DNA of 64,000 bases from Pseudomonas izuensis (GTDB lineage: Bacteria > Pseudomonadota > Gammaproteobacteria > Pseudomonadales > Pseudomonadaceae), in contig NZ_WTFT01000004.1 of assembly GCF_009861505.1 (NCBI RefSeq), forward strand, positions 142,822-206,821. The letters are read 5' to 3'. A model generated the notes under the pieces. The model saw nothing but the letters and a program-made list of their open reading frames with translations. It was not told the DNA's origin and made no database searches. Position numbers and translations under genes: made by a program. Below, in pieces: positions 1-64,000 of this stretch (position 1 is the stretch's first letter; each line of letters starts with the position of its first letter).

Positions 1-17
1 GCAGGCTCACTCCTACA
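1..17. repeat. Truncated REP palindrome half
   Basis: The first 17 bases match one half of the REP repeat seen repeatedly in this window (GCAGGCTC then CTCCTACA, with one change). The partner half would lie outside the window. Nothing else is recognisable before the first gene except its ribosome-binding region. Confidence 0.5.
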
Positions 18-123
18 TTTGATTAGTGTCGCCCTCACCTCTGCATCACTCTCATCAATCATCGTATCCAGCTTCAATTCGCCCACCTTAGACTCGGCCC
101 ATTCCAATGAAAGGTAGGCCGCC

Positions 124-1926
124 ATGTCCGAGACGCTGCTCAGTTCCCGCAATCTGGCTTTCGAGCTGTATGAGGTCCTTGATGCCGAAGGCCTGACTCA
201 GCGCGAGCGGTTTGCCGAGCACAACCGCGAAACCTTCGATGCCGCCCTCGGCACCGCCCGCAGCATTGCCGAGAAGTTCTTCGCCCCGCACAACCGCAAG
301 GGCGACGAGAACGAGCCACGCTATGAGAACGGCCAGGCGATTCTGATTCCGGAAGTGAAACCGGCGGTGGACGCCTTCCTCGAAGCCGGTTTCCTCAATG
401 CCGCGCGCAGTTTCGACGCCGGTGGCATGCAGCTTCCTACATTGCTGTCCCAAGCCTGCTTCGCCCACTTTCAATCGGCCAACGCGGCGTCGACCTCGTA
501 CCCGTTCCTGACCATGGGCGCGGCGAACCTGATCGAAAGCTTCGGCACCGAGGAGCAAAAAAGGCGCTTTCTGCAACCGATGATCGACGGGCGCTTCTTC
601 GGCACCATGGCCCTGACCGAACCGCACGCGGGCTCATCGCTGTCGGATATTCGTACCCGCGCCGAGCCTGCGTCCGACGGCACTTATCGACTCAAGGGCA
701 ACAAGATCTTCATCTCCGGCGGTGATCACCCGTTGTCGGAAAATATCGTGCACATGGTCCTGGCCAAACTGCCCGATGCGCCCGCCGGGGTGAAGGGCAT
801 TTCGCTGTTTATCGTGCCCAAGTTCCTGGTCAACGATGACGGCAGCCTCGGCCAGCGCAACGATGTACTGCTGGCCGGCCTGTTCCACAAGATGGGCTGG
901 CGCGGCACCACGTCCACCGCGCTTAACTTCGGCGATAACGGTGAATGCGTCGGCTATCTGGTAGGCAAGCCGCACCATGGCTTGAGCTACATGTTCCAGA
1001 TGATGAACGAGGCGCGGATCGGCGTCGGCATGGGCGCGGTGATGCTCGGTTACGCAGGCTATCTGTACTCGCTGGAATACGCCCGTTTACGTCCGCAGGG
1101 TCGTGTGCCGGACAGCAAGGACCCGAACACCGCACCGGTGGCGATCATCCAGCACGCCGACGTCAAACGCATGCTGTTGACCCAGAAAGCCTACGTCGAA
1201 GGCTCATTCGACCTGGGGCTGTATGCCGCGCGGCTGTTCGACGACACCACCACCCTCGGGACCGAAGCCGAGCGCAAACAGGCCCACGAGTTGCTGGATC
1301 TGCTGACGCCTATCGTCAAATCCTGGCCGTCGGAGTTCTGCCTGAAGGCCAACGAACTGGCGATCCAGATCCTCGGCGGCCACGGTTACACCCGCGAATA
1401 CCCGGTGGAGCAGTACTACCGCGACAATCGCCTGAACCCGATCCATGAAGGCACCCACGGCATTCAGTCGCTGGACCTGCTGGGGCGCAAACTGGCACAG
1501 AACGGTGGCGCGGGGCTCAAGCAACTGATCCGCCTGATCGCCGACACCGCCGAGCGTGCCCAGGCCCATGAGTCGCTTGACGCCCTGCGTGATCCACTGG
1601 AAAAACTGGTGGCGCGCCTGCAAACCGTGACCATTGGCCTGCTGACTGATCTGGCGCAGGGCAAGGTCAACAGCAGCCTGGCGAATTCGGCGCTGTACCT
1701 GAAAGTGTTCGGCCACACGGTGATTGGCTGGCGCTGGCTGGAACAGGCGATCCGGGCCGAGGAAGGGTTGGCCAAGGGCAGTGCGGCGGATGTGGGTTTC
1801 TATAAAGGCAAGTTGCAGGCGGCGCGCTATTTCCTGACCTGGGAAATTCCTGGATGCCACCATGAACTGGCGATTCTTGAGGCGCGGGATGATGTTTGCC
1901 TGGGCATGCAGGATGAGTGGTTCTGA
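124..1926 (+). CDS. Acyl-CoA dehydrogenase, long 600-residue type with C-terminal domain
   Basis: An FAD-dependent acyl-CoA dehydrogenase that should introduce the trans-2 double bond in the first step of fatty acid beta-oxidation in the cytoplasm. The family flavin/substrate loop TEPHAGSS is at residues 165-172, and the catalytic-base region reads IHEGTHGIQ with Glu442. At 600 residues it is longer than classical dehydrogenases (about 380), because it carries the extra C-terminal domain of the long-form group found in several copies in pseudomonads. The ATG at 124 follows GAAAGGTAGG. It is a single gene; a REP doublet separates it from the convergent chemoreceptor gene, and no regulator is adjacent. 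Chain-length specificity cannot be read from the sequence. Confidence 0.93.
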   Translation: MSETLLSSRNLAFELYEVLDAEGLTQRERFAEHNRETFDAALGTARSIAEKFFAPHNRKGDENEPRYENGQAILIPEVKPAVDAFLEAGFLNAARSFDAGGMQLPTLLSQACFAHFQSANAASTSYPFLTMGAANLIESFGTEEQKRRFLQPMIDGRFFGTMALTEPHAGSSLSDIRTRAEPASDGTYRLKGNKIFISGGDHPLSENIVHMVLAKLPDAPAGVKGISLFIVPKFLVNDDGSLGQRNDVLLAGLFHKMGWRGTTSTALNFGDNGECVGYLVGKPHHGLSYMFQMMNEARIGVGMGAVMLGYAGYLYSLEYARLRPQGRVPDSKDPNTAPVAIIQHADVKRMLLTQKAYVEGSFDLGLYAARLFDDTTTLGTEAERKQAHELLDLLTPIVKSWPSEFCLKANELAIQILGGHGYTREYPVEQYYRDNRLNPIHEGTHGIQSLDLLGRKLAQNGGAGLKQLIRLIADTAERAQAHESLDALRDPLEKLVARLQTVTIGLLTDLAQGKVNSSLANSALYLKVFGHTVIGWRWLEQAIRAEEGLAKGSAADVGFYKGKLQAARYFLTWEIPGCHHELAILEARDDVCLGMQDEWF

Positions 1927-1956
1927 CCATAGCCTTTCGGTGCTGCTGAAAACCAA

Positions 1957-2045
1957 TCGCGGGCAAGCCCGCTCCCACAGTGATCTCAGTTGCTCACAAT
2001 AATGTGTTCAACACACAAACCCTGTGGGAGCGGGCTAGCCCGCGA
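1957..2045. repeat. REP doublet (inverted pair) between convergent genes
   Basis: Two REP palindromes face each other at 1957-1980 and 2022-2045 and differ at one position over 24 bp. They use the GGGCAAGCCCGC core variant rather than the GCGAGC core common elsewhere in the window. The pair lies between the convergent acyl-CoA dehydrogenase and chemoreceptor genes and could act as a bidirectional terminator. Confidence 0.85.
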
Positions 2046-2067
2046 TGAGGACGGCACAGACAACACA

Positions 2068-4005
2068 TCAACTGAGTTTGAACCCTCCCACCTGCCGCGC
2101 CAGGTCATCGGCCAGCCGCTGCAGCGTCTGGCAATCCTCACGACAAGCCCTGACCTCCCCCGCCGTCGCCCGTGCCAGATCGGAAATCCCCTGCACATTG
2201 CGGTTGATCTCCTCCGTCACCGCCGATTGCTCTTCTGTCGCCGTCGCGACCTGTTGGTTCATGTCGCTGATGTGCTCGACCTGCCCGGTTATCGCCGTCA
2301 ATGACGCTCCTGTCCTCTGGCTCGACTCGACACCGGTGCCCGTTGCCGCCTGCCCGGCATGCATCGATGACACCGCATTCTCGGCGCCCTGCTTGAGGCT
2401 GCCGATCATCTGCTGAATTTCATCGGTAGAGGCCTGCGTACGTCGAGCCAACGTGCGAACCTCATCGGCGACCACGGCAAACCCGCGCCCCATGTCCCCG
2501 GCCCGCGCCGCTTCGATGGCGGCATTCAAGGCCAACAGGTTGGTCTGCTCGGAAATCCCGCGAATCACCGCCAGCACCTGATCGATCGACGCCACCTGAT
2601 CGGCCAGCTCTCCCACGGCGCTGGCGGCGACACCGATTTCGTCGGACATGCTTTCGATATGGCGAATCGAACCGCCCACCACCTCCCTCGCCTGCATGGC
2701 CTCATCACGAGCCGTCTGCGAAGCGAGCGCCGCATGGCCGGCGTTCTGCGCGATGTCCTGCACGGTCAGACCCATTTCGTGGACCGCCGTGGCAACCATA
2801 TCGGTCATCTCCTGCTGACGACCGGAACGCTCGGCGGTGTTATCCACCACCCGCGCCACCTGGCTGACCGCCGTGCGCAAGTGCCCGCTGGTGGTAAGAA
2901 CTTCGCCGATCATGTCGCGCTGGCTGTCGAGGAATCGATTGAAGCCGCGAGCCAGGTCACCCAACTCATCGGCGCGACTGGAATCCAGCCGCTGGGTCAA
3001 ATCTCCACCACCGCTACCAATGGCGACCAGCGCGGCTGTTACCTGACGAATCGGCCGCACCAACCCTCGGGCCAGCAATACCACCAGCAACAGGCATACC
3101 AACGCCACCGCCAGGCCGATACCGCTGCTCATCCACATGGCACGGCGTGCTTCGGCATAGATTTGCGACTGCGGCACTTCGGCCACCAGCGTCCAGCCCA
3201 GATCCCGCAGCGGCAGGCTTAATGCCAGATAATTTTCGCCCTCGCGCACAAAGCTGCTGCTGGTGGCGGAAAGTTGACCCATGACCGCACGCGCCGCCGG
3301 CTCGCTGATTTGCTCGGCCAAGGTACGTTTGCCGCTGAATTGCGCTTCGGGGTGAACCTGGATCAAACCGTCGGAACGCACGAGATAGACCTTGCCGCGC
3401 TTTCCGAAACTGAAGTTGTGGATCAGCTCCGACAGCTCTTTCATGCTCAGTCCGAGCCCGGCGACGCCCACGACTTTGCCGGCCTGTTCGACCTTGATGT
3501 CGATGAACAGCGCCAATTCTCCGGTAGCCGTGTCGTTGTCGATATTGAGGGTACGTGGCTGGCTGCTGTCGAGGAACGAGTAGAACCAGGCGTCTTTGGG
3601 ATTGGAACGGCTCAGGGTCCGGTCCAGACCTTTTTCGGTGATGTAGTGGCTGGAAGCAGTCCCGATAATCAGCGCGGTAAAGGCCTTGTGCTCGGCGCGA
3701 ATGCCTTCCAGATACTGCGCAAATGTGGAGGTCTGGCTACTGTTCTCACCCCCGGCCAACCAGTCGCGCACCATGCTGTTGCTGGCGATGTCCTTGGCGG
3801 CGGTAAGCGGTTGAACGAGGATGCGCTCGATGTCGTTGCGCATCGCCTCGATGCTCGATGGCAGCGCTTGTTCGACCAGATAGCGCTGGGCGAGTCGGTT
3901 GACCACGAGGGTATAAATGCCAACCACAATAAGAATACTGAGCAGCAAGGCGGTGCCCATGCTCAGGATCAACTGCCATTGAATACTGCGTCGCCAGAAC
4001 TGCAT
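2068..4005 (-). CDS. Methyl-accepting chemotaxis protein with Cache-like periplasmic sensor
   Basis: A transmembrane chemoreceptor of 645 residues. It has a TM helix at about residues 12-32, a periplasmic double-Cache-type sensor to about residue 280, a second TM helix at about 283-303, a HAMP segment, and a cytoplasmic signalling domain. The hairpin tip has the family sequence [18 protein letters not shown], which contacts CheA and CheW. Sensor residues around DAWFYSF suggest a Cache fold, but the amino-acid-binding signature is not clearly present, so the ligand is unknown. I chose the ATG at 4005 (MQFWRR) because GGGGG lies upstream and the TM helix follows directly; a start at 4065 would add 20 unlikely residues. 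It is a single-gene unit. Confidence 0.92.
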
Positions 4006-4105
4006 GGAGCACCCCCAAAGAATAAGAGGCTGAAACACTGCAACAGCCGTGCCGATTGTATACAACTAAACCGACAATTTATTCTTTGGTTGTGCGCAAA
4101 GCCGA

Positions 4106-4405
4106 TCAGGCCTGATTGATCGTCTTGGAGATCACTTCAACCGTGGCGCTGACTTGCTCTTGGTAACGGTCGAGTTCGAGCTTGTGCTGCTTTTGCATTT
4201 CAATCTGCTGGGAACACAGATTCATCGCGGCCAGCACCAGCAGTCGATCACCGATCAGGGTCGGGTATTTCTTTTTGGTCTCTGCCAGGGCAGCCTTCAA
4301 CATCAATGCAGCGTCCAGCAGGGTCTGCTCTTCCCCGGCCGGCGCCTTGATCGAATAGTCCTCCCCCAGGATCGAGACGACTTTTACCCCTGGGCCGTAA
4401 CTCAT
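4106..4405 (-). CDS. zapA: ZapA-family cell division protein
   Basis: A 99-residue protein matching the ZapA family, which crosslinks FtsZ filaments at the division ring. Features seen: an N-terminal beta strand segment (VKVVSILGEDYSI), the conserved central IGDRLLVLAAMNL helix, and a C-terminal coiled coil rich in Gln/Lys/Glu. The start at 4405 overlaps the stop of the upstream coiled-coil gene (ATGA, 4402-4405), so the two are probably translationally coupled. In pseudomonads the usual zapA lies beside the 6S RNA gene and a folate cyclo-ligase gene. Neither is present here, so this may be an additional copy. The family call is good; the paralogue status is inference. Confidence 0.8.
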   Translation of the reverse strand: MSYGPGVKVVSILGEDYSIKAPAGEEQTLLDAALMLKAALAETKKKYPTLIGDRLLVLAAMNLCSQQIEMQKQHKLELDRYQEQVSATVEVISKTINQA

Positions 4406-4632
4406 GCGCTGACAGGGCCAGCGCTGACGCGCTCAACCAGGGCCTGGATGCGTGCGGCGGTGGCGCCTTGTTTCTCTTCCTGTTCCATCAGGCTCAGTTG
4501 CAGGCTCTCGTTTTCATCCTTGGCCTGGGCCAGTTCGGCGCTCAGGGCTTGGTTGGTGCCGAGCAGGGTTTGGTTCTGTTGTACCAGGTCGCTGACCAGC
4601 TGTTCCAATTGGCTTAGGGATGCTTCCAACAT
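4402..4632 (-). CDS. Small coiled-coil protein, ZapB/TIGR02449-like
   Basis: A 76-residue protein from ATG 4632 (MLEASLSQLEQLV), almost entirely a heptad-patterned coiled coil (LEQLVSDLVQQNQTLL...LSAELAQAKDENESLQ). It resembles the small ZapB-like proteins encoded beside zapA in gammaproteobacteria, which layer on ZapA at the Z-ring. GGA lies about 9 bases before this ATG. An upstream in-frame start at 4710 would add 26 residues without coiled-coil character, so I did not use it. Its stop overlaps the zapA-like start (ATGA), which supports a shared role. The sequence is low in complexity, so the family call is tentative. Confidence 0.65.
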   Translation of the reverse strand: MLEASLSQLEQLVSDLVQQNQTLLGTNQALSAELAQAKDENESLQLSLMEQEEKQGATAARIQALVERVSAGPVSA

Positions 4633-4995
4633 TTTGATTTTCCAGGCATTTTCAAAGGGCGCGTACGATAAAGAAAAGTCACCGTGGATGCCAGGGTTAA
4701 ACAGGCGCAAGGCCTTGATTTTCCTGACCGGTGACCTTCTCGCGAACTTTAAAGACTGTGATTGGCCGATCTGGTTCCTGCACTTCGTCGCCCGCCCCTT
4801 TTCCTTTTGCAGGAGCGAGCACGCTCGCGATGGACGTTAAGGTTTACGCGGGCAGTCTGGATAAGCGCGTTATCGTTAACGTCCATCGCGAGCAAGCTTT
4901 GCTCCCACGAGGCTCAAGACTTCAGCCGCATGACCGATAAGTCGTTCATACGTCAGCCCCGGCACCGCTCAGGTGCGTTCCATTCGGTAAATACC
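4633..4995. other. Divergent intergenic region carrying a REP doublet
   Basis: These 363 bp separate the minus-strand coiled-coil/zapA-like pair from the plus-strand chemoreceptor. The centre holds a REP doublet (4809-4908). No open frame here has a credible start and ribosome-binding site. Promoters for both flanking units must lie here, but I see no clear -35/-10 pair. Confidence 0.6.
4809..4908. repeat. REP doublet
   Basis: Inverted REP units lie at about 4809-4833 and 4883-4908. The spacer contains GCGTTATCGTTAACGTCCATCGC, split here into GCGTTATCG and TTAACGTCC, related to the spacer of the doublets at 24015, 30161 and 34390. One arm has the AGCAAGCTTTGCTCC variant. Confidence 0.8.
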
Positions 4996-6621
4996 ATGTC
5001 CCTTCGTAATATGAACATCGCCCCTCGGGCGTTCCTCAGCTTCGCGCTGATCGGTGGCCTGATGATGGTTCTGGGAGTGTTTGCCTTGAACCAGATGAGC
5101 AAGATCCGTGGCGCCGCCGAAGACATCACCAACAACAGTGTGCCGAGCATCAAGAGCCTGGACGACTTCACCCAACTGACCTTGCGTTTGCGTGTGCTTT
5201 CTTATCGTTTGCTGGTGAATCGTGAACCGGATGTTCAGCAAAAAACCATGGAACTGCTCGAACTGCGCAATCAGCAGATTCGCACGGCCCAGGCCACCTA
5301 CGAAAAACTGATCGCCAGCCCGCAGGAACGTGCGGCCTACGATCAGTACGTGCAGCTGCTGGGACAATACCGCCAGATCGAAGACCGGATGAAGACCCTG
5401 TCACGCAATAATCAGGTCGACGAACTGCGCAGCCTGCTCAACACCGATTTGCTGAACAACTCCGAAGCGATCAACACGGTGCTGAACACGCTGCTGGAGA
5501 TCAACACCCGGCAGACCCTCGACACCAACCAGCAAGCCGCCGATCAGTACGCTTCGGCATTCACTCTGGTGATCACCCTGCTGGTGATCGCCACCGGCCT
5601 GACCCTTCTGCTCGCCTGGTTGCTGACCAACAGCATCACCAAACCGATCGCCAACGCCTTGAATGCCGCCGAGCAAATCGCCGAAGGCAACCTGACGCGC
5701 CCAATCACCGTTGATGGCGAAGACGAGGCCGGCCGCCTGCTGCAGGCGATGTCCAGGATGCAGGACAAGTTGCGCGACACCCTGCAACGGATTTCCGGTT
5801 CGGCCACTCAATTGGCTTCTGCCGCCGAAGAACTCAACAGCGTGACCGACGAAAGCGCCCGCGGCCTGACCCAACAGAACAATGAAATCGAACAGGCCGC
5901 CACGGCGGTCAACGAAATGACCAGCGCCGTGGAGGAGGTCGCGCGCAATGCCGTCAGCACGTCCGAAGCCTCGAAGAACGCCACCACCTCTGCCGGTGAT
6001 GGTCGTGACCTGGTGCAGGAAACCGTCAGCGCCATCGAACGCATGAGTGCTGACGTGCAGAGCACGGCCACGCTGATCAGCGATCTGGCCAATGAATCGC
6101 GCGATATCGGCAAGGTACTGGACGTGATTCGCGGCCTGGCCGACCAGACCAACCTGCTGGCCCTCAACGCCGCCATCGAAGCGGCACGTGCCGGTGAGGC
6201 CGGTCGCGGTTTTGCGGTGGTGGCGGATGAAGTGCGGGCCCTGGCGCACCGCACCCAACAGTCGACCAGTGAAATCGAACGCATGATCGGCAGCATCCAG
6301 AGCGGCACCGAGCACGCGGTGGATTCGATGCGCAATAGCACCGAGCGCGCCGAGTCGACCCTGAACATCGCCCGCGGCGCCGGGATGTCGCTCGACACCA
6401 TCAACAGTGCCATCGTGGAAATCAACGAGCGCAACCTGGTGATCGCCAGCGCCGCCGAAGAACAGGCGCAAGTGGCCCGCGAAGTGGACCGCAACCTGGT
6501 GAACATTCGCGACCTGTCGGTACAGTCGGCCACCGGCGCCAACCAGACCAGCGCGGCCAGTAGCGAGCTGTCGCGATTGGCACTGGACCTGAACAATATG
6601 GTCGCGCGATTCAGCCTGTAA
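4996..6621 (+). CDS. Methyl-accepting chemotaxis protein with four-helix-bundle sensor
   Basis: A chemoreceptor of 541 residues. A TM helix at about 14-34 is followed by a helical periplasmic sensor of about 155 residues, rich in Leu/Gln/Arg heptads (four-helix-bundle type). Then come a second TM helix (about 194-214), HAMP, and a signalling domain with the tip [25 protein letters not shown]. It transmits ligand occupancy to CheA/CheW at the inner membrane. I chose the ATG at 4996 (MSLRNMN); an ATG at 5011 is also possible, and neither has a strong Shine-Dalgarno. Earlier in-frame starts would translate the REP doublet and were rejected. The ligand is unknown. A REP doublet that could terminate transcription follows. 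Confidence 0.9.
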
Positions 6622-6641
6622 TAAAGGGTAGTCACCATCCC

Positions 6642-6723
6642 GTAGGAGCTGGCTTGCCAGCGAAGACGGCCTCAAGAACATTGCAATATTTGAGGGCCTC
6701 TTCGCTGGCAAGCCAGCTCCTAC
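6642..6723. repeat. REP doublet forming a near-complete hairpin
   Basis: A different REP variant, TAGGAGCTGGCTTGCCAGCGAAG, lies at 6642-6665 with its inverted copy at 6700-6723. Parts of the inner spacer (GGCCTCAA...TTGAGGGCC) also pair, so the whole 82 bp can fold as one hairpin. It lies just after the chemoreceptor stop and may serve as its terminator. Confidence 0.85.
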
Positions 6724-6774
6724 AAGGGATCGGCGGCATTTGCAGATTGGGTTTTATTGATCTGCAAAACCTTT

Positions 6775-6805
6775 TTGACAGCATCACATTTCAACAGGTT
6801 AGAAT
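6775..6805 (+). promoter_or_regulatory. Sigma-70 type promoter for nhaP2
   Basis: TTGACA lies at 6775-6780, with TTAGAAT at 6799-6805 as the -10 (spacer 18-19). This would place the transcript start near 6812, about 55 bases before the nhaP2 start. The -35 is a perfect consensus; the spacing is slightly long. Confidence 0.5.
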
Positions 6806-6867
6806 CGCTGGCACGCAGACTGCATGGTCAGTTTGTGCCCGCCTTTCAGCTTTCTGGAGTACTGCCT

Positions 6868-8610
6868 TTGAATGCGACGACCATCAACAGCCTGTTCTTG
6901 ATCGGCGCGTTGCTGGTAGGTGCGAGCATTCTGGTGAGTTCACTATCTTCGCGCCTCGGCATTCCGATTCTGGTCATCATCCTGGCCGTGGGCATGGCCG
7001 CCGGGGTCGATGGCGGCGGCATCATTTTCGATAACTACCCCACGGCTTATCTGGTCGGCAACCTGGCGCTGGCGGTGATCCTGCTGGACGGCGGTTTACG
7101 CACCCGGGTGTCGAGTTTCCGCGTGGCGTTATGGCCTGCATTGTCGCTGGCAACGGTCGGCGTGTTGATCACCACCGGGCTGACCGGCATGGCCGCCGCC
7201 TGGCTGTTCAATCTGAACCTGATTCAAGGCCTGCTGATCGGCGCCATCGTCGGCTCCACCGACGCTGCGGCGGTGTTCTCATTGCTCGGTGGCAAAGGCC
7301 TGAACGAGCGGGTGACCGCCAGCCTTGAGATCGAATCCGGCAGCAACGACCCGATGGCGGTGTTCCTCACCGTGACCTTGATCGACATGCTCGCCAGCGG
7401 CCAGACCGGCTTGCACTGGAGCCTGCTGACCCACCTGCTGCGCGAGTTCGGTATCGGTGCCGTTATCGGCCTGGGCGGTGGCTGGCTCATGCTGCAATTG
7501 GTCAACCGTATCAACCTGGCCACCGGTCTTTATCCGATTCTGGTCATCGCCGGCGGCCTGGTGGTGTTTGCCCTGACCAACGCCCTGCATGGCAGCGGTT
7601 TCCTGGCGGTGTACCTGTGCGGCCTGGTGATCGGCAACCGGCCGGTACGCAGTCGCCATGGCATCCTGCACATGCTCGACGGCATGGCCTGGCTGGCGCA
7701 GATCGGCATGTTCCTGGTGCTGGGGCTGCTGGTCACCCCCCACGACTTGCTGCCAATTGCGTTGCCGGCATTGGGCCTGGCGCTGTGGATGATTCTGTTT
7801 GCCCGCCCGCTGTCGGTGCTGGCCGGCCTGCTGCCGTTCAAGGCCTTCCATGGGCGTGAAAAGGCGTTCATTTCCTGGGTCGGCTTGCGTGGCGCAGTGC
7901 CGATCATTCTGGCGGTGTTCCCGCTGATGGCGGGCCTGCCCAACGCCCAGCTCTATTTCAACCTCGCCTTCTTTATCGTGCTGGTGTCGCTGCTGGTCCA
8001 GGGCACGAGCCTGCCGTGGATCGCCAAACTGCTGAAGGTGACGGTGCCACCGGAGCCCGCGCCGATTTCGCGCTCCGCCCTGGAAGTCCATGTCACCAGC
8101 GAATGGGAGCTGTTCGTTTATCGTCTCGGCGCCGAAAAATGGTGCATCGGCTCGCACCTTCGTGAACTGAAAATGCCCGAAGGCACCCGCATCGCAGCCC
8201 TGTTTCGGGGCGAACAACTGCTCCATCCGTCGGGTAGTACGGTGCTCGAAGTCGACGATTTGCTCTGCGTAATCGGCCACGAACACAACCTTCCCGCCCT
8301 CGGAAAGCTGTTCAGCCAGGCGCCGCAACGGGGCCTCGATTTGCGCTTCTTCGGCGACTTCGTGCTCGAAGGAGACGCCCAGCTGGCCGCGGTTGCTGCC
8401 CTGTACGGGTTGAAGGTCGAAGGCATCGATCCGGACATGTCCCTGGGCCACTTCATTGCCCAAAAAGTGGGCGGCGCACCGGTGGTTGGCGACCAGGTGG
8501 AATGGAACAACACCATCTGGACCGTCGCGGTCATGGAGGGGAACAAGATCGGCAAAGTGGGCGTCAGATTCCCCGAAGGAAGTCGCCCGGGTCCCGGCTT
8601 GTTCCTCTAA
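6868..8610 (+). CDS. nhaP2: K+(or Na+)/H+ antiporter of the NhaP2/CvrA type
   Basis: A 580-residue inner-membrane cation/proton antiporter. The first 390 or so residues form about 12 hydrophobic helices with the CPA1 signatures [17 protein letters not shown] and the acidic ESGSNDP motif used for cation/proton exchange. The cytoplasmic C-terminal part (about 410-580) resembles TrkA-C plus CorC/HlyC-associated domains, which in this family sense ligands. The start is TTG at 6868, chosen because TGGAG precedes it by 8 bases and the first TM helix begins immediately; no in-frame ATG gives a sensible N-terminus. Length matches family members. It probably guards against potassium overload or alkaline stress. 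It is its own transcription unit. Confidence 0.9.
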
Positions 8611-8645
8611 ACTCCAATCTTCGTCCTGTTTTTTAATCGGTCTTT

Positions 8646-11600
8646 ATGTCAAGCCTGCGCACTTTTTTCGTCCTGGTCCTGTTGGGCCTGAGTCTCTCCG
8701 TCGGCACGCTGCAAGCCGCCGAACCACCCACCCGCGAAACCGTGCAGGCGAGCCTGGACAAGATCGCCGACCGCAAATTGCCGGAGGCGGATCAAAAGGC
8801 CCTGCAATCGGTCCTGCAAGCCACGCTGACACAGCTCAACAACCGGCGTGATTACGAGCAAAAGCTCAGCGACCTCAAGCAGCGCCTGGCCACAGCCCCC
8901 AAGCAAACCGTCGAGAACCAGCGCGAGCTGACGCGTCTCAAGGCCAGCAGCGAGGTGCCGGTCGCGCAACGCTTCACCAAAGAGTCGATCCAGCAGCTTG
9001 AGCAAATGCTCACCGAGCGTTCAACTCAGCAAAGCGATCTGCAAAAGGCCCTGGCCGACGCCAATAGCCTGATCATTACCGCCCAGACCCGCCCGGAGCG
9101 CGCCCAGGCGGAAATCTCCACCAGCCAGACGCGCATCCAGCAGATCAACAATATCCTCAAGGCCGGCAAGGACAGCGGCAAGACCTTGAGCGCCGAGCAG
9201 CGCGACCAGCTCAACGCCGAACTGTCGGCCCTCAACGCCCTGATCCCGCTGCGTCGCCAGGAACTGGCCGGCAACACCCAGTTGCAAGACCTGGGCAACA
9301 GTCAGCATGACTTGTTAACGGAAAAGTCCGATCGCCTGGACCGTGAAATCCAGGAAATGCAAAACCTGATCAACCAGAAACGCCTGGCTCAATCCCAGGA
9401 GACGGTGACGCAGCAGTCCATCGAAGCGCAAAAGGCCGGTGGCAGCAGCCTGTTGGCCACCGAAAGCGCGGCCAACCTGAAGCTCTCTGACTATCTGCTC
9501 AAAAGCACTGACCGCCTCAACGAGGTCACCCAGCAGAACCTGCAGACCAAGCAACAACTGGACAGCGTGACCCAGAGTGATGCGGCCCTGGACGAGCAGA
9601 TCAATGTGCTCAAGGGCAGCCTGCTGCTCTCGAAGATTCTCTACAAACAGAAACAGGCCTTGCCGCGCCTCAGGGTCGACCGAGACCTGGCCGACCAGAT
9701 CGCCGACATCCGCCTGTATCAGTTCGAAGTCAGCCAGCAACGGGAGCTGCTCAGCAACCCGGCCACCTACGTCGACAACCTGCTGTCGGCTCAACCGCCC
9801 GAGCAAGTCACCCCGCAACTGCGCAAAAGCCTGCTGGAACTGGCCACCACTCGGGCGGATCTGCTGGAGCGGTTGAACCGCGAACTGAGTGCCGTACTCA
9901 ACGAATCCATCACCCTGCAACTGAACCAGAAGCAACTGCTCAGTACCGCGCAAAGCCTGCGGGCAACGCTCGACGAACAGATGTTCTGGATTCCCAGCAA
10001 CAAGCCGCTGGATCTGGAATGGATACGCGGCACACCGGATCGCCTGAAACGTCAGATCGATGCGCTTCCCCTGGCCTCCAGCCTGAGCGAACTGATTGAT
10101 GGCCTGACCCAGCGACCGTTGCTGTTCCTGCCGCTGGCGCTGCTGATCGGTGCCCTGCTGTGGCGTCGCAAGAACCTGTATGCAAGGTTGAACAAGGTTC
10201 ACCAGGACATCGGCCACTTCAAGCGCGACAGCCAGTTGCACACCCCGCAGGCGATCTTGATCAACATTCTGCTGGCGATGCCTGTGTCGCTGGGCCTGGC
10301 GTTATGCGGCCTGGCCCTGCAAATCGACGCCCGAGGGCAGAACGCCTATATGGGCTCGGCCTTGCTGCAAATGGCCCAGGCGTGGCTGGTGTTCTACACC
10401 GCCTATCGGGTCCTGGCACCGGGCGGCGTGGCAGAGCTGCATTTCCGCTGGGAAAAACCTCAGGTCGAATTCCTGCGCGGCTGGGTCCGCCGGCTCGGCA
10501 TGGTGGTGATGGCGTTGGTGGCGGTGGTGGCGGTTGCCGAGCTGCAACCGGCGGCCCTGGCCGACGACGTGATGGGTATGCCGGTGGTGCTCACCTGCTA
10601 CGCCTTGATGACCTGGCTGCTCAGCCGCCTGCTGATCAGCAGCCCGACCCACGAACACGCCTCGCTGTTCCGCAAGTCCGTGGCCATCATGTTCACCGCC
10701 CTGCCGGTGGCCCTGTTCGTCGCCGTGTGCTTTGGCTACTACTACACCGCGCTGAAACTCAGCGACCGGTTGATCAACACCCTGTACCTGCTGATGTTCT
10801 GGCTGGTGATCGAAGCCACCTTCGTGCGCGGCCTCAGCGTGGCGGCACGACGCCTGGCCTATCAACGCGCGCTGGCCAAGCGCCAGGCCGCAAAAGAAGC
10901 CGGCGACGGCGAAGCGGTGATCGAAGAACCAACCCTGGATATCGAGAAGGTCAACGAACAGTCCCTGCGCCTGATCCGCCTGGCCCTGCTCGGCGGCTTC
11001 ATGGCAGCGCTGTACTGGGTCTGGGCCGACCTGATCACGGTGTTCTCGTACCTGGACAACATCACCCTCTACGAATACACCAGCGGCACCGGTGCCAACA
11101 TGAGCATGGTACCGATCAGCATCGGCGACATGCTGGGTGCGCTGATCATCATCGGCATCACCTTTGCCCTGGCGCGCAACCTGCCTGGTCTGCTCGAAGT
11201 CTTTGTGCTGTCGAAGCTGAACCTGGCCCAAGGGAGTGCCTACGCCACCACCACGCTGTTGTCCTACGTGATCGCCGGGGTCGGTTTTGTCTCGACGCTC
11301 TCGACCCTCGGCGTCAGCTGGGACAAGTTGCAGTGGCTGGTGGCAGCCCTGTCCGTGGGACTTGGCTTCGGCATGCAAGAGATTTTCGCCAACTTCATCT
11401 CCGGCATCATGATCCTGTTCGAACGCCCGGTTCGGATCGGCGACACCATCACCATCGGCAACCTGTCGGGCACGGTCAGCAAGATCCGTATCCGTGCCAC
11501 GACCATCACCGATTTTGACCGCAAGGACATCATTGTCCCGAACAAGACGTTCATTACCGGACAACTGATCAACTGGTCCCTGACCGATACCATCACCCGC

Positions 11601-11999
11601 GTGACGCTCAAGCTCGGGGTCGATTACGGCTCGGACCTGGACCTGGTGAAGGAACTGCTGCTCAAGGCCGCCCGTGATAACCCGCGCGTCCTGAAAGACC
11701 CGGAACCTCACGTGTATTTCCTGAACTTCGGCGAAAGCACCCTCGACCACGAGCTGCGCATGCATGTGCGTGACCTCGGTGACCGTAACCCCGTGCTCGA
11801 TGAGGTCAACCGCTTCATCAACCGCGAGTTCAAGAAGCAGCACATCAACATCTCGTTCCGGCAGATGGAGGTCTACCTCAAGAACCTTCATGGCCAGGAA
11901 TACAAGATGGTGCCGATCGAGCCGGAAACCAAAACCATCGTGCCACTCAACGATGACAAGCAACCGCCGCTGGCACCGCCTGCCGCCAAACTCGACTAA
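8646..11999 (+). CDS. mscK: Mechanosensitive channel of the MscK (KefA) type
   Basis: A 1117-residue channel with a cleavable signal peptide (residues 1-24, ending LQAA), then a periplasmic coiled-coil region to about residue 480 with many Gln/Leu heptads. A block of TM helices follows (about 490-880), then an MscS core whose pore helix and beta domain include GFGMQEIFANFISG and FERPVRIGDTITIG. It opens under membrane tension and releases solutes during hypo-osmotic shock; MscK is known to be K+ regulated. It starts 35 bases after nhaP2 and could be co-transcribed with it, pairing two potassium/osmotic-stress functions. Confidence 0.92.
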   Translation: MSSLRTFFVLVLLGLSLSVGTLQAAEPPTRETVQASLDKIADRKLPEADQKALQSVLQATLTQLNNRRDYEQKLSDLKQRLATAPKQTVENQRELTRLKASSEVPVAQRFTKESIQQLEQMLTERSTQQSDLQKALADANSLIITAQTRPERAQAEISTSQTRIQQINNILKAGKDSGKTLSAEQRDQLNAELSALNALIPLRRQELAGNTQLQDLGNSQHDLLTEKSDRLDREIQEMQNLINQKRLAQSQETVTQQSIEAQKAGGSSLLATESAANLKLSDYLLKSTDRLNEVTQQNLQTKQQLDSVTQSDAALDEQINVLKGSLLLSKILYKQKQALPRLRVDRDLADQIADIRLYQFEVSQQRELLSNPATYVDNLLSAQPPEQVTPQLRKSLLELATTRADLLERLNRELSAVLNESITLQLNQKQLLSTAQSLRATLDEQMFWIPSNKPLDLEWIRGTPDRLKRQIDALPLASSLSELIDGLTQRPLLFLPLALLIGALLWRRKNLYARLNKVHQDIGHFKRDSQLHTPQAILINILLAMPVSLGLALCGLALQIDARGQNAYMGSALLQMAQAWLVFYTAYRVLAPGGVAELHFRWEKPQVEFLRGWVRRLGMVVMALVAVVAVAELQPAALADDVMGMPVVLTCYALMTWLLSRLLISSPTHEHASLFRKSVAIMFTALPVALFVAVCFGYYYTALKLSDRLINTLYLLMFWLVIEATFVRGLSVAARRLAYQRALAKRQAAKEAGDGEAVIEEPTLDIEKVNEQSLRLIRLALLGGFMAALYWVWADLITVFSYLDNITLYEYTSGTGANMSMVPISIGDMLGALIIIGITFALARNLPGLLEVFVLSKLNLAQGSAYATTTLLSYVIAGVGFVSTLSTLGVSWDKLQWLVAALSVGLGFGMQEIFANFISGIMILFERPVRIGDTITIGNLSGTVSKIRIRATTITDFDRKDIIVPNKTFITGQLINWSLTDTITRVTLKLGVDYGSDLDLVKELLLKAARDNPRVLKDPEPHVYFLNFGESTLDHELRMHVRDLGDRNPVLDEVNRFINREFKKQHINISFRQMEVYLKNLHGQEYKMVPIEPETKTIVPLNDDKQPPLAPPAAKLD

Positions 12000-13511
<1,512 letters not shown>

Positions 13512-13517
13512 GGCGGG

Positions 13518-14090
13518 CTAGATAAAGGTTTCCACCGACGTTCCGAAGCGCTCGGCCAGCCAGCGGATCTGCCGCAGGTTGAGCTGGCGCTTGCCGCTAA
13601 GAATCTCTGAGACAACTGATTGGGTACCCACACCGGGCAGGTCACTCTGAGTCAGCCCGTGTTCTCGCATCAGGTAGCCCAGAACATCAACACCACTGGC
13701 TTCTGCCATAGGGTGATGCTTGTGATCCCAATCCTCGATCCAGTCTCCAATGATGTCTACAAGACTCATCAGAGGATGCGATTCGTCATCGCCGGTTATC
13801 TCGAGTAACTCGTCGAGTGCCAGCACCAGCGCGTCATAGTCGTCTTCGTTTTTTGGTTTGCGTAGCAAAGGCGAGACGAACTCCCAATGCTCAACTGCAT
13901 TTTTCATAACATCGGGGCAAAGCCTGGCTTGCCACACTTGCTTTCCCTTTTTCTGATCACACCAAACATCCTCACGCCCAACAAAACCTCCCTCGTCTAC
14001 GACAATGGGTTGAGCATTCACAACTGCGACACATTCAGCGTCACCAAGAAGCTCTGAAAGCGAATAGCGCTTATTGGCTCTTGCAGTCAT
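13518..14090 (-). CDS. HigA/XRE-type helix-turn-helix protein with N-terminal extension, no toxin partner
   Basis: The C-terminal 130 residues match the HigA-like antitoxin group (COG5499 type): an acidic helical segment followed by an HTH (VLGYLMREHGLTQSDLPGVG...VVSEILSGKRQLNLRQIRWLAERFGTS). The first 61 residues are not part of that family. An internal ATG at 13907 (MKNAVEHWEF) would give a normal-length antitoxin of 129 residues, but neither start has a good ribosome site. No RelE/HigB-like toxin is readable in the 207 bp upstream or elsewhere nearby. The local sequence is less G+C rich than its neighbours, suggesting acquisition. The regulator call is safe; its start and role are uncertain. 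Confidence 0.65.
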   Translation of the reverse strand: MTARANKRYSLSELLGDAECVAVVNAQPIVVDEGGFVGREDVWCDQKKGKQVWQARLCPDVMKNAVEHWEFVSPLLRKPKNEDDYDALVLALDELLEITGDDESHPLMSLVDIIGDWIEDWDHKHHPMAEASGVDVLGYLMREHGLTQSDLPGVGTQSVVSEILSGKRQLNLRQIRWLAERFGTSVETFI

Positions 14091-14297
14091 TGGCTACGAG
14101 TTCCATAGGAGTAAAACGTCGGTTCTAGTGTTGCAGAACATTAGAAGCCGATTTCTCATTAGCCAATCAGTCGTAGCAGCAATACGCGTAGGCCTTCTCC
14201 GCAACTAGAGAAGGCAATGACTTACAACCTTTTCCTTGATTAAAGCCACCTTCGAACCCAGATCAGTGTCGTATTCTGCCTAATTGAGATCCAACTC

Positions 14298-14732
14298 ATG
14301 ACCGACCCACTCCTCATCCCCTGCCCCCACTGCAACGGCCTCAACCGCATCCCGGCAGAACGCCTGAACGACCATCCAAAATGCGGTCGCTGCAAGTCCG
14401 AGGTCCTGCTGAACAAATCCTTCGAACTGAAGCAAGGCGATTACGCCAGCCAGATCAAGGGCGATCTGCCGCTGCTGGTGGACGTGTGGGCGGACTGGTG
14501 TGGGCCGTGCAAGTCGTTTGCGCCGGTGTTCGAGCAGGCGGCCGGGCAATTGGCGGGCAAGTGCCGGTTGGCCAAGCTGGACAGCGAGGCTAATCAGCAG
14601 CTGTCGGCGCAATTGGGGATTCGTTCGATTCCGAGCCTGATTCTGTTCAAGAACGGCCGGGAAGTCGCGCGCCAGAGCGGGGCTTTTCCTTTGCCGCAGT
14701 TGATGAGTTGGTTGCGTAGCCAGGGGATCTGA
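14298..14732 (+). CDS. trxC: Thioredoxin 2 with N-terminal zinc finger
   Basis: A cytoplasmic disulfide reductase of 144 residues. The N-terminal zinc ribbon is CPHC...CGRC (Cys9, Cys12 and the pair near 29-32), followed by a thioredoxin fold with the WCGPC active site at about residues 67-71 and the cis-proline region IRSIPS. This two-domain arrangement defines TrxC, usually induced by oxidative stress. It follows a 200-bp A+T-richer gap and is followed by a REP doublet. It is convergent with the ParA-type gene. Confidence 0.95.
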   Translation: MTDPLLIPCPHCNGLNRIPAERLNDHPKCGRCKSEVLLNKSFELKQGDYASQIKGDLPLLVDVWADWCGPCKSFAPVFEQAAGQLAGKCRLAKLDSEANQQLSAQLGIRSIPSLILFKNGREVARQSGAFPLPQLMSWLRSQGI

Positions 14733-14750
14733 CGGCCGCGTCGATCAAAA

Positions 14751-14840
14751 TGTGGGAGCGAGCCTGCTCGCGATGAGGGCCTCATATTCAACATTTCTGT
14801 TGATCGGTCTACCGCTTTCGCGAGCAGGCTCGCTCCCACA
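14751..14840. repeat. REP doublet between convergent trxC and parA-like genes
   Basis: TGTGGGAGCGAGCCTGCTCGCGA (as two short parts, 14751-14773) is mirrored exactly at 14818-14840. It lies between two convergent stops, where a bidirectional terminator would be expected. Confidence 0.88.
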
Positions 14841-14866
14841 TTGATGGATGGTGCCAGTAGCAGGAA

Positions 14867-15637
14867 TCAGGCGTTTTCCAGCAGGTTATGCAACTCGACG
14901 AACTGTTGCGTCAGCTTGTGCCGCGGGTCGAGATGGATCAGCGGTGTATTGGCCTGGTGGGATTCGCGCATGCGTACCGAACTGCCCAGGTACACCGGTA
15001 GCACCGGCAAGCCTTCGGCAATCAATTCGTCGAGCATTTGCTGGGGCAGGCTGGCGCGGGCCTGGAACTGGTTGACCACGATACCTTCGACTTCCAGCCC
15101 TTCGTTGTGGTCGTCCTTCAATTCTTCGATTTCCGCCAACAGGCCATAAAGCGCCTGGCGCGAGAAACTGTCGCAATCAAAAGGAATCAGTACACGATCG
15201 GCAGCGATCAGCGCCGAAACCGCATAAAAATTCAGTGCTGGCGGTGTATCGAGGTAAATCCGGTCGTAATCTGCGTCAAGCTCTTCCAACAACTTACGTA
15301 GCTTGTTGATTTTATGCTTGGCTTCAAGCTTGGGCTGCAAGTCCGCCAGTTCGGCCGTGGCGGTGATGACATGGAGGTTGTCGAACGGGGTTTCGTAAAT
15401 ATCGACCTTGCTCTTCTTCGCAAATGGCCCGGAAGACAAGGTTTGCTTGAAGAAATCGGCAATACCCATCGGAATGTCATTGCCGGTGAGTCCCGTCAGG
15501 TATTGAGTGGAGTTGGCCTGGGCATCGAGATCCACCAACAGGGTGCGATAACCCTCGGTGGCGCTGACCGCCGCCAGATTGCAGGCAATACTGGACTTGC
15601 CCACGCCACCTTTCTGATTGAACACCACACGCCGCAT
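14867..15637 (-). CDS. ParA-family ATPase (solitary)
   Basis: A 256-residue deviant-Walker ATPase. The N-terminus has KGGVGKSS (Walker A, about residues 8-15), DLDAQANST (A' motif) and YDRIYLDTPPALN (Walker B region). Such proteins position DNA, chemoreceptor arrays or other cargo on the nucleoid. I chose the ATG at 15637 because GGAGG lies just upstream; a start at 15688 would add 17 unsupported residues. No parB or parS-like partner lies next to it, so it is probably one of the orphan ParA proteins rather than the chromosome segregation gene. The cargo cannot be inferred. Confidence 0.88.
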   Translation of the reverse strand: MRRVVFNQKGGVGKSSIACNLAAVSATEGYRTLLVDLDAQANSTQYLTGLTGNDIPMGIADFFKQTLSSGPFAKKSKVDIYETPFDNLHVITATAELADLQPKLEAKHKINKLRKLLEELDADYDRIYLDTPPALNFYAVSALIAADRVLIPFDCDSFSRQALYGLLAEIEELKDDHNEGLEVEGIVVNQFQARASLPQQMLDELIAEGLPVLPVYLGSSVRMRESHQANTPLIHLDPRHKLTQQFVELHNLLENA

Positions 15638-15875
15638 GTCAAAACCTCCGTGTATCAAAGAATGACCGAGTGTAGTGGTCCACGGCATGGCTTAGCTACC
15701 TCCCTGACAGAGGGACTACGCGGTCATCGGCAATCTCCCGCCAGAAAAGCGGCAAACGCGGGCGTGAACAGTCACCAGAGCCGACAGACGGGGCGCTAGC
15801 ATTGTGAATAATTTTCAAACGCGCAGTTTTCACCCACTAACCGGCCCATCGCGCTGTGCAAAATGTAACCAGCAT

Positions 15876-15904
15876 TTGCTACACGTTCGCGGCACCGGGA
15901 TAAT
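15876..15904 (+). promoter_or_regulatory. Candidate promoter of the aryl polyene operon
   Basis: TTGCTA (15876-15881), a 17-bp spacer, then GATAAT (15899-15904). This predicts a start near 15911 and a leader of about 80 nt before the first gene at 15992. It is the best sigma-70 match in the gap; operator sites were not recognised. Confidence 0.45.
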
Positions 15905-15935
15905 GCGCACCACTCGGCGCCAGGCGCCACGTAGA

Positions 15936-15961
15936 GTGAGTCGTGGTTTTCTACCACTCAC
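15936..15961 (+). promoter_or_regulatory. Leader hairpin before the aryl polyene operon
   Basis: GTGA and GTGG on the left pair with CCAC and TCAC on the right around a TTTTCTA loop, with a 3-nt bulge on the left. It would lie in the 5' leader, about 30 nt before the first start codon. No T-run follows, so it is not an obvious terminator. Confidence 0.35.
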
Positions 15962-15991
15962 CGCGTCAAGAAGCCCGCAGGGGCGGGATGA

Positions 15992-16717
15992 ATGTCTGTG
16001 ATCAATTTCAACATCGCCCAGTGGCGCGCGTGGGCCCCGGGGCTCGAAAGCGTGGACGATTGGCAAGCCTGGAGCCGACAACCGGTCGTGCTGCCGGTCA
16101 GCGATGCCGCTCCCGACGTGTCGTTCCTGCCCGCCATGCAACGCCGACGCCTCAGTCGCCTGGCGCGAATGGCGTTCAGTGTCGGCTGGCCCCTGGCCGA
16201 AGGTCGTGAGGATTTGCCGCTGGTGTTTGTTTCCCGTCACGGTGAAACGCCACGCACCTTCGACATTCTTAGCGATCTGGCCGCCGATCAGCCGCTGTCG
16301 CCGACACAGTTCAGCCTGTCGGTGCATAACGCGATCATCGGCCTGTGGTCGATCATGCGCGGTGAAACCAGCGAAATGACGGCGCTCGCCTCTGCCGGTG
16401 ACGGTCTTGAACACGGCATGCTGGAAGCGGCGGCCCTGCTCGATGAAGGTGCGCCCGCGGTATTGCTGGTGGTGACCGAGGACCAGCCGCCCGAGGCTTA
16501 CTCGACCTGGATCGACGATGTACCTTTTCCTTATGCCGTCGGCCTGCTGATCACACCCGGCAATGACTGGCAGCTGTCGCTGAACAGCCCCGCGGATGCG
16601 TTGTCCAAACCCCGTTGGCCGCACGCGCTGAATCTGTTGCGTACATTGCTTGGCCAGCAAACCACCTGCCAACATGCCTGGAAAAATCGTGTATGGACCT
16701 GGCAACGCAACCCGTGA
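15992..16717 (+). CDS. Beta-ketoacyl synthase-like chain length factor of the aryl polyene pathway
   Basis: A 241-residue protein of the ketosynthase-like N-terminal family typical of APE gene clusters (ApeC-type). It keeps the thiolase-like core (PLVFVSRHGETPRTFDIL, SLSVHNAIIGLWSI) but has Ala/Asn-rich sequence where active ketosynthases have the nucleophilic Cys. It should therefore act as a catalytically silent partner that sets polyene chain length in a heterodimer. It is the first gene of the operon, with GGGA before ATG 15992, and it overlaps the next gene by 25 bp. The family is known from APE systems; its exact partner here is inferred to be one of the two downstream ketosynthases. 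Confidence 0.85.
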   Translation: MSVINFNIAQWRAWAPGLESVDDWQAWSRQPVVLPVSDAAPDVSFLPAMQRRRLSRLARMAFSVGWPLAEGREDLPLVFVSRHGETPRTFDILSDLAADQPLSPTQFSLSVHNAIIGLWSIMRGETSEMTALASAGDGLEHGMLEAAALLDEGAPAVLLVVTEDQPPEAYSTWIDDVPFPYAVGLLITPGNDWQLSLNSPADALSKPRWPHALNLLRTLLGQQTTCQHAWKNRVWTWQRNP

Positions 16718-17505
16718 CCGAAAAGAACCGCGACGCCTATTACTGGCGCCTGCTGGCCACCGCCGCGAGCTTTGCCCTGTTCGGGCTGGGCGGGCTTTGC
16801 CTGCGCCTGGTGGTTTTCCCGCTGCTGGGTTGCCTGCCGGGCGATGCCCAGACCCATCGGCTGCGCGCGCGGCAAACCGTCAGTCGCTGCTTCTGGTTTT
16901 TTGTCCGGTTCATGGCACGCGCCGGTGTGCTGACCTACGACATCCAGGGCGCGGAAAAACTTGGACGGCCCGGGCAAATGATCGTCGCCAATCACCCGTC
17001 GCTGATCGATGTGGTGTTCCTGATCGGCCTGGTGCGCCACGCCAACTGCGTGGTCAAGCAAAGCCTCTGGGAAAACCCGTTCACCCGCGCGCCCCTGCGC
17101 CGTACCGAATACATCAGCAACGACGGCAGCATGGACATGCTCGATGCCGCCGCCGATGCACTGAAAAGCGGCCAGACCCTGATCATCTTTCCCGAAGGCA
17201 CCCGCACCCAACCGGGCCAGGCCCCAGCCTTTCATCGGGGGGGTGCGGCAATTGCCGTGCGGGGTGCGAAAATCCTCACCCCGGTGGTCATCAAGGTCAG
17301 TCCGACGACATTGACCAAGGCCGAGCCCTGGTATCGGATCCCCAAACGCCGCGTGCACTTCAGTTTCCGTGTCGGCGCCGATATAGACCCACAGGCCTTC
17401 GCCGCGCTGGGCCCGGCCCCTCAGGCCTCGCGCAAGCTCAACGATCATTTGCATTCTTACTTCATCAAGGAGCTCGCCGAAGATGAGCGATCTGAACACC
17501 GATAG
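16693..17505 (+). CDS. 1-acyl-glycerol-3-phosphate acyltransferase-like protein (PlsC family)
   Basis: A membrane-anchored acyltransferase of 270 residues. A hydrophobic segment at about 20-50 precedes the catalytic HX4D box (HPSLID, His101 to Asp106) and the substrate box FPEGTR (166-171). In APE operons this type is thought to help attach the polyene to a lipid or glycan anchor in the membrane. The start at ATG 16693 lies inside the previous gene with GGA about 10 bases upstream; a longer frame exists but would overlap by over 100 bp. It overlaps the first carrier protein gene by 23 bp. Its acceptor is unknown. Confidence 0.88.
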   Translation: MDLATQPVTEKNRDAYYWRLLATAASFALFGLGGLCLRLVVFPLLGCLPGDAQTHRLRARQTVSRCFWFFVRFMARAGVLTYDIQGAEKLGRPGQMIVANHPSLIDVVFLIGLVRHANCVVKQSLWENPFTRAPLRRTEYISNDGSMDMLDAAADALKSGQTLIIFPEGTRTQPGQAPAFHRGGAAIAVRGAKILTPVVIKVSPTTLTKAEPWYRIPKRRVHFSFRVGADIDPQAFAALGPAPQASRKLNDHLHSYFIKELAEDERSEHR

Positions 17506-17758
17506 CCTGAACCGGGACATCAAAGAGTTGATCATCGAAGCCCTCGGCCTCGAAGACATCAGCGCCGAAGACATTGGCGACCAACAGACACTGTTCGGCG
17601 AAGGCCTGGGCCTGGACTCGGTTGACGCGCTGGAACTCGGCCTGGCCATTCAGAAAAAGTACGGCATCAAAATCGACGCCGACGCCAAGGACACTCGTAA
17701 TCACTTCAGCAACGTGGCAAGCCTCGCGGCGTTCGTCACTGCAAAACAGGCAGCTTGA
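17483..17758 (+). CDS. Acyl carrier protein 1
   Basis: A 91-residue phosphopantetheine carrier with the attachment motif GLDSVDALEL (Ser46). It should carry the aryl starter or growing polyene as a thioester in the cytoplasm. It starts inside the acyltransferase gene and is followed after 9 bp by a second carrier. The two carriers differ around the serine (LDS versus IDS), which suggests separate partners for starter loading and elongation, as in other APE clusters. Confidence 0.92.
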   Translation: MSDLNTDSLNRDIKELIIEALGLEDISAEDIGDQQTLFGEGLGLDSVDALELGLAIQKKYGIKIDADAKDTRNHFSNVASLAAFVTAKQAA

Positions 17759-17767
17759 GACCGGACC

Positions 17768-18022
17768 ATGCAAACTCGTGACGACATTTTCAACACTCTG
17801 CGCGATGCCCTGGTCGAGCTGTTCGAACTGGACCCCAAACGGGTGAGCCTCGAATCCAACCTGTACCAGGACCTGGAAATCGACAGCATTGACGCGGTCG
17901 ACCTGATCGATCACATCAAACGTCAGACCGGCAAGAAAATCGCCGCCGAGGAATTCAAATCGGTGCGCACTGTCAGTGACGTGGTCGAGGCGGTCTATCG
18001 CCTGGTTCAACCGGCCGCATGA
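17768..18022 (+). CDS. Acyl carrier protein 2
   Basis: An 84-residue carrier protein with phosphopantetheine site DSIDAVDL (Ser40) and the usual four-helix acidic profile. It is the second of two adjacent carrier genes in the operon. Its stop overlaps the start of the membrane protein gene (ATGA at 18019-18022). Which carrier loads the starter cannot be decided from sequence alone. Confidence 0.92.
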   Translation: MQTRDDIFNTLRDALVELFELDPKRVSLESNLYQDLEIDSIDAVDLIDHIKRQTGKKIAAEEFKSVRTVSDVVEAVYRLVQPAA

Positions 18023-18564
18023 GCCGACTGATCGGCCTCGGCCTGCTGCTGGCAGGCCTGCTGTACCCCTTCGCGGTGTATTTCGGCATGGAACATTTTG
18101 CGCCATGGCAGTTCGGTTTGCTGCTGGGCAGTCTGTGGCTGGCGCGGGCGCTGACCGGACGGCGGCGACCGGGCAGCCTGTGGATGGCCACGGTGGCCAT
18201 CGTGTTCTGCCTGTTGCTGGCACTGTTCGACAGCCCTGCGTTATTGCGCTGGTACCCGGTATTGATCAGCGGCTTCATGCTGGTGCTGTTCGGGTCGAGT
18301 CTGATTTACGGTCCACCGATCGTCGAGCGCCTGGCCCAACTGCGTGAGGGGCATCTACCCGTCGAAGGCATTCGCTACACCCGCCAGGTCACCATCGCCT
18401 GGAGTGTTTTTTTTCTCTGCAACGGTTTGTGCGCCGCCGCCCTGACGCTTTGGGCGCCGCTGAGCTGGTGGACGTTGTACACCGGCCTGATTTCCTACGG
18501 ATTGATAGGCCTGATGTTTGCCATTGAATGGCTCATACGACAACGGGTACGAGGCCACTCATGA
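18019..18564 (+). CDS. Integral membrane protein of aryl polyene clusters (COG4648-like)
   Basis: A 181-residue protein with about five to six hydrophobic helices (for example GLGLLLAGLLYPFAVYFGM and a central VAIVFCLLLALF) and short basic loops. It has no enzymatic motif. Proteins of this kind are conserved in APE operons, where their role is unknown; a scaffold or transport role at the inner membrane is possible. It overlaps both neighbours with ATGA junctions. Confidence 0.75.
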   Translation: MSRLIGLGLLLAGLLYPFAVYFGMEHFAPWQFGLLLGSLWLARALTGRRRPGSLWMATVAIVFCLLLALFDSPALLRWYPVLISGFMLVLFGSSLIYGPPIVERLAQLREGHLPVEGIRYTRQVTIAWSVFFLCNGLCAAALTLWAPLSWWTLYTGLISYGLIGLMFAIEWLIRQRVRGHS

Positions 18565-20246
18565 ATTGGATAAAACTTGAGCACCTGTTGCTCAAGGCTC
18601 AGCCGGAGCGTGCCGTAACGGCCGATCCGGCGTTGAATCACGCGCAGTGGTGCGAACAGGCCCTGAGCCTGGCCGCCGGCCTGCAAGCCTTGGGCGTGCG
18701 ACGTATCGCCGTGCACCTGGCAGACGCCGCCGACCTGGCGATTGCCCTGTTCGGCGCCTGGCGCGCCGGGGTCAGCGTCCTGTTGCCGGCCGACTTGCAA
18801 GCCCAGACTCGCCAGCGCTGGTCGGGCGAAGTCGACCTGTGGCTGACCGATCAGCCCGATGACGCCCATCTGAACGATTTCCGCCACCCGCCGCTCAACG
18901 CTGCGGCGCTGGATCTGGATCTGGATCACTGTTCCCTGAGCCTGTGCACGTCCGGCTCCAGTGGCGAGCCCAAGCGCATCGAAAAAAGCCTGCGCCAGCT
19001 GGTCAATGAAGTCGAAGCCCTGGAACGGCTGTGGGGTGCCGACCTGGGCCCCGCCTGCATCATTGGCAGCGTCGCCACCCAACACATTTATGGCCTGCTG
19101 TTTCGGGTGCTGTGGCCGCTGTGCGCCGGGCGCCCATTCGTACGCCTGCAACTGGCCTTTCCGGAAGACCTGCAACGTACCAGTCGCGAACACCCGGCCT
19201 TCGCCTGGGTCACCAGCCCGGCGCTGCTCAAACGGATGGGTGACAATCTCGACTGGCCGGCCTTGAGCGCAGTGCGTCGGGTATTTTCTTCGGGTGGTGC
19301 ATTACCGGCCGAGGCGGCGCAGAGCCTGAACGAACGCCTGCATCAATGGCCGACCGAAATTTTCGGGAGCTCGGAAACCGGGGGCATCGCCTGGCGCCAG
19401 GGGCACGATCTGTGGCAGCCCTTCGCTGATGTTGCACTGAGCCAGGACAATGACGGCGCATTGCTCATCACCTCGCCCTACTTGCCCGCCGGCCACGTCG
19501 AACACACCGCCGATGCCGCGCGAATCGCGGCGGATGGCCGTTTCGAACTGCTCGGGCGACTGGACAGGATCGTCAAACTGGAAGAAAAACGTATCTCGCT
19601 GCCAATGCTGGAACAGGCGCTGACGGCCCATGATTGGGTCTCTGAAGCGCGGCTCGGTGTCGTCCAGGAAAACCGGGCCTCACTGGGAGTGCTGTTGGTT
19701 CTCAGCGAAGCCGGGTTGCACGCCTTGCGCAATCAAGGCCGACGCAGCCTCACCGAGGCCTTGCGCCAACACCTGAGCCAGCATTGTGAAGCCCTGGCCC
19801 TGCCACGGCGCTGGCGTTTGCTGCGGCAACTACCGCTGAACGCTCAAGGCAAACTGCCCCAGGCCGACGTCGAGGCCCTGCTGCTGGCACCGCGCCCCAA
19901 GGCGCCGCAGGTGCTGGAACAGGTTGAAACCGAAGGCGAATGGAGCCTGCAACTGGCCGTGCCACCGGACCTTGCCTATTTCAGCGGCCACTTTCCCCGG
20001 GCGCCTGTGCTGCCGGGAGTGGTACAAGTGGAGTGGGCGCTGAATCTGGGCCAGCACTTGATGAACCTGCCGGCAAAGTTCGCCGGCATGGAAGTGCTGA
20101 AGTTCCAGCAACTGGTGCGTCCGGGGGATGAAGTCCAGTTGCACCTGCGCTTCGACCCGACCCGCAGCAAACTGTATTTCGCCTATCGCAATGAAACCGC
20201 CACCTGCTCCAGCGGGCGGATTTTGCTGGAGGCCGAGCATGCATAA
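18561..20246 (+). CDS. Acyl/aryl-ACP ligase fused to a FabZ/FabA-like dehydratase domain
   Basis: A 561-residue two-domain enzyme. Residues 1 to about 440 form an adenylating (AMP-binding) ligase with the P-loop [10 protein letters not shown] at about 129-138, GSSETGGI, and the C-terminal lid. The last 110 residues form a hotdog dehydratase with [11 protein letters not shown] (His477). It should activate the aryl acid starter and load it onto a carrier protein, and may also dehydrate chain intermediates. In enterobacterial APE clusters, as I recall, the two activities are separate adjacent genes, so this is a fusion. The start at ATG 18561 overlaps the previous stop (ATGA). Its stop codon lies in the 8-bp sequence repeated after the REP doublet. 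Confidence 0.88.
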
Positions 20247-20377
20247 GATTGGTGAGTGCTGCGCACTCATTCGCGAGCAGGCTCGCTCCTACACTGAGCG
20301 GGTGAACACCACAGCCCCCCTGTGGGAGCGAGCCTGCTCGCGATGCAGACACCTCGATCCCTCAGGTGTACCCAAAG
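20247..20377. mobile_element. REP doublet insertion flanked by an 8-bp duplication
   Basis: This 131-bp segment contains inverted REP units at 20271-20294 and 20321-20345. The octamer ATGCATAA precedes it (20239-20246, the ligase stop region) and ends it (20378-20385, the glycosyltransferase start). Removing the segment and one copy gives an 8-bp overlap of the two genes, the arrangement seen at most other junctions here. It therefore looks like an insertion that duplicated its target. Confidence 0.7.
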
Positions 20378-21112
20378 ATGCATAACCCCTGCGCTGTCAT
20401 CCCGGTCTACAACCACGAAACCGCGATCACCACCGTGGTCGATGCAGTGCTCGCCAGCAATCTGCCCTGCATCCTGGTGGACGATGCCAGCGATAAACCC
20501 TGCGCCGTAGTCCTCGATCAACTGGCCCGACGAGACAACATCCACCTGATCCGCCTCGCCGCCAATCAGGGCAAGGGCGGTGCGGTGATGACCGGCCTGC
20601 GTGAAGCGGCGCGCCTGGGCTTCAGCCACGCCTTGCAGGTGGATGCCGACGGCCAGCACGACCTGCAAGACGTCCAACGTTTCATCGAACACTCGCGCAG
20701 CTATCCCGAGGCCGTGATTTGCGGCTATCCGCAGTACGACGCCAGTGTGCCGAAAGGTCGCTTGTATGCCCGTTACCTGACTCACGTCATGGTCTGGATC
20801 AACACCCTGTCATTGCAGATCCGCGATTCCATGTGCGGTTTCCGCGTCTATCCGTTGCCACCGGTCCTGGCCCTGATCGACACCGCGAAGATCGGCAAGC
20901 GCATGGATTTCGACTCGGACATTCTGGTGCGCCTGGCGTGGCGCAATCAGCCGATGCAATGGCTGAAAACCAAAGTCCATTACCCCTTGGACGGTGTTTC
21001 GCATTTCCGGATGTTCCACGACAACGTGTTGATTTCAAGCATGCACACCCGGTTGTTCTTCGGCATGTTGCTGCGCTCGCCCCTGATTCTCTGGCGACGG
21101 TGGCGAGCATGA
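20378..21112 (+). CDS. Family 2 glycosyltransferase of the aryl polyene cluster
   Basis: A 244-residue GT-A fold enzyme. The nucleotide-sugar segment is VIPVYNHETAI at residues 8-18, the metal-binding motif is VDADGQHD (88-95), and a conserved RMDFDSDILVRLAW block precedes the C-terminal amphipathic end. Genes of this kind are standard in APE operons and are proposed to help build the glycan or lipid anchor of the pigment. I chose the ATG at 20378 with AGGTG nine bases upstream; a GTG at 20366 is possible. It overlaps the next gene by ATGA. The donor sugar is unknown. Confidence 0.88.
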   Translation: MHNPCAVIPVYNHETAITTVVDAVLASNLPCILVDDASDKPCAVVLDQLARRDNIHLIRLAANQGKGGAVMTGLREAARLGFSHALQVDADGQHDLQDVQRFIEHSRSYPEAVICGYPQYDASVPKGRLYARYLTHVMVWINTLSLQIRDSMCGFRVYPLPPVLALIDTAKIGKRMDFDSDILVRLAWRNQPMQWLKTKVHYPLDGVSHFRMFHDNVLISSMHTRLFFGMLLRSPLILWRRWRA

Positions 21113-22050
21113 ACGCCGACAAGCAACACTGGGCCGATCGCGAGGAGCGCGGCAGCTTCTGGCTGATGAAATTCACCGCGTGCGCCGCCAAACTGCTCGG
21201 TCGCCGGCTGTTGAGCCCGCTGCTGTACGGCATCGTGTTGTACTTTTTCCTGTTCGGTCGCAGCGCCCGCCACAGCGCCTGGCAATACCAGCGTCGGCTC
21301 GCCGATTGGAGCGGTCGCAGCGAACTGCGCCCGACCCAGTGGCGAGTGTTCGGCCAGTTCATGGCCTTCGCCGATTCCATGCTCGACAAGCTCGACGTAT
21401 GGAACGGCAAGCTGAGCATCGAGCAGATCGAAATCATCGACCCGGCGCTACTGCGCAACAAACTGCGCGGCAGGCGCGGACAGATGCTGGTGGGTGCGCA
21501 TTTGGGCAATCTCGAAGTCTGCCGCGCGCTGGCGGAGATGGGTGAGAAGGTCACGATGAACGTGCTGGTGCACACCAAGCACGCCGCGCAGTTCAACCGG
21601 TTGTTGGGCGAAGCCGGCGCGACCAATCTGCGTCTGATTCAGGTCAGCGAACTGGACCCGGTGATTATGCTGCAACTGCACGAACGCCTGGAGCGCGGCG
21701 AATGGCTGGCGATTGCCGGCGACCGTGTACCGTTGCATGGCGGGCGCAGCGTGACCGTGGATTTCCTCGGCCACCTGGCAAAATTCCCGCAAGGCCCCTG
21801 GCTGCTGGCGGGCCTTTTGAAATGCCCGATCAACCTGCTGCTGTGCCTGAAGAAACCCGACGGTGATTATCGACTGACCATTGAACCCTTCGCTGACGCA
21901 ATCACCTGGAACCGCAGCGACCGCGAGCAGGTCATTCATCAGTGGGCTTCCCGCTATGCCGAGCGCCTGGGTCACTATTGCCTCGAAGCACCTCAACAAT
22001 GGTTCAACTTTTACCCTTTCTGGAAAACCGATGACGACGCCAACGCTTGA
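21109..22050 (+). CDS. LpxL/HtrB-family acyltransferase
   Basis: A 313-residue inner-membrane acyltransferase of the lipid A late-acyltransferase family. It has a TM segment at about 35-50 (LLYGIVLYFFLFGRS), the catalytic box GAHLGNLEVCRA (His with a downstream acidic residue), and a GDRVPLHGG block. In APE clusters this homologue probably transfers an acyl or polyenoyl chain onto the anchor rather than acting on lipid A. The start at 21109 overlaps the glycosyltransferase stop, and it overlaps the ammonia-lyase gene by 20 bp. The acyl donor is not predictable from sequence. Confidence 0.86.
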   Translation: MNADKQHWADREERGSFWLMKFTACAAKLLGRRLLSPLLYGIVLYFFLFGRSARHSAWQYQRRLADWSGRSELRPTQWRVFGQFMAFADSMLDKLDVWNGKLSIEQIEIIDPALLRNKLRGRRGQMLVGAHLGNLEVCRALAEMGEKVTMNVLVHTKHAAQFNRLLGEAGATNLRLIQVSELDPVIMLQLHERLERGEWLAIAGDRVPLHGGRSVTVDFLGHLAKFPQGPWLLAGLLKCPINLLLCLKKPDGDYRLTIEPFADAITWNRSDREQVIHQWASRYAERLGHYCLEAPQQWFNFYPFWKTDDDANA

Positions 22051-23575
22051 GCCGGTAACCTTCGGCGAACTCCCTTTGCGCATCGAAGACGTGCTGGCCC
22101 TGGCCAACCGCCAGGCGCCGACGCAGTTGCAGGGCGACCCCGCGTACCGCGAGCGTATCGCCAAGGGCGCGCGCTTTCTCGATTCCCTGCTGGACAAGGA
22201 AGGCGTGATCTATGGCGTGACCACCGGTTACGGCGATTCCTGCGTGGTGGCGGTTCCGTTGCATCACGTCGAGGCGTTGCCCCGTCATTTGTACACGTTC
22301 CACGGCTGCGGGCTGGGCAAGCTGCTCGACGCCCAAGCCACCCGGGCGGTGCTGGCGGCGCGGTTACAGTCGCTGTGCCACGGCGTGTCCGGGGTGCGCG
22401 TGGAACTGCTGGAGCGCCTGCAAGCCTTCCTCGAACACGACATCCTGCCGCTGATCCCGGAAGAAGGCTCGGTAGGCGCCAGCGGCGATCTGACGCCACT
22501 GTCCTATGTCGCTGCCACCCTGTCCGGCGAGCGTGAAGTGATGTTCCGTGGCGAACGCCGTCAGGCGGCCGATGTGCACCGTGAACTCGGCTGGCAGCCG
22601 CTGGTGCTGCGTCCCAAGGAAGCCCTGGCCCTGATGAACGGCACAGCGGTGATGACGGGGCTCGCTTGCCTGGCCTACGCCCGCGCCGATTACCTGCTGC
22701 AACTGGCGACCCGTATCACCGCGTTGAACGTGGTCGCCCTGCAAGGCAACCCGGAGCACTTCGACGAACGTCTGTTCGCCGCCAAACCGCACCCGGGGCA
22801 GATGCAAGTCGCCGCGTGGTTGCGCAAGGATCTGGCGATCGACGCACCGACCGCGCCGCTGCATCGCCTGCAGGACCGCTATTCCCTGCGTTGTGCGCCT
22901 CACGTGCTCGGCGTGCTGGCCGACAGCCTGAACTGGTTGCGTTCGTTCATCGAGATCGAACTCAACAGCGCCAACGACAACCCGATCATCGACGCCGAGG
23001 CCGAACGCGTGCTGCACGGTGGGCACTTCTATGGCGGCCATATCGCCTTTGCCATGGACAGCCTGAAAAACCTGGTGGCCAACGTCGCCGATCTGCTGGA
23101 TCGCCAGCTCGCGCTGCTGGTGGATGAACGCTATAACCATGGACTGCCGAGCAATTTGTCCGGTGCCAGCGCCGAGCGCGCGATGCTCAATCATGGCTTC
23201 AAGGCCGTGCAGATCGGCGCCAGTGCCTGGACCGCCGAAGCGCTGAAAAATACGATGCCGGCCAGCGTGTTTTCACGCTCCACCGAATGCCACAATCAGG
23301 ACAAGGTGAGCATGGGCACCATCGCCGCCCGTGATGCGATTCGCGTGCTGGAACTGACCGAACAGGTCGCCGCCGCCACGCTGTTGGCTGCCAATCAGGG
23401 CGTGTGGCTGCGCGAACAGGCGGACGATGCACGACCACTGCCACCCGCTCTGGCCGCCATGCACGAGGAATTGTCCAGGGACTTCCCGCCGGTCATCGAA
23501 GACCGCGCGCTGGAAAGCGAGTTGCGCCTGTGCCTGCAACGAATCGCCGAACAACACTGGAGGCTGCATGCGTAG
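22031..23575 (+). CDS. MIO-dependent aromatic amino acid ammonia-lyase (HAL/TAL family)
   Basis: A 514-residue enzyme that removes ammonia from an aromatic amino acid. The autocatalytic MIO cofactor tripeptide is Ala150-Ser151-Gly152 in GSVGASGDLTPLSY; the active-site loop VIYGVTTGYG and NDNP motif are also present. Typical histidine lyases have Ser-His, and bacterial tyrosine lyases often His-Leu, at the substrate-selectivity pair; here it aligns as Phe90-His91. Placed in a polyene operon, it probably makes a cinnamate- or coumarate-type starter from Phe or Tyr rather than urocanate. It overlaps neighbours by 20 and 8 bp. Family certain, substrate inferred. Confidence 0.9.
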   Translation: MTTPTLEPVTFGELPLRIEDVLALANRQAPTQLQGDPAYRERIAKGARFLDSLLDKEGVIYGVTTGYGDSCVVAVPLHHVEALPRHLYTFHGCGLGKLLDAQATRAVLAARLQSLCHGVSGVRVELLERLQAFLEHDILPLIPEEGSVGASGDLTPLSYVAATLSGEREVMFRGERRQAADVHRELGWQPLVLRPKEALALMNGTAVMTGLACLAYARADYLLQLATRITALNVVALQGNPEHFDERLFAAKPHPGQMQVAAWLRKDLAIDAPTAPLHRLQDRYSLRCAPHVLGVLADSLNWLRSFIEIELNSANDNPIIDAEAERVLHGGHFYGGHIAFAMDSLKNLVANVADLLDRQLALLVDERYNHGLPSNLSGASAERAMLNHGFKAVQIGASAWTAEALKNTMPASVFSRSTECHNQDKVSMGTIAARDAIRVLELTEQVAAATLLAANQGVWLREQADDARPLPPALAAMHEELSRDFPPVIEDRALESELRLCLQRIAEQHWRLHA

Positions 23576-23993
23576 CAAGGGAGTGCTCCACACCGATACG
23601 GAAATCCTCGTGCCGTTCTTTGACGTCGACAGCATGAACGTTGTCTGGCACGGCCATTACGTCAAATACCTGGAAATCGCCCGCTGCGCGTTGCTGGACA
23701 AGATCGGCCATAACTATACGGCCATGTCCGAAACGGGCTACGCGTGGCCGGTGATCGACCTGCAACTGCGTTATGTGCGCGGCGCGGTGTTTGGCCAGCG
23801 GCTGAACGTGCGCGCCAATCTGGTGGAGTGGGAGAACCGCTTGAAGATCAACTACCTGATCAGCGATCTGGAAACCGGTGAACGTCTGACCCGTGCCGTT
23901 TCCGTGCAGGTAGCCGTCGATATGAGCAACCGCGAGATGCAACTGGCCTCGCCGAAGGTCTTCACCGACGCTGTGGAGAGGGCCCTGCCATGA
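23568..23993 (+). CDS. 4-hydroxybenzoyl-CoA thioesterase-like hotdog protein
   Basis: A 141-residue single hotdog protein of the YbgC/4HBT type. The catalytic segment is FFDVDSMNVVWHGHYVKYLEIAR, split here as FFDVDSMNVVWHGHY and VKYLEIAR, with Asp and His-Tyr residues at the usual places. It probably releases or edits thioesters on the carrier protein or CoA during polyene synthesis. The start at ATG 23568 lies in the ammonia-lyase stop region (8-bp overlap), and the stop forms ATGA with the next gene. Longer in-frame starts are antisense or shadow sequence of the lyase gene. Confidence 0.88.
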   Translation: MRSKGVLHTDTEILVPFFDVDSMNVVWHGHYVKYLEIARCALLDKIGHNYTAMSETGYAWPVIDLQLRYVRGAVFGQRLNVRANLVEWENRLKINYLISDLETGERLTRAVSVQVAVDMSNREMQLASPKVFTDAVERALP

Positions 23994-24694
23994 TTTTCTG
24001 CCACCCCCGTTCCCCTGTAGGAGCGAGCCTGCTCGCGAAAAACGTCCGGGCAACGCGCTCATTCAGGCAGTACGCGTTATCGTTCCCGTCCATCGCGAGC
24101 AAGCTCGCTCCTACAGTTTTCTGTGTGTTACTGGGCATTCCGGGGCTGGCCCATGCCTTCGATCTGCAACAGCTCAGCGATCAACTGGCCAAACCCGAGG
24201 TGATTCACGGCAATTTCATCCAGGAAAAGCACCTACGCGCCCTGCCTCAGCCGCTGACCAGCAAGGGCACCTTCGTCCTGGCGAAAAACCACGGATTACT
24301 GTGGCTGCTCAAAACCCCGCTGCAACAGGATTACCGCATCACCGCCAAGGGCATTGCCCGACGTGATGCCGGCGGCTGGCAAATGCTGCCGGGCAAGAGC
24401 GCCGGTGCCGAGCAGAACCGCTTGTTCCTCGCCGTGCTGCAAGGCGACAGCAGTGGGCTGCAACGGGATTTCGAGCTGTCACTGAGCGGCGACGCACAGC
24501 ACTGGAAGCTGACGCTGGTGCCACGCTCGATGCTGCTCAAGCAGGTGTTCAATCAGATCAACATCACCGGTGGCGAACTGGTGCACAGCATCGAACTGCT
24601 GGAAACCCAGGGCGACAGCACGCTGTTGCGCATGCAGGACAGCACCAGCACCCAACCGTTGAGCGACGCGGAGCAACATGACTTTGCCGAGTGA
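23990..24694 (+). CDS. LolA-like periplasmic carrier protein with REP-encoded N-terminal extension
   Basis: The mature part (from FDLQQLSDQL) matches LolA-related outer-membrane lipoprotein carrier proteins that accompany MMPL exporters in APE clusters and probably ferry the product across the periplasm. The gene starts at ATG 23990 in an ATGA overlap, but codons 9-42 are a REP doublet (24015-24116). The hydrophobic core VFCVLLGIPGLAHA follows it. TTTTCTG occurs before (23994-24000) and after (24117-24123) the insert; collapsing it gives MIFCVLLGIPGLAHA, a short signal peptide. As written, the extension adds 41 residues including Lys and Arg that could act as an n-region. Reading frame is kept throughout. 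Confidence 0.8.
   Translation: MIFCHPRSPVGASLLAKNVRATRSFRQYALSFPSIASKLAPTVFCVLLGIPGLAHAFDLQQLSDQLAKPEVIHGNFIQEKHLRALPQPLTSKGTFVLAKNHGLLWLLKTPLQQDYRITAKGIARRDAGGWQMLPGKSAGAEQNRLFLAVLQGDSSGLQRDFELSLSGDAQHWKLTLVPRSMLLKQVFNQINITGGELVHSIELLETQGDSTLLRMQDSTSTQPLSDAEQHDFAE
24015..24116. repeat. REP doublet inside the 5' end of the LolA-like gene
   Basis: Inverted units lie at 24015-24038 and 24093-24116 with a spacer nearly identical to the doublets at 30161-30262 and (reversed) 34390-34490. It is flanked by the 7-bp direct repeat TTTTCTG. Its length with the duplication is 123 bp, a multiple of three. Confidence 0.85.
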
Positions 24695-27017
24695 ACGCAG
24701 GCTGCCGCGGCTGTTCCTGATCCTGCTGCTGGCAGTGCTGGCGCTCGCCGGTTGGCAATGGCGCGACGGAGCGCCGTTATCGGCCAACCTGATGGAACTG
24801 GTGCCCGGTACCGCGCCGGACGCCTTGGAACTGCGCGCCGAACAGCGCATGCAAGAACCGCTCAATCGCGAAATGCTGGTGCTGGTTGGCCATGAACATC
24901 GAGAGCAAGCCATCGCCATGGCGCAAAGACTGGGTGATCAATGGCAAGCCAGCGGCCTGTTCGAAAAGGTCCAGTGGAACCTGCAAGCCGACCTGCCGGC
25001 GCTGCGCACGCAACTGCTGCAAGGCCGACTGGCGATGCTCTCGGCCGATGACCGGCAGCAACTGATCGAGCACCCGGACGCGTTTATCCAGCAACGGGTG
25101 CAGGCGCTGTTCGACCCCTTCACCGGTTTCACCCTGGTGCCCAGCCAGGACGACTGGCTGGGCCTGACCGGGCGCATCCAGAACAGCCAGCCACAACACG
25201 GCTCGGTGCAACTGGACATCGGCAGCGGTGCATTGATTGCCGATGCCAATGGCAAAAGCTGGGTGTTGCTGCGCGCGCGGAGCACCGGCAACGCCTTTGA
25301 CATGAACCTGCCGCTGCAAGTGGCCAACCTGCTCCAGCACAGCCGCGAGGAGGCCGCCGAATCCGGTGCGCAACTGCTGGCGGCCAGTGGTCTGCTTTAT
25401 GCCGCCAACGGTCAGAAGCAAGCCAGCCGTGAGATCACCTGGGTCGGCGGCGGTGCCACATTCGGGATCCTGTTGCTGCTGTTGCTGGCATTCCGCAATT
25501 GGCGCGTGTTGCTGGCCTTCGTCCCGGTGCTGGTGGGCATGTTGTTCGGCGCGGTGGCCTGCGTCGCGCTGTTTGGTCACCTGCACGTGATGACCCTGGT
25601 GCTGGGTTCGAGCCTGATCGGCGTCGCGGTCGATTACCCGCTGCATTACCTGTCCAAAGGCTGGAGCCTGAAACCCTGGCACAGCTGGCCGGCCCTGCGC
25701 CTGACCTTGCCGGGCTTGACCCTGAGCCTGATCACCAGCGCCATCGGTTACCTTGCGCTGGCCTGGACCCCGTTCCCGGCACTGACCCAGATCGCGGTGT
25801 TCTCCGCCGCTGGCCTGCTGGGTGCCTATTTGTCCGCCGTGTGCCTGCTCCCGGCACTGCTCAAGGGTGTGGAGCTGCGGCCGGCACAGTGGCCATTGCG
25901 GGTGTCCGAGTTTTTGCTGGGACTGCGTGAAGCATTGCTCAAGCGCTTGCACACGCCGGTGCTGCTGGCGCTGTTGATTGCCTTCTGCGCCGGCGGCCTG
26001 TTGCAGCTCGAAACGAAAAATGACATCCGCCAATGGGTCGGTGCGCCGCAGCAATTGACCGACGAAGCGCAAACCATCGCACGGATCACCGGCTATCAGC
26101 CCACCAGCCAGTTCTTTCTGGTGCAGGCGGCCGATCAACAGCAATTGCTCGAGCGCCAGGCCGCGCTCAGTGAACGTCTGGATCAACTGGTCAACCTGGA
26201 AAAGCTCCAGGGTTACCTGTCGCTCAATAAACTGGTCAACCCGCCGAGCGAACAGCGTCAGGTGCGCGATGCATTGAACAAACTGCCGCAATTCTGGCAG
26301 CCGTTGCTCGATGTCGGCGTGCCGGTGGAGGCGCTGCAAGCGGAGTTGACGAAATTGCAGGCGCTGCCCGTCGAAGACATCGACGCCGCATTGTCCGGCC
26401 CCCTGGCCGAGCCTTATCGCCTGTTGTGGCTCGGGCCGACCGCTGATGGCGTGGCCGCGATGGTCAGCCTGCAAGGCTTGAACAACCCTTCCCTGCTGCG
26501 GGTCCAGGCCAAGGATTTGCCGGGGGTGACGCTGGTGGATCGACTGGGTGAGTTGAACAACGTGTTCGCGGCGACCCAGATCAGTGCCGCGGAGCTGAAA
26601 CTCGCCTCCTGCGTGTTGATCGTGCTGGTGCTGACCCTGCCGTTCGGCTTTGGCGGCGCACTGCGCATCGTCTCCCTGCCGCTGCTGGCCGCGCTGTGCA
26701 GCCTCGCCAGCCTCGGTTGGCTGGGGCAACCGCTCACCTTGTTCAGTCTATTCGGATTGCTGCTGGTGACGGCGATCAGTGTCGACTACGCGATCCTCAT
26801 GCGCGAGCAAGTCGGCGGCGCCGCCGTCAGCCTGCTGGGCACCTTGCTGGCGGCGTTGACCACCTGGCTGTCCTTCGGCCTGCTGGCGGTGTCGAGCACG
26901 CCGGCAGTGAGTAACTTCGGCCTGTCGGTCAGCCTGGGCCTGATGTTCAGTTTCATGCTCGCCCCCTGGGCCGGTCGCCAGGTGCATGCGGCCACGGTCG
27001 CGGAGCCGACAGCATGA
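24678..27017 (+). CDS. MMPL/RND-family exporter of the aryl polyene cluster
   Basis: A 779-residue inner-membrane transporter. One N-terminal TM helix is followed by a large periplasmic domain, a five-to-six helix bundle (about 250-400), a second periplasmic domain, and a final TM bundle. The family signature GSSLIGVAVDYPLHYLSKG in the first half is mirrored by TAISVDYAILMREQVGG in the second. It should move the pigment or its precursor out of the inner membrane using the proton gradient, working with the preceding LolA-like protein. It overlaps that gene by 17 bp and the next by 4 bp. Substrate is inferred from context. Confidence 0.88.
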   Translation: MTLPSERRLPRLFLILLLAVLALAGWQWRDGAPLSANLMELVPGTAPDALELRAEQRMQEPLNREMLVLVGHEHREQAIAMAQRLGDQWQASGLFEKVQWNLQADLPALRTQLLQGRLAMLSADDRQQLIEHPDAFIQQRVQALFDPFTGFTLVPSQDDWLGLTGRIQNSQPQHGSVQLDIGSGALIADANGKSWVLLRARSTGNAFDMNLPLQVANLLQHSREEAAESGAQLLAASGLLYAANGQKQASREITWVGGGATFGILLLLLLAFRNWRVLLAFVPVLVGMLFGAVACVALFGHLHVMTLVLGSSLIGVAVDYPLHYLSKGWSLKPWHSWPALRLTLPGLTLSLITSAIGYLALAWTPFPALTQIAVFSAAGLLGAYLSAVCLLPALLKGVELRPAQWPLRVSEFLLGLREALLKRLHTPVLLALLIAFCAGGLLQLETKNDIRQWVGAPQQLTDEAQTIARITGYQPTSQFFLVQAADQQQLLERQAALSERLDQLVNLEKLQGYLSLNKLVNPPSEQRQVRDALNKLPQFWQPLLDVGVPVEALQAELTKLQALPVEDIDAALSGPLAEPYRLLWLGPTADGVAAMVSLQGLNNPSLLRVQAKDLPGVTLVDRLGELNNVFAATQISAAELKLASCVLIVLVLTLPFGFGGALRIVSLPLLAALCSLASLGWLGQPLTLFSLFGLLLVTAISVDYAILMREQVGGAAVSLLGTLLAALTTWLSFGLLAVSSTPAVSNFGLSVSLGLMFSFMLAPWAGRQVHAATVAEPTA

Positions 27018-28174
27018 TGATTGCACTGTTTTGGGTAATGGCCCTGACGCTGTTCGCCGTGGCGACCCGAATCGGTCGCCACTTCGGCTTGATTCCGATC
27101 GTCAGTCAGTTGCTGTTGGCGACCGTTGGCTTGCCGTTGCTGATGTACTTCTGGATCGAGCCGCAATGGCAATTGAACGGCGCGGCGCTGGTGTCGCCGG
27201 TCTGGCTGAAAAACCTGTATAGCCTCAGTTTCGCGCTGTTGCTGGGCTATATCCTCAGCGATGTGATCGACCTGCACCTGGACCGCCAGAGCCTGAAAAT
27301 CGCCTTGCCGAGCTTCTGCATTCCGTTTGCCTGCGGCCTGGCCACGGCGATCTGGCTGTTGCCGGCGCAACCCTGGATCAGTTCCCTGGCGGTCGGCCTG
27401 TTGTTCGCCATTACCGCGATCCCGGTGCTGTACCTGTACCTGCGGCATATCGATTACCCGCCCGCCGCCACCCGACGGCTGGTGCAGACCGCGATCCTCA
27501 TCGACCTCACCTGCTGGACCCTGTTTGCCATCGCCCAGGGCACTCTGCACCTGAGCAGCCTGTTGCTGCCGTTGGCCGGCGCCTGCCTGCCCGTGCTGCT
27601 GAGACTGCTGGGGCTGCGTCAACTGTGGCTGTACAGCCTGAGCTTTTTCGCCCTGCTGGTGGTGGCCGAACACTACAAGCTCAATGCGCTGATTTTCGGC
27701 ATTGGCTATGTATTGATCATGGCGGCGTTGAAAGCGCCGCTGGTACTGCCGTTGCCGGCGATCTGGATGAGTCGCTTGCAGACCTACATGGCCATTCCGC
27801 TGATCCTCACCTTCGGCATCGTGCAAATCAACGTGCACAGCGCGATGGACAGTCTTGGCTGGGTGCAACTGGCGGCGCTGCTGCTGTTGCCGATTGCGAG
27901 CAAACTGCTGGGCAACTGGCTCGGTCTCGGCTGGGCCGGCGCCTCGTTCCAGGGTGCCAGCCGGTGGCGGGAAAGCGTGCTGCTGAACATTCGCGGCTTG
28001 AGTGAGATCGTGTTTCTCAACCTGCTGCTGCAACAACAGCTCATCAGCCCGGCGCTGTACTTTGCGCTCATGCTGATGGGCCTGGTCGCGACCCTGCTGC
28101 CGGCATTGGCCGGCATGCACCGGATCCCCTTGAACGCTGCCGCCCCGGCAAGGAGCCCTCATGCCAACCGTTGA
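27014..28174 (+). CDS. CPA2-type cation/proton antiporter-like membrane protein
   Basis: A 386-residue protein with about 11-12 hydrophobic helices and no large soluble domain. The segment NIRGLSEIVFLNLLLQQQLIS resembles the conserved TM-domain signature of monovalent cation:proton antiporters of the CPA2/Kef type; the segment is given here in part as RGLSEIVFLN. Acidic residues in helices (SDVIDLHLD, TAILIDLT) fit ion exchange. It has no regulatory KTN domain. It overlaps the exporter gene (ATGA) and the flavoprotein gene (14 bp), so it belongs to the pigment operon, but its contribution (ion balance or product flux) is unknown. Family call is moderate, function open. Confidence 0.65.
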   Translation: MMIALFWVMALTLFAVATRIGRHFGLIPIVSQLLLATVGLPLLMYFWIEPQWQLNGAALVSPVWLKNLYSLSFALLLGYILSDVIDLHLDRQSLKIALPSFCIPFACGLATAIWLLPAQPWISSLAVGLLFAITAIPVLYLYLRHIDYPPAATRRLVQTAILIDLTCWTLFAIAQGTLHLSSLLLPLAGACLPVLLRLLGLRQLWLYSLSFFALLVVAEHYKLNALIFGIGYVLIMAALKAPLVLPLPAIWMSRLQTYMAIPLILTFGIVQINVHSAMDSLGWVQLAALLLLPIASKLLGNWLGLGWAGASFQGASRWRESVLLNIRGLSEIVFLNLLLQQQLISPALYFALMLMGLVATLLPALAGMHRIPLNAAAPARSPHANR

Positions 28175-29408
28175 AACGGAACATCGCCAGATCGTGGTTA
28201 TCGGCGCAGGCCCTTCGGGCGCCATCGCCGCCGCGCTGCTCAAGCGCAAGGGACATGATGTACTGGTGATCGAGCGCCAGCATTTCCCACGGTTTTCCAT
28301 CGGCGAAAGCCTGTTATGCCACTGCCTGGATTTCGTCGAAGAAGCGGGCATGCTCGACGCCGTCAACGCTGCCGGTTTCCAGCTGAAAACCGGCGCCGCG
28401 TTTGCCTGGGGCGAGCAGTACAGCACCTTCGATTTCAGCGAAAGCTTCAGCCACGGCAAACCGACGACCTTCCAGGTGCAACGCGCCGATTTCGACCAGT
28501 TGCTGGCCGATCAGGCGGCGCTGCAAGGGGTGGAAATCCGTTATGGCGAAACCATCGCCAGCGTCGCTGTCGATCAAGGCAAGCCAGGGCTTGGCGTACG
28601 TCGCGAGGACGGCAGCGTATACCGCATCGAGGCTGATTTCCTGCTCGACGCCAGTGGTTACGGACGCGTCCTGCCACGCCTGCTCGACCTCGAAGCACCG
28701 TCGAACTTCCCGGTGCGCCAAGCGGTGTTCACCCACGTCGAAGACTTTATCGACAGCCCGGCTTTCGATCGCACCAAAATCCTCATCACCACCCACCCGA
28801 CCCAGCGCGATATCTGGTTCTGGACCATCCCGTTCAGCAACGGACGCTGCTCGGTGGGCGTGGTCGCGGCCGCCGAACACTTCGAGGGCCGCACCGACAA
28901 TCTGGACGACTGCCTGCGCGGTTTCATTGCCCAAACGCCAAGTCTGGCCAGCGTGCTGAACAATGCCGTATGGGACACGCCTGCGCGCACCATCGGTGGT
29001 TACTCGGCCAACGTCAAAACCCTGCATGGACCGGGATTTGCGCTGCTGGGTAACGCGGCGGAATTCCTCGACCCGGTGTTCTCCTCCGGCGTCACCATTG
29101 CCATGCGCTCGGCGAGCATGGCCGCTGGGGTGCTGCACCGCCAGTTACAGGGAGAGACGGTGGACTGGCAAAAAGAATTCGCCGAACCGCTCAAGCGCGG
29201 CGTCGATACCTTCCGTTGCTACGTCGAAGGCTGGTACTCGGGGACTTTCCAGGACGTGATTTTCCATGAGGGCAGCTCGCCGGAAATCCGCCGCATGATC
29301 AGCTCGATCCTGGCCGGTTATGCCTGGGACGCGCGCAATCCGTTCGTCAGCGAGGCCAAGCGTCGGTTGAAGGTCATATCCGAACTGTGCGCAAGGAATG
29401 CGACATGA
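28161..29408 (+). CDS. FAD-dependent oxidoreductase with flavin-halogenase signatures
   Basis: A 415-residue class A-type flavoprotein. The dinucleotide-binding motif is VVIGAGPSGAIAA at 12-24. RFSIGES, Lys76 in GFQLKTGAAFAWG, and WFWTIP at 219-224 fit the conserved lysine and WxWxIP motifs of flavin-dependent halogenases, especially those acting on phenols or carrier-bound substrates. Related proteins include hydroxylases and geranylgeranyl-reductase-like enzymes, so chemistry is not proven. In this operon it could halogenate, hydroxylate or oxidise the aryl ring of the polyene. It starts inside the transporter gene and ends in an ATGA overlap with the methyltransferase, so it is co-expressed with a likely aryl-modifying partner. 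Confidence 0.78.
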   Translation: MPTVETEHRQIVVIGAGPSGAIAAALLKRKGHDVLVIERQHFPRFSIGESLLCHCLDFVEEAGMLDAVNAAGFQLKTGAAFAWGEQYSTFDFSESFSHGKPTTFQVQRADFDQLLADQAALQGVEIRYGETIASVAVDQGKPGLGVRREDGSVYRIEADFLLDASGYGRVLPRLLDLEAPSNFPVRQAVFTHVEDFIDSPAFDRTKILITTHPTQRDIWFWTIPFSNGRCSVGVVAAAEHFEGRTDNLDDCLRGFIAQTPSLASVLNNAVWDTPARTIGGYSANVKTLHGPGFALLGNAAEFLDPVFSSGVTIAMRSASMAAGVLHRQLQGETVDWQKEFAEPLKRGVDTFRCYVEGWYSGTFQDVIFHEGSSPEIRRMISSILAGYAWDARNPFVSEAKRRLKVISELCARNAT

Positions 29409-30130
29409 GCTATTTGAGCGACAACTACGTCGAAGAAACCCGATTCGGCCTTTGGTTCCTGCGAAGCCATGCCTGGCAGCACTATGTGCTGCGCGTGGCG
29501 GTCAACGACTTGCGCAGCCTGTTCAGCGAAGCCCCGCCAAGCCATCCGGTGCTGCTGGATGCCGGTTGCGGCCAGGGCAAGTCATTCCAGTACCTGCGCC
29601 AGGCCTTCATGCCCGGGCGCCTGATCGGCGTGGACGCCGACCCGCACAGCCTGAACCGCAGCCGTGAAGAAGCGGTCAATCAGGGTATGACGGTGGAGTT
29701 GATCGGCAGCGACTGCGCCAGTATCAATGTACCGGACGCCAGCGTTGACCTGCTGTTCTGCCACCAGACCTTTCATCATCTGGTGGAGCAGGAACAGGCG
29801 CTGGCCGAGTTTTACCGCGTGCTCAAGCCCGGCGGCTATCTGCTGTTCGCCGAATCCACCGAGGCTTACATTGATACTTGGGTGATCCGCTGGCTGTTCC
29901 GTCACCCGATGCACGTGCAGAAAAGCGCCGCGCAGTACCTGGAGATGATTCGCCGGCAGGGTTTCGAATTTGGCCCGCGAAACGTGTCTTATCCGTACCT
30001 GTGGTGGAGCCGCGCCAAGGATTTTGGCCTGTTGGAATGTTTGGGCCTGAGCAAGCCGAAGCCCTTTGGCCAGCGGGAAGAAACCCTGGTCAATGTGGTT
30101 GCGCGCAAACCCCTTGAAGGTGCTGTTTGA
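29405..30130 (+). CDS. SAM-dependent methyltransferase
   Basis: A 241-residue class I methyltransferase. SAM-binding motif I is VLLDAGCGQGKSF (about 50-62), with GVDADP as the acidic motif II and a LKPGGYLLFAEST motif near residue 150. In APE clusters a methyltransferase is expected to O- or C-methylate the aryl head group. The start at ATG 29405 overlaps the flavoprotein stop. The end lies directly before the REP-disrupted start of the lipoprotein gene. The position of methylation cannot be told. Confidence 0.88.
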   Translation: MSYLSDNYVEETRFGLWFLRSHAWQHYVLRVAVNDLRSLFSEAPPSHPVLLDAGCGQGKSFQYLRQAFMPGRLIGVDADPHSLNRSREEAVNQGMTVELIGSDCASINVPDASVDLLFCHQTFHHLVEQEQALAEFYRVLKPGGYLLFAESTEAYIDTWVIRWLFRHPMHVQKSAAQYLEMIRRQGFEFGPRNVSYPYLWWSRAKDFGLLECLGLSKPKPFGQREETLVNVVARKPLEGAV

Positions 30131-30160
30131 TGTTCACTGCCCGTTGCTCGATGCACTCTC

Positions 30161-30262
30161 CTGTAGGAGCGAGCTTGCTCGCGAAAAACGCATGGTCAAC
30201 GCGTTTATTCAGACAGCACGCGTTATCGTTAACGCCCATCGCGAGCAAGCTCGCTCCTACAG
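30161..30262. repeat. REP doublet at the methyltransferase-lipoprotein junction
   Basis: Inverted units lie at 30161-30184 and 30239-30262, with a spacer almost identical to 24015-24116 in the same orientation. The 102 bp keep an open frame that continues into the lipoprotein gene from an ATG at 30130. Unlike the other two junctions, no clean flanking duplication is visible. Confidence 0.85.
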
Positions 30263-30267
30263 GGGTA

Positions 30268-30756
30268 GTGAGTATTCTGCGATTTTTGTTGTTAGGTTTT
30301 GCCATGTTGCTCAATGCCTGCGCCAGCCAGGCGCCGTTGCCCGAGCAAACGCCGAATCTGTCGCTGCCACTGCAATTGCACATTCAGCGGCTGCAAGCCG
30401 AACAGCGTCAGGACTGGGTGCTGGTGATCCAGCGGGAAGGCCCGGCCATTCGCTGGTCGATGATGGACCTGCTGGGCATTCCCCAGGCACGCCAGAAGCT
30501 GATTGGCGGCCAATGGCGCGCCGATGGCTTGCTGCCACCCAACCCCGAGGCCCGGGAGCTGTTCGCCGCGCTGCTGTTTGCGCTGACCCCGCAAAAGGAG
30601 TTGAACGGCAACTATCCGGCAGCCTGGCAACATGGCGCCCAACGCTCCTTGCCGGAGCGTTGGGACGTCCGCTATTCACAACCGATGAGCTTTGAATTGA
30701 ACCTGCCCAAAGGTCCGAAATACCAAGTCACGCCACTGAGCGGGGAGGCACCATGA
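30268..30756 (+). CDS. DUF3261-like outer-membrane lipoprotein of the aryl polyene cluster
   Basis: A lipoprotein of 162 residues if translated from GTG 30268 (VSILRFLLLGFAMLLNACAS), with the lipobox LLNAC where Cys would be acylated. The mature protein resembles the small DUF3261 lipoproteins found in APE operons, possibly part of the export machinery at the outer membrane. The alternative is ATG 30130 in a TGATG overlap with the methyltransferase stop, which stays in frame through the REP doublet and would add 46 residues. The AGGGG before the GTG is only 2 bases away, so the real start is uncertain. It overlaps the next gene by ATGA. Confidence 0.72.
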   Translation: MSILRFLLLGFAMLLNACASQAPLPEQTPNLSLPLQLHIQRLQAEQRQDWVLVIQREGPAIRWSMMDLLGIPQARQKLIGGQWRADGLLPPNPEARELFAALLFALTPQKELNGNYPAAWQHGAQRSLPERWDVRYSQPMSFELNLPKGPKYQVTPLSGEAP

Positions 30757-31949
30757 CCGCCTACCTGAACGCCCTGGGGGTCATCTGCTCCCTGGGCCGT
30801 GACAAGCACGAAATCGCGCGCAACCTGTTTGCCGGCGATTGTTCCGGCATGCGCAGCGAAGCCGGCTGGGTGCCGCAACGCTCCTTGCCGGTGGGCGCGG
30901 TGCGGGGCGAACTGGCGGCGATTCCCGCCGGACTGTCCCGGCAAAACACCCGCAACAATCAGCTGCTGATGGAAGCCGCCCTGCAAATTCGCCAGGACAT
31001 CGATCACGCGATCCAGACGTATGGTCGCGACCGTATCGGCGTCGTTCTTGGCACCAGCACATCGGGCATCGACGAAGCCAGCCAGGGCCTGGCCCATTAC
31101 ATCCGCGAGCACCATTTCCCGGCGGAATACGACTACCAGCAACAGGAACTCGGCGCGCCGGCCAGTTTTCTCGCTGACTGGCTGCAACTGAGCGGCCCCG
31201 CTTATGTAATTTCCACCGCTTGTACCTCCAGCGCCCGGGCGCTGATGAGCGCCCAGCGCCTGCTCGACCTCGGGGTCTGCGACGTGGTGTTGTGCGGTGG
31301 CGTCGACAGCTTGTGCAAACTGACCCTCAATGGTTTCTCGGCGCTGGAAGCGGTGTCCGATCAGCGCTGCAACCCGTTCTCGGTCAACCGCAACGGCATC
31401 AATATCGGCGAAGCGGCCGCGCTGTTCCTGATGAGCAAGCAGGCGGGCGGCAACTCACCGATTGCCCTGCTCGGCAGCGGCGCCAGCTCCGATGCGCATC
31501 ACATTTCCGCGCCGGAACCTACCGGGCGAGGCGCTTTGCAAGCGATGCACAAGGCGTTGAACCGCGCCGGCCTGCAACCGCAACAGATCAGTTACCTGAA
31601 CCTGCACGGCACCGCCACCCAGCACAACGACGCCATGGAAAGCCGGGCGGTGGCCGCCCTGTTCCCCGCCGGCGTGCCCTGTTCCTCGACCAAACCCATG
31701 ACCGGCCACACCCTTGGCGCAGCCGGCGCGCTGGAGGCGGCGTTCTGCTGGTTGAGCCTGAGCGCAGGCAACCCTGAACATGCCCTGGCGCCGCATGTCT
31801 GGGATGGCCAACCGGATCCTGAGTTACCTGCCCTGAATTGGGTGACCCCGACCGATCGCCTGGCGTCCACAGGTCCTCGCTACCTGATGAGCAATTCCTT
31901 CGCCTTCGGTGGCAACAACGTCAGCCTGATTATCGGAGACGCCCCATGA
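30753..31949 (+). CDS. Beta-ketoacyl-ACP synthase (aryl polyene elongation, first copy)
   Basis: A 398-residue FabF-type ketosynthase with a full Cys-His-His triad: Cys157 in STACTSSA, His285 in LHGTATQ and His319 in MTGHTLGAAG. It performs decarboxylative condensation of malonyl-ACP with the growing chain. In APE systems one ketosynthase pairs with the chain-length factor and the other forms a separate dimer; which role this one has is not certain from sequence. It overlaps the lipoprotein and dehydratase genes by ATGA on both sides. Confidence 0.92.
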   Translation: MTAYLNALGVICSLGRDKHEIARNLFAGDCSGMRSEAGWVPQRSLPVGAVRGELAAIPAGLSRQNTRNNQLLMEAALQIRQDIDHAIQTYGRDRIGVVLGTSTSGIDEASQGLAHYIREHHFPAEYDYQQQELGAPASFLADWLQLSGPAYVISTACTSSARALMSAQRLLDLGVCDVVLCGGVDSLCKLTLNGFSALEAVSDQRCNPFSVNRNGINIGEAAALFLMSKQAGGNSPIALLGSGASSDAHHISAPEPTGRGALQAMHKALNRAGLQPQQISYLNLHGTATQHNDAMESRAVAALFPAGVPCSSTKPMTGHTLGAAGALEAAFCWLSLSAGNPEHALAPHVWDGQPDPELPALNWVTPTDRLASTGPRYLMSNSFAFGGNNVSLIIGDAP

Positions 31950-32407
31950 TTGACTGGCCGCTCGCCGAATTGCTGCCCCACGCTGGCGACATGATCCTCA
32001 TCGACCGGATCCTGGCGTTCGATGAGGAGCAGATTCACACCCGCCTCACGGTCAAGCCCGACGGGCTGTTCAACCGCCCCGACGGCAGTTTGCCGGCCTG
32101 GGTCGGCATTGAGCTGATGGCCCAGAGCGTCGCGCTCTTCGCCGGTTGCCATGCACGCCAGCGTGGGGATGCGGTGGAGCTCGGCTTCCTGCTGGGCAGC
32201 CGAAAGTTCGAATGCAACGTCGAGAGTTTTCCAGCGGGGACCGAACTGACCATCCACGGCATTCGCTCGCTGGAAGACGACAATGGCATGGGCGTGTTCG
32301 AATGCCACATCAACGCACCGGACATTCATGCCACTGCCCGTCTGAACGTGTACCGCCCGCCTCAGCCGGCTCAATATCTTGATGAACCCCAAGGAACCCA
32401 ATCATGA
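31946..32407 (+). CDS. Hotdog 3-hydroxyacyl-ACP dehydratase (ApeP-like)
   Basis: A 153-residue hotdog protein. LLPHAGDMILIDRI (His12) matches the catalytic His loop of FabZ/FabA-like dehydratases, and GIELMAQSVALFAGCHAR forms the central helix. It should remove water from 3-hydroxyacyl intermediates to generate the conjugated trans double bonds of the polyene. Coupled by ATGA overlaps to the upstream ketosynthase and downstream ketoreductase, giving the order KS-DH-KR-KS. Confidence 0.9.
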   Translation: MIDWPLAELLPHAGDMILIDRILAFDEEQIHTRLTVKPDGLFNRPDGSLPAWVGIELMAQSVALFAGCHARQRGDAVELGFLLGSRKFECNVESFPAGTELTIHGIRSLEDDNGMGVFECHINAPDIHATARLNVYRPPQPAQYLDEPQGTQS

Positions 32408-33132
32408 CTGAATCCGTACTGGTCACCGGTTCCAGCCGTGGCATCGGCCGCGCCATCGCCCTGCGCCTGGCCCAGGCCGGACATGACATCGTGCTGCATT
32501 GCCGCAGCGGCCTGACGGACGCCATCGCGGTGCAGGGCGAAATCGAAGCCTTGGGGCGCAAGGCGCGCGTCCTGCAATTCGACGTGTCGGACCGCGCCGC
32601 TTGTAAGACCATCCTTGAAGCCGACGTGGAAACCCACGGTGCCTATTACGGTGTGGTGCTCAACGCCGGACTGACCCGTGACGGTGCTTTTCCGGCGCTG
32701 AGCGAGGATGATTGGGATGTGGTGATGCGCACCAACCTCGACGGTTTCTACAACGTACTGCACCCGGTGATGATGCCGATGATCCGTCGTCGCGCCGCCG
32801 GGCGAATTGTTTGCATCACCTCGGTGTCCGGGCTGATCGGCAACCGCGGCCAGGTCAACTACAGTGCCTCCAAGGCCGGTTTGATCGGCGCGGCGAAGGC
32901 GTTGGCGATCGAACTGGGCAAACGCAAGATCACCGTCAACTGTGTTGCGCCCGGCCTGATCGACACCGCGATGCTCGATGAAAACGTGCCGGTGGAAGAA
33001 CTGATGAAAATGATCCCCGCACAACGCATGGGCACCCCCGAAGAGGTGGCCGGCGCGGTGAATTTCCTGATGTCGGCGGAAGCCTCGTACATCACCCGGC
33101 AGGTTTTGGCCGTCAATGGAGGCCTGTGTTGA
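32404..33132 (+). CDS. 3-oxoacyl-ACP reductase (FabG-like, ApeQ-like)
   Basis: A 242-residue short-chain dehydrogenase. The NADPH-binding motif is TGSSRGIGR (8-16), the catalytic residues are Ser140, Tyr153 and Lys157 (NYSASK), and a FabG-like VNGGLC lies at the end. It reduces the 3-keto group after each condensation. Overlaps both neighbours (ATGA upstream, TGATG downstream). Confidence 0.93.
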   Translation: MTESVLVTGSSRGIGRAIALRLAQAGHDIVLHCRSGLTDAIAVQGEIEALGRKARVLQFDVSDRAACKTILEADVETHGAYYGVVLNAGLTRDGAFPALSEDDWDVVMRTNLDGFYNVLHPVMMPMIRRRAAGRIVCITSVSGLIGNRGQVNYSASKAGLIGAAKALAIELGKRKITVNCVAPGLIDTAMLDENVPVEELMKMIPAQRMGTPEEVAGAVNFLMSAEASYITRQVLAVNGGLC

Positions 33133-34358
33133 TGAAACGCGTCGTCGTCACCGGCATGGCCGGCATCACCTCACTGGGCAGCGACTGGGACACCATTGTC
33201 GGCAACTTCGCGGCCAACCGCAGCGGCATCCGCCGGATGGATGAGTGGGATCGCTTCACCGAACTCAACACGCGCCTGGCCGGCCCTATCGATGACTTCA
33301 AGGTGCCGAGCCACTGGACCCGCAAACAGCTGCGCAGCATGGGCCGGGTATCACGGCTGGCGGTCGGCGCGGCGGAACAGGCGCTGGCCGACGCCGGATT
33401 GCTGGGCGACGAATCGATCAAGGACGGGCGCATGGGCGTTGCTTGCGGCTCGTCCACCGGCAGCACCGACGAGATCAAGGCGTTCGGCAACATGCTGCTC
33501 AACTCAGTGGCCGAAGGCCTGAACGCCAACTCCTACGTGCGCATGATGCCGCACACCACGGCGGCCAATATCAGCATTTTCTTCGGCCTTACCGGCCGGC
33601 TGATCCCGACGTCCAGCGCCTGCACCAGTGGCAGCCAGGGCATCGGTTATGCCTACGAAGCCATCAAGTTCGGACGCCTGCCGCTGATGCTTGCCGGTGG
33701 CGCCGAAGAGCTGTGCCCGACCGAAGCCATGGTCTTCGACGCGCTCTATGCCACCAGCCTGAAAAACGACACCCCGCAGTTGTCCCCCCGTCCCTACGAC
33801 AGTGCTCGCGACGGCCTGGTGATCGGTGAAGGCGGCGGCATGCTGGTGCTCGAAGAACTGGAACACGCCCTCGCCCGGGGTGCGCACATCCATGCCGAGA
33901 TCGTCGGCTTCGGCAGCAACGCCGACGGCCAGCACACCACCCGTCCGGAGCAAGTCACCATGCGCCGGGCCATGGAACTGGCGCTGGAAGATGCAGGGCT
34001 CAAACCGTCGGACATCGGCTACGTGAACGGTCACGGCACCGCGACAGAGCAAGGTGACATCGCCGAAACCCTGGCCACCAGCAGCCTGTTCGGCGAACAC
34101 ATGCCGATCAGCTCGCAGAAGAGTTTCCTGGGCCACACCCTTGGCGCGTGCGGTGCGCTGGAGTCCTGGTTCAGCATCGAAATGCTCAACCGCGACCTGT
34201 ACGTGCACACCCTCAACCTGGACGAGGTTGATCCGAACTGCGGCAAGCTCGACTACCTGCGCGGTGAGTTCCGGCAGATGAGCAATCAATTTGTGATGAA
34301 CAATAACTTTGCGTTTGGTGGGGTGAATACGTCGCTGATTTTCAAGCGCTGGTCATAA
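33132..34358 (+). CDS. Beta-ketoacyl-ACP synthase (aryl polyene, second copy)
   Basis: A 408-residue FabF-type ketosynthase with active site Cys164 in SSACTSGS, His301 in NGHGTATEQ and His335 in FLGHTLGACG. It is the last gene of the operon and shows the usual APE division of labour with a second condensing enzyme. I chose ATG 33132 in a TGATG junction; GTG and TTG codons lie just upstream in frame. No T-rich hairpin follows directly, but a REP doublet begins about 30 bp later. Confidence 0.92.
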   Translation: MKRVVVTGMAGITSLGSDWDTIVGNFAANRSGIRRMDEWDRFTELNTRLAGPIDDFKVPSHWTRKQLRSMGRVSRLAVGAAEQALADAGLLGDESIKDGRMGVACGSSTGSTDEIKAFGNMLLNSVAEGLNANSYVRMMPHTTAANISIFFGLTGRLIPTSSACTSGSQGIGYAYEAIKFGRLPLMLAGGAEELCPTEAMVFDALYATSLKNDTPQLSPRPYDSARDGLVIGEGGGMLVLEELEHALARGAHIHAEIVGFGSNADGQHTTRPEQVTMRRAMELALEDAGLKPSDIGYVNGHGTATEQGDIAETLATSSLFGEHMPISSQKSFLGHTLGACGALESWFSIEMLNRDLYVHTLNLDEVDPNCGKLDYLRGEFRQMSNQFVMNNNFAFGGVNTSLIFKRWS

Positions 34359-34389
34359 AAAAACACGCCCCCCTGCTGCAGCTATCCCT

Positions 34390-34490
34390 TGTGGGAGCGA
34401 GCCTGCTCGCGAAGGACGTCAACGATAACGCGTGCTGCCTGAATGAACGCGTTGTCTGGACGTTTTTCGCCAGCAGGCTCGCTCCCACAG
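34390..34490. repeat. REP doublet after the aryl polyene operon
   Basis: Its reverse complement is nearly the same 100-bp sequence as the doublets inside the operon at 24015 and 30161, including the spacer with AACGCGT...ATTCAGGCAGCACGCG (in parts). It therefore belongs to the same REPIN-like subfamily in the opposite orientation. Confidence 0.85.
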
Positions 34491-34515
34491 GGTTCCACTG
34501 CACTCGCCTGATCGG

Positions 34516-34779
34516 TCATGGTGGATCGAGGTTATCCAACACCCGATTCACCGCCAGTTCCCCCAACATGATCGACTGCTGAATTCCCAATAGCGTGTGG
34601 CCCTGCGCGCCCTTCAGGTCTCTCGCGAAGTCACTCGCCATGACATTCGCCGAGGCCAGTGATACGCAGGCGTATTCCAGCAGGGTGTGGTTGTCGATGT
34701 CGGGCGCGATGAGGAAGATCGGACTGGGTTGGCGTGGCGCGTCCGGATCGGTGTCCGGGGGATTTGGCGTATGGATCAT
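34516..34779 (-). CDS. Small DUF6124-like protein of pseudomonads
   Basis: An 87-residue protein with a Pro/Asp-rich N-terminus (TPNPPDTDPDAPRQPSP) and a helical C-terminal half (LLEYACVSLASANVMASDFARDLKG...LGIQQSIMLGELAVNRVL). The pattern resembles the short DUF6124 (formerly DUF3077) proteins multiplied in Pseudomonas genomes; their function is unknown. The start at 34779 has AGGA about 10 bases upstream. It has no signal peptide. The structured element at 34822-34973 lies directly upstream and could be its leader. Confidence 0.65.
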   Translation of the reverse strand: MIHTPNPPDTDPDAPRQPSPIFLIAPDIDNHTLLEYACVSLASANVMASDFARDLKGAQGHTLLGIQQSIMLGELAVNRVLDNLDPP

Positions 34780-34821
34780 GAGTCAGCGTCCTGAAAAAGA
34801 AGGGTGGCAGCTGTACGCAGG

Positions 34822-34973
34822 TTAGTAGACCGGGCTACGACGAAACCGGCGCGCCCGAAGGCGCCCTGCGCACAGCCACCGTCAAGGGCAGGTATGGACA
34901 TACCTGCCTATCAGGAGCGCAAATGCGCTTCGTCGAGCTACGGGCTACTAAACCCGATCACTGACCATCAGTG
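34822..34973. other. Nested-hairpin element, possible structured RNA or MITE-like palindrome
   Basis: Outer arms TTAGTAG (34822-34828) and CTACTAA (34945-34951) pair, extended by CGACG (34838-34842) with CGTCG (34931-34935). Inside are three hairpins: GGCGC/GCGCC with an 8-nt loop (near 34849-34865), a perfect 9-bp GGCAGGTAT/ATACCTGCC (34887-34908), and AGCGC/GCGCT (34916-34929). A further CACTGA/TCAGTG hairpin follows (34959-34973). It does not resemble the REP units. On the minus strand it would be the leader of the DUF6124-like gene. Confidence 0.55.
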
Positions 34974-35114
34974 ACCCGACTCAAGTTAGCGATGGCCCTC
35001 GAAGTGCACAAGCCGGCGGATTCTGGAGTAGGTGTAGGCAGCGCCGCAAGGCGCTGTAGCCTGTTGGAGGTACTTCAGAAAAGTCCCACAACCAGTGGCG
35101 AAGCTTCTGATCTT

Positions 35115-35216
35115 CTGTAGGAGCGAGCTTGCTCGCGATGGTCGTGAACGATGGCGCGTGTTTGCTGAGTACACGCGGCGTTCTTTAGTCCATCGCGAGC
35201 AGGCTCGCTCCTACAA
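35115..35216. repeat. REP doublet
   Basis: CTGTAGGAGCGAGCTTGCTCGCGA begins at 35115 and its inverted partner ends at about 35216. The 102-bp length equals that of the operon doublets, but the spacer has diverged. Confidence 0.82.
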
Positions 35217-35259
35217 AGGATTGGCCGCGCAGCACAGATCGAGTTCACACCGCGGAATC

Positions 35260-35284
35260 CTGTGGGAGCGAGCCTGCTCGCGAA
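35260..35284 (+). repeat. Single REP unit
   Basis: One REP copy, CTGTGGGAGCGAGCCTGCTCGCGAA in two parts, without an inverted partner. It sits 15 bp from the LysR gene stop. Confidence 0.75.
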
Positions 35285-35298
35285 TGACGGCGCAGCCG

Positions 35299-36201
35299 TC
35301 AAGATTTCAGGGGTTCAACCTTGCGCGTGAGCAATTCGACAAACGCCCTGGCCATCGCCGACTTCTGATCCTTGCGCTGCACCAGCCACACCGCCGACAC
35401 CGCCGCCGGATCCAGCAATGGCCGGTAAACCACGCCATCTATGCGCATCCGCTGATAAGACGCCGGCAGTACCGATACACCCAACCCCGCCGCCACCAGC
35501 CCGATGATCGTCATCGCCTCCCCAGCCTCCTGGGCGAAGTGCGGGCTGAAGCCAGCGTCCCGTGCCAGGCTGAGCAGTTGCGCATACAGACCACTGCCGT
35601 AGCTGCGTGGGAAAAATACGAAGGGTTCGAGGGCCAGGGCGGACAGGAACAATCCCTCTTCACTGTCCTTGACCAGCGGATGCTTGGAGCTGAGCACCGC
35701 CACCAAAGGCTCGCGCATCAACTCGACCACACTGAGCGAATCGGGTAGTCCAAGCGGCCGCATGATCCCGACCTCGATCGACTCATCGACCAGTGCATCG
35801 GCCACCTGCGTACTGCTCATTTCCCGCAGGTTCAGGTGCACCGCCGGGAAGCGCTGGCGAAACGAGAAGATCGCCTGGGGTATCGTCGAGTTGAACGGTG
35901 CTGAAGAGGTGAAGCCGATTTTCAGTTCGCCCAACTCACCCAATTGCGCCCTCCGGGCGACATCCGCCGCTTTGTCGACCTGCGCCAGCACCAGCCGTGC
36001 CTCTTCCAGAAACAGCCGACCGGCCTCGCTCAGCTCGACCCGACGATTGGTACGCTCGAACAAACGCGCGCCGACCTCTTGTTCCAGCGCCTGAATCTGC
36101 TGGCTCAACGGCGGCTGGGAGATGCCCAGCACCTGTGCAGCGCGGCCGAAGTGCAGTTCCTCGGCGACGGCAATGAAGTAGCGCAAATGACGCAATTCCA
36201 T
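35299..36201 (-). CDS. LysR-family transcriptional regulator
   Basis: A 300-residue regulator. The N-terminal winged HTH is MELRHLRYFIAVAEELHFGRAAQVLGISQPPLSQQ in two conserved parts, HLRYFIAVAEELHFGRAA and LGISQPPLSQQIQALE. An effector-binding domain follows from about residue 90. It is divergent from the MFS gene with 119 bp between starts, so it most likely controls that transporter and itself; T-N11-A type boxes could lie in the A+T-rich stretch near 36238-36280. Its inducer is unknown. The C-terminal end lies beside REP units. Confidence 0.92.
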   Translation of the reverse strand: MELRHLRYFIAVAEELHFGRAAQVLGISQPPLSQQIQALEQEVGARLFERTNRRVELSEAGRLFLEEARLVLAQVDKAADVARRAQLGELGELKIGFTSSAPFNSTIPQAIFSFRQRFPAVHLNLREMSSTQVADALVDESIEVGIMRPLGLPDSLSVVELMREPLVAVLSSKHPLVKDSEEGLFLSALALEPFVFFPRSYGSGLYAQLLSLARDAGFSPHFAQEAGEAMTIIGLVAAGLGVSVLPASYQRMRIDGVVYRPLLDPAAVSAVWLVQRKDQKSAMARAFVELLTRKVEPLKS

Positions 36202-36320
36202 GGAAACCCCATTAGGTCGTTAAAGCTATCAAACAGGTCGAACAATATATTGGATTGAATCATTAGCCAGCTATATGCTTTTTTCATTGCCTGACCGGCT
36301 GCGCTCCTCCGAGGTCTACC

Positions 36321-37583
36321 GTGAAAACTGCTGTCGCTCCACTCACCCATGAAGTTTCTCCTGCCGCACAGGACGAAGTGGTCGCTGAACTCAAAGAGAT
36401 CTACATCGAAAAAGGCACGCCAGCGTTCATGCGCACGGTGCTGGCATTGTTCTGTGGCGGCTTCGCGACGTTCGCCCTGCTCTACTGCGTGCAGCCGATG
36501 ATGCCGCTGCTGTCCCACGAATATTCCATCAACGCAGCGCAAAGCAGCCTGATTCTCTCGGTGGCCACGGGCATGCTCGCCATTGGTCTGCTGATCACCG
36601 GCCCGATCTCCGATCGCATCGGACGCAAACCGGTGATGGTCGCGGCGCTGTTCGCCGCAGCGCTGTTCACCATGGCCAGCGCAATGATGCCGAGCTGGCA
36701 CGGCGTGCTGGTGATGCGCGCGCTGATCGGATTGTCGTTGAGCGGCCTGGCGGCGGTCGCCATGACGTATCTGAGCGAAGAGATTCACCCTCACCACATC
36801 GGCCTGGCGATGGGCCTGTACATCGGCGGTAACGCCATTGGCGGGATGAGCGGGCGATTGATTACCGGCGTGTTGATCGACTTCGTCAGTTGGCACACGG
36901 CAATGCTGGTGATTGGCGGCCTGGCCATGATCGCGGCGGCGGTGTTCTGGAAGATCCTTCCCGAATCGCGCAACTTCCGCGCCCGTTCGCTGCATCCGCG
37001 CAGCCTGCTCGACGGCTTCACCATGCACTTTCGCGACGCCGGCTTGCCGCTGCTGTTCCTCGAAGCCTTTGTGCTGATGGGCGCGTTCGTCACGCTGTTC
37101 AACTACATTGGCTACCGCTTGCTGGCCGAGCCTTATCACATGGAGCAGGCGTTCGTCGGGCTGCTGTCGGTGGTGTACCTGTCGGGTATCTACAGCTCGG
37201 CGAAAATCGGCGCGCTGGCGGACAAACTCGGTCGTCGCAAAGTGCTCTGGAGCACCATCGCGCTGATGATCGCCGGCCTCGTCCTGACGATGTTCACGCC
37301 GCTGCCGCTGGTGATCTTCGGCATGCTGGTCTTCACCTTCGGCTTCTTCGGCGCCCATTCGGTGGCCAGCAGCTGGATCGGCCGCCGCGCCATCAGGGCC
37401 AAGGGTCAGGCGTCGTCGTTGTACCTGTTTTGCTATTACGCCGGTGGCAGCATCGCCGGTACCGCAGGCGGCTATTTCTGGCATCTGGGCGGCTGGAACG
37501 GCATCGGCCTGTTCATTGGCGCGCTGCTGGTGGTGGCGCTGTTGATCGCGTTGAAATTGGCGAAGCTCCCCCCATTGCGGTAA
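36321..37583 (+). CDS. MFS transporter (YnfM-like)
   Basis: A 420-residue major facilitator with 12 predicted helices, starting after a 38-residue hydrophilic N-terminus. The loop 2-3 signature is GPISDRIGRKPVM and the matching loop 8-9 sequence is GALADKLGRRKVLW. It resembles the YnfM/arabinose-efflux group of drug and metabolite exporters. The start at ATG 36321 follows GAGG-type bases. It is divergent from the LysR gene, which probably regulates it. The substrate cannot be inferred. Confidence 0.88.
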   Translation: MKTAVAPLTHEVSPAAQDEVVAELKEIYIEKGTPAFMRTVLALFCGGFATFALLYCVQPMMPLLSHEYSINAAQSSLILSVATGMLAIGLLITGPISDRIGRKPVMVAALFAAALFTMASAMMPSWHGVLVMRALIGLSLSGLAAVAMTYLSEEIHPHHIGLAMGLYIGGNAIGGMSGRLITGVLIDFVSWHTAMLVIGGLAMIAAAVFWKILPESRNFRARSLHPRSLLDGFTMHFRDAGLPLLFLEAFVLMGAFVTLFNYIGYRLLAEPYHMEQAFVGLLSVVYLSGIYSSAKIGALADKLGRRKVLWSTIALMIAGLVLTMFTPLPLVIFGMLVFTFGFFGAHSVASSWIGRRAIRAKGQASSLYLFCYYAGGSIAGTAGGYFWHLGGWNGIGLFIGALLVVALLIALKLAKLPPLR

Positions 37584-37589
37584 AGACCC

Positions 37590-37681
37590 TTGTGGGAGCG
37601 AGCCTGCTCGCGAAGGCGTACTGACATTCAGCATTGATGTTGGCTGACCAAGCGCTTTCGCGAGCAGGCTCGCTCCCACAA
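37590..37681. repeat. REP doublet between convergent MFS and gspM genes
   Basis: TTGTGGGAGCGAGCCTGCTCGCGAA at 37590-37614 faces its inverse ending at 37681. It is placed between two convergent stops, suggesting a terminator role. Confidence 0.87.
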
Positions 37682-37698
37682 GGGGAATGTGTTTGGTT

Positions 37699-38154
37699 TC
37701 ACTGTCGGAGCACCACCCGCGCCTCCAGTATGGCGTCACGCTTTTCCAGGGTCAGCGATTGCAGCGCGACACCCTCGTGCTCGATGTGATCCAGCCACAA
37801 CAGCAATGCCTTGGCGTCGCCGCTGAGGGTCAGGCGCAGCAGTTCGCTGTCGGTATCCATCTGATGCAATTCCAGCCCAGCTCTGGCGGCACTTTCGCTG
37901 ATGCGCAGCGATAAGGGTTGGTCAGTCGATACAGGTTTGCTGCTGTGGGGTAGCGTCTGTTGCAGTTGCGCCGCCAGCGCCAGTTGCCGTTGATACTGGC
38001 GTTCGGCAATGGCCAGCCGTTGCTGCACCGGTTGCCAGATCAGGCTGAATGCCGCAACGCTCAGGAAAAAAACACCCAGTACCATCAACACCCATTGTTC
38101 GCGCATGGACAGGCGTTGCCAACGCTGGACGATCACTGCCTTGAATGGCTTCAT
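37699..38154 (-). CDS. gspM: Type II secretion inner-membrane protein GspM
   Basis: A 151-residue bitopic protein: a short cytoplasmic basic N-terminus, a TM helix at about 20-42 (WVLMVLGVFFLSVAAFSLIW), then a periplasmic ferredoxin-like domain. It partners GspL in the inner-membrane platform. It is the last gene of the operon and overlaps gspL by 4 bp. Sequence identity in this family is low, so the call rests on topology and position. Confidence 0.85.
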   Translation of the reverse strand: MKPFKAVIVQRWQRLSMREQWVLMVLGVFFLSVAAFSLIWQPVQQRLAIAERQYQRQLALAAQLQQTLPHSSKPVSTDQPLSLRISESAARAGLELHQMDTDSELLRLTLSGDAKALLLWLDHIEHEGVALQSLTLEKRDAILEARVVLRQ

Positions 38155-39251
38155 GCGCCCTGCTCCATGCTCAGGGTCGCCTGTACCCGGTCACCCTCTT
38201 TGCTCGCGCTGTCCACCCGCACTGGCAAACCTTGCTGACGCCCGCGCTCGCGCAGCAGTTCCAGCTCGGCAAAGCTGTTGGCGCTAAGCTGGACTTTCCA
38301 GCCATCGCCTTCACGAAACTCCATGCGCCGGACGTCGACATGGCTTGCACCGATGACTTGCTCGACCCGTTTGACCAGGCCGGCGATGTGACCGCCCTGC
38401 GGCTGCTCCCCCTGGCTTTGCAGCGCCTGGAGTTGCGCGGCGAGGTCGACGATGCGGGTTTGCTCCGGGTAGAGCGCCTTGAACTGCTGCTCATTGCGGC
38501 TGTAGAGCTGACGACTTTCATCTTGCAGAAAGCGGATTCGCGCTTCACTGGCCCCCCAGTTCAGCAGCAACAACATCAGTATCGCCGACCCACCCATTCG
38601 CCACGGCAGCGGCTTTCGCCCCTGGACAAAATCACCGTGCAGCAGGTTGATTGCCTGCCCATGACCCTCCATCAGCCACCGATCGACATTCCCCTCACGC
38701 TCGTCCCGCCATTGCCTGTCCAAGGTCAATATCGGCCTGATCAGCGCCAATCCTTCGTCCGACAATGTCAGACGAGCCGCCAGACCGCCGCCTAACAGCC
38801 AACGGCCGAACCACCAGACACCGAACGCCTGATCCCGTGGCAACAGATCGGCATCGACATAGGCCGAACGCACTTCAACACCCACTTCGGTCAGCAACGA
38901 GAGCACAGTGGCAAAGCGCTCCCGACCAATCACCATCACCGGATAGCGCCCTTGCGGGTCGCGTCTCCCGACGCTCAAATGCACCCTTTCCAGCACCTCA
39001 CTCAGTTGTTCTTCAACGGCGAAGGCAATGGCTTGTGCGGAGGGCCGCCGTGCGGAGGGCCACGGCTCGCTGCGCAACCAACTGCACAATTCCATGGGCA
39101 ACAGCAGGTCGACGGGATTGCCGTTCAGTACTTGAACCGCCTGATTCAAAGGCATGAGCTGTCGTTGACCGGTCGGTGACCACAGGCAGCAGGGCCAGTC
39201 GGCCGCCGGCGCGGCCAGGCCTTCGGGTGTCAGGTAGAGCCAGGTTTTCAT
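38151..39251 (-). CDS. gspL: Type II secretion platform protein GspL
   Basis: A 366-residue protein with a cytoplasmic actin-like domain that recruits the ATPase GspE, one TM helix at about 219-235 (SAILMLLLLNWG), and a periplasmic domain that contacts GspM. Overlaps gspK and gspM by 4 bp each. Length fits the family. Confidence 0.87.
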   Translation of the reverse strand: MKTWLYLTPEGLAAPAADWPCCLWSPTGQRQLMPLNQAVQVLNGNPVDLLLPMELCSWLRSEPWPSARRPSAQAIAFAVEEQLSEVLERVHLSVGRRDPQGRYPVMVIGRERFATVLSLLTEVGVEVRSAYVDADLLPRDQAFGVWWFGRWLLGGGLAARLTLSDEGLALIRPILTLDRQWRDEREGNVDRWLMEGHGQAINLLHGDFVQGRKPLPWRMGGSAILMLLLLNWGASEARIRFLQDESRQLYSRNEQQFKALYPEQTRIVDLAAQLQALQSQGEQPQGGHIAGLVKRVEQVIGASHVDVRRMEFREGDGWKVQLSANSFAELELLRERGRQQGLPVRVDSASKEGDRVQATLSMEQGA

Positions 39252-40078
39252 TGGGCTATCTCGTGGACATTCGACGGCAGTAACCGTCGCTGCAGGATTT
39301 TCAGTTGGCGGGTCTTGGGGTCGCGTTCGACATCGGTTGCCAGGCGCAATCGACTTTGCCCCTGCGTCACCTGAACGCTGACCCGATACCAGCGACTTTC
39401 GATGCCCAGTCCATGGCTGCTCAACCCCGAACCGGAAAGCAATGGGTCGTGGGTAAACGCCTGAACGCTTGCCCAGGGCGTCGAAGAACGCTGGCGCAGC
39501 AGTGCGTCAGCCATCGCAGGCTCGACGCCATCGAGCGCGCGCAGTACCAGCGCCGGAGCCGTGTTGATGTTCAACGCGGCGTCCGTGGGCAATAGGGCGA
39601 CCCAGGGTTCCAGTCGACGCAGCAGCGGACCGTCGACACCCGGCAGCAGGCGCAACTGACTCAGCTCCCGCAAAACGCCTACCTGTTCAAGTGACAATGG
39701 CGCAAGCTCGAGCAGTTTCAGCAAACGCATCCAGCGATTGAGCGTGACCTGATCGATCTGCCCCTGAACCAGCAAGGCATTGAGATTGAAGCGTCCGGCC
39801 AGGTCTTCGATGTCGACGTGGATTTGCGCGTCTTCAATGTCGAATCCGAGTGTTCGATCAGGGATCAAATCGCTGTTTTTTTGCTGCGCCTGCAACTGCA
39901 ATAACGCCCAGGCTTCCCCACTGGCAGCCAGTTGCCGCAGGTGTATCTGCTGCAACTGTTGCCCGCTGCCTTGCAGCAATAAACGATGACTGCGCAGCAC
40001 TCCGCCGATGATCAACAGCGCCAGGCTCATGACCAGCAACACGCTGATCAATGCCACGCCGCGCTGAGACGTCCTCAT
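39248..40078 (-). CDS. gspK: Type II secretion minor pseudopilin GspK
   Basis: A 276-residue minor pseudopilin with prepilin leader MRTSQRG followed by a hydrophobic helix (VALISVLLVMSLALLIIGG). Its large periplasmic alpha domain contains NLNALLVQG-like and INTAPALVLRAL motifs of the GspK family. It caps the pseudopilus tip with GspI and GspJ. It overlaps gspJ and gspL by 4 bp. Confidence 0.88.
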   Translation of the reverse strand: MRTSQRGVALISVLLVMSLALLIIGGVLRSHRLLLQGSGQQLQQIHLRQLAASGEAWALLQLQAQQKNSDLIPDRTLGFDIEDAQIHVDIEDLAGRFNLNALLVQGQIDQVTLNRWMRLLKLLELAPLSLEQVGVLRELSQLRLLPGVDGPLLRRLEPWVALLPTDAALNINTAPALVLRALDGVEPAMADALLRQRSSTPWASVQAFTHDPLLSGSGLSSHGLGIESRWYRVSVQVTQGQSRLRLATDVERDPKTRQLKILQRRLLPSNVHEIAQ

Positions 40079-40605
40079 GGCAATACACCGGGCAACAACA
40101 GCACGCGGCGGATCGCCTCGAAACGCCCCGCCGATACTTGCAGTTCCAGCGCTTGCGGCGCCTTTACGCTCCCATCGTTATGCCAACCGGTCTGGCCGTC
40201 GTACAGGCGCCAGCTCAGCTGCCGCACATCCCCCAGCAGTTTTTGCCGTTGCAGGATCAGCGTGCCTTCGCCCCGGCTTTCGCGCCACAACGTGCCGCTG
40301 TCGAGCCGATAGGTCAGCGCCTGTCGTTCGCTGCGTGGCTGGTCCAGCGGGTTGCGCCAATGGCTGCGCTGCAAATGCAGCGCAGCGTGCTCAAGCACGA
40401 TCGGTTGTTCGGTGATATGCAGCACGTCGCGCTCGATCACGGCCACGGCGCGTTGCAGGCCTCGTAGTTCACGCTCGTGGGCCATGGTTCCCTGCTGCAT
40501 GCGCACCACGCCGTCGAACAGCGTCCAACTCGCCAGCCCCAGCAAAGCGAAGATCGCAATGGCGATCACCAGCTCGATCAGTGTGAAGCCGACCTGTTTA
40601 CTCAT
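40075..40605 (-). CDS. gspJ: Type II secretion minor pseudopilin GspJ
   Basis: A 176-residue pseudopilin with processing site G/FTLIE (MSKQVG-FTLIELVIAIAIF) and a beta-rich globular domain. Forms the tip complex with GspI and GspK. It overlaps gspI by 8 bp and gspK by 4 bp. Confidence 0.9.
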   Translation of the reverse strand: MSKQVGFTLIELVIAIAIFALLGLASWTLFDGVVRMQQGTMAHERELRGLQRAVAVIERDVLHITEQPIVLEHAALHLQRSHWRNPLDQPRSERQALTYRLDSGTLWRESRGEGTLILQRQKLLGDVRQLSWRLYDGQTGWHNDGSVKAPQALELQVSAGRFEAIRRVLLLPGVLP

Positions 40606-40981
40606 GGGGTTGGGCTATCCAGCCACTGGCGCGGTGCACGGTCTGCTCGCGCCCGGCGAGGCTGACCTCGACATCGACTTTGTACAGACGCTCGTCGCTC
40701 GCTGCCCGGATGTGATGACGCACCACCCAGTCGCGACGATCCATTTGCACAACCCGCTGCGATTGCCCGATAACCCGGCCAGGTTGCAGGCGCAGCTCGT
40801 TCAATTGGTTGTCTGCCACCCACGCAGCGATAAGCCTCTGCTCAGCGGCGCCAGCCTGCTTCACCACGTATTGGCCTGCTGACAGCACGGCGGTCGCCAG
40901 GGTCGCAAAAATCGCCAGCGCCACCATGATTTCCAGCAGTGTGAACCCATCCATGCGCGGCACGAACGACGGCCTAGCCAT
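40598..40981 (-). CDS. gspI: Type II secretion minor pseudopilin GspI
   Basis: A 127-residue pseudopilin from ATG 40981 (MARPSFVPRMDG-FTLLEIM), with the prepilin peptidase site before Phe. The ATG overlaps the gspH stop by 8 bp, which supports this start over one 24 bases upstream. Part of the pseudopilus tip. Confidence 0.88.
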   Translation of the reverse strand: MARPSFVPRMDGFTLLEIMVALAIFATLATAVLSAGQYVVKQAGAAEQRLIAAWVADNQLNELRLQPGRVIGQSQRVVQMDRRDWVVRHHIRAASDERLYKVDVEVSLAGREQTVHRASGWIAQPHE

Positions 40982-41441
40982 CGATCCGCACCTCGCCGAT
41001 ACCATCGCCGGAAAGACTCAACCAACGCCGGTCCTTAGTCTCGAATGTCAGGGTGAATACGCTGGTTTCATCGCTGCTGAGCATCAACAATTGAGGTGGC
41101 CCTTCGTTGGTACCCAGGCTCGCGGAATAGCCGTCGTGCTCCAGACGTAAACGCAAGTTATCGGGCCATCGATAAAACGCCGACACCGGTTCCCAGCCCC
41201 GAATCGCCAGCCGTAGCGCGCGGTAACCCTCGTCGCTCAGGCGCACGCCGTACTCCTGACCTTCCAGCACCGCGCGTTCACGCAACTGTCGAATCATGCC
41301 CGCGAGGGTGTCTGCCTCTTGCCTGACCTGACGCGCCGGGTTCATGCCGCCGGCAAAACTCACCATGCCCACCAGCACGCCGATCAGCACGATCACGATC
41401 ATCAGCTCCAGCAAGGTAAATCCCCGACAGCGGCGTCCCAC
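40974..41441 (-). CDS. gspH: Type II secretion pseudopilin GspH
   Basis: A 155-residue pseudopilin, MGRRCRG-FTLLELMIVIVLIGVLVG, with the conserved Glu at position 5 of the mature protein. It links the main pseudopilus to the tip complex. It starts 3 bp after gspG. Confidence 0.9.
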   Translation of the reverse strand: MGRRCRGFTLLELMIVIVLIGVLVGMVSFAGGMNPARQVRQEADTLAGMIRQLRERAVLEGQEYGVRLSDEGYRALRLAIRGWEPVSAFYRWPDNLRLRLEHDGYSASLGTNEGPPQLLMLSSDETSVFTLTFETKDRRWLSLSGDGIGEVRIDG

Positions 41442-41444
41442 GGA

Positions 41445-41894
41445 TCAGCCACCCCAGTTGCCGATGTCGGTGGCATGCCCTTCGCCACCGACCACGCCAT
41501 CAGAACCGAGAGAATACAAATCGTAGGTGCCATCGACCGATTTCACGCCGGGATTAAGGTACTGATAAGGCGTGCCCCACGGGTCCACGGGCAGGCTTTT
41601 CAGGTAACCCTGAGGGTTCCAGTTACGCGCTGCCGGCAGCCCGGAAGGACGTTTGTGCAACGCCTCCAGCCCTTGCTGCGTCGAGGGGTATTGGAAGTTG
41701 TCGAGGCGATACATTTCCAGGGCGGTGGCAATGGCCTGGATATCCGTCTTGGCCGCCGTGACCTTGGCCTGATCAGGGCGGCTCATGAACTGCGGCACCA
41801 CGATGGCCCCCAGGATGCCGATGATGACCACCACCACCATGATTTCGATCAGGGTAAAACCGCGCTGGGACGTTCTGTGATTCAAGGCATTCAT
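41445..41894 (-). CDS. gspG: Type II secretion major pseudopilin GspG
   Basis: A 149-residue major pseudopilin with cleavage site MNALNHRTSQRG-FTLIEIM and the calcium-binding region typical of GspG (LPVDPWGTPYQY...YDLYSLGSDG). It polymerises into the pseudopilus that pushes substrates through the secretin. A prepilin peptidase is not encoded in this operon, so PilD from elsewhere is presumably used. Confidence 0.95.
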   Translation of the reverse strand: MNALNHRTSQRGFTLIEIMVVVVIIGILGAIVVPQFMSRPDQAKVTAAKTDIQAIATALEMYRLDNFQYPSTQQGLEALHKRPSGLPAARNWNPQGYLKSLPVDPWGTPYQYLNPGVKSVDGTYDLYSLGSDGVVGGEGHATDIGNWGG

Positions 41895-41897
41895 GGG

Positions 41898-43106
41898 TCA
41901 ATTCACCAATTGGTTGAGGCTGAGAATGGGTAGCAGGATGGCCAGGACGATCAGCAGCACGACGGCGCCCATCACTACGAGCATGGCCGGCTCGAACAGG
42001 CTCACCACCAGGGCGATGCGTGCTGCCAGGCTACTTTCCTGTTGCTCGGCGGCACGTGCCAGCATGCGGTCGAGTTCGCCGGCCCGTTCGCCGCTGGCGA
42101 TCATGTGCAGCATCATCGGCGGGATGTCGCCGCTCAGTTCCAGGCCCCGGGTCAAGGTGCCGCCCTCGCGGACAGAACGGGCGACATCGGCCATCCGTGC
42201 ACGAATGGTCAGGTTGCCGATCACGGCGGCGGCGATTTCCAGTGCATCGACCAACGGCACTGCACTTTTGCCGAGAATCGCCAGGGTGCTGGCAAACCGC
42301 GCCGCTTCCATTGCCCGCAGCACCTCACCAATGACCGGCAGGTTCAACACCAGGCGATGCCAGCGCAGCCGCCAGACCGGTTGGCGCAGGCTCCAGCGCC
42401 AGAGGCTGATCAATAGCGCCATGCCACCGATGATCAGCAGGCCATGATTGCGAAAACCGTCGCTCACGCCGATCAACGCATGGGTCAGCCAAGGCAATGC
42501 CTGGCCGCTGTCGACGAAAATCTTCACCACGTCCGGCACCACGTAACCGAGCAGAAAGCCGACGATCGCCACGCTGGTCAGCATCAGGATCAACGGGTAC
42601 ACCAGGGCCATCTGGATTTTCTGCCGCGAGGCCTGCCGCGCTTGGGTGTAGGCCGCCAGTTGCTCTAGCACGTCACCCAAATGCCCGGAACGTTCACCGG
42701 CGGCGACGGTGGCACGAAACAATTCCGGGAACGCCTTGGGAAAAAGACCCAGCGCTGTGGAAAGGGCATGACCTTCCATCACCCGGCTGCGAACCGTCGA
42801 TAACAGACCGGCAACCTTGCGTTTGACACTCTGTTTCGCCACCGCCCCGAGGGCTTCTTCAAGGGGCAAACCAGCCTGAACGAGGGTGGACAGTTGCAGC
42901 GTCAACAGCGCCAGGTCCGCCGCGCCGAGGCGCCCGCCCCGTGGTTGCGACCCCGCGTTGCCGCCTACCCTGACCTCCTGCAATTCGCGCGGCCATAAAC
43001 CTCGCTCGCGCATCAGTTGCCGGGCATGGCGCGGACCGTCGGCTTCAAGTCGGCCCTTGCAGCGTCGGCCCTGGGCATCGTCGGCACGGTAATCGAAAGT
43101 CGGCAT
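41898..43106 (-). CDS. gspF: Type II secretion inner-membrane platform protein GspF
   Basis: A 402-residue polytopic protein with two repeated cytoplasmic helical domains (for example TLQLSTLVQAGLPLEEAL and FASTLAILGKSAVPLVDAL) and three TM helices. ATG 43106 is chosen because AGGAGG precedes it; longer in-frame starts lie inside gspE. It is the core of the assembly platform. Confidence 0.93.
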   Translation of the reverse strand: MPTFDYRADDAQGRRCKGRLEADGPRHARQLMRERGLWPRELQEVRVGGNAGSQPRGGRLGAADLALLTLQLSTLVQAGLPLEEALGAVAKQSVKRKVAGLLSTVRSRVMEGHALSTALGLFPKAFPELFRATVAAGERSGHLGDVLEQLAAYTQARQASRQKIQMALVYPLILMLTSVAIVGFLLGYVVPDVVKIFVDSGQALPWLTHALIGVSDGFRNHGLLIIGGMALLISLWRWSLRQPVWRLRWHRLVLNLPVIGEVLRAMEAARFASTLAILGKSAVPLVDALEIAAAVIGNLTIRARMADVARSVREGGTLTRGLELSGDIPPMMLHMIASGERAGELDRMLARAAEQQESSLAARIALVVSLFEPAMLVVMGAVVLLIVLAILLPILSLNQLVN

Positions 43107-43108
43107 GC

Positions 43109-44584
43109 TTATTCCTCCTGGACCACGCGCAGTAACTCGTCGAGGCTGGTCACGCCGTCCAGCACCCGCTGGCGTCCATCCTGAAACAGGCTGCGAGACA
43201 GCTTGCGCGTCTCTTCGATCAACGCCTGCTCGCTGGCCCCTTGATGAATCAACGTCGACACGGCAGGCGTCACGCCGATCAGTTCGTAGATGCCGATTCG
43301 CCCGCGATAACCGTGCTGGCACTGATCGCAGCCCGCCGCCCTGAACAGCAGCGGAGGCGCCGCGCAATCGAGCCCCAGCCTTTGACACGCCGCCGCATCG
43401 GCGCTGTACGACACCTTGCAATGGCCACACAAGGTGCGCAGTAAACGCTGGGCCAGAATGCCCACCAATGACGACGCCAGCAGGTAGGCATCGACGCCCA
43501 TGTCCACCAGACGCGTGACCGCGCCGACCGCGCTGTTGGTGTGCAAGGTCGAGAGCACCAGGTGCCCGGTCAGCGAAGCCTGCACGGCGATTTCCGCAGT
43601 CTCGCGGTCACGGATCTCACCGACCATCACCACGTCCGGGTCTTGTCGCAGGATCGCCCGCAAGCCTCTGGCGAAGGTCATGTCGACTTTCGGATTGACC
43701 GGCATCTGACCGATCCCCAGCAGGTGGTATTCGATGGGGTCTTCAACCGTGAGGATGTTGCGGGTCTGATCGTTCAGACTGCTCAGGGCGGCATACAGGC
43801 TGGTGGTCTTGCCGGAGCCGGTAGGCCCGGTCACCAAGAGAATGCCGTGGGGTCTGCCCAGTAGCTGACGCAGGGCCGCGAGGGTATCGTCGGGCATGCC
43901 CAGACGTTGCAACTCCAGTCGCCCGGCCTGCTTGTCGAGCAAACGCAACACCACCCGCTCACCGTGCGCCGAAGGCAGCGTCGAGACCCGCACATCGACT
44001 TCATGCCCCGCCAGTCGCAGGGCCATGCGTCCATCCTGTGGCACGCGCTTTTCCGCGATATCCAGCCGCGCCATGACCTTGATCCGCGACACCAGCAACG
44101 TTGCCAATTCACGCCTTGGCCGCAGCATTTCGCGCAATTGCCCATCGATGCGCATGCGTACCGAGAGGTACTGCTCAAAGGTTTCCAGATGCACGTCCGA
44201 CGCCTGCTCGCGCACGGCTTCGCTGAGCAGTGCGTTGATCAGGCGGATGATCGGCGCATCGCCTTGCTGCTCCAGCAGATCGGCGGTTTGCGGCACCTGG
44301 TCCACCAGACTCAGCAGATCAAGCTCTTCGTCCAATCCTTGGGCCACTTGCTCGGCAGCGCTCTGTCCTTCGCGGTAGGCCGCAGCCAACCGGATCGAAA
44401 ATTCCTCAGGTTGCAGTACGCGCAGCTGCAATGCATGACCACATAAGCGACGCGCCTCCGCCACCGCCGTGAGCGGCGTATCGGCACGTATCGCCAAGGT
44501 GCACTCGTCGCCTTCGCGCTCCAGCAAAACGCCGAATCTGCGGGCGAAACCGAAAGGCAATGGCTCGAAAACCCTGGCAGTCAT
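43109..44584 (-). CDS. gspE: Type II secretion ATPase GspE
   Basis: A 491-residue hexameric ATPase. Walker A is GPTGSGKTTSLY, the Asp box is ILTVEDPIEY, Walker B is DPDVVMVGEIRD, the His box is LSTLHTNSA, and a tetracysteine zinc site is CGHCK...CDQCQHG. It powers pseudopilus assembly from the cytoplasm via GspL. It overlaps gspD by 4 bp. Confidence 0.95.
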   Translation of the reverse strand: MTARVFEPLPFGFARRFGVLLEREGDECTLAIRADTPLTAVAEARRLCGHALQLRVLQPEEFSIRLAAAYREGQSAAEQVAQGLDEELDLLSLVDQVPQTADLLEQQGDAPIIRLINALLSEAVREQASDVHLETFEQYLSVRMRIDGQLREMLRPRRELATLLVSRIKVMARLDIAEKRVPQDGRMALRLAGHEVDVRVSTLPSAHGERVVLRLLDKQAGRLELQRLGMPDDTLAALRQLLGRPHGILLVTGPTGSGKTTSLYAALSSLNDQTRNILTVEDPIEYHLLGIGQMPVNPKVDMTFARGLRAILRQDPDVVMVGEIRDRETAEIAVQASLTGHLVLSTLHTNSAVGAVTRLVDMGVDAYLLASSLVGILAQRLLRTLCGHCKVSYSADAAACQRLGLDCAAPPLLFRAAGCDQCQHGYRGRIGIYELIGVTPAVSTLIHQGASEQALIEETRKLSRSLFQDGRQRVLDGVTSLDELLRVVQEE

Positions 44585-46509
44585 GGCGATGTCGGCGCCG
44601 ATTGGCGCAGGTCGAATAGCGGCGCATCGGAAACCGGCTCGAACAACTGACGTGCATCGGCGGGCAATAGCAACGAGTTGTTGCCCTGCGCCCCCGGCTT
44701 GCTCAGGTCACGCAGCGCGTTGTAACGCTGCTGGCTGACATCGACCAGGTCTTCCTTGCTGCGCACGATGGTGGGCCGCAAAAACACCATCAGATTGCTT
44801 TTGGTCTGGGTATCCCGGGTCCAGCGAAACAGGGCGCCAAGGTAAGGAATGTCGCGCAGCAACGGCACCCCGCTTTTCTGCGTGCGCACACTGTCGCGGA
44901 TCAGGCCGCCGATCACGATGATTTCGCCGTCGTCGGCCAGGATGGTGCTTTTGAGCGCCCGCTTGTTGGTGATCAGGTCAGAAGAATCGATGCCCGATAC
45001 CGAGGGCGCGATGTCCGACACTTCCTGCTCGACTTCCAGGCGCAGGCTCGAGCCGTCATTGATGTACGGCTTGATCTTCAGGCTGATGCCCACGTCCTTG
45101 CGCTCGACCGTGGTAAACGGGTTGTCCGCACCACTGCTGTTGGTGGCGTAGGAGCCGGTTTTAAACGGTACGTTCTGGCCAACAATGATTTCCGCTTCCT
45201 GGTTGTCCAGGGTTAAAAGACTCGGCGTAGAGAGCAGGTTGCTGCGGGTATTACTGGCCAGGGCTGAAATCAACGCGCCAAAACGGTCCCTGCCTAACTG
45301 CAGGGTCGCGCCTTCAGGTGCCGATTTTTTCTCGTCGAATTTCAAGCCGCCAACGATTGGAACATCGGTGCCGGGAAAATTGATGAACCCCTTGGCATCG
45401 CCCGTATTGAGACCCCACTGCACGCCCACGGCTTCAGCGATGTCCCCGGAAATTTCGACGATTGCCGCATGGATCAGCACTTGCGCCCGAGGTTGATCCA
45501 GCTGACGCACGATGCTCTCGATGGTCTTGACTTGCGCCGGTTCCGCGATCAACACCAGCGCATTCTGGCTTTCGTCGGCCTTGATCATGAAGGTCGCGCC
45601 GGTGGAGGTATCCTTTGCGCCGCCAATCGCGGTGGGCGCTTTTCTGCCCTGCCCCATAGATTCGAGAATCTCGGCCAATTGTTTGGCATCGCTGTGACGC
45701 AGACGAAGAACCCGGGCATTGTCGGGCGTCGCCGTGGCGCGAATGTCGAGACCGCGGGCAAGTTCGGTCAGGCGTTGGCGGACCGCTGACGGGCCAATGA
45801 GGATCAGACGATTGGTGCGGCTGTCGGCCAGCACCTGTATCGCAGTATCGGCGTTGCGCTTGCCCAGGGAAGCTTCCATCAACGAGACCACGTCGCTGGC
45901 CTGGGCGTGATGCAGTTGGACCACCGCGTGCATGTTGCCCTGCCCGGAGTCCAGTTGCCGAACCACCCGGGCAATGCGTTGTGTATTGGCGGCGGTATCG
46001 GTGACCACCAGTGCATTGGCCGACACCGACGGGCCGACATACCCATTGGCCGATATCAGCGGCCGCACCAACCCGGCAATGTCTGCGGCGCTGCTGGTGT
46101 TCAGCTCGATGACCCGAGTGACAAACTGCGATGCCGTGGCGTTTTTCGCCGTGCCTTGACCGGCACGGGTTTTCGCCTCAGCCACGGGTGTGATCAGGAT
46201 CCGATCGCCCTCGTCGATCACCGTGAAGTTGTGGGCATCGAGCACCGAGTAAAACAATCGGCGCACACCCTCGCGGTCAAGGGCCTGACGGGACATGACG
46301 GTAATGCGCCCGGAAACCCGAGGGTCGAGCACCACGGTGGTCCCGAGAATGGACGAGATTTCTTCGACGATGTCCCGCAGCTCGGCGTTATTCATCGCCA
46401 GCTGCCATTTTTCTTCCTCGGCCCACAGTGCACCGGGCAAGATTGTTACTGACAACAGGGCAAGAAGAAGCATGGAGCGCAAAGCCCGCGCGCCAATGAA
46501 GCTGTTCAT
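44581..46509 (-). CDS. gspD: Type II secretion secretin GspD
   Basis: A 642-residue outer-membrane secretin with signal peptide (MNSFIGARALRSMLLLALL...ALWA), N0-N3 periplasmic domains, and the secretin core with VPFKTGSY and the terminal VPLLRDIPYLGALFR block. A C-terminal S-domain-like tail of about 50 residues follows. ATG 46509 gives a proper signal peptide; longer frames upstream overlap gspC and b561. Forms the exit channel. Confidence 0.95.
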   Translation of the reverse strand: MNSFIGARALRSMLLLALLSVTILPGALWAEEEKWQLAMNNAELRDIVEEISSILGTTVVLDPRVSGRITVMSRQALDREGVRRLFYSVLDAHNFTVIDEGDRILITPVAEAKTRAGQGTAKNATASQFVTRVIELNTSSAADIAGLVRPLISANGYVGPSVSANALVVTDTAANTQRIARVVRQLDSGQGNMHAVVQLHHAQASDVVSLMEASLGKRNADTAIQVLADSRTNRLILIGPSAVRQRLTELARGLDIRATATPDNARVLRLRHSDAKQLAEILESMGQGRKAPTAIGGAKDTSTGATFMIKADESQNALVLIAEPAQVKTIESIVRQLDQPRAQVLIHAAIVEISGDIAEAVGVQWGLNTGDAKGFINFPGTDVPIVGGLKFDEKKSAPEGATLQLGRDRFGALISALASNTRSNLLSTPSLLTLDNQEAEIIVGQNVPFKTGSYATNSSGADNPFTTVERKDVGISLKIKPYINDGSSLRLEVEQEVSDIAPSVSGIDSSDLITNKRALKSTILADDGEIIVIGGLIRDSVRTQKSGVPLLRDIPYLGALFRWTRDTQTKSNLMVFLRPTIVRSKEDLVDVSQQRYNALRDLSKPGAQGNNSLLLPADARQLFEPVSDAPLFDLRQSAPTSP

Positions 46510-46517
46510 GGGGTTGC

Positions 46518-47027
46518 TCACTCTGACGGCCCGGAATGTGGGCGTAGATAACGCGCAGATATAACGCGGGTTTGGGTCTCGGCTTGTGGGTCGAATCGGC
46601 GCAGGAAACCCGCGGTGGACGTCTGTAGCGTCAACACTTCCTCTCGACCCTTGTTCCACAACACCGCCTGATTCGCCTCGACGCGGCGCAGCACGCTGCC
46701 GCCCGGCAGTTGATCGCCGACCTGGTAGATCCGCGAACCTTGCCCATCCGCCAGCAACGCTCGGGACAGACCCGAATCGCGGACAAAACTGGCCTGCAAG
46801 GTGAGCGGTTCCGCACTGGGCAGCAACGGGGTTTCTGCCGACAGGCCGAACACCGTGAGAATCGCTGATGTATCCAGGGGCGCACGAGGGGTTGGCGTCG
46901 CAACCGGTGCCGGGAACGACATGGGTGAGGCAAGGCTTGCGCGAAAGCTCGACTCCTGCCACGTCAAAAAAGCCGCATAACCTACGGACAAACCCAACAC
47001 GCAGAGTGTGCAGAGTCGTCTGTTCAC
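46518..47027 (-). CDS. gspC: Type II secretion protein GspC, short form without PDZ domain
   Basis: A 169-residue protein with a short N-terminal anchor (LCTLCVLGLSVGYAAFL), a Pro-rich linker and one homology-region domain (ILTVFGLSAETPLL...LQASFVRDS...SRIYQVGDQLPGGSVL). It ends about 15 residues after that domain, so the C-terminal PDZ or coiled-coil domain of many GspC proteins is missing. The start is GTG at 47027 in a GTGA overlap with the b561 stop. It links the platform to the secretin. Confidence 0.85.
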   Translation of the reverse strand: MNRRLCTLCVLGLSVGYAAFLTWQESSFRASLASPMSFPAPVATPTPRAPLDTSAILTVFGLSAETPLLPSAEPLTLQASFVRDSGLSRALLADGQGSRIYQVGDQLPGGSVLRRVEANQAVLWNKGREEVLTLQTSTAGFLRRFDPQAETQTRVISARYLRPHSGPSE

Positions 47028-47566
47028 TCGATTTGTTCACTTCGAACACGATCGCAAAGGGACATACGCCGCAGCACGCGATGGCCGCACAGCTCATGGA
47101 CAATCACCGCGCCGACATGCACAGCGATCAGCAACGAAAGGAACAGGCACGACCAGACGTGAATCGTGAAAAATCGCGCAATGAGCGCCGGATCACTCAG
47201 CGGCTGTGCGATCTCGACCACCCCGAACACATCGATCGGGCGATCCATCATCAACACACCGGTCGCCAGCACGACAGTGACCACGAAATAAATAAGCGTA
47301 TGGACGAAAAACACGAGTTTTTTCTCCACCGACAAAATGCTCAAGTCCATGCTCCGGACGTGGGCGACAAAAATACCGAGGCGCCAGACAAAAAACGGGA
47401 TGAACACCGTTGTCAGCGACACATTGATAAAGGCAACCCACTGACTGATCCGCACAGGCACTTCGACCATGGCCACGTAGAACCCTGACGCCAAGGTCCA
47501 GATGATCACAGCCGCCGATAGCCAATGCAGCCATACGCGCTGCCCGGAATAACCCGAAACCGACAT
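47024..47566 (-). CDS. Cytochrome b561 (CybB family)
   Basis: A 180-residue four-helix di-heme cytochrome. Likely heme ligands include the His residues in QRVWLHWLSA, FFVHTLIYF and FTIHVWSCLFLSLLIAVHVG (in parts). It would move electrons from quinol across the inner membrane. Its stop overlaps the gspC start (GTGA), placing it at the head of the secretion operon, an unusual position. The ATG at 47566 has no strong ribosome site; a TTG at 47584 is an alternative. The LPMO gene lies just upstream, separated by a hairpin. Confidence 0.85.
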   Translation of the reverse strand: MSVSGYSGQRVWLHWLSAAVIIWTLASGFYVAMVEVPVRISQWVAFINVSLTTVFIPFFVWRLGIFVAHVRSMDLSILSVEKKLVFFVHTLIYFVVTVVLATGVLMMDRPIDVFGVVEIAQPLSDPALIARFFTIHVWSCLFLSLLIAVHVGAVIVHELCGHRVLRRMSLCDRVRSEQIE

Positions 47567-47590
47567 GTTCAACTCGAACTTCAAACAGGA

Positions 47591-47628
47591 GAAAGCCTTC
47601 AGGCGATCCTTTGCTGATCGCCTGAAGG
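47591..47628 (-). terminator. Hairpin terminator after the LPMO gene
   Basis: A perfect 13-bp stem pairs CCTTCAGGCGATC (47596-47608) with GATCGCCTGAAGG (47616-47628) around a 7-nt loop, 15 bp after the gbpA stop. The downstream minus-strand sequence CTTTCTCC is only moderately T-rich, so termination may be partial. Confidence 0.65.
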
Positions 47629-47642
47629 GTTACGGGAAGGGC

Positions 47643-49109
47643 TTAGATTTTGTCCCAGGCCATGTGCCAATGCGCACCGACGCCAGGTTCAAAACCATTG
47701 GCGGTCGGGGAGTATTGCTTGCAGTAACCGGACGCCTGGAGCGGCTTGCATTCAAAGACTTCGTTGGTCTTTGGTTGCAGCACTTTGGTACCGGCTTTGT
47801 AGTCGCTGAGGCCTTCAGGGAACACGAAGTCGTAGTCGGCACCAGCGCCTTCACCGGTCACGTTGACCGACTTTGTGTCCTGACGGGTGGTGCGGCCATC
47901 CAGGGTTGTGCCAACCAGGGTCAGGGTGTGCTCGCCAGGATTGCTGCGAACATCCATGACCAGGTTTGTAGAACCACTTTCCACCTGGGCCTTGGTGGAA
48001 CCGACCGGCTTGTTGTTCTCGTCGAACAAGGTCGCTTCAACGTTCATTTTGCGGTTGGAGATCATGCCGAAATCGACCTTGACCTGGCCTTTCACCAGCA
48101 CGTATTCGGCTTGCTGGGAGGCTACCGACATGCGCGCTGCGGTGTCTTCCTTCATGTCCAGTTGAACTTCGTAACGGGTCACGCCGCTTTCTTTTTGCGC
48201 ATACAGACTGTTGTTGCCCTTGACCGGCTCAATGTTGCCTTCCGCGTCGCGAACGCCTGCACGGATGAGGGTGTGAGCCTTGTTGATCGCTTCTGCCAGC
48301 TTGAACGACCAGTTGTCTGGCGAGCCTTGTTCGGCAGTATCGATGGAGACTTCAACGCTGTAAGCGCTGCTCTCGCCACTGGCCGAGAACGCACGGGCCT
48401 TGACCTTGTCGCCCACAAGCAACTGGGTCGAAGGCGCGATGCTGCCTACGGAGGACCAGCCGCCCGGCAGTTCCGCTTCGGCAATGATGTTTACATCGGT
48501 TGCGTTGTAAAAGGCCGCATCGGTGTCACCGACGGTCCAGATCGCCAGAATGACATGCTGGCCGGTTTTGTCGGCCGGGAGGGTGCAGTTGTGCTTGGCA
48601 CCGGACTCTGGCTTCTGGTTGCCGCCGTCAATGGTGCAGAACGGCGTGCTTTCGAACGTGGCGCGTTTGAGCGATTCGTTCGGGTTCCAGCCATTACGGC
48701 TGATGAAATATTCGTGTTTTGTCGCTGGGTGTACAGCGGTGTAACGCCATTGGAAATCAATATTGCGATCCTTGATTTCATTCAAATGCCAACGAGTGGC
48801 GGACTGTGCATCCATTGCGGAGAACAGCGAGTGGCCACCACTGGCGATCTTTCCGTCAATCGGCCCTTGCAACGGCGCACCGCCGGAACCGGCCGGGAAG
48901 CCCTTGAAGGTTTCGCCGACACTTTGCGGCTCGTATTGCGCGCCACCGCAGTTGGTATTCAAGCCTTTCTGGCAAAGCAGCGCACGGGAAGGTGGTACTT
49001 CCAGGTAGCCATGCGCCGAGGCGCTTTGTGATGCCAACATTGTCGATAACAGGATCATTGAAGAAGTGCAGACGGCCAGCGCACTTCCCTTGTAAGAATT
49101 ATTTTTCAT
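47643..49109 (-). CDS. gbpA: GbpA-like chitin-active lytic polysaccharide monooxygenase (AA10)
   Basis: A 488-residue secreted protein. A 32-residue signal peptide ends at SASA, leaving His33 (HGYLEVPPSR) as the mature N-terminus; with His127 (TAVHPATKHEY) it should form the copper histidine brace. The AA10 domain (about 33-205) is followed by two GbpA-type middle domains and a C-terminal chitin-binding module (about 435-488, with CKQYSPTANGFEPG and a terminal HWHMAW). It cleaves or binds chitin. Proteins of this type leave the cell through type II secretion, and the gsp operon lies directly downstream. Shine-Dalgarno CTGGAG precedes ATG 49109. Confidence 0.92.
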   Translation of the reverse strand: MKNNSYKGSALAVCTSSMILLSTMLASQSASAHGYLEVPPSRALLCQKGLNTNCGGAQYEPQSVGETFKGFPAGSGGAPLQGPIDGKIASGGHSLFSAMDAQSATRWHLNEIKDRNIDFQWRYTAVHPATKHEYFISRNGWNPNESLKRATFESTPFCTIDGGNQKPESGAKHNCTLPADKTGQHVILAIWTVGDTDAAFYNATDVNIIAEAELPGGWSSVGSIAPSTQLLVGDKVKARAFSASGESSAYSVEVSIDTAEQGSPDNWSFKLAEAINKAHTLIRAGVRDAEGNIEPVKGNNSLYAQKESGVTRYEVQLDMKEDTAARMSVASQQAEYVLVKGQVKVDFGMISNRKMNVEATLFDENNKPVGSTKAQVESGSTNLVMDVRSNPGEHTLTLVGTTLDGRTTRQDTKSVNVTGEGAGADYDFVFPEGLSDYKAGTKVLQPKTNEVFECKPLQASGYCKQYSPTANGFEPGVGAHWHMAWDKI

Positions 49110-49326
49110 CGAACGAACTCCAGACTACTTATCGAATATTCAGTCGCGCATTACTTGCGCCGATGCTTGCGATACTGCCCAGCGCAGGGCTGAGCAAGAG
49201 GTCCGGACATTACGTGGATGAATGAATTTTCTATGTAGGGCAAATCTGTGGTGATAGCAGGAACATTCTCTACAACACCTGGATGTAAGAACTTCCTGAC
49301 GACGCGCGACTACAACCAAACAGAAA

Positions 49327-49366
49327 CCAAAAAAAAGCCTGTCGGGCGCCATGCCCGACAGGCTTT
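49327..49366 (-). terminator. Rho-independent terminator of hemE
   Basis: A 14-bp perfect stem, AAAGCCTGTCGGGC (49334-49347) with GCCCGACAGGCTTT (49353-49366), followed on the minus strand by a T-run. It lies about 20 bp after the hemE stop. Confidence 0.9.
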
Positions 49367-49384
49367 CAAACAACTTGCATGTTT

Positions 49385-50452
49385 TTACTCGTGATACTGC
49401 GCCGACAACTCATGTACGGCCCGCAAGAAGGCGCCTGCATGTTCCGGGTCGACTTCCGGCGTGATGCCGTGCCCCAGGTTGAACACGTGGCCACTGCCCT
49501 TGCCATAACTGGCGAGGATGCGACCGACTTCGGCGCGGATGGCTTCAGGCTTGGCGTAGAGCACGGTCGGATCCATGTTGCCTTGCAGGGCGACTTTGCT
49601 GCCGACGCGTTCACGAGCGTTGCCGATGTCGCAGGTCCAGTCCAGGCCCAGCGCATCCGCACCGGCGTCGGCGATGCTTTCCAGCCACAGGCCGCCGTTC
49701 TTGGTGAACAGGATGACCGGCACCTTGCGACCTTCGTGCTCGCGGATCAGGCCGCTGACGATTTTGCGCATGTAGGCCAGGGAGAATTCCTGATACGCCG
49801 CCGCCGACAGGTTGCCGCCCCAGGTGTCGAAGATCTGCACCGCTTGTGCACCGGCCAGGATCTGGCCGTTGAGGTAGCTGGTGACCGACTGCGCGAGTTT
49901 ATCCAGCAGCAGGTGCATGGCTTGCGGGTTGTCGTAGAGCATGGCTTTGGTCTTGCGGAAGTCTTTCGACGAGCCGCCTTCGACCATGTAGGTGGCCAGG
50001 GTCCACGGGCTGCCGGAGAACCCGATCAGCGGCACGCGACCATTGAGTTCGCGGCGGATGGTGCTGACTGCGTCCATGACGTAGCCCAGGTCTTTCTGCG
50101 GATCGGGAATCGGCAGGGCTTCGATGTCGGCCAGGGTGCTGACGACTTTCTTGAAACGCGGGCCTTCACCGGTTTCGAAGTACAGGCCTTGGCCCATGGC
50201 ATCGGGAATGGTGAGGATGTCGGAAAAGAGGATCGCCGCGTCCAGTTGTGGATAACGGTCGAGGGGTTGCATCGTGACTTCGCAAGCGAACGCCGGGTTC
50301 ATGCACAGGCTCATGAAATCACCGGCCTTGGCACGGCTGGCGCGGTATTCAGGCAGGTAGCGACCGGCCTGACGCATCATCCACACAGGGGTGACGTCTA
50401 CGGGTTGCTTGAGCAGGGCGCGCAGGAAACGGTCGTTCTTCAGGGCAGTCAT
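49385..50452 (-). CDS. hemE: Uroporphyrinogen decarboxylase
   Basis: A 355-residue cytoplasmic TIM-barrel enzyme that decarboxylates uroporphyrinogen III to coproporphyrinogen III in heme synthesis. N-terminal [15 protein letters not shown] and later [16 protein letters not shown] and [11 protein letters not shown] are family signatures. The start at 50452 has good length agreement. It ends at a strong terminator and is separated from gltD by a REP doublet. Confidence 0.97.
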
Positions 50453-50579
50453 GTCGGCATCCGGAAAAAAAGTGCGGGCATTTTCTCAGAGCCGGGCGCA
50501 AAAGGCACGGATACAGCTCAGCCTTTTGTCTATCGGGTCAATTTGTCGCGGGGGGAACACATCACAAATAACCCCAACC

Positions 50580-50687
50580 CTGTAGGAGCAAAGCTTGCTC
50601 GCGATGCAGGCGACTCGGTCAATTTGAACACCGCGCTGAAGCTATCGCGAGCAAGCTTTGCTCCTACAGAACAGGCCTGCTCGCGAT
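50580..50687. repeat. REP doublet plus truncated third unit
   Basis: TGTAGGAGCAAAGCTTGCTCGCGA (from 50580) faces its inverse ending at 50669, and a shortened REP fragment (CAGGCCTGCTCGCGA) follows to 50687. It lies between hemE and gltD. Confidence 0.85.
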
Positions 50688-50693
50688 TTCGGT

Positions 50694-52121
<1,428 letters not shown>

Positions 52122-52144
52122 TCATCAAACTCTTCAGGCGCATA

Positions 52145-56590
<4,446 letters not shown>

Positions 56591-56699
56591 AGACACTTTC
56601 TCACCAGGCTGCCTCTTGTCGAGGCAAATTTCTTTTCAATTCAACCACTTACCATCCGCGCCGAACGTACGCCAGCTTTGCGGGGGCAAAAGGGAGGTC

Positions 56700-56728
56700 A
56701 TTGTACACACCGACACTTGGCCTCACAA
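56700..56728 (-). promoter_or_regulatory. Sigma-70 promoter of gltBD
   Basis: On the minus strand, TTGTGA (56728-56723), a 17-bp spacer and TACAAT (56705-56700). This places the start near 56693, about 100 nt before gltB. Confidence 0.6.
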
Positions 56729-56741
56729 ATTTGACGACGAA

Positions 56742-56762
56742 ATGTCGCAAATCTATGTCGCA
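56742..56762. promoter_or_regulatory. Paired 8-bp direct repeats upstream of the gltB promoter
   Basis: ATGTCGCA occurs at 56742-56749 and 56755-56762, 13 bp apart, 14-34 bp upstream of the -35 element. The spacing and place suit a regulator binding site; no known operator was recognised. Confidence 0.35.
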
Positions 56763-56911
56763 TTTGTGAAAGGTTTAAAGCGATCTGCTGTGCTAGTCAA
56801 AACTTTTTTAATTTTGACCGCAACGACTCAAAGACTACTGTGACGCAGACACCACAAAGCATGCGGCCTTGAGGGCGGCATGCCTTGCAGAAATTTTGAG
56901 GTGCCGGGAGA

Positions 56912-56932
56912 GGCGGCCTGGGTAAGGCCGCC
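56912..56932 (-). terminator. Hairpin after the damX-like gene
   Basis: GGCGGCC and GGCCGCC (56912-56918 and 56926-56932) form a 7-bp G+C stem with a 7-nt loop, 6 bp after the stop. It lacks a strong T-run, so it may be a weak terminator. Confidence 0.45.
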
Positions 56933-56938
56933 GAATCT

Positions 56939-58543
56939 TCAGCGAGCTGTTGCCAGTTCCTGTTGGACGCTGGCGACAGAGCGAGGCCAAGGTTTACCAG
57001 CCTGAACCTTCGCTGGCAAGGCCTTGATGGCGGTAACGGCTGCATCGCGGTTGGCGAAGTTACCGTAGGTGATGACGTAAAGCGGTTTGCCGTTGAGGAC
57101 TTTCTTGAAATAACGGTACTCGCCGCCCTGCTCCTTGACGAAGTTTTGCGCGGTCGCTTCGGAGCTGGTGCCGAGGATTTGCACGACGTAGTTGCCCGGT
57201 GCCTGACCGGCATACCAGGTACCGCCAGCAGCCTTGGCCGCAGGCGCCGGCTTCTCGGCAGGTTTCTCGGCAGGCTTGGCAGCAGCGGCAACGGCCGGTT
57301 TGGCGGGCGCTGGAGCAGGCTTGGCGGCGACTGGTGCTGGAGCCGGTGCCGGCTTGGCGGTAGCGACTTGAGTCGGTGAAGGTACCGGCTTGGCCGCTGG
57401 CGTCGGTGCAGGGCCGGCAGGGACGCCGGCAGGCGGTGCGATCGTGGTCACGGTCGGTGGTGTGGCGCTGGAACCTTCCACCGGCACGCCATCATCGCCT
57501 TCGGTGATGCCACCAGCCGCTTCGGCGAGCGGTTTACGCATGACCGGCTGTGAATTACCGACCAACGGCAGTGGCATCGGCTGAGTGTTACCTGCGAATT
57601 CGACGGCCGGAGCACCGCCGTTCGCCGAACCCTGGCCGAGCGGCAATTGCGCCTGCTCGTTGGCTGGTGCACCTGTGGTCGGTGCTTTGCTGCGACCCGG
57701 CATCAACCAGGCGGCGGCCACCGCGACCACAACGACGGCGGATATCGCCAATACGTGTTTCTTCGGCATATTGAACCCCATACTTGGACGCTTCACCGCT
57801 GAACGGCTGGCAATCATGGCTTCGATCATCGCATCGCGGGCGACCTGATTGATGTTGCCAGGCCAACCGTCGGAGCTTTCGTGAATATCAGAGATCTGAT
57901 CCGCGGTGAAAAGTTCGATACCGCGCCCCGCGCCTTCAAGCCGCTGATCCAGATATTCGCGGGTTTCTTCTTCGGTGTAAGGCTGCAACTCGATGACGTG
58001 GAAGCGCTCTTCCTCAAGCTGCAAAGCCTCAAGCTGGGCAATCAGCGACGTCTCGCCGAACAGGAACACATGCGGGCGACCTTCCGATGCACCGGCGGCC
58101 AGCGTCATCAAGGCTTCGAGCGCAGACTCGTCGAGCTGCTCGGCGTCATCCACCAGCAGATAGACTTCCTGCCCCGTGAGAGCCAGCTGCACCACCTGAT
58201 CCAGAATGGCACCGGTCTCGGCCTGGGCAATGTCCAGCGCCTGGGCGACCTGGCGCAGCAGGCCGGCAGAGTCGCCGGCGCCCCGGGCGGAAACCACCAC
58301 GCTCTGCACTGACTGCTTGTTGGTGCTGGCCACCAAGGCCTGACGCAACAGGGTCTTGCCACTGCCTTGCGGGCCAGTGACCACCAGCAGCAACTGGCTG
58401 TAACGTGCCAGGTGGTGCAACTGCCCCAGCACCGGTTTGCGCTGGGCCGGGAAAAACTTGAAGCCAGGCACCCGTGGAGCAAAAGGGTCGTGACTCAACT
58501 GGAAATGGCCGAGGAAAGCCTCGTCGGCATGCAAACTAGTCAT
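56939..58543 (-). CDS. DamX-like AAA ATPase and SPOR-domain cell division protein
   Basis: A 534-residue inner-membrane protein. The N-terminal ExeA-like AAA domain has Walker A GPQGSGKT (57-64) and VYLLVDDAEQLD as Walker B. A single TM helix (VLAISAVVVVAVAAAWLM, about 265-282) is followed by a long Pro/Ala/Lys-rich periplasmic linker and a C-terminal SPOR domain (NYVVQILGTSSEATAQNFV...YGNFANRDAAVTAI) that binds denuded septal peptidoglycan. It follows aroB by about 10 bp, as is usual in gammaproteobacteria. Confidence 0.88.
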   Translation of the reverse strand: MTSLHADEAFLGHFQLSHDPFAPRVPGFKFFPAQRKPVLGQLHHLARYSQLLLVVTGPQGSGKTLLRQALVASTNKQSVQSVVVSARGAGDSAGLLRQVAQALDIAQAETGAILDQVVQLALTGQEVYLLVDDAEQLDESALEALMTLAAGASEGRPHVFLFGETSLIAQLEALQLEEERFHVIELQPYTEEETREYLDQRLEGAGRGIELFTADQISDIHESSDGWPGNINQVARDAMIEAMIASRSAVKRPSMGFNMPKKHVLAISAVVVVAVAAAWLMPGRSKAPTTGAPANEQAQLPLGQGSANGGAPAVEFAGNTQPMPLPLVGNSQPVMRKPLAEAAGGITEGDDGVPVEGSSATPPTVTTIAPPAGVPAGPAPTPAAKPVPSPTQVATAKPAPAPAPVAAKPAPAPAKPAVAAAAKPAEKPAEKPAPAAKAAGGTWYAGQAPGNYVVQILGTSSEATAQNFVKEQGGEYRYFKKVLNGKPLYVITYGNFANRDAAVTAIKALPAKVQAGKPWPRSVASVQQELATAR

Positions 58544-58553
58544 CGCGTTCTTA

Positions 58554-59654
58554 TTAACCTTTAAGCTGAGCCAGGGCGCGGTAATCCGCTCCCAGCGTGG
58601 CCTGTAGAACCTCTTTCGGATAATCGTCGGTCACCACCGCTTCGCCCATGCGGCGCAGCAGCACCAGGCGCAAACGACCGTCGATCACTTTTTTATCAAT
58701 AGCCATGTGTTCGAGGAAATCGGCTTCGGTCATCTCTTCAGGCGGGATGACCGGCAGGCCGGCGCGCTGGAACAGACGAATGCCGCGGTCGCGGTCCTGT
58801 TCGCTGATCCAGCCCAGGCGTGCGGACATTTCCAATGCCATCACGGTGCCAGCGGCTACCGCTTCGCCATGCAGCCAGACACCGTACCCCATATGGGTTT
58901 CGATGGCGTGGCCAAAGGTGTGGCCCAGGTTGAGCGTGGCTCGCACACCGGTTTCTTTTTCGTCAGCCCCGACCACGGCGGCCTTGGCCGCACAAGAGCG
59001 TTCGATGGCATAGGTCAGGGCTTGCTGATCCAGATTGCGCAGGCGGTCGACGTTGTCTTCGAGCCAGGTCAGGAACGGCTCGTCGCAGATCAGCCCGTAC
59101 TTGATGACTTCGGCCAGACCGGCGGACAGCTCGCGGGCCGGCAGGGTGTTGAGGGAGGCAGTGTCGATCAGCACGACGTTCGGCTGATAGAAGGCGCCGA
59201 CCATGTTCTTGCCCAGCGGGTGGTTGATACCGGTCTTGCCACCCACCGAAGAGTCGACTTGCGACAGCAACGTGGTCGGGACCTGGATGAAATCGACGCC
59301 GCGCTGGTAGCAGGCCGCCGCAAAACCGGCCATATCGCCAATCACACCGCCACCAAGGGCGATCACTGTGGTGCGACGATCATGCCGCGCGGTCAGCAGA
59401 CCATCGAAAATCAGTTGCAGGGTTTCCCAGGTCTTGAAGGCTTCGCCGTCGGGCAGCACCACGGAAATCACCGAAAACTGCGCAAGGCTGCGGGTCAGAC
59501 GTTCGAGATAGAGCGGCGCCACGGTTTCGTTGGAGATGATCGCCACTTGCCGACCGCGAATATGCGGGGCCAGCAGCTCAGGCTGATCCAACAGACCTTC
59601 GCCAATATGAATCGGGTAGCTGCGCTCGCCTAGATCGACCTTGAGTGTCTGCAT
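58554..59654 (-). CDS. aroB: 3-dehydroquinate synthase
   Basis: A 366-residue NAD- and metal-dependent enzyme that closes DAHP to 3-dehydroquinate in the shikimate pathway. Signatures: [41 protein letters not shown] (given in parts) and [20 protein letters not shown]; metal-binding residues include Glu in [11 protein letters not shown] and His in [12 protein letters not shown]. Located 147 bp after aroK, co-oriented. Confidence 0.97.
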
Positions 59655-59801
59655 GTGTCCCCACAGTGAAGATGGAATCAGGATTCCTGCCTTGAGTTAA
59701 CGCTCCACGGCTTGTGTCGGTGTGACGCCGCTTGATAGCCGTTCGCCACAACCTTGAGCGGTTGTGGCAGACGCCGAGGATAGCGCATTTCGCGCCGCGC
59801 A

Positions 59802-60320
59802 TTAACGGGGAGGCAGCTGCTGCAAGCGTTCGAGAATATCGAGCACGACCATTCGCGGCGGCCGCTCATCGGTTTCCACCACCAGATCGGCGATTTCCCG
59901 ATACAGCGGATCACGGATCGCCAACAGGTCACGAAGGGTCTTGGCCGGATCGGCAGTGCGCAACAAGGGCCGATTGCGGTCGCGGGAGGTACGGCCGACC
60001 TGCTGCTCGACGGACGCATGCAGATAAACCACCCGTCCACCGGCATGCAGCGCCCGACGATTGGCTTCGCGCATGACTGCGCCACCACCGGTCGCCAGCA
60101 CCACACCGTCGTAATCGCACAGCTCGGCAATCATTGCCTGCTCACGGTCACGAAAGCCCGGTTCGCCTTCCTTGTCGAAGATCCATGGGATATTGGCGCC
60201 CGTGCGTAATTCAATTTCCTTATCGGAATCTTTGAATGGCAAGCGCAGCTCTTTGGCCAGCAACCGGCCGATGGTGCTTTTTCCAGCGCCCATCGGTCCT
60301 ACAAGAATCAAATTTCGCAC
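59802..60320 (-). CDS. aroK: Shikimate kinase
   Basis: A 172-residue P-loop kinase (GPMGAGKST at 8-16) that phosphorylates shikimate. Substrate-binding DSDKEIE and LATGGGAV are present. The start is GTG at 60320; the pilQ stop lies 4 bp before it, so coupling with the pil genes is likely. Confidence 0.96.
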
Positions 60321-60324
60321 AGAA

Positions 60325-62403
60325 TCAACGACTCACAGCAATCGCCTGGTTATTCATGATACGCGGAGTGAGAAACACCAACAGCTCGGATTTTTTCTCC
60401 GAAACCACGTCACGCCGGAAAAGGCGGCCAAGATACGGCACATCGCCAAGAAATGGCACCTTATCTACAACCTTGCTTTGAGTATTTGAGAAAACGCCCC
60501 CAATCACGATGGTCTCGCCATCGTTCACCAGCACCTTGGCATTGACCTCGTTTTTCTTGATTGGCGGCACATCCTGCACCTTGTTCAGGTAGTCCGGCTC
60601 GTCCTTGGTGACCTTGACCTCCATGATGATCCGGTTGTCCGGGGTGATTTGCGGCGTCACTTCCAGCGACAGCGAAGCCTCCTTGAACGAGACCGAAGTA
60701 GCGCCGCTGGAGCTGGCTTCCTGATAGGGAATCTCGGTGCCCTTGAGGATTTTCGCGGTTTCCTTGTCGGACGTGACCACCTTGGGTTGCGAGACGATTT
60801 CGCCGTTGCCGGTTTTCTCCATGGCGGTAAGTTCCAGATCGAGCAAGACGTTATCAGTGATGAACGCGATGCCGATCCCCGAGGTATTGTTGGCAGCCCC
60901 CATGTCGACGAACGGCGAATTGGTACTGGTGCTTCCTGGCGTACCAATGGTCGATGAGCCGTTGACACCGTTACTGACACCAGACGTGTTCCAGTTGCCC
61001 CTATTCTGGACCGAGCCGCCCCAGCGCACCCCAAGACTCTTGTCGTAATCGACGTTCGCTTCGACGATCCGCGCCTCGATCATCACCTGGCGCACCGGGA
61101 TATCCAGTTGCGCCACGATTCGCCGCAACTCGTCGAGTCGGTCCTGGGTCTGGTAGGCAATGATGTTGTTGGTGCGCTCATCGACGGTGATCGAACCCCG
61201 TTCGTCGACTTTCGCCTCGGCGCTGGTCACCGACTGGAACAACTTGGCAATATCGGCTGCCTTGGCGTAATTGACCTGCAGCAGCTCCCGGCGCAGCGGT
61301 GCCAGCTCGGCAATCTGTTTCTGCGACTCCAGTTCCTGGCGTTCCCGGGCGGCGATTTCATCGGCCGGCGCCACCAACAGCACATTGCCGATCTTGCGCT
61401 TGTCCAGCCCCTTGGTTTTCAACACCAGGTCCAGCGCCTGATCCCAGGGCACGTTTTGCAAACGCAACGTGATGCCACCCTGCACCGTGTCACTGGCCAC
61501 CAGATTGAGATTGGTGAAATCGGCGATCAGTTGCAGTACCGAACGCACATCAATGTCCTGGAAATTCAACGAGAGCTTTTCACCACTATAGGCGTAGCGG
61601 TCGGCGTTACGTTTCTGCAGATCATCTACCGTCATCGGGCGGATGCTGACGGTCAGCTTGTTGTCGGTCTGGTAGGTCGAATAATCGAAGGCACCGCTGG
61701 GCTCGATCGTGATCGTGGCCTTGTCACCTGTGGCGCTGGCATTGACGAACTGCACCGGTGTGGCGAAGTCCTTGACGTCCAGGCGCACACGCAGCGGCTC
61801 GGGCAATCGGGTCTTGGTGAAACCGAGAACGATCTTGCCCTCGCGCTCCTGAATATCTGGCGCGATGGACGGATCCGACAAATCGATTACGACATTGCCT
61901 TCACCCTGAGTGCCGCGCTGAAAATCCACCGCGCGGATGGCCTTCGTCGTTGCTGCAGGTGCACGCGCCGGGGCCGGAGTCGGAACTACAGCGGCTGGCT
62001 GCCTGGAGGCTGTGCTTTTGGCACCCTGGCCCACCACCACAAACAGGTTATTGCCTTCGACCCGTGTGTCGTAAGGGGTCAACTGGGTCAGATTGATGAT
62101 CAACCTCGTGCGGTCCTTGACCTCGACCACCGTCGCGCTTCGGGCATTGCCACTGCCAAGGTCGCGAGTCTTGTTCGACAGCTGACTGACGACACCCGGC
62201 AAGTCCAGTGCGATCCGTGCCGGGGACTCTGTCGTATACCCATGGGGCCTCGGAGGTTGCCCATCGAACGCCAGCTTCAACTCGACACGGTCCCCCGGCA
62301 GCGCAGCGACATCCAGCGCCTTGAGGTTAGCCGCTTGTACCATCGGCGAAAGCAGCGCTATCCATAGCGACATACCGAGGGTTGAGAAAATCCTGTTCAT
62401 CAT
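60325..62403 (-). CDS. pilQ: Type IV pilus secretin PilQ
   Basis: A 692-residue outer-membrane secretin: a signal peptide (about 1-24), two AMIN domains that bind peptidoglycan, secretin N-domains, and the secretin core ending in [17 protein letters not shown]. It is the pore for type IV pili. ATG 62403 is followed by a second ATG at 62400. It starts 10 bp after pilP. Confidence 0.96.
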
Positions 62404-62413
62404 TCGAGTTCCA

Positions 62414-62941
62414 CTATGAGTGCTCTTTCAAAGGGAGGGTCCGCGGCCTCTCCAGCCAGGCCCCCTGGCCATCAGGGACGATTTCCACCACATCGACTTG
62501 CGAGGCGTTGATAGCGACGATCCGGCCATCGTTACGCCCCAGATAATCTCCGACTTTCAGCCGGTGTACTCCGCCGGCACCCCGTAGCAGCGCAAAGGAG
62601 CCTGACGCATTGGAAATCGTGCCGACCATTTCAAACTGCTCGATGTTGAAGCCCTCGAGGTACTGCTTGACCCGATCGGGGTCCGGCTTGACGTTACGCG
62701 AGCCGCGCTGCTGACCGGCCAGGTCGATCCTGACCTGCCGGGAAAACGGACTGCGCAGGTTGGCGGCGTTGTAAGTGAATGTCGGGTAAGACCGGAATGT
62801 CGGCGTTGGTTCAATCTTGCCCGGCGCCCGCAGGCGCATTTCGTTCATGTAGGCATCCAGATCACTGAAGTCATTACCGCCACCGCAGCCCGTCAGCTGG
62901 ACCAGCACCACGACCATGGAAAAAACACGAATCGGGCTCAT
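62414..62941 (-). CDS. pilP: Type IV pilus lipoprotein PilP
   Basis: A 175-residue inner-membrane lipoprotein with lipobox LTGC (Cys about residue 19) and a C-terminal beta domain (GVHRLKVGDYLGRNDGRI). It connects the PilMNO platform to the secretin. Overlaps pilO by 4 bp. Confidence 0.95.
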   Translation of the reverse strand: MSPIRVFSMVVVLVQLTGCGGGNDFSDLDAYMNEMRLRAPGKIEPTPTFRSYPTFTYNAANLRSPFSRQVRIDLAGQQRGSRNVKPDPDRVKQYLEGFNIEQFEMVGTISNASGSFALLRGAGGVHRLKVGDYLGRNDGRIVAINASQVDVVEIVPDGQGAWLERPRTLPLKEHS

Positions 62942-63561
62942 GGGTGCAGCCCCTCGTCGTTGTAGCGATAGGTCCTGGCCAAAATGCTCATGCGCAATTT
63001 GGGGCCGCCGTCGGAACTGACCGGTGCCAGGTCGAAATCGTGCAGGGTGACAATGCGCGGCAGCCCGGCCACACCGCTGACGAAAGTGGCCAGGTCGTGA
63101 TAGGCGCCGGTGACGGTAATCTGGATTGGCAACTCGATGTAGAACGGCTGGGTGACCTCCGGCAACAGCTTGATCTCTTCAAACTCCAGACCGCTGCCCA
63201 GGCCGGTGCGGGTGATGTCTTCCAGCAGGCCGGGCACTTCGGTATCACTGGGTAGTTGTCGCAGCAGTACGCCAAAGGAGTTCTCCATTTCCTTCATTTG
63301 CTGGGTGTACAGCTCCAGATTCGCCGCCATATGAGCCTTGGTCGCGAATTGCTCCTTGAGGGTCGACTCTTCCTCACGCTTGAGATTGAGCTGGCTCTCG
63401 AGTTCACCTGTGGAAAAGCTGTAACCGAACGCCAGCACCAGCACCATGATCAGTACACCCACCACAACCTTGATCGCGGGCGGCCAGGAACCGATGTTAT
63501 GGGTGTCCAGATCATTGATATCGATCTTGCGCAGGCCTTCGAACCATTCGGACAGACTCAT
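62938..63561 (-). CDS. pilO: Type IV pilus assembly protein PilO
   Basis: A 207-residue bitopic protein with a TM helix at about 30-48 (VVVGVLIMVLVLAFGYSF), a coiled coil, and a ferredoxin-like periplasmic domain. It pairs with PilN in the alignment complex. Overlaps pilN and pilP by 4 bp. Confidence 0.95.
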   Translation of the reverse strand: MSLSEWFEGLRKIDINDLDTHNIGSWPPAIKVVVGVLIMVLVLAFGYSFSTGELESQLNLKREEESTLKEQFATKAHMAANLELYTQQMKEMENSFGVLLRQLPSDTEVPGLLEDITRTGLGSGLEFEEIKLLPEVTQPFYIELPIQITVTGAYHDLATFVSGVAGLPRIVTLHDFDLAPVSSDGGPKLRMSILARTYRYNDEGLHP

Positions 63562-64000
63562 TTCCCGCCCTCCACCACTGCAGGCTGGGTCTGACGAACG
63601 GTGAGTTGAAAGACATTCGCCTGGTCCAGTTGACCGGCGGTGGTCGCCTTGACTTCCGTCAGGCTGGGCGCATCGAACCAGTCGGAGGCATCCAGATTGC
63701 GCATCAGGTCGGATACACGGTTGTTGGATTCTGCCGCGCCAGTAATGGACAAGGTCTTGCCAACCATTTTTACTTCGCTGAAATAGACCCCGTCAGGCAG
63801 CGTCCGCGCCAGCTGGTCAAAAATTCGCCCGCTGATCGGCCGATTGCCTTGCAGGTCCTGAATGATGCGCATGCGCTCGATCAATTGCTGGCGACGCGCC
63901 TTGAGGTCACTGATCTGCTTGATCCGCTCATCGACCACGACGATCTGCTGGCCGATGTAATCGTTACGCGCAACCTGCCGGTCGATGGCGTTGCTGATCG
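63558..64000 (-). CDS. pilN: Type IV pilus assembly protein PilN (N-terminus beyond the window)
   Basis: The 3' part of pilN: a coiled coil (IKQISDLKARRQQLIERM) and periplasmic domain (LPDGVYFSEVKMVGKTLSITG). The frame stays open to the window end (ISNAIDRQVARNDYIGQQ), so the cytoplasmic motif and TM helix lie outside. Confidence 0.93.
   Translation of the reverse strand, partial: ISNAIDRQVARNDYIGQQIVVVDERIKQISDLKARRQQLIERMRIIQDLQGNRPISGRIFDQLARTLPDGVYFSEVKMVGKTLSITGAAESNNRVSDLMRNLDASDWFDAPSLTEVKATTAGQLDQANVFQLTVRQTQPAVVEGGK

Follow-up and report, generated by a model that had tools for sequence, protein, structure and literature searches.

A predicted aryl polyene pigment operon in Pseudomonas izuensis, with add-on genes that appear to have been deleted repeatedly in related strains

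The window, a stretch of 64,000 nucleotides from Pseudomonas izuensis, contains 20 complete ORFs at positions 15992–34358, all on the plus strand. Neighboring genes overlap by 1–25 bp at 16 of the 19 junctions; at the other three, the genes are separated by 9, 131, and 137 bp, with REP-type repeats in both of the long gaps. The initial annotation had described about 19 genes with almost continuous overlaps of 4–25 bp, and its picture of an overlapping, same-strand operon holds, with the gene count corrected to 20.

Pfam and NCBIfam scans of the window proteins showed that the components of an aryl polyene (APE) cluster occur together (percentages below are to the Ape proteins of Escherichia coli CFT073). 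The operon begins with an ApeC-like chain length factor (15992–16717; Ketoacyl-synt_2, PF13723, E = 8e-80; 34% to ApeC). Two acyl carrier proteins follow, ApeE-like (17483–17758; PF00550; 51%) and ApeF-like (17768–18022; PF00550; 57%), as does an aryl-ACP ligase fused to an ApeI-like dehydratase (18561–20246; PF00501 and PF22818; matching ApeH and then ApeI). At the distal end are an ApeO-like ketosynthase with a catalytic Cys in an ACT motif (30753–31949; PF00109/PF02801; 48%), an ApeP-like dehydratase (31946–32407; PF22817, E = 2e-22), an ApeQ-like ketoreductase (32404–33132; PF13561; 59%), and an ApeR-like ketosynthase (33132–34358; PF00109; 55%). Also encoded are a small ApeG-like membrane protein (18019–18564; 46%, with no Pfam match at 1e-3) and an ApeK-like 4HBT thioesterase (23568–23993; PF13279; 47%).

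The envelope-associated set of APE clusters is likewise present, with Pfam scores for the MMPL and DUF3261 members that fall under the cut-offs. It comprises an ApeD-like lysophospholipid acyltransferase (16693–17505; PF01553; 38%), a lipid A-type acyltransferase corresponding to the C-terminal half of ApeJ (21109–22050; PF03279; 35%), an ApeL-like LolA-like carrier (23990–24694; PF03548; NF053544 under cut-off), an ApeM-like MMPL/RND-type exporter (24678–27017; PF03176 just under cut-off; 30%), and an ApeN/DUF3261-like lipoprotein (30268–30756; weak DUF3261 match, with an LNAC lipobox-like motif by eye). The N-terminal half of ApeJ is represented by a family 2 glycosyltransferase (20378–21112; PF00535; 54%), for which a GTG at 20366 is a possible alternative start. 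The 5′ end of the LolA-like gene reads through a REP pair (copies at 24021 and 24093), and the lipoprotein gene has a GTG start after a REP pair, its ORF being open from 30127. We predict that this is an APE pigment operon with a membrane-bound yellow product; the domains and collinear matches to the E. coli ape cluster bear out the initial reading as an APE operon. Gene order is kept among the operon genes present in all 80 named loci found via the transporter protein, and thus the arrangement is far beyond chance.

The remaining four genes lie among these: an MIO ammonia-lyase (22031–23575) and three add-on genes, which encode a CPA-type antiporter-like membrane protein (27014–28174), a halogenase-like flavoprotein (28161–29408), and a SAM-dependent methyltransferase (29405–30130). 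The lyase (PF00221, E = 1e-161) has the MIO motif ASG and the substrate-site motifs FH and CHNQD, which are aromatic rather than histidine signatures. FH and CHNQDK occur in 112/112 nearly full-length lyases from the genus, versus SH and ANQED in the HutH of the same genome; a histidine ammonia-lyase identity was rejected on this difference. The lyase matches eight NCBIfam families but reaches the cut-off of none, with 320 of 700 bits for the FlxA equivalog (NF053541) and 386 of 539 bits for HutH. It resembles the mixed motif pattern reported for FlxA, an assayed tyrosine ammonia-lyase (PMC3992019). From these aromatic signatures, we conclude that the enzyme is likely a tyrosine ammonia-lyase and the starter likely tyrosine-derived, which makes the earlier proposal of a starter from an aromatic amino acid a probable one.

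The lyase is present in 113/114 complete Pseudomonas loci and absent from one otherwise intact operon (L115). Elsewhere in the class, it was not found in 15/26 APE-like stretches, many of which are incomplete. Based on these absences, 4-hydroxybenzoate could be an additional starter. A stronger version of this view, which we consider unlikely, is that 4-hydroxybenzoate is the starter, as in E. coli and Xenorhabdus, and that the lyase only feeds it through shortening of coumarate or is a side supply. The window ligase is indeed a homolog of ApeH, which in Xenorhabdus loads 4-hydroxybenzoate according to PMC8253772, and no lyase was found within the clusters of Pseudomonas L115 and Cupriavidus L085. 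However, retention of the lyase in nearly all complete genus loci, though other add-ons are often lost, suggests that it is needed, and tyrosine is described as the source of both the ring and the double bond next to it in flexirubin (PMC3992019).

Returning to a tyrosine-derived starter, we think it probable, based on gene content, that this is an APE-Vf-like operon in its most frequent Pseudomonas form, making a yellow polyene acid from tyrosine via p-coumarate. The lyase would convert tyrosine to p-coumarate, the ligase is predicted to load it on a carrier protein, and a type II, fatty acid-like cycle would lengthen it to the polyene acid. The ketosynthase/chain length factor pair (30753 and 15992), the second ketosynthase (33132), the ketoreductase, and the two dehydratases would make the conjugated chain, and the thioesterase may help with loading or release. 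The acyltransferases and glycosyltransferase would then join the polyene acid to a lipid anchor; delivery of the product to the outer membrane would fall to the MMPL-like exporter, the lipoprotein, and the LolA-like carrier. For the CPA-like protein, a role in aiding the exporter or in membrane ion balance is probable.

Two of the add-on genes are candidates for ring modification, as the initial annotation had anticipated: the methyltransferase (PF08241, Methyltransf_11) and the Trp_halogenase-like flavoprotein (PF04820). APEs are known to differ by head-group methylation and halogenation (PMC8253772). The methyltransferase likely methylates the phenol ring of the head group; a 61% homolog adjoins an APE cluster in Caballeronia. 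The flavoprotein possibly halogenates the same ring. Flavin-dependent halogenases are marked by GxGxxG, WxWxIP, and an active-site lysine, and the window protein has all three (WxWxIP at residue 219; lysine K76). We put only a little below even the likelihood that it is instead another FAD oxidase or hydroxylase that acts on the ring or chain. Its closest solved relative, 3nix, is deposited only as a flavoprotein/dehydrogenase, its score against the CmlS halogenase model is far under the cut-off (167 of 900 bits), and it occurs in several taxa from which we know of no halogenated APE. Against this, the next-best solved relatives are named halogenases, and among 109 genus homologs GxGxxG and WxWxIP occur in all and the lysine-containing pattern fits 108. 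In 15 further homologs, WxWxIP is found in 15/15 and the lysine pattern in 11/15.

The third add-on, the transporter, was initially called CPA2-type. A distant link to PF00999 stands: it aligns with PF00999 proteins of two other loci (L244 and L246) at 97.9% by hhalign over 346 columns, which supports full-length homology. A direct assignment does not, as the protein matched no Pfam or NCBIfam model, and PF00999 itself was absent even at E = 10. Its structure prediction, based on 20 close sequences, had a mean pLDDT of 48.9, too poor for use.

All 20 genes occur in the window order in 68/117 fetched Pseudomonas loci, which makes it the most frequent arrangement across this sample of the genus. 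The original impression of an expanded, unusual gene set was therefore rejected; moreover, ammonia-lyase clusters like APE-Vf have already been described in Pseudomonas (PMC5851621, PMC8719888). In the accessible parts of the open-licence literature, we found no characterized product or enzyme of a Pseudomonas APE operon and no report of repeated loss of its add-on genes; titles and abstract openings yielded nothing relevant on aryl polyenes combined with ammonia-lyase and halogenase, or with Pseudomonas and tyrosine ammonia. All 16 core genes are present in each of the 114 loci that are complete at both ends, while the transporter is absent from 39, the methyltransferase from nine, the flavoprotein from six, and the lyase from one.

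Related strains appear to have repeatedly lost these additional genes through deletion. On trees of the operon genes, the pattern needs 11 changes for the transporter, seven for the methyltransferase, and four for the flavoprotein, and absence is only mildly clustered on the genus tree (flavoprotein, four versus a shuffled mean of 5.9; methyltransferase, seven versus 8.8). Such counts do not separate gain from loss, and flavoprotein sites retain no clear leftover codons, so that several gains or relocation within the genome could be invoked instead. We regard this as very improbable: sites without the methyltransferase carry about ten distinct scars, in which its start and end codons survive and some of which are short in-frame ORFs, and C-terminal codons or a decayed piece of the transporter persist at several sites. 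Nor was a full copy found elsewhere in the genomes without the operon copy (methyltransferase, all nine; flavoprotein, all six; transporter, 12 searched of 39).

The repeated absences, tree changes, and methyltransferase scars suggest that natural variation among Pseudomonas APEs is probable in ring methylation and possible in halogenation. More speculatively, the operon may combine 16 invariant core genes with a swap block of three (transporter, flavoprotein, and methyltransferase), the block being subject to repeated, clean deletion. Selection would then alter ring decoration while keeping the pigment, giving methylated, unmethylated, halogenated, and bare head groups within one genus, perhaps in response to phages, predators, or host recognition; we hold this extension to be doubtful. 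The operon is a known kind of system that is useful as a natural experiment: natural methyltransferase deletions in otherwise whole operons offer ready comparison pairs, such as P. umsongensis DSM 16611 (without the gene) and P. jessenii DSM 17150 (with it), for studying, without engineering, how ring methylation affects the pigment, the membrane, and stress.

Compared with the E. coli CFT073 ape cluster (ApeA–ApeR; gene functions from Table 1 of PMC8253772), 15 of the 20 window proteins match ApeC–ApeM and ApeO–ApeR and are collinear with them. The window differs in that its ligase and ApeI are fused and its ApeJ is split. The lyase, transporter, flavoprotein, and lipoprotein had no match at the cut-off used, and no similarity was found between the methyltransferase and the retrieved portion of ApeB.

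The arcuflavin cluster resembles the window in that Table 1 of PMC3949708 lists halogenase, methyltransferase, Na/H antiporter, and LolA genes; however, it obtains its starter acids through a chorismate enzyme of the XanB2 type (PMC3949708). No XanB2-type chorismatase was recognized among the 20 window genes, and a xanthomonadin-type cluster was rejected for this reason. The flexirubin (flx) cluster of Chitinophaga pinensis, in which a tyrosine ammonia-lyase gives the starter, shares LolA, glycosyltransferase, acyltransferase, and exporter genes with the window (PMC3992019), but the window lyase falls well short of the cut-off for the FlxA model. The dialkylresorcinol genes darA/darB, which C. 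pinensis has in a separate cluster (PMC3992019), were not recognized among the 20 window genes.

Further parallels come from two Pseudoalteromonas clusters and one Acinetobacter cluster (L086, L090, and L088). Their fetched stretches had no match to the window methyltransferase or CPA-like protein, but gene order is as in the window, the lyase gene lying between those for the acyltransferase and the thioesterase, and the flavoprotein gene following that for the exporter. Pseudomonas APE clusters have been reported as similar to APE-Vf of Aliivibrio fischeri ES114 (MIBiG BGC0000837; PMC5851621, PMC8719888, PMC6722718, PMC8704066). An ammonia-lyase is named as a feature of APE-Vf-like clusters (PMC5851621, PMC8719888), and the window operon, with the lyase inside the cluster, agrees with the APE-Vf type as described in PMC8719888.

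The operon at 15992-34358 comprises 20 complete open reading frames on the + strand by ORF reading of the window, each with one stop. Neighboring genes overlap by 1-25 bp at 16 of the 19 junctions, and the remaining three are gaps of 9, 131, and 137 bp. Protein family scans give the domain set of an aryl polyene (APE) cluster. The first genes encode a chain length factor, an acyltransferase, two ACPs, a membrane protein, and a fusion of ligase and ApeI-like dehydratase, followed by a GT2, a second acyltransferase, an ammonia-lyase, a thioesterase, a LolA-like protein, and an MMPL-like protein (slightly below the family cut-off). Next come a membrane protein without a family model, a Trp_halogenase-like flavoprotein, a methyltransferase, and a lipoprotein, and the operon ends with KS, ApeP-like dehydratase, KR, and KS genes. 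Upstream, at 14867-15688 on the - strand, lies an ORF for a ParA-like ATPase, judged by eye from its translation.

The window operon is an ordinary, genus-typical APE operon. A search with the transporter protein yielded 80 named loci (80 of 215 confirmed stretches listed), every one titled Pseudomonas; all 80 keep the window's order among the genes present, with the chain length factor falling outside the fetched flank and contig ends cutting some loci. The genus sample was searched with the ApeP family, which avoids selection through an add-on gene (lyase, transporter, flavoprotein, or methyltransferase). ApeP was present in 118 of 149 Pseudomonas genomes, the window's own counted, and the other 117 loci were fetched for gene-by-gene comparison. 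At a presence threshold of at least 40% of the protein matched, by which a frameshifted gene may still score present, 68 of the 117 contain the full 20-gene set in window order. Locus L094 has several partial matches among operon genes. Three loci were excluded from loss counts: two that sit on short contigs (L174 and L208) and an apparent cluster remnant, L156 (genome G091, Pseudomonas), where only dehydratase, KR, and KS remain and the other operon genes were not found in the two fetched stretches. Across the 114 loci complete at both operon ends, a demand that biases against decayed clusters, none of the 16 core genes is missing; the transporter is missing from 39, the methyltransferase from nine, the flavoprotein from six, and the lyase from one. 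In locus L007, operon order is otherwise kept, and no single match covers more than half of the ligase gene, possibly a frameshift or assembly error.

Three of the add-on genes (transporter, methyltransferase, and flavoprotein) appear to have been dropped repeatedly. Among the 78 named loci reaching the region, 13 have no methyltransferase match, L079 retains a quarter of the gene, and L055 (72% matched) was scored present. One tree was built from five operon genes of the window and 77 named loci, after L022, L027, and L060, which have missing genes, were set aside. The methyltransferase is absent from 14 of its rows, a distribution that takes 10 changes to explain, and well supported branches force at least nine of these. 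For the genus sample, eight other operon proteins of the window and 113 loci gave a second tree (L094, L156, L174, and L208 omitted). Here the transporter takes 11 changes, the methyltransferase seven, and the flavoprotein four, and starred branches force every one. In these 113 loci, all four add-ons occur in 67, only the transporter is gone from 31, and only the methyltransferase from six; double absences are transporter with flavoprotein (five), transporter with methyltransferase (two), flavoprotein with methyltransferase (one), and lyase with transporter (one). Strain sets overlap between the two FastTree trees, and since both rest on operon genes, movement of whole operons between strains may also have occurred.

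Loss is favored by scars at methyltransferase and transporter sites. The first, and often the last, codons of the methyltransferase persist, with about 10 distinct junctions by eye. In L007, L008, L023, L029, L030, and L034, an in-frame ORF of 13-20 codons, ended by its own stop, is left over; the start codon left in L013 and L021 reads directly into the lipoprotein frame. Many transporter-less sites retain, by eye, the transporter's last bases, within which lies the likely ribosome-binding region of the next gene, and genome G086 retains a decayed transporter piece. No full copy was found elsewhere in the nine genus genomes without the methyltransferase, the six without the flavoprotein, and 12 of the 39 without the transporter; remaining hits were weak or partial, including a methyltransferase stub in G114.

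Outside the genus, ApeP matched in 36 of 274 class-level genomes (28 above the cut-off, window included), and 26 of the other 27 loci were fetched. With presence set at 30% or more of the window protein matched, and several stretches cut by contig ends, the lyase occurs in 11 of 26 and the flavoprotein in 13 (one at 24% identity); window methyltransferase and transporter queries found none. Two second ApeP hits (L236 and L238) had no further operon gene. Six plasmid-collection stretches were picked by the flavoprotein. In two from Pseudoalteromonas and one from Acinetobacter, lyase and flavoprotein genes occupy the same places as in the window; one from Cupriavidus has the flavoprotein without a lyase. 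The Caballeronia stretch has the lyase within the cluster and a methyltransferase (61%) and flavoprotein adjoining it, and in the Aureispira stretch the flavoprotein is accompanied by two weak matches. In 299 phylum-level genomes, strong transporter matches are confined to the family (five genomes, window included), with weak matches (26-31% identity) in 15 more. From these counts, lyase and flavoprotein are widespread components of APE clusters, the transporter is restricted to the family in the samples searched, and the methyltransferase occurs beyond Pseudomonas, in these samples, only in Caballeronia and in one further genus within the family (L243).

All 112 nearly full-length lyases from the genus read ASG, FH, and CHNQDK at three diagnostic sites, where a histidine ammonia-lyase (HutH) of the window's genome reads ASG, SH, and ANQED. 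FlxA, the tyrosine ammonia-lyase of the Chitinophaga pinensis flexirubin cluster, has a comparable mix, in which the first motif is HAL-like and the second TAL/PAL-like; according to PMC3992019, it prefers tyrosine to phenylalanine about 1000-fold, and no product from histidine was detected. This motif pattern and likeness to FlxA make a tyrosine-derived starter likely. The contig carries two more aromatic-lyase genes, adjoining each other, ~86 kb downstream (G000:C34:252183-255196), and the one whose sequence was read has HutH motifs. GxGxxG and WxWxIP occur in all 109 genus flavoprotein homologs; the lysine pattern (K76) fits 108 and was not found in one; in 15 further homologs from class and phylum loci, WxWxIP occurs in 15 and the lysine pattern in 11. 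Solved relatives are 3nix, called a flavoprotein/dehydrogenase, then named halogenases, and by its motifs the protein is possibly a halogenase. The transporter matched no family model; the CPA2 type assigned by the initial annotation is plausible at superfamily level, as a profile of 18 genus transporters aligns over 346 columns with two clear PF00999 proteins (97.9% probability).

REP/REPIN-type inverted pairs occur in and around the operon (14756-14835, 20271-20343, 24021-24110, 30167-30256, 34395, and 35121-35283). The core pattern has 267 copies per strand in the window's genome, 80 in total in one relative, and none in another; a reversed control gave none. At the 5' end of the LolA-like ORF (23990-24130), a pair lies in frame, flanked by repeated TTTTCTG, so the protein either gained a stretch encoded by the repeat, ahead of its signal peptide, or is translated from a GTG that follows the pair. 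A loose pattern finds REP-like sequence in named relatives at the LolA-like junction (36 of 79) and before the lipoprotein (41 of 78).

Most likely, the operon would make a tyrosine-derived, lipid-anchored aryl polyene exported to the outer membrane, with ring methylation optional and ring halogenation possible, steps that we infer from characterized relatives. The evolutionary pattern is mildly surprising, with decoration often dropped and the pigment core retained. Dispensable genes could have been lost neutrally, or selection could have favored varied surfaces. The operon offers a useful natural experiment in how head groups are tailored. Compared with the E. coli CFT073 ape cluster (gene functions from PMC8253772, Table 1), the lyase, transporter, flavoprotein, methyltransferase, and lipoprotein have no match at the cut-off used, with ApeB fetched in part only. 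The other 15 of 20 proteins match ApeC-ApeM and ApeO-ApeR collinearly at 29-59% identity, and this order, with the domain content, bears out the APE biosynthesis operon of the initial annotation. Similarity of Pseudomonas APE clusters to APE-Vf of Aliivibrio fischeri ES114 is already published (PMC5851621, PMC8719888, PMC6722718, and PMC8704066), and the first two name an ammonia-lyase in such clusters.
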